DNA from: Desulfarculaceae bacterium
GTDB taxonomy: Bacteria; Desulfobacterota; Desulfarculia; Desulfarculales; Desulfarculaceae
Assembly: GCA_027067385.1 (NCBI GenBank)
Contig: JAMOVV010000065.1
Coordinates: forward strand, 1-46,359
DNA length: 46,359 bases
Direction: 5' to 3'
Part shown: in pieces, positions 1 to 46,359 of the stretch
Position numbering within the stretch: position 1 is the stretch's first letter
How the letters are laid out: every line of letters starts with the position of its first letter
Notes under the pieces: generated by a model
Told to the model about the DNA's origin: nothing
Seen by the model: the letters and a program-made list of their open reading frames with translations, nothing else
Databases searched by the model: none
Position numbers and translations under genes: made by a program

Positions 1-1
1 G

Positions 2-1654
2 GGGATATTTGATGTCATCATCGTTGACGAGGCTTCACAATGCGGTGTCGAAGCGCTTCCGCTTTTTTATCTGGGCAAGAAAATTCTGATCGTAGGGGAC
101 GACAAGCAGATTAGCCCCGAAGCAGGGTTTATCGACAATAATGCTGTATTTCAGTTGATGGAGCAGTTCCTATATGACTTTGACCACAAGGATTCCTTTC
201 ATCTTGACGCAAGCCTGTTCGATCATGGGAAACTAAGGTATGGAACCCAGCGAATTACTTTGCGCGAGCATTTCCGCTGCATGCCAGAAATCATACGCTT
301 TAGCAACGATCTTTGCTATTCCGATACGCCGTTAATTCCATTGCGACAGTACGGAGCAGACCGTTTGACACCGCTTGAGCACGTTTTCGTAAGTGGCGGT
401 TATCGAGAAGGAAAAAACGACCGTGTGATCAACCAACCGGAAGCCGACGCCGTTGTCGCAAAGATCGTCGAGTTATGTGAAGATAATCGGTATTCAGACA
501 AGACGATAGGTGTTGTTGTTCTCCAGGGCCAAGCACAAGCAGGCTTGATTGAGGGGCAATTACTTGAGAGGTTGGGCGCCGAAGAGATGGAACAGAGGCG
601 TATTATCTGCGGAACTCCTTATAGTTTTCAGGGCGACGAGCGCGACATCATGTTGCTGTCAATGGTCGCCGCCCCCAACGAAAGGATAGGTTCGCTCACA
701 AAACCGGGGGACGAGAGACGCTTCAATGTTGCGGCAAGTCGCGCCCGCGATATGATGATTCTCTTCCATTCCGTGACGACTAATGACCTAAGCGAATCAT
801 GTCTTCGGCGGCGACTACTAGAATTCTTCGAAAACACAAAGCCTCAGGAGATTGCAGGTATCGACAAAGACGAGTTGGAACGTAGGGCCGTACAAGATAA
901 CCGGTCAGTCGTCAAACCACCCGCCCCATTTGAAAGCTGGTTCGAAGTTGACGTTGCCTTGGAGCTGATGAGAAGGGAGTATGAAGTCATTCCACAGTAT
1001 GAGTTTGCGGGTAAAAGAATTGACCTTGTAGTACAAGAAGGTACACGTCAGCTAGCAATTGAGTGCGATGGTGACGTATGGCACGGAGTTGACCACTATG
1101 AGGCGGATATGCAACGGCAGCGACAACTGGAGCGCTGCGGCTGGGAATTTTTTCGGGTTAGAGAGTCCGCTTTCTACTCAAACAAAGAGACTGCGTTGAG
1201 AGAACTTTGGTTACTTCTTGAGGAGCGAGGTATCTTACCCGGCGTAATAGCCAAAGAAGACCTGCACTCCACCAAAATCGACGAGGCTGAAATTGATGAA
1301 GTTGCAAATGGTCCAACGAGGAAAACCGACAAGGTATATCAAACTGGTATATCTTCATCCAAGAATACCCGTAGTGGTTCCTTGGGACCTAGCCGTCGCC
1401 CCTCAGAGATTAGTGCAAATGAAATCAAAAACGCTATCATCCAGGCACTGTCAAAATGCCCAAATTATTCTTGCACTACAGATTCGTTGACTTCTCGCGT
1501 TCTCAAAGAAGTGGGCGTGCGAACTCGCGGGAAACCATTTTCGACATTCCGCAAAAGGGTCATGAGAGGTCTCGCCACCCTTGAAGGGGAACAACGTGTT
1601 GAGAAGTACAAGGCCAAAAATATGCGAGTAAAGCTTCTTAATGCAGAGCCCTGA
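2..1654 (+). CDS. SF1 (UPF1-like) helicase fused to a Vsr/DUF559-like nuclease domain, C-terminal part
   Basis: The reading frame is open from the first bases, so the N-terminus lies outside the window; 550 residues are visible. Residues 5-13 carry the Walker B motif VIIVDEASQ, followed by VGDDKQ (31-36, motif III), a GTPYSFQGDERD block near 202-213 (motif V) and FNVAASRARD near 242-251 (motif VI), which is the AAA_12 half of an SF1 helicase. Residues about 315-410 look like a DUF559/MTES_1575 endonuclease of the Vsr fold (RIDLVV, then IECDG and a late FFRVRES strand). The last 75 residues look like a small basic winged-helix-type end. Large helicase-Vsr fusions of this kind often sit in defence islands (family knowledge); a defence role here is inference. 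GC is visibly lower than in the main gene block, suggesting transfer. Confidence 0.85.
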   Translation, partial: GIFDVIIVDEASQCGVEALPLFYLGKKILIVGDDKQISPEAGFIDNNAVFQLMEQFLYDFDHKDSFHLDASLFDHGKLRYGTQRITLREHFRCMPEIIRFSNDLCYSDTPLIPLRQYGADRLTPLEHVFVSGGYREGKNDRVINQPEADAVVAKIVELCEDNRYSDKTIGVVVLQGQAQAGLIEGQLLERLGAEEMEQRRIICGTPYSFQGDERDIMLLSMVAAPNERIGSLTKPGDERRFNVAASRARDMMILFHSVTTNDLSESCLRRRLLEFFENTKPQEIAGIDKDELERRAVQDNRSVVKPPAPFESWFEVDVALELMRREYEVIPQYEFAGKRIDLVVQEGTRQLAIECDGDVWHGVDHYEADMQRQRQLERCGWEFFRVRESAFYSNKETALRELWLLLEERGILPGVIAKEDLHSTKIDEAEIDEVANGPTRKTDKVYQTGISSSKNTRSGSLGPSRRPSEISANEIKNAIIQALSKCPNYSCTTDSLTSRVLKEVGVRTRGKPFSTFRKRVMRGLATLEGEQRVEKYKAKNMRVKLLNAEP

Positions 1655-1739
1655 GGTGATCCCATGGGTATCAAATCATAAGAGCTTTAACTATAGTAGC
1701 CACTAATTGGTCTAACATTTGGTCCTTATGGGGGCCGAT

Positions 1740-2280
1740 TGTCAGTTTAGGTCATGGCTGTCAGGCTGCTTCCCGATTATTACCCCACATTTTCTCATGT
1801 CCACGTCCCGTCACGTGGTGTATAACCATCGGCCATCCCTCGTTGATCAAGCAGCGACCTGCTTGAGGCTTTGCTTGTCCTTCTCTTTAATTAGGATATC
1901 GAAAAATTGGGACGGATAGACGGGGTGAGTCACCGGATCACCGGTGCCCGCTCCCGGCGCCAGAGGGGTGCCGGCTGGGAATACCTAATGGCAGTTGGCT
2001 ACCAGTCGCAGCTTTGCCAAACCAATCTTCAGAGCCTTGGGGCGCGGCATGTGCGTACTCGACTCTATACCCCCAGAGCTGACGGCCAGGCAGGGCGGTT
2101 CATCCAGACCAGCATCAAGGAATAGGCTTACAGCCAAGCCTACGAGTCATCCCGGGAGCGCCAGGCACACCTAAAACCCTGGCTCAATTTCTACAACAAG
2201 CAGAGGCCGCATCGCACCTTAAACCGAAAACCACAAACCACCCGTCTCCAGACTAAAATGAGTGAACAACCTGTTTGACA
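1740..2280 (+). mobile_element. Decayed IS481-type insertion sequence
   Basis: The stretch between the helicase and the CoxD-like gene holds a broken IS481-family transposase. The right boundary is probably 2280, just after the transposase stop, where the inward-reading end is TGTCAAACAGGTTGT. A possible left end at 1740 reads TGTCAGTTTAGGTCAT; the two share TGTCA and AGGT with a one-base offset, a weak inverted repeat. I saw no clear target-site duplication. Positions 1655-1739 and 1740-1894 show no recognisable gene. The right end lies only a few bases past the stop codon of the neighbouring minus-strand ATPase gene, so the element landed next to, not inside, that gene. Confidence 0.5.
1895..2278 (+). 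pseudogene. IS481-family transposase remnant
   Basis: In one frame the DNA reads DIEKLGRIDGVSHRITG, then a GWEY stretch, then HVRTRLYTPRADGQAGRFIQT, and after an in-frame TAG at 2123-2125 it continues with AYSQAYESSRERQ and NFYNKQRPHRTL to a TGA at 2276. These are consecutive signatures of the rve catalytic core of IS481 transposases (KLGRI.G.GHRITG; RTRPYTPR.NGKAERFIQT.REWAY; W...YN..RPH..L). The TAG sits where the family has Trp. Between GWEY and RTR about 60 residues that normally carry catalytic acidic residues are missing. An internal deletion plus a nonsense codon and no N-terminal DNA-binding domain make it non-functional. Confidence 0.85.
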
Positions 2281-2287
2281 GCAACAG

Positions 2288-3205
2288 CTAGTCCAGCTCC
2301 ACCCCGGCGCAGGCGGCGATAAAGGCGGCCTTGGCCTCGGCGCTATTGAACTCCTGCTCCTTGAAGCGCTGCAAGTCTTCCTGGTACTTGAAGATGCAAC
2401 CCAGGGTGGAGTCCACGGTCTCCGGGTCCAGGCCGGTGGCGCCCATGACCAGCAGGGCCCGGGCCCAGTCCAGGGTCTCACTCACCCCGGGTCGCTTGAG
2501 CAGGTCGCCGTCGCGGATGCGGCCCATGAAGGCGGTCACCTGCCGGGCCAGTGATTCCCCGGCCTCGGGCACCCGGGCCCGCACGATGGCCAACTCCTTG
2601 TCAAACTCCGGCAGGTCGATCCAGTGATAGAGGCAGCGGCGTTTGAGGGCGTCGTGTACGTCACGGGTGCGGTTGGAGGTGAGCACCACCAGGGGCGGCT
2701 GGACCGCCTTGATGGTGCCTACCTCGGGAATCGATATCTGGAAGTCGCCGAGGAACTCCAGCAAAAAGGCCTCGAACTCCTCGTCGGCCCGGTCCAGCTC
2801 GTCGATGAGCAGCACCGGCGGCTTGCTCCCGGCGCCCCCGATGGCCGCCAGCAAGGGGCGCTCGATGAGAAACTCCCGGCTGAATATCTCCGGGGCCGGC
2901 TCGGCGGCTCCGCGGGCGGTACTCTCCATCATACGGATGGTGAGCAGTTGCTTGGGGTAGTTCCACTCGTACAAGGCGGCCGGGGCGTCGAGCCCCTCGT
3001 AGCACTGCAAGCGTATCAATTCGGTGTCCAGCAGCCGGGCCAGGACCACGGCCAACTCGGTCTTGCCCACCCCGGGCTCACCCTCCAGCAAGAGGGGCTT
3101 TTGCAGGGCGTGGGCCAGGTAGACCACGGTGGCCAGGGCGCGGTCGGACACGTATCCCTGCCGGTCAAGGCCCTGCTGCAAACTGTCGATGGAATCCAAA
3201 ACCAT
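2288..3205 (-). CDS. MoxR/CoxD-type AAA+ ATPase
   Basis: A 305-residue AAA+ ATPase of the MoxR family, CoxD-like subgroup. Walker A is GEPGVGKT (about 42-49), Walker B is VLLIDELDRA (about 130-139) and sensor 1 is the LTSNRTRD stretch. In carbon monoxide dehydrogenase clusters CoxD works with the VWA protein CoxE on maturation of the molybdenum active site; a CoxE-like gene lies at 6081-7175, so a role in loading the Mo hydroxylases encoded here is a reasonable inference. The frame is open up to 3325; I chose the ATG at 3205 because CoxD proteins start about ten residues before this SIDSLQQGL segment and a weak AAGAG precedes it. Starts at 3247 or 3325 are possible. The stop adjoins the IS remnant. 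Confidence 0.85.
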   Translation of the reverse strand: MVLDSIDSLQQGLDRQGYVSDRALATVVYLAHALQKPLLLEGEPGVGKTELAVVLARLLDTELIRLQCYEGLDAPAALYEWNYPKQLLTIRMMESTARGAAEPAPEIFSREFLIERPLLAAIGGAGSKPPVLLIDELDRADEEFEAFLLEFLGDFQISIPEVGTIKAVQPPLVVLTSNRTRDVHDALKRRCLYHWIDLPEFDKELAIVRARVPEAGESLARQVTAFMGRIRDGDLLKRPGVSETLDWARALLVMGATGLDPETVDSTLGCIFKYQEDLQRFKEQEFNSAEAKAAFIAACAGVELD

Positions 3206-3329
3206 GGTCACACTCTTGGCATCGGCTCTTGGGTTGTCTCGGGCCATGTTAGCCCAGCCGGCCATCCAGGTAAAGCGCATCGTGGCCACGGCCACCGGAC
3301 AAAGCGCCCTAGAAAATTCACCCACCCGA

Positions 3330-3359
3330 TTGACAAAAAGACAAGCAGGTTGCTACTGT
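3330..3359 (+). promoter_or_regulatory. Candidate sigma70 promoter for the trpB leader
   Basis: TTGACA at 3330-3335 and TACTGT at 3354-3359 are separated by 18 bases in a locally AT-rich stretch. Transcription from about 3366 would give a leader of roughly 280 nt before the trpB start, long enough to contain the structured element at 3445-3535. The -10 box is only a partial match. Confidence 0.45.
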
Positions 3360-3444
3360 TTTTGGGTACCTCATCCATATCGTAAAGGCATGGTAATTAT
3401 TAGCCTCTCCGCAAACATTATTGCGCAGCCCCAAGCGGTAACCA

Positions 3445-3535
3445 GCCACCGCTGTCCACCGAACCTGTCGGCCCGGAGGCGAGGCGGTGGTGCGGTACAC
3501 CGTGGGTTGCGGGTGTCGGCGGACAGGGCGGGTGC
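3445..3535 (+). ncRNA. Candidate structured leader RNA (unknown class)
   Basis: In the 320-base gap before trpB the sequence forms nested helices: TGTCCACCGA (3453-3462) pairs with TCGGCGGACA (3516-3525) at 9 of 10 positions, the stem extends outward through CACCGC (3447-3452) with GCGGGTG (3528-3534), AACC (3462-3465) can pair with GGTT (3505-3508), and CGGTG/CACCG (3485-3489, 3498-3502) makes an inner hairpin. The stretch CGGCCCGGAGGCGAGGCGG faintly recalls the 4.5S SRP RNA core, but the conserved AGCAGCC half and GGAA loop are not intact, so I do not call it SRP RNA. A cis-acting leader for trpB is the simplest reading. Either strand could be the transcript. Confidence 0.4.
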
Positions 3536-3580
3536 TCACGGCGCCGACAAACGCGGCTGAACTTGCAAGAAAAAAGTTAG

Positions 3581-3598
3581 CCCCCGGCAGGGGGTTTT
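3581..3598 (+). terminator. Short terminator-like hairpin in the trpB leader
   Basis: CCCCC (3581-3585), a GGCA loop and GGGGG (3590-3594) are followed by TTTT, about 50 bases before the trpB ATG and downstream of the structured element. The T run is short, so this is at most a weak terminator or attenuator arm. Confidence 0.35.
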
Positions 3599-3644
3599 GG
3601 GGTTTCCAGACCTAGCGATCCTTTGGCTTGAAGGAGGACAAGTA

Positions 3645-5018
3645 ATGGCCCAGAAGAAGGTGTTTCTCGGTGAAGAGTTCCTGCCCAAACAGTGGTACAA
3701 CCTCAACGCTGACTTTCCCACTCCCATGCCCCCGCCCCTGAATCCGGCTACCGGCCAGCCGCCGGACGATTCTTTTGTCGAGCACATGGGCAACATCTTT
3801 CCCATGAACCTGGTGGAACAGGAGATGACCGGGGAACGCTGGGTGGACATCCCCGAGGAGGTCCTGGGCATCTACAAGATATGGCGACCCAGCCCCCTGT
3901 ACCGGGCCGACGGCCTGGAGAAGATGCTCGACGCGCCGGTGAAGATATACTTCAAGAATGAAGGCGTCTCACCTCCCGGCTCGCACAAGCCCAACACCGC
4001 GGTGCCCCAGGCCTACTACAACAAGGTCTTCGGTATCAACCGCATCACCACCGAGACCGGCGCCGGCCAGTGGGGTTCGGCCCTGTCGTTCGCCTGCCAG
4101 TTGTTCGACATCGAGTGCCATGTCTACATGGTCAAGGTCTCGTTCCAACAAAAGCCCTATCGCCGCCTGATGATGATGACCTGGGGGGCCGACTGCGTGG
4201 CCTCGCCCACCGACACCACCGAGGCGGGGCGCAAGGTTCTGGCCGAAAACCCCGACAGCCCCGGCAGCCTGGGTATCGCCATCTCCGAGGCGGTGGAGAT
4301 GGCCCTGGCCCGCGACGACACCCGCTACTCCCTGGGTTCGGTGCTCAACCACGTGATGCTGCACCAGACGGTGATCGGCCAGGAGGCCAAGCTGCAGATG
4401 GACGCCCTGGGCGAGTACCCCGACGTGGTCATCGGTTGCGCTGGCGGCGGGTCCAACTTCGCCGGCCTGGCCTTCCCCTTCATCGCCGACAAGATCGCCG
4501 GCAAAGAGGTGCAGGTTATCGCGGCCGAGCCGACCTCCTGCCCCACCATGACCAAGGGCCCCTATGCCTATGACTTCGGCGACAACAACCACATGACCCC
4601 GCTGCTACCCATGCACACCCTGGGGCACAACTTCGTACCCGCACCCATCCACGCCGGCGGTCTGCGCTACCACGGCATGGCCCCCATGGTGAGCCACGCG
4701 GTAACCCAGGGCCTGGTGGAGCCCCAGGCCTTTGACCAGATTGCCACCTTCAACGCCGGGGTCTCCTTTGCCCGCACCGAGGGTTTCATTCCCGCGCCGG
4801 AGACCAACCACGCCATCGCCGCGGTGATCGCCGCGGCCGAGCAGGCCAAGCAAGAGGGCAAGGAAAAGACCATCCTCTTCAACTGGTCTGGCCACGGGCT
4901 GGTGGACCTGGCGGCCTACGACGCCTTCCTGTCGGGCAATCTCACCCGCTACGAGTTGCCCCAGGAGGAGATCGAACGCGCCTTGGAGGCCATCAAAGAC
5001 CTGCCCAAGATAGGGTAA
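3645..5018 (+). CDS. trpB: Tryptophan synthase beta chain, TrpB2 type
   Basis: A 457-residue PLP enzyme of the TrpB2 subgroup, which joins indole to serine to make tryptophan. The PLP lysine is K115 in GSHKPNTA, the catalytic Glu is E137 in [10 protein letters not shown], and the phosphate-binding loop is [11 protein letters not shown]. Length fits TrpB2 (about 450) rather than TrpB1 (about 400). The ATG at 3645 is preceded by AAGGAGG with 8-base spacing, which decides the start over upstream ATGs in the same frame. No trpA is adjacent, so it may work as a free indole-salvage enzyme. It stands alone between the structured leader and a strong terminator, within 3 kb of an operon that I read as indoleacetate catabolism, which makes an indole-related role worth testing. 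Confidence 0.92.
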
Positions 5019-5030
5019 TTTGTGGTATCA

Positions 5031-5066
5031 AGAGGGAGGCCCGCCGTGGGTCTCCCTCTTTCTTTT
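5031..5066 (+). terminator. Rho-independent terminator after trpB
   Basis: AGAGGGAGGCCC (5031-5042) pairs with GGGTCTCCCTCT (5048-5059), 12 pairs including one G-U, with a 5-base loop, followed by TTCTTTT. It lies 12 bases after the trpB stop and is the clearest intrinsic terminator of the window. Confidence 0.88.
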
Positions 5067-5080
5067 ACCGAGGCGCGCCC

Positions 5081-5353
5081 ATGTCCTACGACGTCTTTGA
5101 TCACGTGGAGCTGCGCTGCCCCCAGCTGGGCGGCGAGGTCACCTTTGGCTACTGCCGCACGGTGGATGACGGCCTGCCCTGCCCCCGGGCGCTATTGTGC
5201 TTTGAGCTGAAATTCCCGGTGGAGCAGTATTTCGAGACGGTGCTCAAGCGGGAGACCTTCATCCGCATCTTCACCAACCCGCCCCGCACCCGCCTGGAAC
5301 GCTTCATGGACACCGTGACCGAGGCGGCCCAGCGTCTGCAAGAAAAGAAATGA
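5081..5353 (+). CDS. Small four-cysteine protein of unknown function
   Basis: A 90-residue protein I cannot assign. It has four cysteines (C13, C25, C34, C40; spacing CX11CX8CX5C) in its first half and a charged helical C-terminus, so metal or Fe-S binding is possible but unproven. No membrane segment or signal peptide is visible. Its stop overlaps the ATG of the MocA-like gene (ATGA), so the two are translationally coupled, and the pair may act together in molybdenum-enzyme maturation. Start is the ATG at 5081, directly after the trpB terminator; no strong ribosome site is visible. Confidence 0.7.
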   Translation: MSYDVFDHVELRCPQLGGEVTFGYCRTVDDGLPCPRALLCFELKFPVEQYFETVLKRETFIRIFTNPPRTRLERFMDTVTEAAQRLQEKK

Positions 5354-6033
5354 CTTGCCCGGCCGACGCGGGCGGCCACCGCACCAATCCGGATCAAAAT
5401 GATGGAGCGTCGCCGCGGTTGCCGGGCGGGGTGGCCGTGGTGTTGGCCGCGGGCAGCGGCCGGCGCTTTGGCGGGGCCAAGCAGTTGGCCCTCCTGGCCG
5501 GCCGGCCGCTCTTGCTCTGGGCGCTACGGGCCGCTTTGGACTCCGGCCTGGAGCGGGGTTTGGTGGTACTGGGCGGCCACGCCGACCAGGTCCGCGCCCG
5601 GCTGCCCAACGAGCCCCGTCTCACGGTACTGGACAACCCCGACTACCTGCAGGGCATGGGCACCTCGCTGGCCCTGGCCGCCCGCTGGTGCCGTCAGCGC
5701 CGGGCCCGGGTGATGGCCGTGCTGCTCGGTGACCAACCCCTGGTCGCGGCCGAGATGGTGCGGCGGGTGGCCCAGGCGGCCCTGGACTCACCGGCCGGAG
5801 CGGCCGCCGCCCTGGTGGCTAAGCGCCCGGTTCACCCGGTAGCCTTTGCCGCGCGTCATTTCGATGAGCTGGGCCGCCTGTCCGGCGACCACGGTGGCCG
5901 GGGGCTCTTGCGCCGCCTGGGCGACTCGCTGAGTTTGCTGCCCGCGCCGGAGTACAGCGCCTGGGACGTGGACCGCCCCGCCGACCTGGCCGAGGCCCAG
6001 CGCCTGCTGTCCGGCGGCCTGCCCCGGGGTTGA
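5350..6033 (+). CDS. MocA-like molybdenum cofactor cytidylyltransferase
   Basis: A 227-residue NTP-transferase of the MobA/MocA family. The nucleotide-binding signature VLAAGSGRRFGGAKQ (31-45) and the later LLGDQP motif (about 125) are intact. MocA adds CMP to molybdopterin, giving the MCD cofactor used by bacterial xanthine-dehydrogenase-family enzymes; two such enzymes are encoded in the window (7186-10924 and 27916-31714). An N-terminal extension of about 25 residues precedes the first strand; the real start could be a later codon, but the ATG at 5350 overlaps the previous stop (ATGA). It converges on the CoxE-like gene with a 47-base gap and no obvious terminator. Confidence 0.82.
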   Translation: MTCPADAGGHRTNPDQNDGASPRLPGGVAVVLAAGSGRRFGGAKQLALLAGRPLLLWALRAALDSGLERGLVVLGGHADQVRARLPNEPRLTVLDNPDYLQGMGTSLALAARWCRQRRARVMAVLLGDQPLVAAEMVRRVAQAALDSPAGAAAALVAKRPVHPVAFAARHFDELGRLSGDHGGRGLLRRLGDSLSLLPAPEYSAWDVDRPADLAEAQRLLSGGLPRG

Positions 6034-6080
6034 CCTTCACCGGCCGCCCCACCCTCACCCATCGCGCCGCCCAACATGGC

Positions 6081-7175
6081 TCAGCGCACCAGGCGCTCCA
6101 ACACCCGGGCCACCCGTTGCAGGGAGACCAGGTTGTGGCAGGCCAGGAAATGGTCCACGTGGGGCAGGGCTGCGGCCATGCCCCGGTTCAGCGGTTGGTA
6201 GTTGGGGCTCTCCAGCAGGGGGTTTAGCCAGACCAGCCGGCGGGTGCGGCGGTGCAGCCGGGCCATCTCGCGGCCCAGCACCACCGGGTCGCCCCGATCC
6301 CAGCCGTCGCTGAACACCAGCACCACGGTGGAGGGGCCCAGGTAGCCGCCGTGGCGGCGCATAAGGGTGGCCAGGGCCGCACCCAGGCGGGTGCCGCCGG
6401 CCAAGTCGGGCACCAGGCGCGGCAGGGCCTTTAGGAAGCGTCCCACCTCGCCGCGGGCCAGCCAGGGGGTGACCCGGGTGAGGCGGGTGGCAAAGACAAA
6501 GACCTCCACCTGGCGCCAGATGCCGGCCAGGCCGCTTATAAAATGGAACACAAAGGGCGCCGAGAGCTCCATGGAGCCGGAGACGTCGGCCAGGACCACC
6601 AAGCGGCGCTGGCGCTTGGCCCGACGGCGGAACTGCAACTCCACCAGCTCACCGCCGGCGGCCAGGCTGCGGCGCAGGGTGGCCCGCCAGGCCGGGGCTT
6701 GGCGGCCGCCCGGGCGGCGGCGGCGCGACAGGCGCCGGGCCAGGGGCCTGAGCAGCTTGGCCACCTCCGCGGCCATGAGCGCGGCCTGGCCCGGGTCCAG
6801 GCGGTCGAAGCCGGTGCGCCCCAGCACCTCCACCGGCGAGGCCAGGGCCTGGCTCTCAGATGGCGGCGCGGCCTCCTCGGCCGCGGCCGGCAGCAGGCCC
6901 AAGCCCGGCAGGTCCGGGTCCAGGCGATCCAGGGGCGCGGCGGTCGGCTCCTGCTCCGAGGGCCGGTCCAGGAAAAAGCGTTCAAAGAGCCCGGCAAAGG
7001 CCAGGTAGTCCTCGCGGCGGTGCACCAGGGTGGCGCGCAGGGCCCCCATGAGGTCTTGGGGCGAGCCGGGCCCCACCTCGGCCGCGGCCCGCAGGGCGTC
7101 GATGGTCTGGGCGGTGGAGACCACCACCCCGTGTTGGTTCAAAAACCGGGTGAAGCCAACCAGGCGCTCCTGCAC
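6081..7175 (-). CDS. CoxE-like VWA-domain protein
   Basis: A 364-residue protein with a C-terminal von Willebrand A domain. The MIDAS metal site is DVSGSM (197-202) and a second signature, GGTRLGAAL, follows. The N-terminal half is helical and arginine-rich, as in CoxE. CoxE partners the AAA+ ATPase CoxD (compare 2288-3205) in building the active site of Mo hydroxylases such as CO dehydrogenase. The GTG start at 7175 lies 10 bases after the stop of the Mo subunit gene, so this is the last gene of the long minus-strand operon, placed directly behind the enzyme it probably matures. Confidence 0.85.
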   Translation of the reverse strand: MQERLVGFTRFLNQHGVVVSTAQTIDALRAAAEVGPGSPQDLMGALRATLVHRREDYLAFAGLFERFFLDRPSEQEPTAAPLDRLDPDLPGLGLLPAAAEEAAPPSESQALASPVEVLGRTGFDRLDPGQAALMAAEVAKLLRPLARRLSRRRRPGGRQAPAWRATLRRSLAAGGELVELQFRRRAKRQRRLVVLADVSGSMELSAPFVFHFISGLAGIWRQVEVFVFATRLTRVTPWLARGEVGRFLKALPRLVPDLAGGTRLGAALATLMRRHGGYLGPSTVVLVFSDGWDRGDPVVLGREMARLHRRTRRLVWLNPLLESPNYQPLNRGMAAALPHVDHFLACHNLVSLQRVARVLERLVR

Positions 7176-7185
7176 CGGGCACCCC

Positions 7186-9546
7186 CTAGGAGTCCGGGAA
7201 CCTCTCTTTCAAGGCGGCCAACACGTTCTCCGGGGTCATGGGCAGCGAGTCCAGGCGCACCCCGATGGCGTCGTAGATGGCGTTGGCAATGGCCGGGGCC
7301 GAGGGCACGCAGCCCGGCTCGCCCACTCCCTTGGCCCCGTAGGGGCCGGCCGAGTCGAAGGTCTCCACGATGATGGGGGTCACCGGGACCTTGTCCAGGG
7401 CGGTGAGCATCTTGTAGTCCAGGAAGTTGCCGTTGACCATCCGGCCTTCCCGCAGGCGCACCTCTTCGCTCAGGGCATAGCCGCTGCCCATCACCGCCGC
7501 GCCGTAGACTTGGCCCTCCAGCAGCATGGGGTTCATGGAGGCTCCCACGTCGTGGGCCGCAAAGTACTTGAGTATCTCCACGTGGCCGGTCTTGAGGTCC
7601 ACCTCCACCTCCACCCCGGTGGTGCCAAAGGCCCAGGAGCAGGAGAGGTTGCCCTTGAACTCGCGGTCCAGCATCTGGTTGGGCGGATCGTAGAAGACCT
7701 CGGCCATGACCATGGTGCCGCCGGTGGAGAAGTGGGCCTTGCGCAGCAACTTGGCCAGGGGTATGCGGTCGCCGCTGTCGGCCGGGGGCAGGCGCTGGCC
7801 GGGCTCGCGGGGCGCGTCGCGCACGTAGACCACGCTGTCGAACATGTCCAGTTCCTCGGGGTCCCGGTTGAGCTGGCCGGCGGCCAGTTCGAAGACCTTG
7901 CGCCGAATCTCGCGGCCGCAGTGGCAGGCGGCGTTGCCGGCGATGAAGGTCTGCCGGCTGGCGTGGGTGCCCACGTCCCAGGGGCAGATGTCGGTGTCGT
8001 GACTGACGATGTCCACGTCCTCGATGCGCATGCCCACGCTGTCGGCCGCCATCTGGCGCAGCACGGTGTCCACGCCCTGGCCGATCTCCACCGCGCCGGT
8101 GAAGACCTTGAGCTTGCCGAAGTCGTCGAGCTTCATGATCATGCCGTGGCCGTCGGAGCGGTACACCCGGGCCCCGCCGCCCACGTGGATCAACGAGGCC
8201 ACCCCCTGGCCGCGCGCCTTGTAGCCCGTGCTGGTTTCGCCGGCTGCCTTGGCCTTGCGGTGCTGCTGCCAGCCCAGGGAATCGCGCACCTTTTCCAGGC
8301 ACTCGCTCAGGCCGCAGGTGGTGATCTTGAACTTCTGCGGGGTGATCTCGTTGGACTGGTTGGCGTTGAGCAGCCTAAACTCCACCGGGTCGATGCCGGC
8401 TTCCTCGGCCAACTGGTCGATGTTGGACTCCACCGCAAAGGTGGCCTGGGGGTTGCCGTAGCCCCGCATGGCCTGGGAGTAGAGGTTGTTGGTGTAGACG
8501 CTCTCGGCCACAAAGCGCACGTTGGGCACCCGGTACAGGGAGCTGATGGGCACCATCATCACGCTGGGGGTGGTGGCCCCCCAACTGGTGTAGGCCCCGT
8601 TGTCCAGGACCATGTGCACGTCGCGGAAGGTGAGACGTCCCTCGGCGTCGCAGCCTTGGGTGATCTCCATGATGGCCGGCTGCCGGGTGGCCTGGGCCAG
8701 GAACTCCTCCTCCCGGCTGAACTGAATCTTCACCGGCCGGCCGGTGGCGTTGGCCAGCAGGATGGCGATGAACTCGTAGCAGTGGGTATCGAGCTTGGAG
8801 CCGAAGCCGCCGCCGATGGTCTGGCAGCGGATGCGCACCTGGCTGTCTTTCAGGCCCATGGCCTTGAGCGCGGCCAGGTAGTCGTTTTGGGCCAGGTAGG
8901 GAATCTGGGTGATAGAGTACATGGTGAGGTTGCGGTTGAGGTCGAACTCGGCGATGACCCCGCTGGTGCCGAGGCAGCAGTGGTTCACCCAGGTGGTGCG
9001 GTAGCGCCCCTGGGCCACGTAGGCGCTCTTGCCGCGGGCCTGGTCCACGTCGCCGCAGATAAGCCGCCAGGGCAGCTTGAGCTTGTTGGACTTCACCGGC
9101 TTGTTGCGGGCGTCGAGCTCGTGGATCAACGGCGCGCCGTCGGCCAGGGCGTCCTGGGGGGTGAAGACCGCCGGCAGGGGCTCGTACTCCACCTCCACCA
9201 ACTCCAGGGCCTCGGCCGCGATCTCCGGGCTGATGGCCGCCACGGCCACGATCTCGTCGCGGTAGGAGCGCACCTTGCCTTTTTTCAGCGGCCGGTTGTC
9301 GCGCATGAAGCCCAGGGGGATATCCGGGATGTCCTCGCCGGTGAGCACCGCCCGCACCCCGGGCAGCCGGGCGGCCTTGGTGGTGTCGATGTTCTTTATC
9401 CTGGCGTGGGCCTGCTGGGAATAGAGTATCTTGCCATAGAGCATACCGGGGCGCTTGAGGTCGTTGATGTACACGGCGCGGCCGGTGACCTTTTCCCGGG
9501 CGTCACCCCGGGGCAGGCTCTTACCCACGTAGTTTACAGGGCTCAT
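7186..9546 (-). CDS. Molybdenum hydroxylase large (molybdopterin-binding) subunit
   Basis: A 786-residue large subunit of the xanthine dehydrogenase/aldehyde oxidase family. It has the glycine-rich IGGGFGSK stretch, the RGYGNPQATF substrate-pocket segment and, near the C-terminus, GAKGVGEPG, whose Glu is the catalytic base next to molybdenum. It ends after the normal C-terminal domain. The ATG at 9546 overlaps the stop of the 2Fe-2S subunit gene (ATGA), fixing the start within a much longer open frame. With 9543-10019 and 10037-10924 it forms a complete three-subunit enzyme (Fe-S, FAD, Mo). In the proposed pathway it would hydroxylate C2 of the indole ring using water; substrate is inferred from context only. 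Confidence 0.93.
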   Translation of the reverse strand: MSPVNYVGKSLPRGDAREKVTGRAVYINDLKRPGMLYGKILYSQQAHARIKNIDTTKAARLPGVRAVLTGEDIPDIPLGFMRDNRPLKKGKVRSYRDEIVAVAAISPEIAAEALELVEVEYEPLPAVFTPQDALADGAPLIHELDARNKPVKSNKLKLPWRLICGDVDQARGKSAYVAQGRYRTTWVNHCCLGTSGVIAEFDLNRNLTMYSITQIPYLAQNDYLAALKAMGLKDSQVRIRCQTIGGGFGSKLDTHCYEFIAILLANATGRPVKIQFSREEEFLAQATRQPAIMEITQGCDAEGRLTFRDVHMVLDNGAYTSWGATTPSVMMVPISSLYRVPNVRFVAESVYTNNLYSQAMRGYGNPQATFAVESNIDQLAEEAGIDPVEFRLLNANQSNEITPQKFKITTCGLSECLEKVRDSLGWQQHRKAKAAGETSTGYKARGQGVASLIHVGGGARVYRSDGHGMIMKLDDFGKLKVFTGAVEIGQGVDTVLRQMAADSVGMRIEDVDIVSHDTDICPWDVGTHASRQTFIAGNAACHCGREIRRKVFELAAGQLNRDPEELDMFDSVVYVRDAPREPGQRLPPADSGDRIPLAKLLRKAHFSTGGTMVMAEVFYDPPNQMLDREFKGNLSCSWAFGTTGVEVEVDLKTGHVEILKYFAAHDVGASMNPMLLEGQVYGAAVMGSGYALSEEVRLREGRMVNGNFLDYKMLTALDKVPVTPIIVETFDSAGPYGAKGVGEPGCVPSAPAIANAIYDAIGVRLDSLPMTPENVLAALKERFPDS

Positions 9547-10019
9547 GACTTCCTCCCGGCGGCGTGGCTGATGGCCTCCACGATCTGGTGGTAGCCGGTG
9601 CAGCGGCAAAGGTTGCCCGCGATGGCGGTGCGTATCTCCTGCTCGCTGGGGTCGGGGTTCTTGTCCAGCAGGGCCTTGGCGCTGAGCACGTTGCCCGGCG
9701 TGCAAAAGCCGCACTGCACCGCGCCCTTTTCGATAAACGACTCCTGGATGGGATGCAAGGTGCCGTCGGGCTGGGCCAGGCCCTCGATGGTGGTGACGCT
9801 GCGCCCCTCGGCCTCCATGGCCGGGTAGAGGCAGGAGGTCACGGCCCGGCCGTCGATGATCACGGTGCAGGCCCCGCACTCCCCGGCGCCGCAGCTTTCC
9901 TTGACCCCGTAGAGGTCGAACTGGTCGCGCAGTACACTGAGCAACAGGTCCCCGCCGTCCACTTCGGCGGTGACTTGCTGTCCGTTCAACTCGAATTCAA
10001 TCATGCGTTTCATGGTCAC
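9543..10019 (-). CDS. Molybdenum hydroxylase 2Fe-2S subunit
   Basis: A 158-residue small subunit with both 2Fe-2S centres. The plant-ferredoxin-type cluster uses C43, C48, C51 and C63 (CGAGECGAC pattern); the second uses C103, C106, C138 and C140 (QCGFCTPG and CRCTG). It passes electrons from the Mo centre to the FAD subunit. Length and cysteine pattern are canonical. It lies 17 bases after the FAD subunit gene and overlaps the Mo subunit gene by 4 bases, giving the order FAD, Fe-S, Mo on the transcript. Confidence 0.93.
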   Translation of the reverse strand: MTMKRMIEFELNGQQVTAEVDGGDLLLSVLRDQFDLYGVKESCGAGECGACTVIIDGRAVTSCLYPAMEAEGRSVTTIEGLAQPDGTLHPIQESFIEKGAVQCGFCTPGNVLSAKALLDKNPDPSEQEIRTAIAGNLCRCTGYHQIVEAISHAAGRKS

Positions 10020-10036
10020 TTCCTCTTGTCAACGCC

Positions 10037-10924
10037 TCAAACGGCGATACCCATGCGCTCTAAGGCCAAGGCGGCCGCCCGCGGGATGAGCACCCGCAGC
10101 ATCTCCTCGCGGTACCAGGCCGAACAGCGGTCGCTGTCGCGCAGCCGGCACTCGCGCCCGATGGCCCGGATGGCCACCTGTTCCTTGGTGGCCTCGGCCA
10201 CCGGCGCGCCCACCAATTCCTCCTCGGTCTGCTTGAGACGCACCGGGGTGGGCGCCGCCACCCCAGCGGCCAGGCGGGCCTTGGCGATGGTGGCCCGGTC
10301 GGGGTTCACCCAGAGCTGCACCGCCACGTTGATCAGGGCCAGGTCCATGGCCGCCCGGCGGGTGAGCTTGAAAAAAGCGCCGGAGCTGATCGCCCCACCG
10401 GCGGCGGGCAGGGGAATCTCCAACCCGGCCAGCAGCTCGTCGGGCTCGGCCGCGGTGGTGCGGGGCCCCACGAACATCTCGTCCATGGGCACCCGCCGCT
10501 CGCCGCCGGGGGAGACCAGGCGGCACACGGCGTCCAGGCACAGCAGGGGGCCCAGGGTGTCGCCGCTGCTGGCCGCGGTCATGACATTGCCCCCCACGGT
10601 GGCCATGTTGCGCATCTGGGTGGAGCCCATCACCTGCACCGCGTCGTGCAGGATGGGCAGCTCGCGGGCCACCTCGCCGTTTTCCAGGATGTCGGTGAGC
10701 GTGGTGGCCGGGCCCAGGTGCAAGACATCGTCCTGGAGGCTGATGCCGGCCAGCTCGGGGATGCGGCGCAGGCTGATCAAGGCCCGGCAGTCGAGCTTCT
10801 TTTCCCGCGCCAACACCAACACGTCGGTGCCGCCGGCGATGTAGCAGGCCTCCCGGCCCATCTCCTGCTTTACCCGCAGGGCCTGGTCAATAGTCGTTGG
10901 TTTGAAATACTCGATGTTCTTCAT
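10037..10924 (-). CDS. Molybdenum hydroxylase FAD subunit
   Basis: A 295-residue FAD-binding subunit of the xanthine dehydrogenase family (CoxM type). The FAD sites AGGTDVL (about 31-37) and ATVGGNVMTA (about 108-117) are intact. Unlike the HcrB-like protein at 27916-28926 it has no extra four-cysteine insertion, so the two Mo enzymes of this window belong to different subfamilies. It follows the TRAP permease gene by 52 bases in the same orientation, so uptake and first oxidation are co-transcribed. Confidence 0.92.
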   Translation of the reverse strand: MKNIEYFKPTTIDQALRVKQEMGREACYIAGGTDVLVLAREKKLDCRALISLRRIPELAGISLQDDVLHLGPATTLTDILENGEVARELPILHDAVQVMGSTQMRNMATVGGNVMTAASSGDTLGPLLCLDAVCRLVSPGGERRVPMDEMFVGPRTTAAEPDELLAGLEIPLPAAGGAISSGAFFKLTRRAAMDLALINVAVQLWVNPDRATIAKARLAAGVAAPTPVRLKQTEEELVGAPVAEATKEQVAIRAIGRECRLRDSDRCSAWYREEMLRVLIPRAAALALERMGIAV

Positions 10925-10976
10925 TTGCTTCCACCAGTACGGTTTCGTCTATCGCGGCCCACTGGCCACCGCCGGC

Positions 10977-12281
10977 CTAGGGCATGAGGTTGGGCAGGAA
11001 GGTGACCACCCCCGGAAAAATCATCAGCAGCAAAACACAGATGATATAGGCCGGCAAGAAGTAGAGGACCCCCTTGAAGACGTCTTGCAGGGGTACGTCC
11101 TTGGCCATGCCGGCCACCACGTAGGTGGTGGCCCCCACCGGCGGGGTCACCGCGCCCAGGGTGGCCACCACGGTTATCACCACCCCGAACCACAGCGGAT
11201 CGTAGCCCAGCTTGGCGGCCACCGGGAAAAAGATGGGTATGGTGATCAGCAGCAGGGCCAAGGCGTCCATCACCGCCCCACCGATGATAAAGATCAGGAA
11301 AATGATCGAGAGAATCACGTAACCGGGTACCGGCAGGCCGGCCACCCAGTCGGCCACCTCAAAGGGGATGCGGGTCACCGCCAAAAAGCGCCCGAAGATC
11401 ACCGCGCCGGCCACGATGACGATGACCATGCAGGAGATGCGGATGGTCTCCAGGATCGAGGCGATGAGCCCCTTCCAGGACAGCCGGCCCTGCACCGCCG
11501 AAAGAGCCACCGCCAGTCCCGACCCGGCCGCGCCGGCCTCGGTGGGGCTGAAGATGCCGAAGTAGAGTCCCAACATCACCAGGGCGAACAACAGCACCAT
11601 GTCGATGGCCCCGGGCAGCGAACGGAACTTCTCGCCCCAGGTGGTCTTGGGCCCCACCGGCCCCCAGGAGGGATGCCGCAGGCACATGGCGTAAACCGTC
11701 AGGGCCAGCAGAACGGCCAGGATCACCCCGGCGCTGATGCCGCCGTAGAACAGCTTGGCGATGTCCTGGCCGGTGTACAAGCCGATGACGATGAGCACCA
11801 CGCTGGGCGGGATAACCACCCCCAGGGTGGAGCCGCAGGCGATGGCCCCGGTGCTGAGCATCGGCTCGTAGTGAAATTTTTTCATCTCCGGCAGGGCCAC
11901 GGTGGTCATGGTGGCCGCGGTGGCCGCGTTGGAGCCGCAGATGGCCGCAAAGGCCGCGCAGGCCATCACCGTGGCCATGGCCACCCCGCCCTTGAACTGT
12001 CCCACCCACTTGTGGGCGGTGCGGTAGAGCTTTTCATTCACCCCGGAGTGGAAGGCGATCTGCCCCATGAAGATGAACAGGGGGATCACCGTGAGGCCAT
12101 ACTTGGAAAAGGTCATCCACAGGTCGGTGCTGAGCATGCCCAGCCCGGCGGTGATATTGACCACGTAGCAAAAGCCGATGAAGCCCACGATGGCCATGGC
12201 AAAGCCCACCGGCATACCCAGGAGAAACAACACGCCCATCAGGGCGACGATACCGGTGACTCCCACCGAGGTAGGGCTCAT
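10977..12281 (-). CDS. dctM: TRAP transporter large permease (DctM)
   Basis: A 434-residue, very hydrophobic inner-membrane protein with about 12-13 membrane segments, matching the DctM family in length and in motifs such as GAVTPPVGATTY near the C-terminus. It imports an organic acid using the ion gradient, together with DctQ and the periplasmic DctP. Its start overlaps the dctQ stop by 4 bases. The TRAP system is embedded between the reductive-dehalogenase-like gene and the Mo hydroxylase, so its substrate is very likely the compound degraded by this operon. Confidence 0.93.
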   Translation of the reverse strand: MSPTSVGVTGIVALMGVLFLLGMPVGFAMAIVGFIGFCYVVNITAGLGMLSTDLWMTFSKYGLTVIPLFIFMGQIAFHSGVNEKLYRTAHKWVGQFKGGVAMATVMACAAFAAICGSNAATAATMTTVALPEMKKFHYEPMLSTGAIACGSTLGVVIPPSVVLIVIGLYTGQDIAKLFYGGISAGVILAVLLALTVYAMCLRHPSWGPVGPKTTWGEKFRSLPGAIDMVLLFALVMLGLYFGIFSPTEAGAAGSGLAVALSAVQGRLSWKGLIASILETIRISCMVIVIVAGAVIFGRFLAVTRIPFEVADWVAGLPVPGYVILSIIFLIFIIGGAVMDALALLLITIPIFFPVAAKLGYDPLWFGVVITVVATLGAVTPPVGATTYVVAGMAKDVPLQDVFKGVLYFLPAYIICVLLLMIFPGVVTFLPNLMP

Positions 12282-12772
12282 TGGTCGTCCTCCTGTGGTT
12301 TAGGGAAAAACAGGCGCAGAATCTCGGTCAGGAAAACCAAGGCCAAAACGGCGCAGCCCAGGGCGGTGGCGTAGGTAAAGGGATAAAAGGGTATCTGCAG
12401 GGTCTCGGTGAGCTCTCCCTCCTCCACCAGCACGTTGGACCACATCACGATCTGCCAGGCGGCCAGCCCGAAGAAGGTCATGCAGAAAAGGCCATTGATA
12501 ATGGTCAGCACCCGCCGGGTCCGGCTGGCGAAGCGGTCCACCAGGATGTCCACCGCGATGTGCATGCGATGCGCCTGGGTATAGGCCAGGGCAAAGGAAG
12601 CGGCCACCGCCCCGAACATGCCCAGCAGCTCAAAGGTCCCCCGAATGGGCAACCACACCAAGCGCAACAAGATATTGGCGCAGGTCAACAGCACCATGGC
12701 CGCCAAGGACAACCCCGCCACAAAGGCCAGGACTTTGGTGCAATACCGGGTTAGGGTCTCCAGAAAAGACAT
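12278..12772 (-). CDS. dctQ: TRAP transporter small permease (DctQ)
   Basis: A 164-residue membrane protein with four predicted membrane helices, the usual size for DctQ. The central RMHIAVDILVDR segment is the typical DctQ signature. It bridges DctP docking to DctM. A GC-rich intercistronic region of 145 bases separates it from dctP upstream, whereas dctM overlaps it downstream, so the two membrane subunits are coupled to each other but not to dctP. Confidence 0.92.
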   Translation of the reverse strand: MSFLETLTRYCTKVLAFVAGLSLAAMVLLTCANILLRLVWLPIRGTFELLGMFGAVAASFALAYTQAHRMHIAVDILVDRFASRTRRVLTIINGLFCMTFFGLAAWQIVMWSNVLVEEGELTETLQIPFYPFTYATALGCAVLALVFLTEILRLFFPKPQEDDQ

Positions 12773-12809
12773 ACCTCTCCTCTTTGGCCAAGCGGCGGCC
12801 CGGCCTTAA

Positions 12810-12884
12810 GCGCACACCCGGCGCGGGTGCGCCGCGCCCCGGGGCGCAATAACCGGTTGGGCTGCGGCCGGCCGGGACGGCCGG
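12810..12884 (-). promoter_or_regulatory. Intercistronic hairpins between dctP and dctQ
   Basis: Two strong stem-loops lie in the gap: CCGGCCG (12868-12874) with CGGCCGG (12878-12884) over a 3-base loop, and GCGCACACCC (12810-12819) with GGGTGCGC (12825-12832) with two bulged bases. No T run follows on either strand, so they are not typical terminators. Such hairpins after a binding-protein gene commonly stabilise its mRNA and lower expression of the permease genes; that role here is inference. Confidence 0.5.
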
Positions 12885-12917
12885 GGGAGACCGCCCCCCC
12901 GGCCGCCCGGCTATGCC

Positions 12918-13943
12918 TTACTTGGTGTACTTCTTGATCAGGGCCTTGATGTCGGCCACGATGGCCTTGCCGTTAACACCCTTGGCGCTGACCTTCTTGA
13001 TCCAACCGGCCACGATGGGCTTGAGGCGCGCGTCAAACTTGGCCTTCTCGGCCGGCGACAGCCTGAAGACCTTCACGCCCTGGGTCTTCTGGGACCAAGC
13101 CAGGGACTCGGCGGCGTGCTTGTCCATGTACTCGCCGGTCCAGATGCCCTGCTCGCGGAACAGGTCGTCCATGACCTTTTTCACGTCGGCCGGCAGCGAC
13201 TTCCACTTGGCCAGGTTCATCACCACCACGAAGGGGTAGATGCCGGTGTCGGTCATGGTCACGTACTTGCAGTAGGAAGCGAACTTGAAGTCCATCAGGA
13301 CTTCCACCGAGGAGAACAGCCCCTTGACCACGCCCTTCTGAATGGCCTCGGGGGTGGCCGGCATGGGCATGCCCACCTGGTTGGCGCCCCAGGCCTTGAG
13401 AATCTGGGCCGCGCCGCCGGAGGCCCTCAGGTCCACGCCCTTGAGCGAGGCCAGGGTGGGCAGCGGGATGCGCGACATGATATTGGAGGGGCTATTGGTG
13501 TAAAGGGTGAGCACTTTCACCTTGCGCAAGGAGGCCGGCTTATACTTCATGAACAGGTCCAGCAGCACCTTGGAGCCCACCGTGGCGCTGGGGATACCCA
13601 GGGGCAGAGCAGTGGCGTTGAGGATCGTGAAGCGGCCCGGCTGGTAAGCGGTGGAGGTGGTGCCGATGTCGGCCTGGCCGGCGATCACCCCGTCGATCAT
13701 GTTCTTGCCGCCCAAGAGCGACCCGCCCGGGAACAGCTTGAACTTCACCCTACCGTTGGTGCGGCGCTCCACCTCCTTGACCCAGCGCACCATCTGGACA
13801 TGCACAAAGGTCTTAGGCGGTGCGAAGTTAGCGTAGGTCAGTTCGATTACGTCTTTGGCCTGTGCCGGTGCGCTGGTCAGTCCCAGGCCCAGGGCCAGGG
13901 CGCACAGCACGCCGACTATTGCCAGCCAATATTTACCCTTCAT
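12918..13943 (-). CDS. dctP: TRAP transporter periplasmic binding protein (DctP)
   Basis: A 341-residue DctP-family binding protein. The N-terminus is a Sec signal peptide (basic MKGK, hydrophobic core, cleavage probably after APAQA at residue 29). The mature part has the LRASGGAAQ segment with the conserved carboxylate-binding Arg. GAGGA precedes the ATG. A small hairpin (GTAGG/CCTAC, 13966-13977) lies between its start and the preceding gene. It captures an organic acid in the periplasm for DctQM; context suggests an aromatic or heteroaromatic carboxylate. In the Azoarcus indoleacetate cluster an ABC binding protein occupies this role instead. Confidence 0.94.
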   Translation of the reverse strand: MKGKYWLAIVGVLCALALGLGLTSAPAQAKDVIELTYANFAPPKTFVHVQMVRWVKEVERRTNGRVKFKLFPGGSLLGGKNMIDGVIAGQADIGTTSTAYQPGRFTILNATALPLGIPSATVGSKVLLDLFMKYKPASLRKVKVLTLYTNSPSNIMSRIPLPTLASLKGVDLRASGGAAQILKAWGANQVGMPMPATPEAIQKGVVKGLFSSVEVLMDFKFASYCKYVTMTDTGIYPFVVVMNLAKWKSLPADVKKVMDDLFREQGIWTGEYMDKHAAESLAWSQKTQGVKVFRLSPAEKAKFDARLKPIVAGWIKKVSAKGVNGKAIVADIKALIKKYTK

Positions 13944-13983
13944 TTCTCTTCCTCCCTTAAAGAAAGTAGGTTCCTACCGTATC

Positions 13984-15189
13984 TCACTCCCGGCCGTCCC
14001 AGAAACGCCTTGGACTCTTTCGCCGGTTGTAGCCAAACCATTCATCCCCCCAAAGGAACAAACGGTTCAAAAACGGCGCGCTCTTGATGCCGGTCCGCAC
14101 CGCCTCGTGCAGCCATCCCCGCGGCTTGTTAAAGGGGCACACCCGGATGCAGTTCAAGCAAGAGCACGACTGGTTACGCTCCCAAAAGGCCAGGCAACTC
14201 TCCCCCCTCACCGGCCAGCGGCGCATGCCCTGGTTGTTGGAGACGCTGTGCACCTCGGTGGTGGCCTGGCCGAAGTTTATGGATTGGCTGGGGCAATGCT
14301 CGGCGCACTTCTGGCAGGTTTGGCAAAAGCGCCACACGCCAAACTCTATGGGCCGGTCCGGGACCAGGGGCAGGTCGGTAAAGACCTTGGCCAGCCGCAC
14401 CCGGGGACCATAGCGGGGGGTGATCAACAACCCGTTGCGCCCCAGCTCCCCCAGGCCGGCGTCGATGGCCAGGGGGATGCTCAAGGCGGTGTCGTTGCCG
14501 TTGGGGATGGCCCGGTAGCCCAGGCCGCGGATGAACTGGGCCACCATGGCGGCCACAAAGGGCATCTTGGAGTAGCACAGCCCCGCCCCGGCGCTGGCGG
14601 TCATGGACGGGGAATAGCGGCTCAGCTCGTAGTCCATCTCAAAGGCCAGCACGATGGCGTAATCAACGCCATCGGGTATCTCGATGGGCACGCTCTCGCC
14701 CTGGGTCAGCTCGTCCAGGTTCAACTGGCCGCCCACAAAGGGGTTGCGGATGCTGGGGTAGTAGGCGTGGGAGTAGACCCAGCGCTGGTCCAGCCGGCAG
14801 ATGCCGGTGAGCGAGGCGCCCAGGAAAGCGGCCGCCTTTTTCACCGCCCGGGTGAGGGCGGCCGGGTCGTCGGCGTTCTCCTTTAGCCCCGGCGGCGGCG
14901 GGAACTCGCCCTTGGGCGGGCGCTCCCAGTCGTAGAGCATTTGCCGGCCGCCGCGGTTACCCATGGCGAAATCGCGCTCCAGGTCCCAGGCGGCGTTGCG
15001 CAGGGCCACGTCGCGCAGCTCGTAGCCGGCCTTGCCGGGGCGCGGCTGCTTGGGGGTGAAGTAAAGCTTGCCGGCCAACTCGGGCATCTCCCACATCACC
15101 CGGCGGAACATCATGTAGCGTTCGTCAAAGCGTTTGACCTCGCCACACACGTAACGCTCAGCCCCGAGCTCGCAGTAGTTGGGTTTCAT
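13984..15189 (-). CDS. Cytoplasmic reductive-dehalogenase-like protein (RdhA family)
   Basis: A 401-residue protein with the RdhA signature: AGLGELGRNGLLITP (244 onward) followed by GPRVRLAKVFTDLP, then two Fe-S cluster motifs, CQTCQKCAEHCP (289-300) and a CX9CXCX2CX3CP set ending in CIRVCPFNK (332-355), and the C-terminal FGYNR end. RdhA proteins use a corrinoid plus two 4Fe-4S clusters. There is no twin-arginine signal and no RdhB anchor gene, so it should be cytoplasmic and not respiratory. The ATG at 15189 is preferred over an upstream TTG in the same frame (15216). It sits between the CoA ligase and the TRAP genes; its reaction is unknown, with reductive removal of a ring substituent the most plausible idea. 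Confidence 0.85.
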   Translation of the reverse strand: MKPNYCELGAERYVCGEVKRFDERYMMFRRVMWEMPELAGKLYFTPKQPRPGKAGYELRDVALRNAAWDLERDFAMGNRGGRQMLYDWERPPKGEFPPPPGLKENADDPAALTRAVKKAAAFLGASLTGICRLDQRWVYSHAYYPSIRNPFVGGQLNLDELTQGESVPIEIPDGVDYAIVLAFEMDYELSRYSPSMTASAGAGLCYSKMPFVAAMVAQFIRGLGYRAIPNGNDTALSIPLAIDAGLGELGRNGLLITPRYGPRVRLAKVFTDLPLVPDRPIEFGVWRFCQTCQKCAEHCPSQSINFGQATTEVHSVSNNQGMRRWPVRGESCLAFWERNQSCSCLNCIRVCPFNKPRGWLHEAVRTGIKSAPFLNRLFLWGDEWFGYNRRKSPRRFWDGRE

Positions 15190-15228
15190 GGCAATACTTG
15201 TCCCCCGCCCTCGCAACGGACCCTGGGA

Positions 15229-16515
15229 TCAATCGTCAAAGCGCCGGTCAAACACCCGCTGGGACTTGCGCTCGGTGCGCGGCAGGCCGGCGTAGTCCAC
15301 CACCTCCACCTGGGGGCTTACCATGAGCTGCGACTTGACCGCCCCGGCGATGGCGGCGGCCACCGCCGCATCATCCCCCGGCGAGCCGTTTTCGGCCCGC
15401 TCGATCTTGATGAGCATATAGTCCTTGCCGTCACCTTCGCGCGAAAGAATAATCTGGTACTCCGAGGCCACCCCCTCGGCCTGGCTAAGTATGGCGTCGA
15501 TCTGACCAGGGTAGATGTTCACCGCCCGGAAGATGATCATGTCGTCGCTGCGTCCCAGGATGCGGTCGTGCCGCGGCAGCGGGCTGCCGCAGGGGCAATC
15601 GCCGAGGATCAGCCGGGTGAGGTCGCGGGTGCGGTAGCGGATCAGCGGCGCGGCCTGCTTGCACAGGGTGGTGACCACCATCTCGCCCAGCTCCCCGGGT
15701 TCCACCGGCTCCAAGCTCACCGGGTCGACCATCTCCAGGATATAATAATCGGCCCAGTAATGGATACCCTGGTGAGCGCTGCACTCCAGGCCGGTGCCCG
15801 GGCCGTAGAGCTCGGTCATGCCGGGGATGTCGAATATCTCGGCTCCCAGTTCGCGGCCGATGGTCTGGCGCATGGCGTCGCTGGTGCGCTCGGAACCGCA
15901 GATCACCTTGTTCACCGCGATCTTGTCCTTCAGGCCCCGGCGTCGCACCTCCTCGGCTATCAGCAGGGCCATGGACGAGGTGCAGCACAAAGTGGTGGTT
16001 TGAAAGTCCACCAGGAAGTCGCACTGCATGTCCAGGTTGCCGGGACCGGCCGGGATGGCCAGGGCGCCGAAGCGTTCGCAGCCCAGTTGGAACCCCACCC
16101 CGGCGGTCCACACCCCGTAGCCCACCATGATCTGCACCCGGTCCTCGGCGGTGAGTCCGGCCATCTCGTAACAGCGCGCGAACATGTTGGCCCAGTCGTT
16201 GATGTCCTTGGCGGTGTAGGGCAGCACCTTGCGCTTGCCGGTGGTGCCGGTGGAGGCGTGCACCCGCACGATCTCGTGGGGGTCGACGCTGAGCAGGGCA
16301 AAGGGATAGGTGGCCCGCAGGTCGTCGGCCGTAGTGAAGGGCAGCTTGGCCAGGTCATCCAGGCTGGTGATATCCTCGGGTCGCACCCCGGCCTGTTCCA
16401 GGCGGGCCCCGTAAAAGGGGCTGTTGTTATAGGCGTGGCGCACGGTCCACTGCAGGCCTCGCAGTTGGTGCTCGGCCAGGGCCTCGGCATCGGCAAAGGT
16501 GGGCATAAAGCTCAT
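15229..16515 (-). CDS. PaaK-like aryl-acetate CoA ligase
   Basis: A 428-residue adenylate-forming enzyme of the phenylacetate-CoA ligase (PaaK) family. The P-loop-like STGTTGKRK motif (about residue 91), the later MTELYGPG and the YRTRDLT stretch are all present, and length is that of PaaK (about 430). It forms an acyl-adenylate and then the CoA thioester of an aryl-acetate. The ATG at 16515 is preceded by CAGGGAG; an upstream start at 16554 would overlap the HyuB gene. Indoleacetate-CoA ligase of denitrifiers belongs to the same family, so with its neighbours I read this as a candidate indoleacetate (or aryl-acetate) CoA ligase. Confidence 0.9.
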   Translation of the reverse strand: MSFMPTFADAEALAEHQLRGLQWTVRHAYNNSPFYGARLEQAGVRPEDITSLDDLAKLPFTTADDLRATYPFALLSVDPHEIVRVHASTGTTGKRKVLPYTAKDINDWANMFARCYEMAGLTAEDRVQIMVGYGVWTAGVGFQLGCERFGALAIPAGPGNLDMQCDFLVDFQTTTLCCTSSMALLIAEEVRRRGLKDKIAVNKVICGSERTSDAMRQTIGRELGAEIFDIPGMTELYGPGTGLECSAHQGIHYWADYYILEMVDPVSLEPVEPGELGEMVVTTLCKQAAPLIRYRTRDLTRLILGDCPCGSPLPRHDRILGRSDDMIIFRAVNIYPGQIDAILSQAEGVASEYQIILSREGDGKDYMLIKIERAENGSPGDDAAVAAAIAGAVKSQLMVSPQVEVVDYAGLPRTERKSQRVFDRRFDD

Positions 16516-16550
16516 GGTCTGGTCGCTCCCTGAAAAATATCCGGTTGGTC

Positions 16551-18293
16551 TCAACGGCCGGCGTCGCCGCGCAGGCGCTGGGTTGCAGCCTGGTCCACGG
16601 TGAAGTCATCCTTCACCACCACGCCGTAGAACTCGCGGGCCGCCTCTGGGCTGATGATTTCGTCGCGCACCTCCTGGGCCACCTTTTCGGCCGGCCGCAG
16701 GTGCGGATCGCCGTATCCCCCCCCGCCGCCGGCGTCCTGGTGGTACAGGGTGCCGGCCGGCACGCCGCGCACCAGGTCCTTGGTGGTGCACTGGTAGCGC
16801 TCACCGCCCGGGTATTCCAGCCAGATGGTGTTGAGGGCGCCGTCGCCGCCGCCGTGGGCCCCGAAGGCCGGTTCCACGTCGCCGTCGCCAAAGGTTACCA
16901 CTTGGGTGTCGTCGCTGCCGATGATGAACTCGGTGACCACTCCCAGGCCGCCGCGCCAGCGCCCCGGCCCGGCCGAGTCGGTCCACAGCTCGTGGCGCTT
17001 GAGCAGGTGGGGGGTCTGCTGCTCGAACATCTCGTAGTCCTGGTCCAGCACCCCGCCGCTGGCGTCGATCATGCCGATGTGGTCGTAGCCGTCCACGCCC
17101 TTGAGCGCCCCGGAGCCGCCCTTGAGACCCATGAAACCGATGTCCACGTAGGGGGAGCCCTTGCGGGGGTCTATCCCGGTGGTGAGCGAACAAAGCAGCT
17201 CGTTCCACTCGGCCGAGACCCGGTCGGGGATGGCCGGGGCCAGGGCCCGCATGATGGCGTCGGCGTTGTTGGGGCACAGGTGGTTGCCGTAAGTGGTGGC
17301 CGCCGGGTAGGCGGCGTTGAGTATGGTCCCCTGCGGGATGTCGATGCTGATGGGACGCACCATGCCGTCGTTGTGCGGGATGTCGGGGTTGACCATCTGC
17401 AAGAAGGTGAGCAGACAGGCCGAGGCGCTGGAGGTATAGGTGCCGTTGACAAAGCCGTTGGTCTGGGCGTCGGTGCCCTGGTAGTCGAAGCGAATCTCCT
17501 CGTCTTCCACCGTGATGGTCACCCGGATGGTGTAGACGCTGCCCGGGTTCTTGCCGTCGTAGTAGGCCCGGCTCTCGCCCTGGTAGACCCCGTTGGGGAT
17601 GTCGCGAATCTCGGCCCGCATGATCTTTTCGGTGGACGCGAACAGGTGCTCCTTGTGGGCCTCCACCACCTCGCGGCCGTAGCGCTCCATCAGGGTGTGG
17701 ATGCCGCGCTCGCCCACCACGCAGGAGCCGATCTCGGCCCGCATGTCCTCGGCCACGATGTCCAGCCGGATGTTGGCGAAGATGAGGTCCCAGACGTCGC
17801 GGCGCAGCTTGCCCTTTTCATAGACCTTGATGGGCGGGATGCGCAGGGCCTCCTGCCACACCTCGGTGGCCTCGGGGTTGTAGCCGCCGCGCACCGCGCC
17901 GCCGATATCGGCCTGGTGGCCCTTGCAGGCGGCCCAGGCCACCAGCTCGCCCTCCCAGAAGATCGGTTTGAAGGCGGCCACGTCGTTGTTCTGGTTGCCC
18001 ATGGAGAAGACGTCGTTGTGGAAGATTACGTCGCCCTCGTGGATGTCGTCGCCAAAGTAATCGATGATGTACTCGCACACCGGGCCCAGGGAAAAGGCCA
18101 GGATGGGCAGGTTCTCGCACTGCTCCAGCATCTTGCCGCGCGCGTCGTACAGGCCGGTGACAAAGTCCTTGGCCTCGCACAAGATGGGCGAGCGGGTGGT
18201 GCGCGACAGGGCGATGGACATCTCCTCGGCGATGGACTTGTAGCGCCGTTGCAGAATCGAGACCAAAACCTTGTCAATGGCTGGCTTGCTCAT
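16551..18293 (-). CDS. hyuB: HyuB-type hydantoinase/acetone-carboxylase-like subunit
   Basis: A 580-residue member of the hydantoinase B family (N-methylhydantoinase, acetone and acetophenone carboxylase subunits). It shows family landmarks such as the HNDVFSMGNQNNDVA segment, GGSGAL and the late GGGGGYGDP loop. It is paired with HyuA at 18293-20395; stop and start share a base (TAATG), so a 1:1 complex is likely. Such enzymes use ATP to activate an amide or ketone. Beside a Mo hydroxylase and a B12 mutase, ATP-dependent hydrolysis of an oxindole-type lactam fits better than ketone carboxylation, because no other carboxylase subunits are present. Confidence 0.9.
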   Translation of the reverse strand: MSKPAIDKVLVSILQRRYKSIAEEMSIALSRTTRSPILCEAKDFVTGLYDARGKMLEQCENLPILAFSLGPVCEYIIDYFGDDIHEGDVIFHNDVFSMGNQNNDVAAFKPIFWEGELVAWAACKGHQADIGGAVRGGYNPEATEVWQEALRIPPIKVYEKGKLRRDVWDLIFANIRLDIVAEDMRAEIGSCVVGERGIHTLMERYGREVVEAHKEHLFASTEKIMRAEIRDIPNGVYQGESRAYYDGKNPGSVYTIRVTITVEDEEIRFDYQGTDAQTNGFVNGTYTSSASACLLTFLQMVNPDIPHNDGMVRPISIDIPQGTILNAAYPAATTYGNHLCPNNADAIMRALAPAIPDRVSAEWNELLCSLTTGIDPRKGSPYVDIGFMGLKGGSGALKGVDGYDHIGMIDASGGVLDQDYEMFEQQTPHLLKRHELWTDSAGPGRWRGGLGVVTEFIIGSDDTQVVTFGDGDVEPAFGAHGGGDGALNTIWLEYPGGERYQCTTKDLVRGVPAGTLYHQDAGGGGGYGDPHLRPAEKVAQEVRDEIISPEAAREFYGVVVKDDFTVDQAATQRLRGDAGR

Positions 18294-20395
18294 TATCCGA
18301 TCCTCCCCAGGACCTCGTCCTCCTTGTCGGGCAGATAGATGGCCATGGTGCCGTAACGGTCCACCGCCAGGTGGTATTCCGGGGTTACAAAGGTGGAGGT
18401 GTTCACCTGCTCGATGATCACCGGCCCCTCAAGCCGGTTGCCGTTTTGCAGCAGGGCCCCGTCGTAGACCGGCACCTCCTGGAACTCGCCGGCGCTGGGC
18501 ACGTAGGCCGGCCGGGAGCCCTTGCGGGCGGCCGAGGCGTCGGGCCCGGCCGGGGGTTCTTCGGCAAAGCGCGGCTTGTCGGTGACCCCGATGGTCTTGA
18601 GCCGCATGTTGATCAGCTCCACCGGGGTGTCGGTGTCGCTGAGTTCGTAGCCGTAGAGCTGGAAGTGGGCCGGGTGGAAGCGGCCGGCCATGTCGTCCAG
18701 GCGGCCCTGCTGCACCTCCTCGGCGCTCACCTCCACGTTCACCTCGTGGTACTGGCCCACGTAGCGCAGGTCCAGGGAGTAGCTCACTTGCACCTTGTCG
18801 GCGCTGATGCCCTCGGACTCCAACAGCCGGACCCCCTCCCGGCGCATCTGCTCAAACATCTCCTGGAAGCGCCCCAACTCCACGTCGAGCAGGGGGGCCG
18901 GGTAGGTGCGCACGAAGTCGTGCTCCAGGTCGCTCATGAGCATGCCGGCGGCGCAGAAGATGGAGGACTCGCGCGGCACCAGCAGCAGGGGTATCTCCAG
19001 CTCCCAGGCGATCATGCAGGCGTGGTTGGGCCCGGCCCCGCCGGCCACCACCAGGGGGAAGTCCCGCGGGTCGGCCCCCTGCTTGACGCTCACCTCGCGC
19101 ACCGCCGCAGCCATGTTCACGTTGATCACCTGGTACATGCCGGCCGCGGCCTCGGCCACCGTGAAACCCAGGGGATCGGCCACGTGGGTCTTGATGGCCG
19201 CGGTGGCCTTGTCCACGTCCAGGGGCATCTTGCCGCCGGCGAAGTATTCGGGGTTGAGGTAGCCCAGCACCAGGTCGGCGTCGGTGCAGGTGGGGCGCTG
19301 GCCGCCGAGGCCGTAGCAGGCCGGCCCGGGCGCCGACCCGGCCGACTGGGGACCCATGCGCAACAGGCCGCCCTCGTCGATCCAGCCGATGGAGCCGCCG
19401 CCGGCCCCGATGGTGACCACGTTGAGCATGGGCAGGGCCAGGCGCCGGCGGTCGATGTCGCCCTCGGTGGTGACCAGGGGCTTGCCGTCCTTGATCAGCG
19501 CGGTGTCATAGCTGGTGCCGCCCATGTCGGTGGTGATGAGGCTTTCCTGGCCGTGCACCCGGCCGTAGGTGATGCCGGCCTTGGGTCCGCCGGCCGGGCC
19601 GGAGAGCAGGGTGGCCGCGGCCAGGTCCTGGGCCGCCTGGGGGCTGATCACCCCGCCGTTGGACTGCATGATCAGAAGCACCCCCTGGTAGTCGGCCTCC
19701 TCGAGCTTGCGCACCAGGGCCTGCAAATAGCGCCGCAGGATGGGCCCTACGTAGGCGTTGAGGCAGGTGGTGGAAACCCGGTCGTAGAAGCGGATGGAGG
19801 GCAGCACCACCGACGACACGCTGAGGTAGGCCTCGGGCAGCATCTCGGCCACGATGGCCGCGGCCCGCTGCTCGTGCTGGTCGTTGGCAAAGGAGTTCAT
19901 GAAGCAGACGGCCACCGCCTCCACTCCTTCGGACTTGAACAGCTCGCAGGCCCGGCGCACGTCGTCCTCGCTAAGCGGGGTTATCTCCTGGCCGGCGTAG
20001 TCCAGGCGGCCGGCCACCGGGCGGCGCAGGTAGCGCGGCACCACCGGCCGCACGTTGGTGTAGCGGTTGTTGTACTGCTCCTCGCGGATGCCGCGGCGCA
20101 TCTCCAGGGCGTCGCGCACCCCCTCGGTGGTGATGAGCCCGGTCTTGGCCCCGTTCTCGGTGAGCACCGCGTTGGTGGTCACCGTGGTGCCGTGCACGAT
20201 GACCTTCACCTGGTCCAGGAATTCGGTGAGGCTCAGCCCCCGGTCCTCGGCCATCTCGGCGATGCCGGCCATGGTGGCCTCCGAGGGATCGTGCGGGGTG
20301 GAGAGCACCTTGTATATCTGGGAACTGCCGTCTTCCATGGTGAGCAGGAAGTCGGTGAAGGTGCCGCCCACGTCAATTCCGATCTTGTATTCCAT
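18293..20395 (-). CDS. hyuA: HyuA-type ATP-dependent hydantoinase/oxoprolinase-like subunit
   Basis: A 700-residue HyuA protein with an ASKHA nucleotide-binding fold: IGIDVGGTFTDF at residues 5-16, GPAGGPKAG and DMGGTSYD in the second half of the ATPase domain. These subunits phosphorylate their substrate with ATP so that the partner HyuB can complete ring opening or carboxylation. Together they match the hydantoinase of the known anaerobic indoleacetate gene cluster, where the enzyme is thought to open the 2-oxo-indole ring. Start ATG 20395. A gap of 97 bases separates it from the mutase gene upstream; no promoter or terminator is evident in it. Confidence 0.92.
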   Translation of the reverse strand: MEYKIGIDVGGTFTDFLLTMEDGSSQIYKVLSTPHDPSEATMAGIAEMAEDRGLSLTEFLDQVKVIVHGTTVTTNAVLTENGAKTGLITTEGVRDALEMRRGIREEQYNNRYTNVRPVVPRYLRRPVAGRLDYAGQEITPLSEDDVRRACELFKSEGVEAVAVCFMNSFANDQHEQRAAAIVAEMLPEAYLSVSSVVLPSIRFYDRVSTTCLNAYVGPILRRYLQALVRKLEEADYQGVLLIMQSNGGVISPQAAQDLAAATLLSGPAGGPKAGITYGRVHGQESLITTDMGGTSYDTALIKDGKPLVTTEGDIDRRRLALPMLNVVTIGAGGGSIGWIDEGGLLRMGPQSAGSAPGPACYGLGGQRPTCTDADLVLGYLNPEYFAGGKMPLDVDKATAAIKTHVADPLGFTVAEAAAGMYQVINVNMAAAVREVSVKQGADPRDFPLVVAGGAGPNHACMIAWELEIPLLLVPRESSIFCAAGMLMSDLEHDFVRTYPAPLLDVELGRFQEMFEQMRREGVRLLESEGISADKVQVSYSLDLRYVGQYHEVNVEVSAEEVQQGRLDDMAGRFHPAHFQLYGYELSDTDTPVELINMRLKTIGVTDKPRFAEEPPAGPDASAARKGSRPAYVPSAGEFQEVPVYDGALLQNGNRLEGPVIIEQVNTSTFVTPEYHLAVDRYGTMAIYLPDKEDEVLGRIG

Positions 20396-20492
20396 CTTGG
20401 CTTTCCTCGGCTCCGCCCCGGGCGAACCCGCAGCGGGGCAATCTGTTTAGCGGACCTGGCAGGGGGCCCGCCGGCCAGGGGTGAACAATCTA

Positions 20493-22130
20493 TTAGAAGA
20501 TGGAGGGCTCCTCCATCTCGCCATGGACCTGGCGCAGCACCCCGGCCATCTCGCCCACGGAGCAATAGGCCCCGCAACACTCCACCAGGGCGGGCATGAC
20601 GTTTTGGCCGGCCCGGGCCGCCTTTTCCAGCTCCAGCAGCCGCTGTTTCACCTCGCGGTCCGAGCGCGCGGCCCGCACCTCCTTGAGCGAGGCGATCTGC
20701 TTGTCAGCGGTGGCCATGTCGTACTCGTGCAGCTCCACGTCGGCCTCTTCGCCCTGCTCCACGTACTTGTTCACCCCCACCTTGACCCGGGTGCCCTCCT
20801 GCAGCTCGCGTTCCCACTCGTAGGCCTGGCGGGCCACCAGGCGCTGCACCTGGCCGCTCTCCACCGCGGCCACGATGCCGCCCCAGGTCTCCACCCGCTC
20901 CATCTCCTGCAGGATCTTCTCCTCCATCTCCTTGGTGAGGGTCTCCACGAAATAGGAGCCGGCCAGGGGGTCCACGGTGTCGCGCAGGCCGATCTCCTCC
21001 ATGAGGATATTGCAGGTGCGCAGGCTGATGAGCGCCGACTGCTCGGTGGGGATGGTGTAGGCCTCGTCGTAGGAGCACAGGGCGGTGGTCTGGGCCCCGC
21101 CCAGGGCGGCGGCCAGGCCGTAGTAGGCCCCGCGCACGATGTTGTTCAGGGGCTGGGCCTTGGTGAGCCCAAAGCCGCCGCCGCCGAACAGGCCGCGCAG
21201 GAACAGGATCTTCTTTTCCTGGATGTCATAGCGCCGGCGCAGCAGCTTGGCCCAGAGCTTGCGGGCCGCCCGGAACTTGGCCACCTGCTCCCAGAGATTG
21301 CCGAAGATGTTGAAGTTGAAGCTGAAGCGACCGGCCACCTGCTCCGGCCGGTAGCCCCGGGCCACCACGTTGTCGATGTAGGCAAAGGCGATGGCAAAGG
21401 CGAAGCCGATCTCCTGGGCCGGGGTGGCGCCGGATTCCCGGATGTGATAACCGCAGACGCTCACCGGGTTGCAGCGGGGCAGCTTGCCCTGGGCGGTGGC
21501 GTACTCGATGACGTCGCAGGTGAGGTCCACCGCCGGCCGCACCGGGAATATCCAGGCCCCGCGGCCGATGATCTCCTTGAGGATGTCGTTTTGGGGGGTA
21601 GCGCTGATCTTGGCCGGATCGATGCCCCGGCGCCGGGCCAGGGCCTCGTACATGGCCAGCATGATGCAGGCCACCGCGTTGATGGTGAGTCCGCTGCCGA
21701 TGCTGGTGAGGTCGATGCCCTCGAAGGCCACCTCGAAGTCGGCCAGGGTGTCCACCGCCATGCCCACTCGGCCCACCTCGCCGAAGGCCATCTCGTCGTC
21801 GGAGTCGTAGCCCATCTGAGTGGGCAGGTCAAAGGCCACGTTGAGCCCGGTCTGGCCGTTGGCGATGAGCAGCTTCCAGCGCTGGTTGGTCTCGGCCGGG
21901 GTGCCGAAGCCGGAGTACTGCCGGGTGGTCCAGGCCCGCGAGCGGTAGCCCTGGGGATGCAGCGAACGGGTGAAGGGGAACTCGCCGGGATCGCCGAGGT
22001 CCTGTTGGTAATCAAAACCCACCCGCTCCAGGTCCTCGGGGCCGTAGAAGGGTTTCACGTGGATGCCGCTGGCCAGCTCCACGTCTTCGATGGCGTCCTT
22101 GTGGTTCTTGATGTACTTGGCCACGCCCAT
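20493..22130 (-). CDS. B12-dependent acyl-CoA mutase, catalytic subunit
   Basis: A 545-residue stand-alone catalytic subunit of the methylmalonyl-CoA mutase superfamily; the cobalamin domain is separate (22134-22559). Aligned by eye with the P. shermanii enzyme, Y72 corresponds to Tyr89, R65 to Arg82, Q180 to Gln197, R190 to Arg207 and H229 to His244, so the residues that hold a carboxylated acyl-CoA are kept. The markers of 2-hydroxyisobutyryl-CoA mutase (Ile90, Asp117) are absent. Pocket positions Tyr75 and Met78 are His58 and Gly61 here, which suggests a bulkier acyl group than methylmalonyl. Arylsuccinyl-CoA to arylmethylmalonyl-CoA rearrangement is my inferred reaction. Confidence 0.9.
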   Translation of the reverse strand: MGVAKYIKNHKDAIEDVELASGIHVKPFYGPEDLERVGFDYQQDLGDPGEFPFTRSLHPQGYRSRAWTTRQYSGFGTPAETNQRWKLLIANGQTGLNVAFDLPTQMGYDSDDEMAFGEVGRVGMAVDTLADFEVAFEGIDLTSIGSGLTINAVACIMLAMYEALARRRGIDPAKISATPQNDILKEIIGRGAWIFPVRPAVDLTCDVIEYATAQGKLPRCNPVSVCGYHIRESGATPAQEIGFAFAIAFAYIDNVVARGYRPEQVAGRFSFNFNIFGNLWEQVAKFRAARKLWAKLLRRRYDIQEKKILFLRGLFGGGGFGLTKAQPLNNIVRGAYYGLAAALGGAQTTALCSYDEAYTIPTEQSALISLRTCNILMEEIGLRDTVDPLAGSYFVETLTKEMEEKILQEMERVETWGGIVAAVESGQVQRLVARQAYEWERELQEGTRVKVGVNKYVEQGEEADVELHEYDMATADKQIASLKEVRAARSDREVKQRLLELEKAARAGQNVMPALVECCGAYCSVGEMAGVLRQVHGEMEEPSIF

Positions 22131-22133
22131 GGC

Positions 22134-22559
22134 TCAGGCCCCTCTCTTGCGGGCCACCGCCTGGCGGGTGCCCTCGATGAACTGCTCGAAACCGGTGCCG
22201 CCGGGGAAAACCCCGTCGACCCCCATGGCCTTCAGCGGCTCGATATCCCGGTTGGGGATCACCCCGCCCACCACCACGGCCACGTCTTCCATGCCTTTCT
22301 CCCGCATCAGTCCCAGCAGCTTTTGGCAGATGGGCAGGTGGGCCCCGCTCATTATGGACAACCCGATGACGTCCACCGCCTCTTGCATGGCGGTGGCCAC
22401 GATCTTTTCCACGCTCTGGTGCAACCCGGAGTAGACCACCTCCATGCCCGCGTCGCGCAGGGCATGGGCCACGACCTTCACTCCCCGGTCGTGGCCGTCC
22501 AGGCCGGGTTTGGCCATCAGTATGCGGATGGGCCGCGGGTTGCTATGGCTCGCCGACAT
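22134..22559 (-). CDS. B12-binding subunit of acyl-CoA mutase
   Basis: A 141-residue cobalamin-binding domain equivalent to the C-terminal part of methylmalonyl-CoA mutase. The base-off signature DGHDRG spans residues 21-26, with H23 as the lower cobalt ligand, followed by the SIMSGAH and GGVIPN segments. It binds adenosylcobalamin and pairs with the catalytic subunit whose ATG lies 3 bases downstream. Separate mutase subunits are common in anaerobes. It follows the GntR gene by 3 bases. Confidence 0.93.
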   Translation of the reverse strand: MSASHSNPRPIRILMAKPGLDGHDRGVKVVAHALRDAGMEVVYSGLHQSVEKIVATAMQEAVDVIGLSIMSGAHLPICQKLLGLMREKGMEDVAVVVGGVIPNRDIEPLKAMGVDGVFPGGTGFEQFIEGTRQAVARKRGA

Positions 22560-22562
22560 GTT

Positions 22563-23240
22563 TCACAACTCCAACTCTCCCTTGGCTATGCGTTCCATCA
22601 TCCAACGGCCGCCGCGCCGCAAGTGGTCGCGGCACCTGCGCCGCGCCTGGTCCGGGTCGCCCTTTTTCAGGGCGGCCAACAATTTGCGATGGTCACCCAA
22701 AGAACGCGCCGCCGCCTCCAGGTCTCCCAGCAGGGCCCGGCGAAACCGGAAGAGCACGTCGCGCAGGTTGCTGATCAGCTCGAACAACATGTCCGAGCCC
22801 GCCGCCTGGTACAGGGTGTCGTGGAACACGGTGTTGAGATCCACCAGCCGGCGGCGATCCCCGCGCTGCAGGGCCTTTTCAAACTGGGCCACGTTCTTTT
22901 CCAGCTTGGCCAACTGGGCCGCTGATATCTTGCTGGCGGCCAACTCGGCGGCATAGGATTCCAGCACCTCGCGCAGGCCCACCGCCTCCTGCACTTCCTT
23001 TTGGCTAAGCGGCCGCACCTGGTAGCCGCCCTGGGGCCGCTTTTGCAAAAGCCGCTCGTGCTCCAGGCGCACCATGGCCTCGCGCACCGGGGTGCGGCTG
23101 GTGCCCATGCGCTTGGCCAGCTCCACCTCGTAGAGCCGCTCGCCCGGGGGCAGCTCCCCGCGCACGATCATCTCCTTGAGCATACGAGTGGCCTCGGTGC
23201 TCAAGGACAGGCGCGCGATGGCGGGGGTGTTGCCGGCCAC
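22563..23240 (-). CDS. GntR-family regulator with FCD domain
   Basis: A 225-residue transcription factor. Residues about 10-78 form the GntR winged helix (LAKRMGTSRTPVREAMVRLE). The C-terminal FCD domain keeps its three histidines (NTVFHDTLY, DHRKLL, CRDHLRRG) that usually hold a metal and sense a small carboxylate or acyl-CoA. The GTG start at 23240 lies 7 bases after the dehydrogenase stop codon, with TAGGAA as ribosome site. Its likely operator is the 11-bp-arm palindrome at 27788-27813, whose core TTGTATGCAA resembles known FCD-type GntR operators. A GntR regulator also belongs to the Azoarcus indoleacetate cluster. Confidence 0.92.
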   Translation of the reverse strand: MAGNTPAIARLSLSTEATRMLKEMIVRGELPPGERLYEVELAKRMGTSRTPVREAMVRLEHERLLQKRPQGGYQVRPLSQKEVQEAVGLREVLESYAAELAASKISAAQLAKLEKNVAQFEKALQRGDRRRLVDLNTVFHDTLYQAAGSDMLFELISNLRDVLFRFRRALLGDLEAAARSLGDHRKLLAALKKGDPDQARRRCRDHLRRGGRWMMERIAKGELEL

Positions 23241-23249
23241 TTCTAGTTC

Positions 23250-24395
23250 CTAAAACCGCATGGCGCGGGCGATGTTTTGGCGCAGTACCTCGTGGGTGCC
23301 ACCACCGTAGAGCAAAAAGCGCGCGTCGCGGAAGAAGCGCTGCACCGGGTACTCCATGGAATAGGCGTAGGCCCCCAGGATGCGGGTGGCTTGGTCCACG
23401 CAGCGGCAGGCCACCTCGGTGGCGAAGTACTTGGCCATCATGGATTCCTTGTCCACCCGCTGGCCCTGGTCCAGCTTGCGGGTGGTGTCATAGATCATCA
23501 GCTCGGCCGCCCAGATGTCGGTGGCCATGTCCGATATCTTGGCCTGGATGAGCTGGTACTTGCTGATGGTCTTGCCAAAGGCCTTGCGCTCCTGGGCGTA
23601 CTGGAACGAGGCGTCAAAGGCGGCCCGGGCCACCCCCAGGGCCAGGGCGGCGGTCATGGTGCGTATCTCGGCCAGGATGGCGAAGAAGGCGCCCATGCCC
23701 TTGCCGGGCAGGCCCACCAGGTAGTCCTTGGGTATGCGGCAGTCGTTGAAGGCCACCTCCGATATCTCGGTGGTGCGGGTGCCCAGGGTGTCAAAGCGCG
23801 GGCTCACCTGCACCCCCGGGGTGTCGCGGGGCACAAAGAAAAAGTTCAGTCCCCTAATGCCCTTGCCCGGCTGGGTCTGGCACAGCACCGTGAAGTAGCT
23901 GGCAATGGGCGCGTTAGTGATCCAGGTCTTCATGCCGCTGATGATCCAGTGGTCGCCATCGTCCACCGCGGTGGTGGTCACCGACCCCAGGTCGCCGCCG
24001 GCCTCGGGCTCGGTGAGGCAAAACGACCCCACCATCTCGCCGCGCATGGAGGGCTCCAGGTACTTTTCTTTTAGCTCGGGCGAGCCGAAACGGTAGAGAA
24101 AGTTGGTGCCCATGAGGCACTGCTTGGCCGTCTCGGCCGCCAGGCTCACCAGGCCGCGGGCCAGTTCCTCGCAGATGATGCAGTAGAGGGTGGCGTTGCC
24201 GGTGGCGCCTTTTTTCATGCCCAGGTAACGAACGTTGAAGACGTTCATGGAGGCCAGCTTCTTGAAAAGCTCCTGGGGGAACTCGCCGCGCTCGTCGATC
24301 TCCCGGGCCCGGGGGGTGACTTCCTGGTCCACGAAACGGGCCATCACCTGGCGCAGCAGCTTCTCGGGGTCGGACCTGATCGCAGGGTTGGTCAT
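23250..24395 (-). CDS. Acyl-CoA dehydrogenase with altered catalytic position
   Basis: A 381-residue flavoprotein of the acyl-CoA dehydrogenase family, with the FCLTEPEAGGD flavin-binding segment (125-135), KTWITNA (156-162) and the QERKAFGK helix. The usual catalytic Glu lies in a Y-E-G-T motif; here the motif is YGGGTHEV (363-370), so that Glu is Gly364. The alternative base used by isovaleryl-CoA and long-chain enzymes would align with I244, but E243 is adjacent and could serve. It sits beside EtfAB, its probable electron acceptor. In the proposed pathway it would oxidise, and perhaps decarboxylate, an arylmethylmalonyl-CoA. Confidence 0.92.
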   Translation of the reverse strand: MTNPAIRSDPEKLLRQVMARFVDQEVTPRAREIDERGEFPQELFKKLASMNVFNVRYLGMKKGATGNATLYCIICEELARGLVSLAAETAKQCLMGTNFLYRFGSPELKEKYLEPSMRGEMVGSFCLTEPEAGGDLGSVTTTAVDDGDHWIISGMKTWITNAPIASYFTVLCQTQPGKGIRGLNFFFVPRDTPGVQVSPRFDTLGTRTTEISEVAFNDCRIPKDYLVGLPGKGMGAFFAILAEIRTMTAALALGVARAAFDASFQYAQERKAFGKTISKYQLIQAKISDMATDIWAAELMIYDTTRKLDQGQRVDKESMMAKYFATEVACRCVDQATRILGAYAYSMEYPVQRFFRDARFLLYGGGTHEVLRQNIARAMRF

Positions 24396-24398
24396 TTT

Positions 24399-25580
24399 CT
24401 ATACCTCGGCCAAGGCCTGGCGCAAGGCCGGCACCAGGCTGAACAGATCGCCCACCAGGGCGTAATCGGCCACGCTGAAGATGGCCGCCTGGGGATCGCG
24501 GTTGACCGCCACCAGGTAGCGGGCCCCGGCCACGCCGGCCCGATGCTGGATGGCCCCGCTGATGCCAAAGGCCAGGTACAGCTCCGGCCGTACCGACTGG
24601 CCGGTCTGGCCTATCTGGCGGTCGGCGGTGATCCAGCCCTCTTCCACCGCCACCCGGGTGCCGCCCAGCTCGGCCCCCAGGTCGTCGGCCAGGGCGCGCA
24701 GCAGCTCGAAGCCCTCGGCCCCGCAGCCCCGGCCGCCGGCCACGATGACCTTGGCCTGGGTGAGGTCCACCGCCTCTTGCCGGCGCTCCTTGAACGACAC
24801 CAGCTTGACCAGCAGGTCCTCGGCGCCCAGGCTCACCGGGTGGCGCAGCAGCTCGGCGCGCGCCCCCGCCTGCCGGGGCAAGGGAGCCATCACCCCAGGG
24901 CGCACGGTGGCCATCTGGGGCCGCACCCGGGGAGTGACGATGGTGGCCATGACGTTGCCGCCAAAGGCCGGCCGGGTCTGGCGCAGCCCCTGGTTCTCGG
25001 GGTCGATGGACAGCTCGGTGCAGTCGGCGGTGAGACCCAGGTCCAGGCGGCCGCTCACCCGGGGGGCCAGGTCGCGGCCCAGGGGGGTGGCCCCGATGAG
25101 CAGCACCGCCGGCTGGTGGGCGGTGATCAGCTCGCCCAGGACCTTGGTGTAGCCCAGGGTGGAATAGTCCGCCAGTTGCTCGTGCTCGGCCAGGTACACC
25201 CGGGCGGCCCCGGCCTCGGCCAGCTCGCCGGCCAGGTGCTCCACCTGGTGGCCCAAGAGCACCGCGGCCAACTCCTGGCCCAGGGCCTGGGCCAGGCGGG
25301 AGCCCTCGCCCAGGAGCTCGCGGGTCACTTGGGCCAGGCGGCCCTGGTGATGCTCGGCCAACACCCATACCCCGCGGTACATGGAGAGGTCGGGGATGGG
25401 CTGCTCCTGGATGTCGGATGCCATCGCCTCGAACTTGCAGGCGGCCACGCAGGCACCGCAGTTGGTGCAGCGGTCGTTGATGGCCGCCAGCTTGTCTTCG
25501 ATATCAATGGCGCCGTAGGGGCAGGCCTTGGCGCACAGGCCGCAGCCGGTGCAGTTTTCCTCGATAACCCAAACCGGCAT
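24399..25580 (-). CDS. etfA: EtfA with N-terminal two-cluster ferredoxin domain
   Basis: A 393-residue electron transfer flavoprotein alpha subunit carrying an extra N-terminal ferredoxin domain: C10, C13, C16, C20 and C38, C41, C44, C48 form two 4Fe-4S sites. The ETF part follows, with the C-terminal FAD domain around GQTGQSVRPELYLAFG. This architecture is known from CarE of the caffeyl-CoA reductase complex and related anaerobic ETFs. The ATG at 25580 overlaps the etfB stop (ATGA), which fixes the start against longer frames. It probably receives electrons from the dehydrogenase at 23250-24395. Confidence 0.95.
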   Translation of the reverse strand: MPVWVIEENCTGCGLCAKACPYGAIDIEDKLAAINDRCTNCGACVAACKFEAMASDIQEQPIPDLSMYRGVWVLAEHHQGRLAQVTRELLGEGSRLAQALGQELAAVLLGHQVEHLAGELAEAGAARVYLAEHEQLADYSTLGYTKVLGELITAHQPAVLLIGATPLGRDLAPRVSGRLDLGLTADCTELSIDPENQGLRQTRPAFGGNVMATIVTPRVRPQMATVRPGVMAPLPRQAGARAELLRHPVSLGAEDLLVKLVSFKERRQEAVDLTQAKVIVAGGRGCGAEGFELLRALADDLGAELGGTRVAVEEGWITADRQIGQTGQSVRPELYLAFGISGAIQHRAGVAGARYLVAVNRDPQAAIFSVADYALVGDLFSLVPALRQALAEV

Positions 25581-26377
25581 CAGAGCACCTTCTTTTCGCG
25601 CAGGTCGGCCACCAGGGCGGCGGCCTGCTCGGCCGGCGTGCCCTCCAGCCACCGGGTTTCTCGTTTGGTCTTGGGGCTAAAGGTCTCCACCACCTGGGTG
25701 AGGGAGCCGCGCAGGCCGGTCTTGTCGGCCGGGGCCCCGATGTCGGCGGCGTTCCAGGACTCCAGGGGCGCCCGGGGCCGGCAGGCCTCCAGCAGGCGCT
25801 CCACCCGCGGCCAGCGCGGCTCGCCCGGGGTGTCGAGCACGGTCACCACCGCGGGCAAGGGACACAGCACCTCCTGGTCCCCGTCGGGCAAGCGCCGCCA
25901 GGCCCGCAACTGGTCGCCTTCGGACCGCACCTGGCCCACGTAGGTCACCTGGGGCCAGCCCAGGTGCTCGGCCAACTGGGGGCCGATCTGGGCGGTGTCG
26001 CCGTCTATGGCCTGGCGGCCGCAGATCACCAGGTCCACCGGCTCCTCGGCCGCCAGGCGCTCCACCACCTTGCCCAGGGTGTAGCTGGTGGCCCAGGTGT
26101 CGGCCCCGGCGAAGTTGATGTCGGTGAGCAGCACCCCGCGGTCGGCCCCCATGGCGTAGGCCTCGCTGAGCACGTCCACCGCCTGGGGCGGTCCCATGGA
26201 CACCGCGATCACCTCGCCGCCGGCCGCGTCCTTGAGCGACAAGGCCGTCTCCAGGCCCAGGCGGTCGTCGGGGTTCATCACGCTGGCCACGCCCTCGCGG
26301 ATCAAGGTGCCGGTCTTGGGATCAATGCGCACCTCGGTGGTGTCGGGCACCTGTTTGACCATTACTACTATTCTCAT
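25580..26377 (-). CDS. etfB: EtfB, bifurcating-type
   Basis: A 265-residue electron transfer flavoprotein beta subunit. It starts with the standard MRIVVMVKQVPDT. At residues 122-133 it reads QAIDGDTAQIGP, the version seen in electron-bifurcating or confurcating ETFs, rather than AIDDDCNQTG of the mitochondrial type. That, with the ferredoxin domain on EtfA, suggests a link to ferredoxin or NADH. It follows the CoA-transferase gene by 102 bases with no visible promoter. Confidence 0.94.
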   Translation of the reverse strand: MRIVVMVKQVPDTTEVRIDPKTGTLIREGVASVMNPDDRLGLETALSLKDAAGGEVIAVSMGPPQAVDVLSEAYAMGADRGVLLTDINFAGADTWATSYTLGKVVERLAAEEPVDLVICGRQAIDGDTAQIGPQLAEHLGWPQVTYVGQVRSEGDQLRAWRRLPDGDQEVLCPLPAVVTVLDTPGEPRWPRVERLLEACRPRAPLESWNAADIGAPADKTGLRGSLTQVVETFSPKTKRETRWLEGTPAEQAAALVADLREKKVL

Positions 26378-26479
26378 GCCTAGGCTCCAGGCGTTGGCGG
26401 CGGTCCCGTACTACGCGGCCGGTGGCTCCCGCCATTCGGCAAGCCATCCCCGGCCGCCGGGCAAAAACCGCAACCGGCT

Positions 26480-27667
26480 TTAGATCACGCCGTCGTTCTT
26501 GAGAGTTTGCAATTCCTCCGGGCTCACGCCGAGGCCCTGGTAAATCTCCTGGTTGTGCTCGCCAAAGCGCGGCGGGAAGCTGAGGGTGTTGTTATTGGCC
26601 TGCAGGAAGGGGGTGGGGTGCGGCGGCGGCGCCAGGGTGATGGTGAGGCCGCTTTGGGGGTCGGTGGCCTTTAGCAGGTTGGGTTTCACCAGGGGATCGG
26701 CGATCACCTCGGGGATGGTCTGTATCTTGGAGATGGGCAGGCGGATGGCGTTGAACTTGGCGATAAGCTCGGCGGTGTCCATCTGCCGAGTAATCTCGGC
26801 GATGGCCTGGTTGAGCTGGTCCACCGCCTTGATGCGTCCCAGGTTCTTGGCATACTCGGGCCGGTCCAAGGACTGGAACTCGGGTATCTCCACCATGGCC
26901 TTGAACTGGCGGTCGTTGCCCACCGCGATGTAGACGTAGCTGTCCTTGGTGGGGAACACGCTCACCGGCGCGAAGAACTGGTGGGTGTTGCCGCGCCGGG
27001 TGATTTCCTCGCCAAAGGTGTCGGTGAGGGTGATGGGCACCGTGAGCCAACTCACGGTGGAGGCGAACATGGACAGCTCCACGGTGGAGCCCTCGCCGGT
27101 GCGCTCGCGGCGGTAGAGGGCCTTCATCAGCAGGCAGTAGGCGTGCTCGCTGGTGCCCATGTCCGGCAGGGGGATGCCCACCACCTGGGGTTCGCCGTCC
27201 TGCTCGCCGGTGAGCTCCATCAGCCCGCCGCGGGCCTGCAGGATGGGGTCGTAGGCCGCTTCGTCCACGTCCGGGCCAAAGCCGGTGACCCCCAGCCAGA
27301 TGAGGTCCGGCTTGATGGCCCGCAGGGTGTCGGGGGCGATGCCCAGCTTGTCGTAGCTGCGCGGGAGCTGGTTGGTGGCAAAGATGTCCACGTCCAACTC
27401 CAGGATGAGCTTCTTGAGCAGTTCCTGGCCGCGGGGGTCGCCCAGGTTGAGGGTGAGCGCCTTCTTGCCGGAGTTGATGCACAGGAAGTAGCGGTTCATG
27501 CGCTCTTCGCCGGGCAGGGGCTCGCCCACCATGCGGTTGGGGTCGCCGTAGACCGGGTGCTCCAGGCGTATGACCCGGGCCCCGTCCTGGGCCAGGCGGT
27601 AGGTGAGGTAGGGCAGGACCGTGGCCTGCTCCAGGCTAAGTACGGTCAGGTCGGAAAAGAGCTCCAT
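26480..27667 (-). CDS. Family III (CaiB/BaiF) CoA-transferase
   Basis: A 395-residue class III CoA-transferase. The catalytic Asp is probably that of LPDMGTSEHAY (about residue 170), followed by the family segment RRERTGEGSTVELSMF. It moves CoA from one thioester to a free acid. It is the first gene of the long minus-strand operon, 150 bases from its predicted promoter. Phenylsuccinyl-CoA transferase of the indoleacetate pathway belongs to this family, so a (2-aminophenyl)succinate-type acceptor is possible, but specificity cannot be read from sequence. Confidence 0.92.
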   Translation of the reverse strand: MELFSDLTVLSLEQATVLPYLTYRLAQDGARVIRLEHPVYGDPNRMVGEPLPGEERMNRYFLCINSGKKALTLNLGDPRGQELLKKLILELDVDIFATNQLPRSYDKLGIAPDTLRAIKPDLIWLGVTGFGPDVDEAAYDPILQARGGLMELTGEQDGEPQVVGIPLPDMGTSEHAYCLLMKALYRRERTGEGSTVELSMFASTVSWLTVPITLTDTFGEEITRRGNTHQFFAPVSVFPTKDSYVYIAVGNDRQFKAMVEIPEFQSLDRPEYAKNLGRIKAVDQLNQAIAEITRQMDTAELIAKFNAIRLPISKIQTIPEVIADPLVKPNLLKATDPQSGLTITLAPPPHPTPFLQANNNTLSFPPRFGEHNQEIYQGLGVSPEELQTLKNDGVI

Positions 27668-27748
27668 GTTTTCCCCCGGGTGCTTGGCATCCGCCCTTGG
27701 CGCCCGCGGTTACTTGGCGCGGGGCCGGCGGTTGGTTTGCAAAGGTGG

Positions 27749-27778
27749 TTGACGACCCACCCCTTGGCGCTTTATATT
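27749..27778 (+). promoter_or_regulatory. Promoter for the hcrBCA-like operon
   Basis: TTGACG at 27749-27754 and TTATAT at 27772-27777 with a 17-base spacer (or TATATT with 18). Predicted start near 27785, immediately at the left arm of the palindrome 27788-27813, so a bound regulator would block initiation or clearance. Confidence 0.7.
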
Positions 27779-27787
27779 TAAACCCGT

Positions 27788-27813
27788 CGTGTATGTTGTA
27801 TGCAACATACACG
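27788..27813. promoter_or_regulatory. Palindromic operator, probable GntR site
   Basis: CGTGTATGTTG (27788-27798) and its exact reverse complement CAACATACACG (27803-27813) surround TATG. The 11-base arms are perfect. The core TTGTATGCAA resembles operators of FCD-type GntR regulators. It covers the predicted start sites of both promoters in the region between the two operons. No second copy was noticed elsewhere in the window. Confidence 0.82.
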
Positions 27814-27816
27814 GGG

Positions 27817-27846
27817 ATTATAGGAGGGCGTCACAGCCAGTGTCAA
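27817..27846 (-). promoter_or_regulatory. Promoter for the long minus-strand catabolic operon
   Basis: On the minus strand TTGACA (27846-27841) and TATAAT (27822-27817) are both perfect sigma70 boxes separated by 18 bases. Transcription would start near 27810, inside the palindrome, and run leftward through the CoA-transferase gene. The leader of about 140 nt overlaps the start of the opposite transcript. Confidence 0.82.
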
Positions 27847-27915
27847 CCCCTTTGATGCCTCTCTCCCCGCCCGGTCGCCCAAAAGGCGTTGGGCGGGTTA
27901 CAGCAGGAGGACTTT

Positions 27916-28926
27916 GTGCAATTACCCCCCATGGATTACCTGGCCCCGGCCGATTTAAGCGAGGCCCTGGCGGCCAAGGCCCGCCTGGGTGACGAGGCCG
28001 TGTGGCTGGCCGGCGGCACCGACCTGCTGCCCAGGGCCAAGCAGGGGATCGCCGCGGCGCGTACGGTCATCAGCCTCAAGCACCTGGCCCCGGAGCTCAG
28101 CGGGGTGCGCGTCCAAGACGGCCGCATCACCATCGGGGCCCTCACCACGCTCAAGGCGGCCGGCGAGCATCCCGAGCTGTCCCGGCGGCTGCCCGGGCTG
28201 CGCGACGCCTTGGCCTCCATCGGGGCCGAGACCCTGCAGCAGTCGGTGGGCACGGTGGGCGGCAACCTCTGCGCCGACACCCGCTGCCTGTACCTCAACC
28301 AGAGCCCGGCCTGGCGCGCCGGCCTGGCCCCCTGCTTCAAGCTGGGCGGCGAGGTCTGCCACCCCGGTGGGGCCTCGGCCGACCGCTGCCGCTCGGTGTG
28401 CCAGTCCGACGGCGCGGTGATGCTCATGGCCCTGCAGGCCGAGGCCCAGGTGGCCTCGCCCCAGGGACAGCGGACCGTGGCCCTGGATGAGCTCTACACC
28501 GGCAAGGGTGAGACGCCTTTGGCCCTGCAGGCCGACGAGCTGCTCACCGGCGTCAGCCTGGAGCTGGGCGACGATCCCCTGGGCACGGCCTACCACAAGC
28601 TGGCCCTGCGCGGGGCGTTGGACTATCCCCTGCTCAGCGCGGCGGCGGCGCTGTGGTTGCGCGATGGCGTAGTGAGCCGGGTCCGGGTGGCCCTGGGCGC
28701 GGTCTACGCCGCGCCCCTGGTGCTCATAGACGCTGTGGCCCCGCTGGTGGGACAAGAGCCCACCCCGGAGAGGCTGGCCCAGGCGGCCCGCAAGGCCGGC
28801 GGCCACGCCGAGCCGTTCTTGGTGGACAACGTGGGGGCCGACCTGCAGTGGCGCAAAGACATGGTGCGGGTGGTGGTGGCCCGGGCCCTGGAGCAAGCGG
28901 TCCAACGGGCCAAGGGAGGTGCCTGA
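27916..28926 (+). CDS. hcrB: 4-Hydroxybenzoyl-CoA reductase-like beta subunit (FAD plus 4Fe-4S)
   Basis: A 336-residue FAD subunit of the xanthine dehydrogenase family with AGGTDLL (32-38) and TVGGNLCAD. It carries the extra cysteine insertion diagnostic of HcrB: C124, C140, C148 and C158, spaced 16, 8 and 10, compared with 16, 8 and 9 in the Thauera enzyme, where the four cysteines hold a 4Fe-4S cluster used to lower the electron potential. The GTG at 27916 has AGGAGG 5 bases upstream and is preferred to the ATG at 27931. The start of hcrC overlaps its stop by one base. The enzyme family reductively removes a ring hydroxyl from an aroyl-CoA. Confidence 0.88.
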   Translation: MQLPPMDYLAPADLSEALAAKARLGDEAVWLAGGTDLLPRAKQGIAAARTVISLKHLAPELSGVRVQDGRITIGALTTLKAAGEHPELSRRLPGLRDALASIGAETLQQSVGTVGGNLCADTRCLYLNQSPAWRAGLAPCFKLGGEVCHPGGASADRCRSVCQSDGAVMLMALQAEAQVASPQGQRTVALDELYTGKGETPLALQADELLTGVSLELGDDPLGTAYHKLALRGALDYPLLSAAAALWLRDGVVSRVRVALGAVYAAPLVLIDAVAPLVGQEPTPERLAQAARKAGGHAEPFLVDNVGADLQWRKDMVRVVVARALEQAVQRAKGGA

Positions 28927-29423
28927 TGAGCCTTGCAATAAAAAGCCAAGGACTGCGCATGACGGTCAACGGTGAGCCGGTGGAGCTCTTGGTACAGCCC
29001 CACGAGACCCTGCTGCAGGTGCTGCGCGAGCGCCTGGACCTCACCGGGGTGAAGGAGGGCTGCGGCGAAGGGGCCTGCGGCGCCTGCACCGTGCTGGTGG
29101 ACGGCCTGGCCCGGCGGGCCTGCCTCACCCTGGCCCTGGAGGCCGACGGCTGCTCGGTGCTCACGGTGGAGGGCCTGGCCGACGACCAGGGGCTGAGCAT
29201 CGAGCAACAGGCCTTTATCGAGGCCGGCGCGGTGCAGTGCGGTTTCTGCACCCCGGGCATGCTCCTGGCCAGTCACCATTTACTTGAACAAAACCCCCGG
29301 CCCGACGAGGCCGAGATTCGCCGCCACCTCTCGGGCCACATCTGCCGGTGCACCGGTTACGCCAAGATCGTCGAGGCGGTATCAAACGCGGCGGCGCGCA
29401 AGAGAGGCGAGGAGCCGTCATGA
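28926..29423 (+). CDS. hcrC: 4-Hydroxybenzoyl-CoA reductase-like gamma subunit (2Fe-2S)
   Basis: A 165-residue small subunit with two 2Fe-2S centres: C46, C51, C54 and C66 for the first, C105, C108, C140 and C142 for the second. Length and spacing are canonical. The ATG at 28926 shares a base with the preceding stop, and its own stop overlaps the ATG of the Mo subunit gene (ATGA), so the three subunits are translationally coupled in the order beta, gamma, alpha. Confidence 0.9.
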   Translation: MSLAIKSQGLRMTVNGEPVELLVQPHETLLQVLRERLDLTGVKEGCGEGACGACTVLVDGLARRACLTLALEADGCSVLTVEGLADDQGLSIEQQAFIEAGAVQCGFCTPGMLLASHHLLEQNPRPDEAEIRRHLSGHICRCTGYAKIVEAVSNAAARKRGEEPS

Positions 29424-31714
29424 GCAAGCAAGAGTGGCTGATCGGCACCCGCATGCCCCGGGTGGATTCCGAGCCCAAGGTAAGGGGAGAGGTCCAGTTC
29501 ACGGCTGACATCAAGCTGCCGCGCATGCTCCACGCCAAGGTGCTGCGCTCGCCCTATCCCCACGCCCGCATCAAGTCCATCGACACCACCGCCGCCGCGG
29601 CCCTGCCCGGGGTGAAGGCCATCATGACCGGCCAGGACACCGCCGGCGTCAAGTGGGGGGTGTTCCGCTATACCCGCGACCAGCAGCTACTGCCGGTGGA
29701 CCGCGTGCGCTACGTGGGCGAGGAGGTGGCCGCCGTGGCCGCGGTGAGCCCCGAGATCGCGGCCCAGGCCCTGGAGCTCATCGAGGTGAAATACGAGCCC
29801 CTGCCGGCGGTGAGCGACATCTGGGAGTCCATGGCCGACGGCGCGCCCCAGTTGCACGACGACCACCCCAACAATATCAACGTGCACGTGGCCATCGAGG
29901 TCGGCGATGTGGAGGAGGGCTTTGCCAAGGCCCACCTGGTGCGCGAGGACGTCTTCACCGCACCGGAGGACTCCTACTTCATGACCGAGCCCTACGCGGT
30001 GGTGGCCAATCCCCGGCCCGACGGCTCCCTGGAGCTGTGGATGCCCAACGCCGCGCCCCATCAAAAGGCCAAGGCGCTCTCCAACGCCCTGGTGATGCCA
30101 CTGAACAAGGTCATCGTGCGCAAGGTGGCCATCGGCGGGGCCTTTGGCGGACGCAGCGACGTGTTCCCGGCCGAGTTCATCACCGCCTTCCTGGCCCTGA
30201 AAACCCGGCGGCCGGTGAAGCTGGTCTACACCCGCGAGGAGAACTCGGTGGCCACCCGCCAGGGCCACGCCCTGTTCACCACCATCAAGACCGGGGTGGA
30301 CGCCGAGGGCCGGGTGCTGGCCCGGGACATCACCTGCTACATGGACGGCGGAGCCTACTCCAGCACCGGGCCCATCGCCACCAGCGTGCCCTTCTTGTGC
30401 ATGGAGCAGACCTACCGCCTGCCGGCGGTGCGCTACAACGGCTACCGGGTATACACCAACAAGCCCATCGGCGGCATGATCCGCATCCACGGCCGGGCCT
30501 TTGCCGGCGGGGTGGATTTGCAACTGGACATGATGGCCCAGGAGCTGGGGCTCGATCCCCTCCAGGTGCGGCTGCGCAACGCCCGCCAGCCCGGCGACAC
30601 CACCCCCACCGGCAGCTACGTGCAGTCCTGCGCCCTGAGCCAGTGCATCCAGCAGGCGGCCGAGGCGGCCGGCTGGGCCGACAAGTACGGCAAGCTGCCG
30701 CCCTACCACGGCATCGGGCTGGGCACCAACAGCGTGCAGACCGGCTTCCCCCTGGGCATCCGGGGCGGGTCCCAGGCCATGATCAAGTTCAACGAGGACG
30801 GCGGGGCCACGGTGATGAGCGGGGTGGTGGACAACGGCCAGGGCAATGACAACATGCTGGTGCAGATCGCCGCCGAGGTGCTGGGCCTGGACCCGGGGCA
30901 CATCCAGCTCATCAGCGCCGACACCGAGGCCACGGCCAACGACCCGGGCGCCTATTCCATGATCGCCACCTTTGCCGGCGGCAACGCGGTGCTGGCCGCG
31001 GCCGAGGACGCCCGCCGCCAGATCTTCGAGGTGGCCGCCGAGGCCCTGGAGGCCCACGTGGACGACTTGGTGGCCCAGGACTCCAAGGTCTTCGTGGCCG
31101 GCGCGCCGGACAAGGGCCTGCCGGTGGGCAAGGTCATCCGCATGGCCCTGATCCAGGGCCGGCCGGTGATCGGCACCGGGTCCTTCACCCCCAAGGTGGA
31201 CCACCGCCGCGAGTGGCTAAGCAACCCCGCCGGCCAGCTCAGCGAGACCTTCAGCTTCGGGGCCTCGGTGGCCGAGGTGCGGGTGGACCCGGAGACCGGC
31301 ATGGTCGAGCTCCTGGGGCTGTGGCTGGCCCAGGACTGCGGCCGGGCCCTCAACCCCATGGTGGTGGAGGGCCAGTTCGAGGGCGGCGCGGCCATGGGCG
31401 GGGTGGGCGGCATGCTGCGCGAGGAGCACCGGTGGTCCGACACCCCCCGCTGCCTCAACCCCACTTTCCTGGAATACAAGGTACCCCTGGCCTGCGACAT
31501 GCCGCCGATCGAGAACATCATCGTGGAGAGCATGGACCCCACCGGTCCCTTTGGGGCCAAGGAGGCGGGCATGTCCATCGCCATGAGCGCGGCCCAGGCC
31601 ATCATCGGCGCGGTGTCCAACGCCATCGGCGCCCCGGTCTATGACTATCCCCTCACCCCTGACCGGGTGCTGCGGGCCATCAGGGCCAAGCAGGACGGAG
31701 AAAAGCAATCGTGA
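29420..31714 (+). CDS. hcrA: 4-Hydroxybenzoyl-CoA reductase-like alpha subunit (Mo)
   Basis: A 764-residue molybdopterin subunit, the usual length for HcrA. It has IGGAFGGRSD in the Mo-binding region, RIHGRAFAGGVD at the pocket position and FGAKEAGMS near the C-terminus, whose Glu is the presumed acid-base residue. With HcrB and HcrC it should form an aroyl-CoA reductase. The operon is driven from the control region shared with the minus-strand catabolic operon, so both are probably induced together; in that setting the natural substrate could be a 2-amino- rather than a 4-hydroxybenzoyl-CoA. Its stop overlaps the GTG of the epimerase-like gene. Confidence 0.88.
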   Translation: MSKQEWLIGTRMPRVDSEPKVRGEVQFTADIKLPRMLHAKVLRSPYPHARIKSIDTTAAAALPGVKAIMTGQDTAGVKWGVFRYTRDQQLLPVDRVRYVGEEVAAVAAVSPEIAAQALELIEVKYEPLPAVSDIWESMADGAPQLHDDHPNNINVHVAIEVGDVEEGFAKAHLVREDVFTAPEDSYFMTEPYAVVANPRPDGSLELWMPNAAPHQKAKALSNALVMPLNKVIVRKVAIGGAFGGRSDVFPAEFITAFLALKTRRPVKLVYTREENSVATRQGHALFTTIKTGVDAEGRVLARDITCYMDGGAYSSTGPIATSVPFLCMEQTYRLPAVRYNGYRVYTNKPIGGMIRIHGRAFAGGVDLQLDMMAQELGLDPLQVRLRNARQPGDTTPTGSYVQSCALSQCIQQAAEAAGWADKYGKLPPYHGIGLGTNSVQTGFPLGIRGGSQAMIKFNEDGGATVMSGVVDNGQGNDNMLVQIAAEVLGLDPGHIQLISADTEATANDPGAYSMIATFAGGNAVLAAAEDARRQIFEVAAEALEAHVDDLVAQDSKVFVAGAPDKGLPVGKVIRMALIQGRPVIGTGSFTPKVDHRREWLSNPAGQLSETFSFGASVAEVRVDPETGMVELLGLWLAQDCGRALNPMVVEGQFEGGAAMGGVGGMLREEHRWSDTPRCLNPTFLEYKVPLACDMPPIENIIVESMDPTGPFGAKEAGMSIAMSAAQAIIGAVSNAIGAPVYDYPLTPDRVLRAIRAKQDGEKQS

Positions 31715-32148
31715 AGGCCAGGGCCATAGACCACATCTGCCTGGCGGTGCGCGACCTGGAGGCCGCCCGCCGGCAATACGAGGATATCCTGGGCCTGGAG
31801 CTGGACGGCCTGTACGAAGCGCCCGGCGAATCCATCCGGGTGGCCCGCTACTACCTGGGCGAGGTGGCCCTGGAGCTGATGGAGCCCATGACCGCGGACT
31901 GCGAGGTGGCCCGCTTCCTGGCCAAAAAGGGCGAGGGGGTGTTCCTGATCTCTTACCAGGTCGACGACGTGGAGGCCGGGCTGCAAGAGCTCAACGAGGC
32001 CGGCCACCGCACCATCGACCGGGCGCCGCGCCGGCTCATGGGCAACCGCTACGCCTTTATCACCCCGCCCAAGTATACCTGCGGGGTGCTCACCGAGATC
32101 GTGGACGGCCGTTTTGACCACAGCTACGACAACCCCGGCGCCGGCTGA
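31711..32148 (+). CDS. Methylmalonyl-CoA epimerase-like VOC protein with a changed metal site
   Basis: A 145-residue vicinal-oxygen-chelate protein resembling methylmalonyl-CoA epimerase: AIDHICLAVRDLEAA at the start, VALELMEPM in the middle, FLAKKGEGV and the C-terminal GVLTEI. Epimerases bind a metal through His, Gln/Glu, His and Glu. H8, E55 and E129 are in place, but the second His, normally in GLHHIA, is Leu79 in GVFLIS. It may therefore bind a different metal, act on another acid or be a glyoxalase-type protein. GTG start at 31711 overlaps the hcrA stop. An epimerase beside a succinyl/malonyl-type mutase regulon makes biochemical sense. Confidence 0.82.
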   Translation: MKARAIDHICLAVRDLEAARRQYEDILGLELDGLYEAPGESIRVARYYLGEVALELMEPMTADCEVARFLAKKGEGVFLISYQVDDVEAGLQELNEAGHRTIDRAPRRLMGNRYAFITPPKYTCGVLTEIVDGRFDHSYDNPGAG

Positions 32149-32172
32149 GGACCCCGGCCGGGGGCGTCAGCC
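32143..32172. terminator. Hairpin at the convergent junction of epimerase and ligase genes
   Basis: GGCTGA (32143-32148) pairs with TCAGCC (32167-32172) around an inner CCCC-GGCC-GGGG stem. It spans the stop codons of both converging genes. No T run follows, so if it terminates transcription it does so weakly or with Rho. Confidence 0.4.
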
Positions 32173-33708
32173 CGACTGCTGCACCAGCAGGAACTTGCGT
32201 ACCTTGTCCAGGGGGGTGCGGGGGAAGTCCTGGCAAAAGCTCACCCGCGAGGGGACCTTGTAGCCGGCCAGGTGCTCGCGGCAGTATTGCCGGAGCTCTG
32301 CGGCGCTTACACCTTGGCCGTCGCGGCGGATGATAAAGGCATGACCGGACTCGCCCCACTTAGGGTCGGCCACCCCGACCACCACCGCATCGCGCACCGC
32401 CGGGTGGCGGCGCAGCACCGCCTCCACCTCGGCGGGGTAGACGTTTTCGCCGCCGGAGATGTACATGTCCTTGGCCCGGCCCACCAGGTAGTAATACCCG
32501 TCCTGGTCCATGCGGGCCAGGTCGCCGGTGTGCAGCCAGCCACCCCTGAGGGCCGCCTCGGTGCGCGCCGGGTCGCGCCAGTACTCCTTCATCAGCACCG
32601 GCCCGCGCACCACGATCTCGCCCACCTGGCCGGTGGGCACCGGCCGGCCGTCTTGGTCCAGCAGGCGGATCTCGGCGTAGAAGACCGGGCGGCCCACGGT
32701 GCCCGGCTTGCGGATGCCGTCCTCCTCCGAGGCCCACAGCAGGATGGAGGTCTCGGTCTGGCCCATGATCTGGCGGGCCGGGAAGCCGGCGGCCCAGCAG
32801 CGGCGCAGCAGGTCGATGGTGACCTTCTCGCCGCCGATGGCCGAGACCTGCAGCGACGACAGGTCGGTCTCGCCGAGCTGCTTGGCCTCGAGCATACGGC
32901 GGTAGACCGTGGGCACCCCCAGGAACTTGGTGACCCGGTGGCGGGCGATGTCGGCGAACATGCGCTCGGCCTTGAAGCGGCGGTGCAGGATGATGGTGCC
33001 CCCTTGGTGCAGGCAGGGCGAGGCCTGGATGAACAGGCCGCCGGAGTGGAACAGGGGCAGGATGACGAGCATGGTGTCGTCGGCGCGCAGCTTGAAGAAG
33101 ATGTTGGCGTTGAGGCAGTTGAAGAAGGTCTTGCGATAGCTCAGCACCGCGCCCTTGGGCTGGCCGGTGGTGCCGGAGGTGTACATGATCACCTGGGGCT
33201 CGTTGGGATCGGCCGGGGCCAGGGAAGCGGTGAGCACCGGGCGGCGGCCGGCAAAGCCGTCGACCTGACCGCGGTAGTCCAGGGCGCCTGGCGGCGGCGG
33301 CTCCCGGCCCACCACGGCGGCCACCAAGGGCGGCTGGTAGGCCGCCAGGTCCAACGGCCGCACCGTGGCGGCCAGGCCCTGGCTGAAGACCAGCAAGCGG
33401 GGGCGGCAGTTGGTTATGAGGTAGTCGATCTCCGGGGCGGCCAGGCGGAAGTTGAAGGGCACGAAGATGGCCCCCAGGCGGGCGCAGGCCAGGTAGAGCT
33501 CCAGGAACTCGGGGCAGTTCTCCAAGAGCACCGCCACCCGGTCGCCCTTTTCAATGCCCATCTCCTGCAACCAGCAGGCGGCGCTCTCGGCCCGGGCGTG
33601 CAGCTCGGCGTAGGTGGTGGTGCGGCCCTGGAAGATGACCGCCGGCTTGTCGGGGTTGATCTGGCTCCAGCGGTGAACCCACCAGGCCACGTTCATGGAA
33701 TCGATCAT
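32167..33708 (-). CDS. AMP-dependent acyl/aryl-CoA ligase
   Basis: A 513-residue adenylate-forming ligase. The AMP-binding motif MYTSGTTGQPKGA (about 165-177), the GQTET motif, the hinge region HTGDLARMDQDGYYYLVGRAKD and the C-terminal Lys in PLDKVRKF are all present. It activates a carboxylic acid as CoA thioester; substrate not readable, with fatty or aromatic acids possible. The ATG at 33708 has a G-rich ribosome site; starts at 33768 or 33696 are alternatives. It has its own promoter (33775-33802) and converges on the epimerase-like gene. Confidence 0.9.
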   Translation of the reverse strand: MIDSMNVAWWVHRWSQINPDKPAVIFQGRTTTYAELHARAESAACWLQEMGIEKGDRVAVLLENCPEFLELYLACARLGAIFVPFNFRLAAPEIDYLITNCRPRLLVFSQGLAATVRPLDLAAYQPPLVAAVVGREPPPPGALDYRGQVDGFAGRRPVLTASLAPADPNEPQVIMYTSGTTGQPKGAVLSYRKTFFNCLNANIFFKLRADDTMLVILPLFHSGGLFIQASPCLHQGGTIILHRRFKAERMFADIARHRVTKFLGVPTVYRRMLEAKQLGETDLSSLQVSAIGGEKVTIDLLRRCWAAGFPARQIMGQTETSILLWASEEDGIRKPGTVGRPVFYAEIRLLDQDGRPVPTGQVGEIVVRGPVLMKEYWRDPARTEAALRGGWLHTGDLARMDQDGYYYLVGRAKDMYISGGENVYPAEVEAVLRRHPAVRDAVVVGVADPKWGESGHAFIIRRDGQGVSAAELRQYCREHLAGYKVPSRVSFCQDFPRTPLDKVRKFLLVQQSG

Positions 33709-33774
33709 AGGCGCCAACACCCCCGCCCGCACGATAAAGTAAACGGCCGTTGCCACGGCCCGCCGCATGGTTTC

Positions 33775-33802
33775 ATATTATCCCGGCTGTGGTTAGCGTC
33801 AA
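33775..33802 (-). promoter_or_regulatory. Candidate promoter for the acyl-CoA ligase gene
   Basis: On the minus strand TTGACG (33802-33797) and TAATAT (33780-33775) lie 16 bases apart, giving a start near 33768 and a 60-base leader before the ATG at 33708. The remaining gap up to 33923 shows no other clear signal for the opposite gene. Confidence 0.5.
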
Positions 33803-33923
33803 GGGGGGGCCACGGCCAAAACAATTGCGACACGCGTTCTTGACTTGGACGCCCCCGGCGGCCAAGCTTGTTTAAGGCGCAGGTCACGGAGGTGCCGTGG
33901 CCGCGCAACGGAGGGTCCCAGCC

Positions 33924-34721
33924 ATGAAACTTGACTTGGTGGTGTTGATCAAGGGAGCCGGCGAGATGGCCAGCGGCGTGGCCTGGCGGCTTTTTAACAG
34001 CGGCTTCAAGGTGGTCATGACCGAGGCGCCGCGCCCCCTGGCGGTGCGGCGGGCGGTCTCCTACAGCGAGGTGCTCTACACCGGCAGCAAGGTGGTGGAG
34101 GGGGTGGAGGCCCGGCTGGTGGACGACCCCGACCAGGTCGCCCCGCTGTGGGAACAGGGCGTGATACCGGTGGTGGTGGACCCCAAGTTGACCCTGCTGG
34201 AGCGGCTGCGGCCGCCGGTGCTGCTGGAGGCCACCGTGGCCAAGCGCAACACCGGCATCCGAATGGACATGGCCCCCCTGGTGATCGCCCTGGGGCCGGG
34301 CTACCAGGCCGGGGTCGACGCCCACTTCGTGGTGGAGACCAACCGCGGCCACAACCTGGGGCGCATCTACAGCCAAGGCCGAGCCGAGCCCAACACCGGC
34401 ATTCCCGGCACCATCGCCGGCAAGTCGTGGGAGCGGGTGCTGCGCGCCCCCACCAACGGCGTCTTCCAGCCCCGCTTCGACCTGGGCGACATGGTGGAGC
34501 AGGGGCAGGTGGTGGCCACGGTGGCCGAGGAACCGGTGGTGGCCCTGGTGGGCGGCATCCTGCGGGGCTTGCTGCGCGGCGGGGTGGACGTGGTGATGGA
34601 CCAGAAGCTCGGCGACGTGGACCCCCGGGGCGAGATGGAGTTCCTGCACACCATCAGCGAAAAGGCCCGCTGCATCGGGGGCTCGGTGCTGGAGGCTATT
34701 CTGCGGGTGTACAACCGCTAA
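33924..34721 (+). CDS. yqeB: YqeB, selenium-dependent molybdenum hydroxylase maturation protein
   Basis: A 265-residue protein of the YqeB (EF2563) family, a marker of organisms with selenium-dependent molybdenum hydroxylases. It begins with a Rossmann-like strand and loop (VLIKGAGEMASGVAWRL), then TEAPRPLAVRR and the central EATVAKRNTG and PLVIALGPG segments, and ends with a small biotinyl-like fold around the GVFQPRFDLGD stretch. The exact reaction is not established. GGAGGG precedes the ATG at 33924. It is followed 35 bases later by yqeC, the usual partner. Confidence 0.88.
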   Translation: MKLDLVVLIKGAGEMASGVAWRLFNSGFKVVMTEAPRPLAVRRAVSYSEVLYTGSKVVEGVEARLVDDPDQVAPLWEQGVIPVVVDPKLTLLERLRPPVLLEATVAKRNTGIRMDMAPLVIALGPGYQAGVDAHFVVETNRGHNLGRIYSQGRAEPNTGIPGTIAGKSWERVLRAPTNGVFQPRFDLGDMVEQGQVVATVAEEPVVALVGGILRGLLRGGVDVVMDQKLGDVDPRGEMEFLHTISEKARCIGGSVLEAILRVYNR

Positions 34722-34756
34722 AGCCGGCCGCGAGGTCCAAGGGAGAGGTGAAGGCC

Positions 34757-35500
34757 ATGACGGGCGGGTTGCTGGAGGCCCTGGGACTGGAGCGGCCCCA
34801 GACCGTGGCCATCGCCGGCAGCGGCGGCAAGACCACCCTCATGTACGCCCTGGCCGCCGAGTTGGGCCGCGCCGGCCAAGCGGTGATCGTCACCACCACC
34901 ACCCGCATCTACCCCCCCGGCCCGGACCAGGCCGCCGGCCCCTGGCTCATCGGCCGGGCCGTGCCGCAGCGCGGGGAGCTAGCAAGCCGCCTGGCCCAGG
35001 GCTCTCCCCTGTGCCTGGCCGCTGAGCTCAACCGCCAGGGCAAGCTCACCGGGCTGGCGCCACCGCAGTTGGCCGCCCTGGCCGCGGCCGGGGGCTGGAC
35101 CCTGGTGGAGGCCGACGGCGCGGCCGGCCGCCCCCTCAAGGGCTGGGCCGAGCACGAGCCGGTATGGCCGGAGGGCGCCGCCGTGGTGATCGTGGTGGCC
35201 GGGGCCTCGGCCCTGGGCCGCCCCCTGGACCAAGGCTGGGTGCACCGCCCCGAGCGCTTTGCCCGGGCCGCCGGCCTGGGCCCGGGCCGGGCCATCACCC
35301 CCGCGGCCGTGGTCCGGGCGCTCACCGGCCCCCAAGGACCCCTGCGCCGCCTGCCGCCCGGGGCCCGCGCCGTGGCCCTGGTCAACCAGGCCGACGCGGC
35401 CGGGGAAGAAGACCTACGGGCCCTGGAACGCAGCCTGGCCGACGCGGGGGCCTTTGAGCGGGTGCTGGCCATGAGCCTGCGGCCAGGGCCGGGGGCCTGA
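34757..35500 (+). CDS. yqeC: YqeC, selenium-dependent hydroxylase cofactor protein
   Basis: A 247-residue YqeC-family protein with an N-terminal P-loop-like GSGGKTTLM (21-29), the VTTTTRIY strand, and VEADGAAGRPLKGW in the middle, all hallmarks of the family. YqeC and YqeB occur with Mo hydroxylases that carry a labile selenium atom and are thought to build or insert it. Start at the ATG 34757 with GGGAGAGG upstream; longer frames in this GC-rich DNA are artefacts. Selenophosphate synthase (selD) is not in the window. Confidence 0.87.
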   Translation: MTGGLLEALGLERPQTVAIAGSGGKTTLMYALAAELGRAGQAVIVTTTTRIYPPGPDQAAGPWLIGRAVPQRGELASRLAQGSPLCLAAELNRQGKLTGLAPPQLAALAAAGGWTLVEADGAAGRPLKGWAEHEPVWPEGAAVVIVVAGASALGRPLDQGWVHRPERFARAAGLGPGRAITPAAVVRALTGPQGPLRRLPPGARAVALVNQADAAGEEDLRALERSLADAGAFERVLAMSLRPGPGA

Positions 35501-35523
35501 GGACCCGGCGGCCCAAAGCAAGG

Positions 35524-35557
35524 CCGCGGCCCCACCCCTGCCAGGGGCGAGCCGCGG
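35524..35557. terminator. Bidirectional terminator-like hairpin
   Basis: CCGCGGC (35524-35530) pairs with GCCGCGG (35551-35557), with an inner CCCCT/AGGGG stem. It sits in the 79-base gap where yqeC and the CBS gene converge. Only TGGTTTGT follows on the plus strand, so the termination call is moderate. Confidence 0.5.
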
Positions 35558-35579
35558 CTGGTTTGTCTGCCGGCGCGGC

Positions 35580-36131
35580 CTAAACCGCGCACTCGGTGAT
35601 CTTGCCGGCCACATAGCTGAACACGTCGCAGAGCCTTAGAAAGCCCACCACCGTTTCGTCCTCGCTAACCAGCAGGGACAGCTGGCGGCCCATCACCATT
35701 TGGTGCATGGCCTCGCCCAGGGTGGCCTCGGCCGGGACGTATTCGTCTTCCTGCGGTCGGTTCATGCAGTCGGCCACGCTGGTGGCCACCACCTTGTCGC
35801 ACAGGGAATCCAGGGGGTCTCTCCACAGGTCGTGCTTTTGCACCATGGAGCGGATGAACTCGGGGTTGAGCCCCCAGTGGGTGAGGCGGTTGAAGTCGCC
35901 GATCTCGCCGTACTTGGGCTCCAGGGCGCGGATGCAGTCGCGCAGGTCCAACTTGCCCACCACCACGCCCTCGCCGTCTACCACCAACACCGCGCGGGGA
36001 TGGTAGCGATGATCCGGCAGGCAGTCGTGTGAATCGTAGAGGGTGATGATGGCCTGGTAGAGCGTGGCCTCGACCGGCACTTGGGGGAAATCCTTGAGCG
36101 GAATCATTATTTGCTTAACGCTGGTTTCCAT
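35580..36131 (-). CDS. CBS-domain pair protein
   Basis: A 183-residue soluble protein made of two CBS motifs: residues about 1-70 (KQIMIPLKDFPQV, then AVLVVDGEGVVVGKLDLRD) and about 118-180 (VADCMNRPQE, then LSLLVSEDETVVGFLRLCDVF). CBS pairs usually bind adenine nucleotides and regulate a partner. It lies 78 bases downstream of the DASS transporter gene in the same direction, so it may sense energy state for that transporter; this is inference. Confidence 0.85.
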   Translation of the reverse strand: METSVKQIMIPLKDFPQVPVEATLYQAIITLYDSHDCLPDHRYHPRAVLVVDGEGVVVGKLDLRDCIRALEPKYGEIGDFNRLTHWGLNPEFIRSMVQKHDLWRDPLDSLCDKVVATSVADCMNRPQEDEYVPAEATLGEAMHQMVMGRQLSLLVSEDETVVGFLRLCDVFSYVAGKITECAV

Positions 36132-36209
36132 GGCTGGCCTCTTGCTGTCATGGGGCCGCGGGGTCGCGGCCGCCCGCGACGCCGATCATGCGCCACGGGC
36201 GGTTATCGA

Positions 36210-37820
36210 TTACTTGGCGCCGGCTTCCAGCGCCGTCTTGGCGGTCTCCAATATCCCGTCGGGGAACCCGACGATGTTGTAAATGACCAGGAACCCAACG
36301 ACCCACACCACCAACATGCTGATGATAAACAGCACGAAGCCGTACTTGAGGAAGTCCATGGGGTGGATGGCCCGCCGGCCGGTGTCGGGGTACACACCCA
36401 GGCCGTAGACGATGGCGTTGTTGGGGGTGCCCACGATGAGGAAGTGGGCGAAGGAGGTGGCAAAGGCCACGGCCAGGCCCACGGCCCACGGCTCGCCGTG
36501 CACCCCGGTCATGATGCCCATGGGGATAACGATGGGGCCCAGCAAGGCGGTGGTACCGGCGTCGGACATGAAGTTGGTCATGATGCCCGACAGGCCCGAG
36601 AGGCCCACCCACAGGCCGAAGCCGGAGTTCATGCCCACGCCGCTTAGGATATCCAGGAAGGTCTGGGCCAGCCATAGGGCCGCCCCGCTCTCCTTGAGCA
36701 GCGCGCCCAGGGTAAGGGCGCCGCAGTACATGAACCAGGCGTCCCAGGAGATGCCGCCGAGTATCTTGCGCCAGTCGGTGGTGCGAAAGACCACCGGGAT
36801 CAACAGGGCCAGCAAAGAGGGGCCGCCCAGGCCCAGTTCCTCGCCGCCCACGATCCAGAGGATGAGGATCAGGATGAGCATGCCGAAGGTCACGTACTCG
36901 GCGTAGTTCATCTTGCCCATCTTGCGGGTCTCGTCCTTGATGGCCGCCAGGCCCGGGGTGAGGTCGGTGGTCTTGATCTTGCGCTTGAACAAAAGCAGCA
37001 TGTACACCGCCACCAAGAAGCCCAGGATGGGCACCAGGGGCAGGCCGTACTTCATCCAGGTGAAGAAGTCCATGGGAACGTTGTACTCGCTCCAGAACCC
37101 CATCATGATGACGTTGCGGCCGCCGGCCGCCGGCGAGCCCACCCCGCCCACGTTTAAGGAAAAACAAAGCGCGAATAGCAGGAACTTGGCCAGGGCCGGG
37201 TCGTGCTCGATGCGGCCGCCCTGGCTCTTGGCCGCCACCGCGCCCAGGTATACCGCCATCATCACCGGGGTCATGAAGGCGCACATGGCGTGGGCCGAGA
37301 TGAACGAGCCCACGATGGCCATGCTGATGCACAACACGAAGATGGGCACCGTGAAACCCTTGGTCCAGCCCAGCAACCAGGCGGCCAGGCGTTTGTGCAG
37401 CCCCACGTCCACCACGGCCACCCCCATGGCCAACACCCCCAGCAGGAACATGGGGGCGTCGCCGGCAAAGCTCTTGCCGATGGCGTTGCGGGGCAGCAGG
37501 TGCAGGAAATAGGCCAGGGTGGGCATTAGGATGCCGGTGAGGCCGATGGGAATGGCCTCGGTGGCGAAGAAGATCACCGCCATAGGTATGATGCCCAGCA
37601 CCAGCATGGTTACGTGGGCTGCTTCGGCCACGCTGTGGGCGATCTCCCAGTCCATCATCTTTTTGGCAAAGCCGTATTTTTCAACTACCTCGAGTATGCT
37701 ATGTGGCGTTGGCAGTATGAAGCCGATGAGGATGAACACCCCCAGGCCGACTCCTATCCATAATATATTGTTGGAGAGGATGCCCCCTCCTCCAACGTCG
37801 TGCTCAAGGTCGTGGCTCAT
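36210..37820 (-). CDS. DASS/SLC13-family anion transporter
   Basis: A 536-residue inner-membrane protein with about 11-13 hydrophobic segments, matching sodium-coupled dicarboxylate or sulfate carriers (DASS, SLC13). Family segments include SAHAMCAFMTPVMMAVY, NVGGVGSPAAGGRN and, near the C-terminus, the FLIVGTPNNAIVYG loop, which correspond to the paired SNT-like substrate and sodium sites. Dicarboxylate, sulfate or a related anion are all possible. GGAGG lies 9 bases before the ATG at 37820. It probably forms a two-gene unit with the CBS protein. Confidence 0.9.
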   Translation of the reverse strand: MSHDLEHDVGGGGILSNNILWIGVGLGVFILIGFILPTPHSILEVVEKYGFAKKMMDWEIAHSVAEAAHVTMLVLGIIPMAVIFFATEAIPIGLTGILMPTLAYFLHLLPRNAIGKSFAGDAPMFLLGVLAMGVAVVDVGLHKRLAAWLLGWTKGFTVPIFVLCISMAIVGSFISAHAMCAFMTPVMMAVYLGAVAAKSQGGRIEHDPALAKFLLFALCFSLNVGGVGSPAAGGRNVIMMGFWSEYNVPMDFFTWMKYGLPLVPILGFLVAVYMLLLFKRKIKTTDLTPGLAAIKDETRKMGKMNYAEYVTFGMLILILILWIVGGEELGLGGPSLLALLIPVVFRTTDWRKILGGISWDAWFMYCGALTLGALLKESGAALWLAQTFLDILSGVGMNSGFGLWVGLSGLSGIMTNFMSDAGTTALLGPIVIPMGIMTGVHGEPWAVGLAVAFATSFAHFLIVGTPNNAIVYGLGVYPDTGRRAIHPMDFLKYGFVLFIISMLVVWVVGFLVIYNIVGFPDGILETAKTALEAGAK

Positions 37821-38219
37821 TTACTCATTCCTCCAGGTGATGACCGGTCACCAGCCGCTTTGCCCTTGCGGTTCAGCGCCACTCATATCGTTTAATGCCA
37901 ATGAAGTAGGGATGGCCAAGCCATGCCGTGTTATTTTATTCACTTGCCAAACCATAACTATCCCCGTCGGGGTCGTTCCTTGCTTGTGCTTTTTGGAGCA
38001 TATTACGGCCTTTTGAGAAAATCAACCGAAAACGACGGTACTTATTTTACCCAAAGACCCAAAAAAAGCAGTTGTTTACGGGCTTGACCTGCTACTGGGC
38101 ACGCAAACGCCAGCCGCCGCTCTCCCCCTGCCGCCGCCGCAAACCGCCGGGCGCACTATGCCCCTGCGCCCTGGACCGAGACGGCCGCGGGCGCCTTGTT
38201 CAGCGGTTCGGCGGCCGCT
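37821..38219. other. 400-base AT-richer intergenic region
   Basis: No gene is visible between the DASS transporter and the ligase at 38220. The part 37880-38090 is clearly AT-richer than its surroundings and should contain the transporter promoter, but I could not fix convincing -35 and -10 boxes. A perfect 10-base palindrome, TGACCGGTCA (37841-37850), lies just upstream of the transporter ribosome site and could be an operator or an RNA hairpin. The ligase gene has no clear terminator in this stretch. Confidence 0.5.
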
Positions 38220-39866
38220 TTAGTCGGATACCAGGCCCAGCTCGCGGGCGTACTGGTCACGCATCTTGAATTTCTGGACTTTACCCACCGCGGTGAGAGG
38301 ATAGTCACTTACCAGCTTCACATGTGCCGGCAGGTGGCTGGGGGGCAGGCGGTCACGGCAGTACTGGATCAGCTCCTCAGGCCCCAGCTCGCTGCCGGGC
38401 TGGAGCTTGACCCAGGCGGCCACCTCTTCGGCGCCGCGGCCGTCGGGAACACCGAAGACCTGGGCGTTGACCACCACCGGGTGGGTGAAGAGCACCTCCT
38501 CCACCTCGGTGGGATAGATCACCGCGTCGCCCTTGTTGATGGTCTCCTTGAGCCGGCCGGAGATGCGGACATAGCCGTTCTCATCCATGCTGGCCATATC
38601 CCCGGTGTGCAGCCAGCCCTGGGGGTCCAGGGCCCCGGCGGTGGCCGCCGGCATGTTGTAGTAACCGATCATGTTGAACCCGCGGCAGCAGAACTCGCCC
38701 ACCTGGCCGGGCGGGAGGTCCTGCCCGGTCTCCGGGTCCACGATCTTCAGCTCCACGTCGGGCAGGGCCCGCCCCACGGTGGACACCCTAAGTTCCAGTG
38801 GATCGTCGGGCCGGGTCTGGCTGGCCCAGGAAGAGGCCTCGGTCTGGCCAAAGCCCAGCAGGATATCGGCCACCCCCATCTCGCCCACCACCCGGTCCAT
38901 CACCTCCAGGGGGCACTGGGCCCCACCCATGATGCCGGTGCGTAGCGAGTCCAGACGCCGCCGGGCGAAATCCGGGTGCTCCAGCATATCCAAGAACCCG
39001 TTGGGCGAGCCGAAGATGGCGGTGCAGGCCTCCTGCTCCACCGCCCGCAGCAGGCTGCCGGCCGTGAAGTCCTGGGAGGGGATGACCAGGGTGGCCGCCT
39101 GGGTGATGGCGGTGAGGGCCACGCACACGCAGCCGAACATGTGGCTAAGGGGCACCGAGAGGCACAGCCGGTCCTGGGAGGTGAGCCCCAGGTTGGCGGC
39201 GCTGCGCAAGGACACGTTGATAATGCCGTAGTGGGAGGACATCACCCCCTTGGGCGGGCCGGTGGTGCCGGAGGTGTAGAGCAAGGTGGCCGGGTCGCGC
39301 GGGTCCACCCGGCCGTGGCGCGCGGCCAGCTCTTGGTCCGATAGCGCCCGGCCGGCCTGCAAGAGCTCTTCCCAGGAGAACATCCCCGGCCGGGGCTGGT
39401 CGTCGAGGATGATCACGTTTTGCATTTCCGGCAAGGCGTCGCTCTGCAGCCGGCCGGGCCGGCAGCCGGCCAGCTCCGGGCAGACCCGCTCCAGGGTCTG
39501 GACGAAGCGCTGGTCGTTGACCCCCGGGGCCAGGATGAGGCTGTGGCAACCGGCCTGTTGGAGCACGTAGGCCAACTGCTCGTGCTCCGCGCCCAAGTCA
39601 ATGCTCACCAGCACCCCGCCAGCCTTGGCCAAGCCCAGCCAGGCCGGCAGCCAGGGAGGCAGGTTGGGGGCCCACAGGGCCACGTGACCGCCGGGCGGGA
39701 CCCCCAGGGCCAGCAGCCCCTTGGCCACCCGGTTGGCCTCTTGATTCAACTCGGCGTAGGTAATCCGTTGGCCCGAAGGTAGGTCCACCAGGGCCTCCAC
39801 CTCCGGGTGCTCCCGGGCCATCTGCTCCAGGAGCCCGCCCAGGGTGAGGTTTAAAAATTCGGCCAT
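38220..39866 (-). CDS. AMP-dependent acyl-CoA ligase
   Basis: A 548-residue adenylate-forming ligase with LLYTSGTTGPPKGVM (about residues 190-204), the GFGQTEASS motif, HTGDMASMDENGYVRISGR in the hinge region and VGKVQKF with the C-terminal catalytic Lys. It resembles medium/long-chain fatty-acid CoA ligases; the substrate is uncertain. The ATG at 39866 is preceded by AAGGGGG and is preferred over the upstream ATG at 39914. It is transcribed away from the dehydratase operon that starts at 40017. Confidence 0.9.
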   Translation of the reverse strand: MAEFLNLTLGGLLEQMAREHPEVEALVDLPSGQRITYAELNQEANRVAKGLLALGVPPGGHVALWAPNLPPWLPAWLGLAKAGGVLVSIDLGAEHEQLAYVLQQAGCHSLILAPGVNDQRFVQTLERVCPELAGCRPGRLQSDALPEMQNVIILDDQPRPGMFSWEELLQAGRALSDQELAARHGRVDPRDPATLLYTSGTTGPPKGVMSSHYGIINVSLRSAANLGLTSQDRLCLSVPLSHMFGCVCVALTAITQAATLVIPSQDFTAGSLLRAVEQEACTAIFGSPNGFLDMLEHPDFARRRLDSLRTGIMGGAQCPLEVMDRVVGEMGVADILLGFGQTEASSWASQTRPDDPLELRVSTVGRALPDVELKIVDPETGQDLPPGQVGEFCCRGFNMIGYYNMPAATAGALDPQGWLHTGDMASMDENGYVRISGRLKETINKGDAVIYPTEVEEVLFTHPVVVNAQVFGVPDGRGAEEVAAWVKLQPGSELGPEELIQYCRDRLPPSHLPAHVKLVSDYPLTAVGKVQKFKMRDQYARELGLVSD

Positions 39867-39944
39867 GTTTCCCCCTTGCCGCGACGGCAACATCTTTTCC
39901 TGCCACCTTAGCACATCCCCGCCGGCCAGTTAAGCTGGCCGCGC

Positions 39945-39973
39945 TTGACACCAACCGCGGGCCTTCCTATACT
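39945..39973 (+). promoter_or_regulatory. Promoter of the dehydratase/reductase operon
   Basis: TTGACA (39945-39950), 17 bases, TATACT (39968-39973): near-consensus sigma70 boxes with ideal spacing, start near 39981, 36 bases before the ATG at 40017. A small inverted repeat, GGCCAG and CTGGCC (39924-39940), lies just upstream and could be a regulator site. Confidence 0.78.
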
Positions 39974-40016
39974 TCCGCGTACTCGCTAGTTTTTCCACCC
40001 TCCCGCGGACCGGGCC

Positions 40017-41096
40017 ATGACCCGCAAAGAGTACCTGCAACACCAGAAAACCCAGCGGCATCGCCGGGTGGTCGGCGTGCTGCCGGCCCTTTTCCCGCGT
40101 GAAATCCTCTGGGCCGCCGACGCGGTGCCGGCCGAGGTATGGGACCCGCCGCTGGCGGTGTCCCGGGCGGGCGCCCACCTGCAGCCCTACATCTGCTCGG
40201 TGGTGCGGCAGTCCCTGGAGCTGATCCTCTCGGGCGGGGCGGACTTGGTCGACGCCCTGCTCTTTCCCCACACCTGCGACTCCATCCAGAACATGGCCTC
40301 GGTGGTCCACGACTACTGTGGCCTCGATACGCCCTGCCTGTTTTTTTACCACCCCAAGGCCCCCTACACCCAGCACTCCCGGGTCTACTACCGCGACCAG
40401 CTCCAGGCCCTGCTTGAGCGCCTGCAGGAGCTCTTCGGCCCGGCCGAGCCCGGCGCCCTCACCGCGGCGGTGGAGATGGGCCAGCGGATGTACCGGCGGC
40501 TGGGCGAGATGTACGCCCGCCGGGCCGGGGGCAACCTGGGGCTGGGCAACGAAGAATTCTACCGGGTCCTGCGCCGGGGAGAATACCTGCACCCCGAGGA
40601 CTTCATAGCCGAGTTGGACCAGGTGCTGGGCCGGCCCGCCCCGGCCGCCGCGCCGCCGGGTCCCGCGGTGATCCTCAGCGGGGTGGTGCCCAACCCGCCG
40701 GGGCTTTTGAGTCAGCTCGACCGCCTGGGCGTGGCCGTGGCCCACGACGACCTGCTCATGGGCTCGCGCCGCATCCCCAGCCGGCTGCCGGCCGAGGGCG
40801 ACCCCCTGGACCGGCTCACCGAAAGCTATTTCTCCCTGCCCCCCTGCTCCACCCGCAGCAACTCCCTGGCCCGGCGGGCGGCCTACCTGGGCCAACTGGT
40901 GGAGCAGACCGGTGCGGCCGGGGTGATTTTCCTTATCGTCAAGTTCTGCGAGCCGGAGTATTTCGACCTGCCCAACCTGGTCGAGGAACTCAAGGCGCGC
41001 GGGGTGCCCTCGTTGGTCCTGGACACCGAGACCAACCAACCCTACGACGGCCGCATGGCCACCCGGGTCGAGGCCTTTATCGAGATGATAGGATAG
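40017..41096 (+). CDS. 2-Hydroxyacyl-CoA dehydratase/benzoyl-CoA reductase-like subunit (HgdB/BcrC type)
   Basis: A 359-residue subunit of the 2-hydroxyacyl-CoA dehydratase D-component family. Cysteines C60, C87 (FPHTCDS) and C311 (VKFCEPEYFDLP) are at the positions that hold the 4Fe-4S cluster in these enzymes. The family includes HgdB, BcrC and BadD, which take a very low potential electron from an ATP-driven activase. First gene of an operon with the second subunit 10 bases downstream and an activase behind it. The length is nearer BcrC/HgdB than to fused forms. Confidence 0.88.
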   Translation: MTRKEYLQHQKTQRHRRVVGVLPALFPREILWAADAVPAEVWDPPLAVSRAGAHLQPYICSVVRQSLELILSGGADLVDALLFPHTCDSIQNMASVVHDYCGLDTPCLFFYHPKAPYTQHSRVYYRDQLQALLERLQELFGPAEPGALTAAVEMGQRMYRRLGEMYARRAGGNLGLGNEEFYRVLRRGEYLHPEDFIAELDQVLGRPAPAAAPPGPAVILSGVVPNPPGLLSQLDRLGVAVAHDDLLMGSRRIPSRLPAEGDPLDRLTESYFSLPPCSTRSNSLARRAAYLGQLVEQTGAAGVIFLIVKFCEPEYFDLPNLVEELKARGVPSLVLDTETNQPYDGRMATRVEAFIEMIG

Positions 41097-41105
41097 GGGA
41101 TACTC

Positions 41106-42419
41106 ATGTCGTTTGCCGCCGCCATGCGCTACCGCTTCATGAAGGACCTGGGCGCCCCCGCCCTGATGGCCGCCCGTCGCGCCATGCGCAAAAAACGTCC
41201 CTCCCGGCCCGACCCCCTGTTCGGCCCGCCGCTTAAGAGCCTGGCCCGGCTCAAAGAGATCATGATGCGCCACTACTTCCTGGCGCGCTACGCCCCCGGC
41301 GCCCACCCGGTGGCCTGGGTCACCTCCGGCGCGCCGGTGGAGCTGCTGCGGGTCTTTGGCTTCTACACCTTTTATCCCGAGAACCACGGCGCCATGTGCG
41401 GGGCCGCCCACATGGCCCCCGAGCTGTGCCAGGCGGCCGAGGACCACGGCTACAGCCAAGACCTCTGCTCCTATGCCCGCTGCGACCTGGGGCACTACTT
41501 CACCGGCAAGTCCCCGGCCGGCCAGCTGCCCAAGCCGGACCTGCTCTTTGCCTCCAACAACATCTGCCAGACGGTGACCTACTGGTTCAAGGCCCTGGCC
41601 CACTACTACGACATCCCCCTGATCCTCTTTGACACCCCCTTCAACTTCGACCAGATCACCGAAAGCGACCTGCGCTACATGGCCGGCCAACTGGAGGAGA
41701 TGATCACCCCGTTGCAGCGCATCAGCGGAGTGAAGTTCGACCAGGCCAAGTTCCTGGCCAGCCTGGAGCTGGGCCGGGCCACCTCCGAGACCTGGGGCCA
41801 AGTGCTTCAGACCATGCGGCACCGTCCCTCGCCGCTGACCATCTTCGACACCTTTTTCCACATGGCCCCGGTGGTGAGCCTGCGCGGCCTGCCGGTGGCC
41901 TACGACTATTACCAGACCCTGCTGGAGGAGCTGCGCGACCGGGTGGCCCGCGGCATCGGCGCGGTGAAGCTCGAACGCAAGCGGCTGATGTGGGACAACA
42001 TCGCCATGTGGTACAAGGTGCGCGACTTCTCCAACCTCTTTGCCGAGCACGGCATGAACTTCGTGGTGGCCACCTACACCAATGCCTGGGCCGAGACCAT
42101 CCAATACCTGGACCCCGACGACCCCTTCCGGTCCCTGGCCAAGACCTACAGCCTGGTGATCCTCAACAACAACCTGGATCACCGCCTGTCCCTGATGGAG
42201 CGCCTCATCGCCGACTACCAGGTCGACGGCCTGGTGATCCACTCGGCCCGCTCCTGCAAGCCCTACTCAGTGGGGCAATACGACCTCAAGCGCCTGCTCA
42301 TGGAGCGCCTGGCCATCCCCTCGGTGGTCATCGAGGCCGACATCACCGACAGCCGGGCCTACTCCGAGGAGCAGACCCGCACCCGCTTGGAGGCCTTTTT
42401 CGAGGCCCTGGAGGACTAA
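41106..42419 (+). CDS. 2-Hydroxyacyl-CoA dehydratase/benzoyl-CoA reductase-like subunit (HgdA/BcrB type)
   Basis: A 437-residue partner subunit, the size of BcrB. It shows the family pattern SGAPVELLRVFGFYTFYPEN near residue 74, cysteines C98, C108, C121 (DLCSYAR) and C126, and the late ARSCKPYSVGQYDLK and DSRAYSEEQTRTR stretches. Together with 40017-41096 it should form the substrate-reducing heterodimer. Whether it dehydrates a 2-hydroxyacyl-CoA or reduces an aromatic ring cannot be decided by eye. Confidence 0.88.
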   Translation: MSFAAAMRYRFMKDLGAPALMAARRAMRKKRPSRPDPLFGPPLKSLARLKEIMMRHYFLARYAPGAHPVAWVTSGAPVELLRVFGFYTFYPENHGAMCGAAHMAPELCQAAEDHGYSQDLCSYARCDLGHYFTGKSPAGQLPKPDLLFASNNICQTVTYWFKALAHYYDIPLILFDTPFNFDQITESDLRYMAGQLEEMITPLQRISGVKFDQAKFLASLELGRATSETWGQVLQTMRHRPSPLTIFDTFFHMAPVVSLRGLPVAYDYYQTLLEELRDRVARGIGAVKLERKRLMWDNIAMWYKVRDFSNLFAEHGMNFVVATYTNAWAETIQYLDPDDPFRSLAKTYSLVILNNNLDHRLSLMERLIADYQVDGLVIHSARSCKPYSVGQYDLKRLLMERLAIPSVVIEADITDSRAYSEEQTRTRLEAFFEALED

Positions 42420-42423
42420 AGCC

Positions 42424-43212
42424 TTGTCCCTTTTCGCCGGCATCGACATCGGCTCGCTCAGCACCGAGGCGGTGATCATCGACCAGCAGGCCGCCATGGT
42501 CGCGGCGGTGATCCTGCCCACCGAGGCCCACAGCACCAAGGCGGCCGAAACGGCCCTGGAGGCCGCCCTGGAGCAGGCCGGGGCCCGGCGGCCGGAGTTG
42601 GCGCGCATAGTGGCCACCGGCTACGGCCGGGTCTCGGTGCCCTTTGCCCACAAGGCGGTGACCGAGATCACCTGCCACGGGGCCGGCGCCCACCACCTGT
42701 TTCCCGGCACCGGCACGGTCATCGACATCGGCGGCCAGGACTCCAAGGTCATCCGCCTAGGCCCCGGCGGCAAGGTGGTGGACTTCACCATGAACGACAA
42801 GTGCGCCGCCGGCACCGGCCGCTTCCTGGAGGTGATGGCCGCCAAACTGGGAGCCGGGCTGGACGAGCTGGGCCCCCTGAGCCGGGCCGCCCGGCGCGAG
42901 GTGGCCATCTCCAGCGTGTGTACCGTGTTCGCCGAGAGCGAGGTGGTCTCCCTGGTGGCCCGCAACGAGCCGCGCGAGGATATCATCCGCGGACTGCACC
43001 GGGCTATAGTCAACCGGGTGTGGTCCATGGTCCGGGCCGTGGGGGTGGAGGGCCAGGTGACCATGACCGGCGGGGTGGCCAAGAACTCCGGGGTGGTGGA
43101 GCTGCTGGAGGAAAAAGTGGGCCAGCCTATAAACGTCTACCGCGAGCCCCAGATCGTCGGCGCCCTGGGAGCCGCCCTGCTGGCCCGCGACCAGGCCCGC
43201 GCCCTGGGCTGA
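42424..43212 (+). CDS. ATP-dependent activase of dehydratase/reductase (HgdC type)
   Basis: A 262-residue ASKHA-fold ATPase. Residues 5-14 (AGIDIGSLST) and 101-108 (DIGGQDSK) are the phosphate loops; C127 (NDKCAAGTGRF) and C166 (SSVCTVFAES) match the two cysteines of HgdC that share one 4Fe-4S cluster across the homodimer. It fires electrons into the dehydratase component with ATP hydrolysis. The start is a TTG at 42424 with GGAGG overlapping the end of the preceding gene; no better codon is available. Only one activase is encoded, which argues against a four-subunit benzoyl-CoA reductase. Confidence 0.92.
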   Translation: MSLFAGIDIGSLSTEAVIIDQQAAMVAAVILPTEAHSTKAAETALEAALEQAGARRPELARIVATGYGRVSVPFAHKAVTEITCHGAGAHHLFPGTGTVIDIGGQDSKVIRLGPGGKVVDFTMNDKCAAGTGRFLEVMAAKLGAGLDELGPLSRAARREVAISSVCTVFAESEVVSLVARNEPREDIIRGLHRAIVNRVWSMVRAVGVEGQVTMTGGVAKNSGVVELLEEKVGQPINVYREPQIVGALGAALLARDQARALG

Positions 43213-43322
43213 GCCCCGCGGCCGGCCCCCGGCCAGGCGGCTTGCGCCCACGGCGGTGGGTTGAGTACAGTGGGGGGGAGTCTTTGTCTGGGCCGAGCCG
43301 CGCGCGGCCCCTGGAGCAGCCG

Positions 43323-44081
43323 GTGGCAATTATCCGCAAGGCAAAAGACCTCCTGCCCATCGCCCTGGCCCTGGTGGCCTTGTCGGTGGCCATGTATTTC
43401 GCCCACTGGCTCATCTACCGCGACCTCAAGTACCTCACCAGCTACTTCTTCCTGCACCTGTCCTTCCTGCCCATCCACGCCCTGGTGCTGGGCCTGATCA
43501 TCGAGCAGATGGTCTCCCACCACGCGAAACAGGACCTGCGCCGCAAGCTGAACCTGTTCCTCGGCGTGTTCTTCCGCCAGATGGGGATGGAATTCCTGCT
43601 GCAGATCGTGACCATGCTCGCCAACCGCCAGGAGTTCGACGCCCTGATCACGGTGCAGGAAAACTGGGACAAGCGCCAGTTCCGCCGGGCCCGGCAGGCG
43701 GTGGAGCGGTTCCAGCCCCGGATGGAGGCCACCGCCGACGACATCATCGCCCTGATGGAGCTATTGGAGTCGCGCGAGGCCGAGATCACCTCCATGACCC
43801 GCAACCCCCTGCTGCTGGAGTTCGAGCTCCTGCACCCCACCTTGATGAGCCTGTTCCACCTCATCGAAGAGATGCACTTCCGCCAGCCCCTGCACCGGCT
43901 CACCCCGGAGGAGGTGAACCACCTGGCCCGCGACGCCGGCAAATCCCTGCGGCACCTGGCCCAGCTCTGGCTGCGCTACATGGAGTATCTCAAGGCCACC
44001 CACCCGGACCTATTCCAGTGCCGGGTGGGGGTCTGCACCATGATCCAGCCGTTCTTGCTGGAAGACCGGGTGACCGATTAA
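43323..44081 (+). CDS. Membrane-anchored protein of unknown function
   Basis: A 252-residue protein I do not recognise. It has two hydrophobic segments near the N-terminus (LLPIALALVALSVAMYFAHW and FFLHLSFLPIHALVLGLII) joined by a short loop, then a long charged, probably helical cytoplasmic domain of about 180 residues with no Cys cluster. The GTG at 43323 is chosen because GGAG lies 6 bases upstream; a longer open frame runs back into the activase gene. It follows the activase by 110 bases and precedes a separate fumarase promoter, so it may belong to the dehydratase operon. Confidence 0.7.
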   Translation: MAIIRKAKDLLPIALALVALSVAMYFAHWLIYRDLKYLTSYFFLHLSFLPIHALVLGLIIEQMVSHHAKQDLRRKLNLFLGVFFRQMGMEFLLQIVTMLANRQEFDALITVQENWDKRQFRRARQAVERFQPRMEATADDIIALMELLESREAEITSMTRNPLLLEFELLHPTLMSLFHLIEEMHFRQPLHRLTPEEVNHLARDAGKSLRHLAQLWLRYMEYLKATHPDLFQCRVGVCTMIQPFLLEDRVTD

Positions 44082-44105
44082 ATGTATCGCCTATCCGACA
44101 CCAGG

Positions 44106-44134
44106 TTGACATTCATCCCCCGGGCCAGTATATG
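44106..44134 (+). promoter_or_regulatory. Promoter of the fumarase-sdh operon
   Basis: TTGACA (44106-44111), 17 bases, TATATG (44129-44134). Transcription would start near 44141. The in-frame ATG at 44132 lies inside the -10 box and so cannot be the fumarase start on this transcript, which supports the TTG at 44189. Confidence 0.72.
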
Positions 44135-44188
44135 GCTTTGGGGCGGCTTGGTTTTATCGATGCCACTTACGCACAAGGGGTTGATATC

Positions 44189-45037
44189 TTGCCTGATATC
44201 CGAGAACTAGACGTGGCGGCGATCCAGGAGGCCGTGGCCGGGCTCTGCGGCCCTTCCTGCCTGGATTTGCCGGCCGACGTGGAGGCCTCCCTGGCGGCGG
44301 CCCAGCAAAAGGAGCGCTCGCCGGTGGGCCGCGAGGTGCTGGAGCGGCTGCTGGAAAACGCGGCCATCGCCCGGGACGAAAACCTGCCCATCTGCCAGGA
44401 CTGCGGCCTGGCCGTGGTCTACGTGGACCTGGGCGCCGACGTTCACCTCACCGGCGGTGACCTGTACCAGGCCATAAACGCCGGGGTGCGCCAGGGCTAT
44501 GAAGAAGCCTACCTGCGCAAGAGCGTCTGCCACCCCTTCACCCGCCAGAACACCGGTGACAACACCCCGGCGGTGGTGCACCTGCGCCTGGTGCCCGGCG
44601 ACCGGGTACGCCTGGTCCTGGTGCCCAAGGGCGGGGGCAGCGAGAACATGTCCCGGGTGTTCTTGCTCACCCCGGCGGTGGGGCGCAAGGGGGTCAAGCA
44701 AAAGATCATCGAGACCCTGGAGGCGGCCGGCCCCAACCCCTGCCCTCCCAATATCCTGGGGGTGGCGGTGGGCGGCACCTTTGACGACGCGGCCGTACGG
44801 GCCAAGCGGGTGCTGTTGCGCGAGATCGGCTCGACCAACCCCGACCCCGAGGCGGCCGAGCTGGAGCAGGAGCTGATGGAGGATTTGAACAAGCTGGGCA
44901 CCGGGCCGGCCGGCCTGGGCGGCGACACCACCTGCCTGGCCGTGTTCGTGGACATCAAGCCATGCCACATCGCCAGCCTGCCCCTGGCGGTGAACGTGCA
45001 ATGCCATGCCGCCCGGCACAAGGAGGTGGTGCTGTGA
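44189..45037 (+). CDS. Class I fumarate hydratase, alpha subunit
   Basis: A 282-residue alpha subunit of the oxygen-sensitive, 4Fe-4S class I fumarase/tartrate dehydratase family. Cluster cysteines lie in PICQDCG, NPCPPNILG and GGDTTCLAV. It interconverts fumarate and malate in the TCA cycle; position before sdhC supports fumarase rather than tartrate dehydratase. The TTG at 44189 with AAGGGG upstream is chosen because the family starts just before this segment and because the predicted promoter excludes the ATG at 44132. The beta subunit gene overlaps its stop. Confidence 0.88.
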   Translation: MPDIRELDVAAIQEAVAGLCGPSCLDLPADVEASLAAAQQKERSPVGREVLERLLENAAIARDENLPICQDCGLAVVYVDLGADVHLTGGDLYQAINAGVRQGYEEAYLRKSVCHPFTRQNTGDNTPAVVHLRLVPGDRVRLVLVPKGGGSENMSRVFLLTPAVGRKGVKQKIIETLEAAGPNPCPPNILGVAVGGTFDDAAVRAKRVLLREIGSTNPDPEAAELEQELMEDLNKLGTGPAGLGGDTTCLAVFVDIKPCHIASLPLAVNVQCHAARHKEVVL

Positions 45038-45591
45038 CCGACCAGATCAAGCTGACGCCGCCGCTGGACGACGAAGATGTGAGCCGGCTCAACGCCGGCG
45101 ACCGGGTGCTCTTAAGCGGCACCATCTACACCGGGCGCGACGCCGCCCACCAGCGCATAGTCCAGGCCCTGCAGACCGGCGGCGAGCCGCCTTTCCCCCT
45201 GGAGGGCGCGGTCATCTTCTACGTGGGGCCCAGCCCGGCGCCTCCCGGCCGGGTGATCGGCGCGGCCGGCCCCACCACCAGCTACCGCATGGACGCCTAC
45301 GCCCCCACCCTCATAGCCCACGGGCTCAAGGCCATGATCGGCAAAGGCAAGCGCAACGCCGAGGTGAAACGGGCCATGCGCGGCCACAAGGCGGTGTACC
45401 TGGCGGCCATCGGCGGGGCCGGGGCCCTCATGGCCCGCTGCATCGAGGAAGCCGAGGTGATCGCCTATCCCGAGCTGGGCCCCGAGGCGGTGCGCCGCCT
45501 CAAGGTAAAGGACATGCCGCTGATCGTGGTCAACGATGTCACCGGCGGCGATTTGTACGAACAGGGCCGTCAGGCCTATCAACGCACCTAG
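45034..45591 (+). CDS. Class I fumarate hydratase, beta subunit
   Basis: A 185-residue beta subunit of class I fumarase. The core segments LSGTIYTGRDAAH, GPTTSYRMD and YLAAIGGAGALM are present. Start is the GTG at 45034, overlapping the alpha stop (GTGA) with AAGGAGG upstream. Separate alpha and beta chains, rather than a fused FumA, are usual in anaerobes. The sdhC gene follows after 15 bases. Confidence 0.93.
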   Translation: MTDQIKLTPPLDDEDVSRLNAGDRVLLSGTIYTGRDAAHQRIVQALQTGGEPPFPLEGAVIFYVGPSPAPPGRVIGAAGPTTSYRMDAYAPTLIAHGLKAMIGKGKRNAEVKRAMRGHKAVYLAAIGGAGALMARCIEEAEVIAYPELGPEAVRRLKVKDMPLIVVNDVTGGDLYEQGRQAYQRT

Positions 45592-45606
45592 TGACGAGGC
45601 CACCGT

Positions 45607-45987
45607 ATGAAGTACTATTCCCCTAAGGTGCACTATCGTTTGCACGCCGGTTACCTGGCCTGGTTGCTGCACCGGGTGACCGGGTTAGGTTTAGCGCTGT
45701 ATCTTTTCCTGCACATCTGGGTGACCCACACCATTGGCCGGGGGCGCGAGTCCTTTGACCAGGTGATGGTTCTTTTGCAGTCTCCCCTGGCCCACGTGGC
45801 CGAGGTGTTGCTTTTGGGCGCGGTGGTGTTCCACGGTCTCAACGGTATTCGCATCGTTCTCATCGACTACGGTTCGGCGGCCGACCGGGGACCCCACCGG
45901 TCCTGGGTGTGGGGCACCCTGGCGGTCAGCGTAGCCCTGGCGGTGGCCGGTGGCATCCCCATGCTTCGTTTGGCCCTGGGTCACTAG
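45607..45987 (+). CDS. sdhC: Succinate dehydrogenase/fumarate reductase membrane subunit SdhC
   Basis: A 126-residue membrane subunit with three hydrophobic helices. The LLHRVTGLGLALYLFLH segment is the SdhC signature, and VVFHGLNGIRIVLIDYG carries a conserved His of the haem region. It anchors complex II and passes electrons between the flavoprotein and quinone. It lies between fumarase and sdhD, so TCA-cycle genes are grouped here. Confidence 0.92.
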   Translation: MKYYSPKVHYRLHAGYLAWLLHRVTGLGLALYLFLHIWVTHTIGRGRESFDQVMVLLQSPLAHVAEVLLLGAVVFHGLNGIRIVLIDYGSAADRGPHRSWVWGTLAVSVALAVAGGIPMLRLALGH

Positions 45988-45999
45988 GAGGTCGTTGAC

Positions 46000-46359
46000 A
46001 TGCAGTATCTTGGTTCGGGACGCAGCGGCTCCCTGGCCTGGCTGGGCCAGCGGGTAACCGGGGTGGCCCTGGTGTTGATCCTGGGCGTCCACTTCATTAT
46101 TTTGCACTACAGCGGCAGCGGCCCCATCAGCTACGACACGGTGGCCCCGCGCCTGGCTGATCCCTATTACAAGGCCTTCCAGCTCTTGTTCTTGTGCCTG
46201 GCCCTGTACCACGCCCTAAACGGCCTCAAGCTGGTGATCGACGATTATATAAAGCGCGATGGTCTTCGCCTGCTGGTCACCGGCGGACTGTGGGTGCTGT
46301 GCCTGGGCTTCTTCTTGTTCGGCGCGGTGACGATTCTGACTTTTACTTACCAGCCGGGT
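46000..46359 (+). CDS. sdhD: Succinate dehydrogenase membrane subunit SdhD, partial
   Basis: An open frame starts at the ATG 46000 behind AGGAGG and runs off the window end after 120 codons. The translation begins MQYLGSGRSGS and has WLGQRVTGVALVLILGVHF and LALYHALNGLKLVIDDY, mirroring SdhC in its RVTG and HxLNG motifs, and three hydrophobic helices. It is the second membrane anchor; sdhA and sdhB are expected downstream. Confidence 0.88.
   Translation, partial: MQYLGSGRSGSLAWLGQRVTGVALVLILGVHFIILHYSGSGPISYDTVAPRLADPYYKAFQLLFLCLALYHALNGLKLVIDDYIKRDGLRLLVTGGLWVLCLGFFLFGAVTILTFTYQPG

What the first reader, a model, noticed from the sequence alone, without database searches (positions are those of the whole stretch)
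6081..27667. Minus-strand operon resembling the anaerobic indoleacetate pathway in a Desulfobacterota-like genome
Eighteen closely packed genes on one strand encode a Mo hydroxylase, HyuA/HyuB, PaaK-like ligase, class III CoA-transferase, split B12 mutase, acyl-CoA dehydrogenase and a GntR regulator. Established knowledge: the same list was reported for the indoleacetate-induced cluster of Azoarcus evansii and Aromatoleum EbN1 (2-oxo-indoleacetate formation, hydantoinase-like ring opening, CoA activation, carbon skeleton rearrangement). Inference: this is an indoleacetate or closely related N-heteroaryl-acetate pathway. Differences are TRAP uptake instead of ABC, a ferredoxin-linked ETF and an RdhA-like protein.
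Basis: partly seen in the sequence, partly recalled or inferred. Interest (0 to 1): 0.92.

Follow-up and report, generated by a model that had tools for sequence, protein, structure and literature searches.

The report
Anaerobic auxin-breakdown operon with deaminase candidate

Summary
In detail: 18 packed minus-strand genes (6081-27667) of the families claimed. The indoleacetate reading is supported: the acyl-CoA dehydrogenase carries the GGG motif published for IaaF, the mutase keeps methylmalonyl-CoA-mutase-type residues for a carboxylated substrate, and an operon with the same core in an unnamed lineage carries an indolepyruvate-oxidoreductase-like gene. It is not new in kind: iaa operons with their own ETF are already predicted in sulfate reducers. 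Three things go beyond that. (1) A divergent module (27889-32148, +) holds a second molybdenum enzyme of the 4-hydroxybenzoyl-CoA-reductase type, with its extra [4Fe-4S] cluster, and an epimerase-like gene. Its clade lies within 30 kb of a HyuB in 15 of 46 genomes, against 2 of 104 paralogues. I propose that it reductively deaminates 2-aminobenzoyl-CoA. (2) Nearly the same operon occurs with two unlike HyuAB enzymes; the window's type has Gln for a metal-binding His in 34 of 34 rows. (3) The RdhA-like protein keeps dehalogenase active-site residues but is missing from both same-family operons compared. Against: EbN1 itself was not reached, the GGG motif also occurs in stretches without the other genes, and no function was shown.

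The parts
6081..7175 (-). CoxE-like VWA protein (Mo-hydroxylase maturation)
   Evidence: PF05762 182 bits
7186..9546 (-). Mo hydroxylase large subunit (core; proposed indoleacetyl C2 hydroxylase)
   Evidence: PF02738/PF20256/PF01315; ORF opens to 9879 but overlap with the small subunit puts the start near 9546
9543..10019 (-). Mo hydroxylase [2Fe-2S] subunit
   Evidence: PF01799/PF00111
10037..10924 (-). Mo hydroxylase FAD subunit without the 4Fe-4S insert
   Evidence: PF00941/PF03450; motif comparison
10977..12281 (-). TRAP transporter DctM
   Evidence: PF06808 294 bits
12278..12772 (-). TRAP transporter DctQ
   Evidence: PF04290
12918..13943 (-). TRAP solute-binding DctP
   Evidence: PF03480
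13984..15216 (-). RdhA-like corrinoid/Fe-S protein, no Tat motif seen by eye; accessory
   Evidence: TIGR02486 254 bits over cut-off 160; aligns to PceA with Tyr246, Asn272, Arg305 kept (residue roles recalled)
15229..16554 (-). PaaK-like CoA ligase (IaaB-like)
   Evidence: PF14535/PF00501; TIGR02155 379 bits, below cut-off 646
16551..18293 (-). HyuB type 1 (lactam opening), Gln at CapB His99
   Evidence: PF02538 494 bits
18293..20395 (-). HyuA type 1 (ATP-binding)
   Evidence: PF01968/PF05378/PF19278; ATP motifs DVGGTFTD, DMGGT, PGP in the translation
20493..22130 (-). B12-dependent arylsuccinyl-CoA mutase, large subunit (IaaGH-like)
   Evidence: PF01642 582 bits; residues; tree
22134..22559 (-). 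mutase B12-binding small subunit
   Evidence: PF02310, TIGR00640
22563..23240 (-). GntR/FCD regulator
   Evidence: PF00392/PF07729
23250..24395 (-). IaaF-type decarboxylating acyl-CoA dehydrogenase (GGG motif)
   Evidence: PF00441 etc.; GGG motif against PMC8360864
24399..25652 (-). EtfA with two N-terminal 4Fe-4S motifs (true start probably near 25580)
   Evidence: PF01012/PF00766/PF00037
25580..26377 (-). EtfB
   Evidence: PF01012
26480..27667 (-). class III CoA-transferase (IaaL-like)
   Evidence: PF02515 263 bits
27788..27813 (.). 26-bp near-perfect palindrome (12 of 13 pairs) in the divergent promoter region, candidate GntR operator
   Evidence: GTATN5ATAC also upstream of the CoA-transferase in G172, L077, L078, L079, G058 (5 of 16 other stretches)
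27889..28926 (+). moF2: 4-HBCR-type FAD subunit with four-Cys [4Fe-4S] insert
   Evidence: TIGR03195 195 bits, below cut-off 405; 1rm6_B alignment; motif in 18 of 20 loci
28653..29423 (+). moS2: [2Fe-2S] subunit (ORF; true start probably near 28930)
   Evidence: PF01799/PF00111
29348..31714 (+). moL2: 4-HBCR-type Mo subunit, proposed 2-aminobenzoyl-CoA reductase (deaminating); true start probably near 29420
   Evidence: TIGR03194 648 bits, below cut-off 995; 1rm6_A 470 bits
31711..32148 (+). methylmalonyl-CoA-epimerase-like, proposed (2-aminobenzyl)malonyl-CoA epimerase
   Evidence: TIGR03081 92.8 bits, below cut-off 115; near moL2 in 12 of 20 loci
5350..6033 (+). MocA-like Mo-cofactor nucleotidyltransferase
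   Evidence: PF12804; TIGR03310 100.7 bits, below cut-off 186
2288..3325 (-). CoxD/MadB-like AAA ATPase (maturation)
   Evidence: NF047784 264 bits, below cut-off 475

Best explanation
The cluster most likely encodes anaerobic breakdown of indoleacetate. TRAP uptake brings in the acid and the PaaK-like ligase makes the CoA ester. The core Mo hydroxylase makes the 2-oxo (oxindole) form, and HyuAB opens the lactam with ATP. The class III CoA-transferase moves CoA, and the B12 mutase turns (2-aminophenyl)succinyl-CoA into (2-aminobenzyl)malonyl-CoA. IaaF oxidises and decarboxylates this to 2-aminocinnamoyl-CoA, passing electrons to the operon's own ferredoxin-domain ETF. These steps follow the published iaa scheme and are inferred here from sequence; none is shown. 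My extension: the divergent module supplies two further steps, an epimerase that presents IaaF with the right enantiomer, and a 4-HBCR-type Mo enzyme, fed by low-potential electrons through its extra [4Fe-4S] cluster, that removes the amino group of 2-aminobenzoyl-CoA to give benzoyl-CoA. RdhA is an accessory gene of unknown role, perhaps for halogenated indoles.
For: Gene families. IaaF GGG motif in the window and in 8 of 8 other operon dehydrogenases aligned (a ninth, more distant one in G172 with AGG was left out), in 12 of 12 named loci L072-L083, and in 0 of 9 other loci of the same scan that were looked at as a contrast. Mutase residues Tyr89, Ala116, Gln197, Arg207, His244 (numbering and roles recalled) in 40 of 40 non-outgroup rows; 4 of 5 outgroup rows share them, so they speak for a carboxylated substrate, not for iaa alone. 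Mutases of 37 operons with type-1 or type-2 HyuAB form one branch, SH-aLRT 100. In G735, hyuA-hyuB-iaaF-mutase-CoA-transferase-Mo genes stand with IOR-like, aminotransferase and BcrC-like genes. Module: moF2 has the four Cys of the 4-HBCR cluster; within 30 kb of a HyuB in 15 of 46 against 2 of 104; epimerase near moL2 in 12 of 20 loci, beside IaaF in G988. PMC8360864: IaaF is enantiospecific and a methylmalonyl-CoA epimerase acts on benzylmalonyl-CoA. PMC7500099 suggests a 4-HBCR-like protein for 4-aminobenzoyl-CoA deamination.
Against: No EbN1 or A. evansii protein was compared directly. GGG dehydrogenases with an ETF but no mutase or HyuAB in the stretch occur in L082 (21 kb) and G941 (54 kb), and with a mutase but no HyuAB in G1151, so GGG alone does not prove the operon's function. 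PaaK-like, IOR-like, epimerase-like and 4-HBCR-like proteins all fall below their NCBIfam equivalog cut-offs. moL2 was not found in 7 of 25 genomes with type-1 HyuB, six of them at least 90% complete (only 3 candidates a genome were scored). moL2 occurs in 4 genomes without a HyuB hit. In 5 loci whose stretch runs on past moL2 no epimerase was found. Type-1 HyuB lacks the metal-binding His that the caprolactamase paper calls conserved. No benzoyl-CoA reductase passed an NCBIfam equivalog cut-off among the own-genome candidates scanned (genome 86% complete).
Confidence: 0.77

Rival explanations
1. The 4-HBCR-type module removes a ring hydroxyl, so the real substrate is a hydroxylated indoleacetate, and the pathway handles these besides or instead of plain indoleacetate.
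For: Closest solved relative is 4-hydroxybenzoyl-CoA reductase, a dehydroxylase; PMC12771579 (title and start of abstract only) reports molybdenum enzymes of gut bacteria that produce urolithins.
Against: HcrA Tyr326 (role recalled) is Val or Ile in 38 of 38 aligned moL2 rows, 33 distinct genes, so the site differs from the known dehydroxylase. The pathway as published already carries an amino group into its CoA esters, so no extra ring substituent need be assumed.
Confidence: 0.2
2. The second Mo enzyme is another hydroxylase working in the oxidative direction, for example the true C2-hydroxylase of indoleacetyl-CoA, with electrons going to ferredoxin through the extra cluster.
For: It is a relative of a CoA-ester enzyme and is linked to the operon. 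The core Mo enzyme was not seen in 8 of 22 type-1 stretches with at least 7 kb behind hyuB (counted by hand).
Against: The core Mo enzyme (moL) is the one shared across groups, including G735, G736, G1143, G1068 and G889, which show no moL2 in the stretch seen.
Confidence: 0.2
3. RdhA shows that the substrate is a halogenated indoleacetate (4-chloroindoleacetate or bromoindoles), dehalogenated inside the cell.
For: RdhA family cut-off passed; PceA Tyr246, Asn272 and Arg305 kept; a more distant rdh lies roughly 3-5 kb from the core Mo genes in G021, G176 and G223; 9 of the 15 genomes with Rdh matches of 217 bits or more also hold type-1 HyuB, counted by hand.
Against: No rdh in the operon stretches of same-family G172 and G089; in G050, G012, G086 and G279 the closest rdh lies on another contig than hyuB, without the operon's enzymes in the stretch seen; one family (f14) supplies 5 of those 9 genomes.
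Confidence: 0.15
4. The operon serves another lactam or heteroaryl-acetate, with HyuAB acting as a caprolactamase- or hydantoinase-like enzyme.
For: HyuA/B are nearest to caprolactamase models (739 and 414 bits); HyuAB types are swapped while the rest of the operon stays.
Against: Caprolactamase cut-offs of 1000 bits not met; IaaF GGG motif and mutase residues fit arylmalonyl/arylsuccinyl chemistry; IOR-like partner in G735.
Confidence: 0.14

Closest known systems
iaa operon of Aromatoleum aromaticum EbN1 / Azoarcus evansii (known here through PMC8360864 and PMC8453981)
   Same: Same set of reactions: CoA ligase IaaB, hydantoinase-like IaaCE, CoA-transferase IaaL, mutase IaaGH, dehydrogenase IaaF with GGG motif
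Predicted iaa operons of sulfate reducers (Desulfatiglans anilini and others) and Ferroglobus (Schuhle 2016 as cited in PMC8360864)
   Same: iaaF plus an ETF in one operon in strict anaerobes
   Different: Whether that report notes the 4-HBCR-type/epimerase module or the two HyuAB types is unknown to me; the 2016 paper was not seen
4-hydroxybenzoyl-CoA reductase (HcrABC/HbaBCD, PDB 1rm6)
   Same: Three-subunit Mo enzyme with the extra [4Fe-4S] insert in the FAD subunit
   Different: Below the equivalog cut-offs of both subunits tested; HcrA Tyr326 replaced by Val/Ile; linked to iaa-type operons
Putative 4-aminobenzoyl-CoA reductase of the Desulfatiglans anilini ani cluster (PMC7500099, passages)
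   Same: 4-HBCR-like gene proposed for reductive deamination of an aminobenzoyl-CoA
   Different: para-amino substrate, aniline pathway; sequence not compared
Caprolactamase CapAB (PMC8453981, passages; PDB 6yra)
   Same: ATP-dependent lactam opening by a HyuA/HyuB pair; ATP motifs kept
   Different: Metal ligand His99 is Gln in the window's HyuB type
Reductive dehalogenase PceA (PDB 4uqu)
   Same: Sequence family, Tyr/Asn/Arg active-site residues, two 4Fe-4S motifs
   Different: No Tat motif seen by eye; set in a catabolic operon

Membership tests
iaa (anaerobic indoleacetate) operon | IaaF-type dehydrogenase with GGG in place of YEG | tested here: met
   LYGGGTHE in window and 8 of 8 aligned operon homologues; published criterion. 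Not exclusive: L082 and G941 have it without the other genes in the stretch
iaa (anaerobic indoleacetate) operon | Split B12 mutase for a carboxylated (succinyl/malonyl) substrate | tested here: met
   MCM-type Arg207, Tyr89, His244 in 40 of 40 non-outgroup rows and in 4 of 5 outgroup rows; one branch of 37 operon mutases
iaa (anaerobic indoleacetate) operon | HyuAB, PaaK-like ligase, class III CoA-transferase and Mo hydroxylase in the same operon | tested here: met
   family level only
iaa (anaerobic indoleacetate) operon | Orthology to EbN1 / A. evansii proteins | tested here: inconclusive
   EbN1 not reached: scan filled by general dehydrogenases; forward primer 0 of 123 genomes of G458's order; primers not found in 27 loci or in 11 more
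iaa (anaerobic indoleacetate) operon | Induction by, and growth on, indoleacetate | not testable with these tools
   needs culture
4-hydroxybenzoyl-CoA reductase (moFSL2) | Four-Cys [4Fe-4S] insert in the FAD subunit | tested here: met
   18 of 20 loci; in the other two no moF2 match with the motif was seen in the stretch
4-hydroxybenzoyl-CoA reductase (moFSL2) | NCBIfam equivalog cut-offs TIGR03194 / TIGR03195 | tested here: not met
   648 of 995 bits; 195 of 405 bits
4-hydroxybenzoyl-CoA reductase (moFSL2) | Active-site Tyr326 of HcrA (recalled) | tested here: not met
   Val 33, Ile 5 of 38 rows; five genes are in twice, so 33 distinct genes
Methylmalonyl-CoA epimerase | NCBIfam equivalog cut-off TIGR03081 | tested here: not met
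   92.8 of 114.95 bits: a relative, not filed as MCE
HyuAB/CapAB ATP-dependent lactamases | ATP-binding motifs of the large subunit | tested here: met
   DVGGTFTD, DMGGT, SAPGP read in the translation against motifs in PMC8453981
HyuAB/CapAB ATP-dependent lactamases | Asp-His-Asp-His metal site of the small subunit | tested here: not met
   Asp-Gln-Asp-His: Gln in 34 of 34 type-1 rows (at least 50% identity, 85% coverage); His in 11 of 11 type-2 rows
Reductive dehalogenase RdhA | TIGR02486 cut-off and PceA active-site Tyr/Asn/Arg | tested here: met
   254 bits over 160; alignment (roles recalled)
Reductive dehalogenase RdhA (respiratory) | Twin-arginine (Tat) signal | tested here: not met
   none seen by eye in the N-terminus; no signal predictor was run
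Reductive dehalogenase RdhA (respiratory) | RdhB membrane anchor | not tested
   the two neighbouring genes are DctP and PaaK-like; the genome was not searched for RdhB
Electron-bifurcating ETF | Second FAD site in EtfB and bifurcation | not tested
   only family hits

The most novel reading that the evidence does not exclude
The divergent 4-HBCR-type Mo enzyme (moF2-moS2-moL2) is the 2-aminobenzoyl-CoA reductase (deaminating) of strict anaerobes, a Mo enzyme that reductively strips an aromatic amino group as ammonia to give benzoyl-CoA. The coupled epimerase is a dedicated (2-aminobenzyl)malonyl-CoA epimerase, so module plus operon form one indoleacetate-to-benzoyl-CoA pathway in which the ring-opening HyuAB can be exchanged.
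Probability: 0.42. Interest if true: 0.8.

Novelty: new variant of a known kind. Interest (0 to 1): 0.6.

Why it matters
[quoted passage not shown] in those passages the enzyme is a putative one, not tested. A 4-HBCR-type enzyme tied to a pathway that carries a 2-amino group into its CoA esters is a concrete, cloneable candidate for the ortho version. PMC8360864 leaves open what re-oxidises IaaF without oxygen in its denitrifying host, and suggests a dedicated ETF in sulfate reducers; this locus offers such an ETF, with ferredoxin domains, for testing, and an epimerase that could supply the right enantiomer. The exchange of HyuAB types with a Gln-for-His change in the metal site gives a natural comparison of two ring-opening solutions in nearly the same operon.

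Tried and rejected
Searched plasmids with HyuB, IaaF-like and mutase proteins: all best places were under 60% identity. The Azoarcus KH32C plasmid HyuAB and the Corynebacterium plasmid HyuAB stand among unrelated genes. No record titled Aromatoleum or Azoarcus was among the 80. Attempts to reach EbN1 through other phyla failed but gave iaa-type operons in two unnamed groups. RdhA as part of the core was rejected. The plus-strand genes 40017-43212 as a benzoyl-CoA reductase were not accepted: they score higher as 2-hydroxyacyl-CoA dehydratase subunits with a single activator. The long minus-strand ORF 39930-42242 that I first scanned is most likely an antisense artefact (no family; HGD-D genes on the plus strand). 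No structure was predicted.

Limits of the counts. One search scored at most 4 candidates a genome at E 1e-60, at most 3, so presences are lower bounds and absences weak. In one search the paralogue rows are those printed (the output said more were not listed) and genomes were treated as independent, which they are not. In one search the 40 rows include L089 (a Bacteroidetes mutase, not an iaa operon) and L083/G784, one place seen twice; G784 was dropped from the tree, which used the quick method without bootstrap and only 7 other rows outside the operon mutases. In one search five genes are in twice. In one search, of the 8 loci without an epimerase match, 3 (G021, G210, G293) end inside or at moL2 and 5 (G232, G102, G245, G266, G177) do not. 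For the operator 16 upstream stretches besides the window's were examined, 5 had the GTATN5ATAC form, and no shuffle control was run. The 9-of-15 Rdh count and the 14-of-22 core-Mo count were made by hand. A third kind of HyuAB (L083/G784: 36 and 31% to type 1, 40 and 34% to type 2) was not followed up.


Full report
Observation. The window is one contig (C65) of an unnamed draft genome of 3.17 Mb, 206 contigs, 86% complete. Two start sites probably need correction (large Mo subunit near 9546, EtfA near 25580).

What the core is. PMC8360864 (abstract, introduction, methods, results and discussion read) describes the iaa pathway of Aromatoleum aromaticum: CoA ligase IaaB, CoA-transferase IaaL, mutase IaaGH, and IaaF, which oxidises and decarboxylates benzylmalonyl-CoA; the hydantoinase-like ring opening by IaaCE is described in PMC8453981 (passages). 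The first paper gives a sequence criterion for IaaF, GGG instead of YEG, and says that predicted iaa operons of Desulfatiglans anilini, other sulfate reducers and Ferroglobus also contain a non-bifurcating ETF. The window's dehydrogenase has LYGGGTHE, as do the eight homologues aligned from other operons. The mutase keeps the methylmalonyl-CoA-mutase residues for a carboxylated substrate rather than those of hydroxyisobutyryl-CoA mutase (roles recalled); four of five outgroup mutases keep them too, so this fixes the substrate class, not the pathway. The kind of system is therefore known, and the window is a further member with variations. A caution: GGG dehydrogenases with an ETF stand without mutase or HyuAB in the stretches of L082 and G941, and with a mutase but no HyuAB in G1151.

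Relatives. In 297 genomes of the window's phylum (its own included), HyuB of the window's type (60% identity or more) occurs in 25. The fetched stretches show mutS-mutL-hyuA-hyuB as the steadiest block, often with a CoA-transferase, GGG-dehydrogenase, ETF, PaaK-like ligase and the core Mo hydroxylase. The core Mo gene was seen in 14 of 22 type-1 stretches with at least 7 kb behind hyuB; not in G005, G279, G103, G042, G086, G012, G458 and G858. The TRAP genes, GntR and RdhA vary. Same-family G172 and G089 have most of the operon without rdh; G089 also shows no TRAP and no PaaK-like gene in the stretch.

Operons elsewhere. G735, G736 and G738 (group reached through locus L136; unnamed) and G1143, G1068, G858, G889, G1142 and G1117 (group reached through L084; unnamed) carry hyuB, iaaF, mutS and mutL together, hyuA in 8 of the 9 stretches, the CoA-transferase in 7 and Mo-hydroxylase genes in 7. 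In G735 an 841-aa protein between CoA-transferase and Mo genes matches indolepyruvate:ferredoxin oxidoreductase (TIGR03336 363 bits, cut-off 651; a subunit-beta domain at its end), with a class I/II aminotransferase behind the Mo genes and a BcrC-like gene ahead of hyuA. G736 has look-alike ORFs in the same places by their first residues, not scanned. This reads as tryptophan to indolepyruvate to indoleacetyl-CoA feeding the same pathway, and is the best context evidence here that the substrate is an indole.

Two ring-opening enzymes. Several operons with the same mutase (65-70%), GGG-dehydrogenase, CoA-transferase, ligase and core Mo enzyme have a different HyuAB, only about 35% (HyuA) and 30% (HyuB) identical to the window's. 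On the mutase tree this second type lies inside the first and needs at least two changes (quick method). All 34 type-1 HyuB rows counted have Gln where caprolactamase has metal ligand His99; all 11 type-2 rows have His. [quoted passage not shown] I could not reconcile this because EbN1 was not reached.

The overlooked module. On the plus strand, divergent from the CoA-transferase, lie moF2, moS2, moL2 and an epimerase-like gene (27889-32148). moL2 is nearest to 4-hydroxybenzoyl-CoA reductase (TIGR03194 648 bits; PDB 1rm6_A 470 bits). moF2 has its four-Cys insert (ligand numbers recalled), found in 18 of 20 loci examined, whereas the core FAD subunits compared lack it. Both stay below the equivalog cut-offs, and HcrA Tyr326 (recalled) is Val or Ile in 38 of 38 rows, 33 distinct genes, so this is a sister family. 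In the 297 genomes the clade is sharply set off: 46 genomes at 50% identity or more, then no listed row above 43%. Of the 46, 42 also hold a HyuB hit of some type, and 15 of 46 lie within 30 kb of one, against 2 of 104 listed paralogues (Fisher p 2.6e-7, not corrected for kinship). The linked operons are of both HyuAB types; in G112 and G216 the module lies between CoA-transferase and mutS. The epimerase-like gene overlaps moL2 by 4 bases in the window and is within about 2.6 kb of moL2 in 12 of 20 loci; 3 of the other 8 stretches end at moL2 and 5 show no epimerase. In G988 it is beside IaaF.

Proposed role. From 2-aminocinnamoyl-CoA the published scheme goes on by beta-oxidation; that this gives 2-aminobenzoyl-CoA is my inference. 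A three-subunit Mo enzyme with the low-potential cluster of 4-HBCR suits reductive loss of an ortho-amino group from an aromatic CoA ester. PMC7500099 (passages) makes the same kind of suggestion for 4-aminobenzoyl-CoA in D. anilini, untested there. The epimerase fits the finding that IaaF uses one enantiomer only and that a methylmalonyl-CoA epimerase acts on benzylmalonyl-CoA. Both assignments are inference. Against: 7 of 25 type-1 genomes show no module gene, six of them at least 90% complete (only 3 candidates a genome scored), and 4 module genomes have no HyuB hit.

Regulation. The region between the CoA-transferase and moF2 holds a 26-bp near-perfect palindrome (27788-27813). The same half-site spacing (GTATN5ATAC) occurs upstream of the CoA-transferase in G172, L077, L078, L079 and G058, 5 of 16 other stretches. 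This would fit control of both transcripts by the operon's GntR protein; no shuffle control was run.

RdhA. It passes the RdhA family cut-off and keeps PceA Tyr246, Asn272 and Arg305 and two Fe-S motifs, with no Tat motif seen by eye. Its closest relatives (53-56%) are in G012, G086 and G050, on other contigs than hyuB, and more distant rdh genes lie near the iaa cluster in G021, G176 and G223. I treat it as accessory.

Literature check. Seven searches (the last two found nothing, searches listed only part of what they found) returned no paper whose title or shown abstract links a 4-HBCR-type enzyme or an epimerase gene to iaa operons. Schuhle 2016, the paper most likely to list such genes, was not seen, so prior mention cannot be excluded. 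Lochmeyer 1992 on reductive deamination of 2-aminobenzoyl-CoA is recalled only.

Verdict. The indoleacetate reading is well supported and ordinary in kind; the module and the HyuAB exchange are the parts worth a specialist's time.

Noticed in passing
window 40017-43212 (+): Two HGD-D proteins and one activator ATPase, scoring higher as 2-hydroxyacyl-CoA dehydratase (HadBC plus activase) than as benzoyl-CoA reductase; perhaps an aromatic 2-hydroxyacyl-CoA dehydratase.
   Followed up: partly
window 3597-5018 (+): TrpB-like PLP enzyme (TrpB2, NF009057 721 bits over cut-off 366) beside the operon; homologues (59-65%) also in the stretches of G244, G223, G232, G045 and G1143.
   Followed up: partly
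window 32167-39914 (-): Two AMP-forming CoA ligases, a CBS-domain protein and a CitMHS/DASS-type transporter beyond the module; ligase 1 homologues (60-68%) near operons in G172, G285 and G103.
   Followed up: no
G021 (L048) 5038-9780; G176 L068; G223 L069: A second HyuB (53-54%, also Gln type) next to a PaaK-like ligase, with an Rdh-like gene nearby in G021 and G223; ABC-transporter-like ORFs seen by eye in G021.
   Followed up: partly
L077, L078, L079: Two IaaF-like dehydrogenases in tandem (LYGGGTHE and LFGGGTSE) in one cluster.
   Followed up: no
L082; G941 (L211+L203+L212): GGG-type dehydrogenase with ETF genes but no mutase, HyuAB or CoA-transferase in 21 and 54 kb: a use of this dehydrogenase outside iaa operons, or split operons.
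   Followed up: no
L083 = G784 C22: GGG dehydrogenase and a 47% mutase with a third kind of HyuAB (31-40% to both types).
   Followed up: no
window 155-1654 (+): AAA_12 domain plus MTES_1575 nuclease-like domain at the left edge, possibly a defence or mobile element gene.
   Followed up: no
window 34148-35500 (+): YqeC-domain ORF (PF19842) whose homologues (38-40%) lie beside the iaa/Rdh region in G021, G223 and G176; possibly a Mo-enzyme accessory factor.
   Followed up: no
window 44018-45987 (+): Fumarase alpha and beta subunits and SdhC-like protein: ordinary central metabolism at the right end.
   Followed up: no
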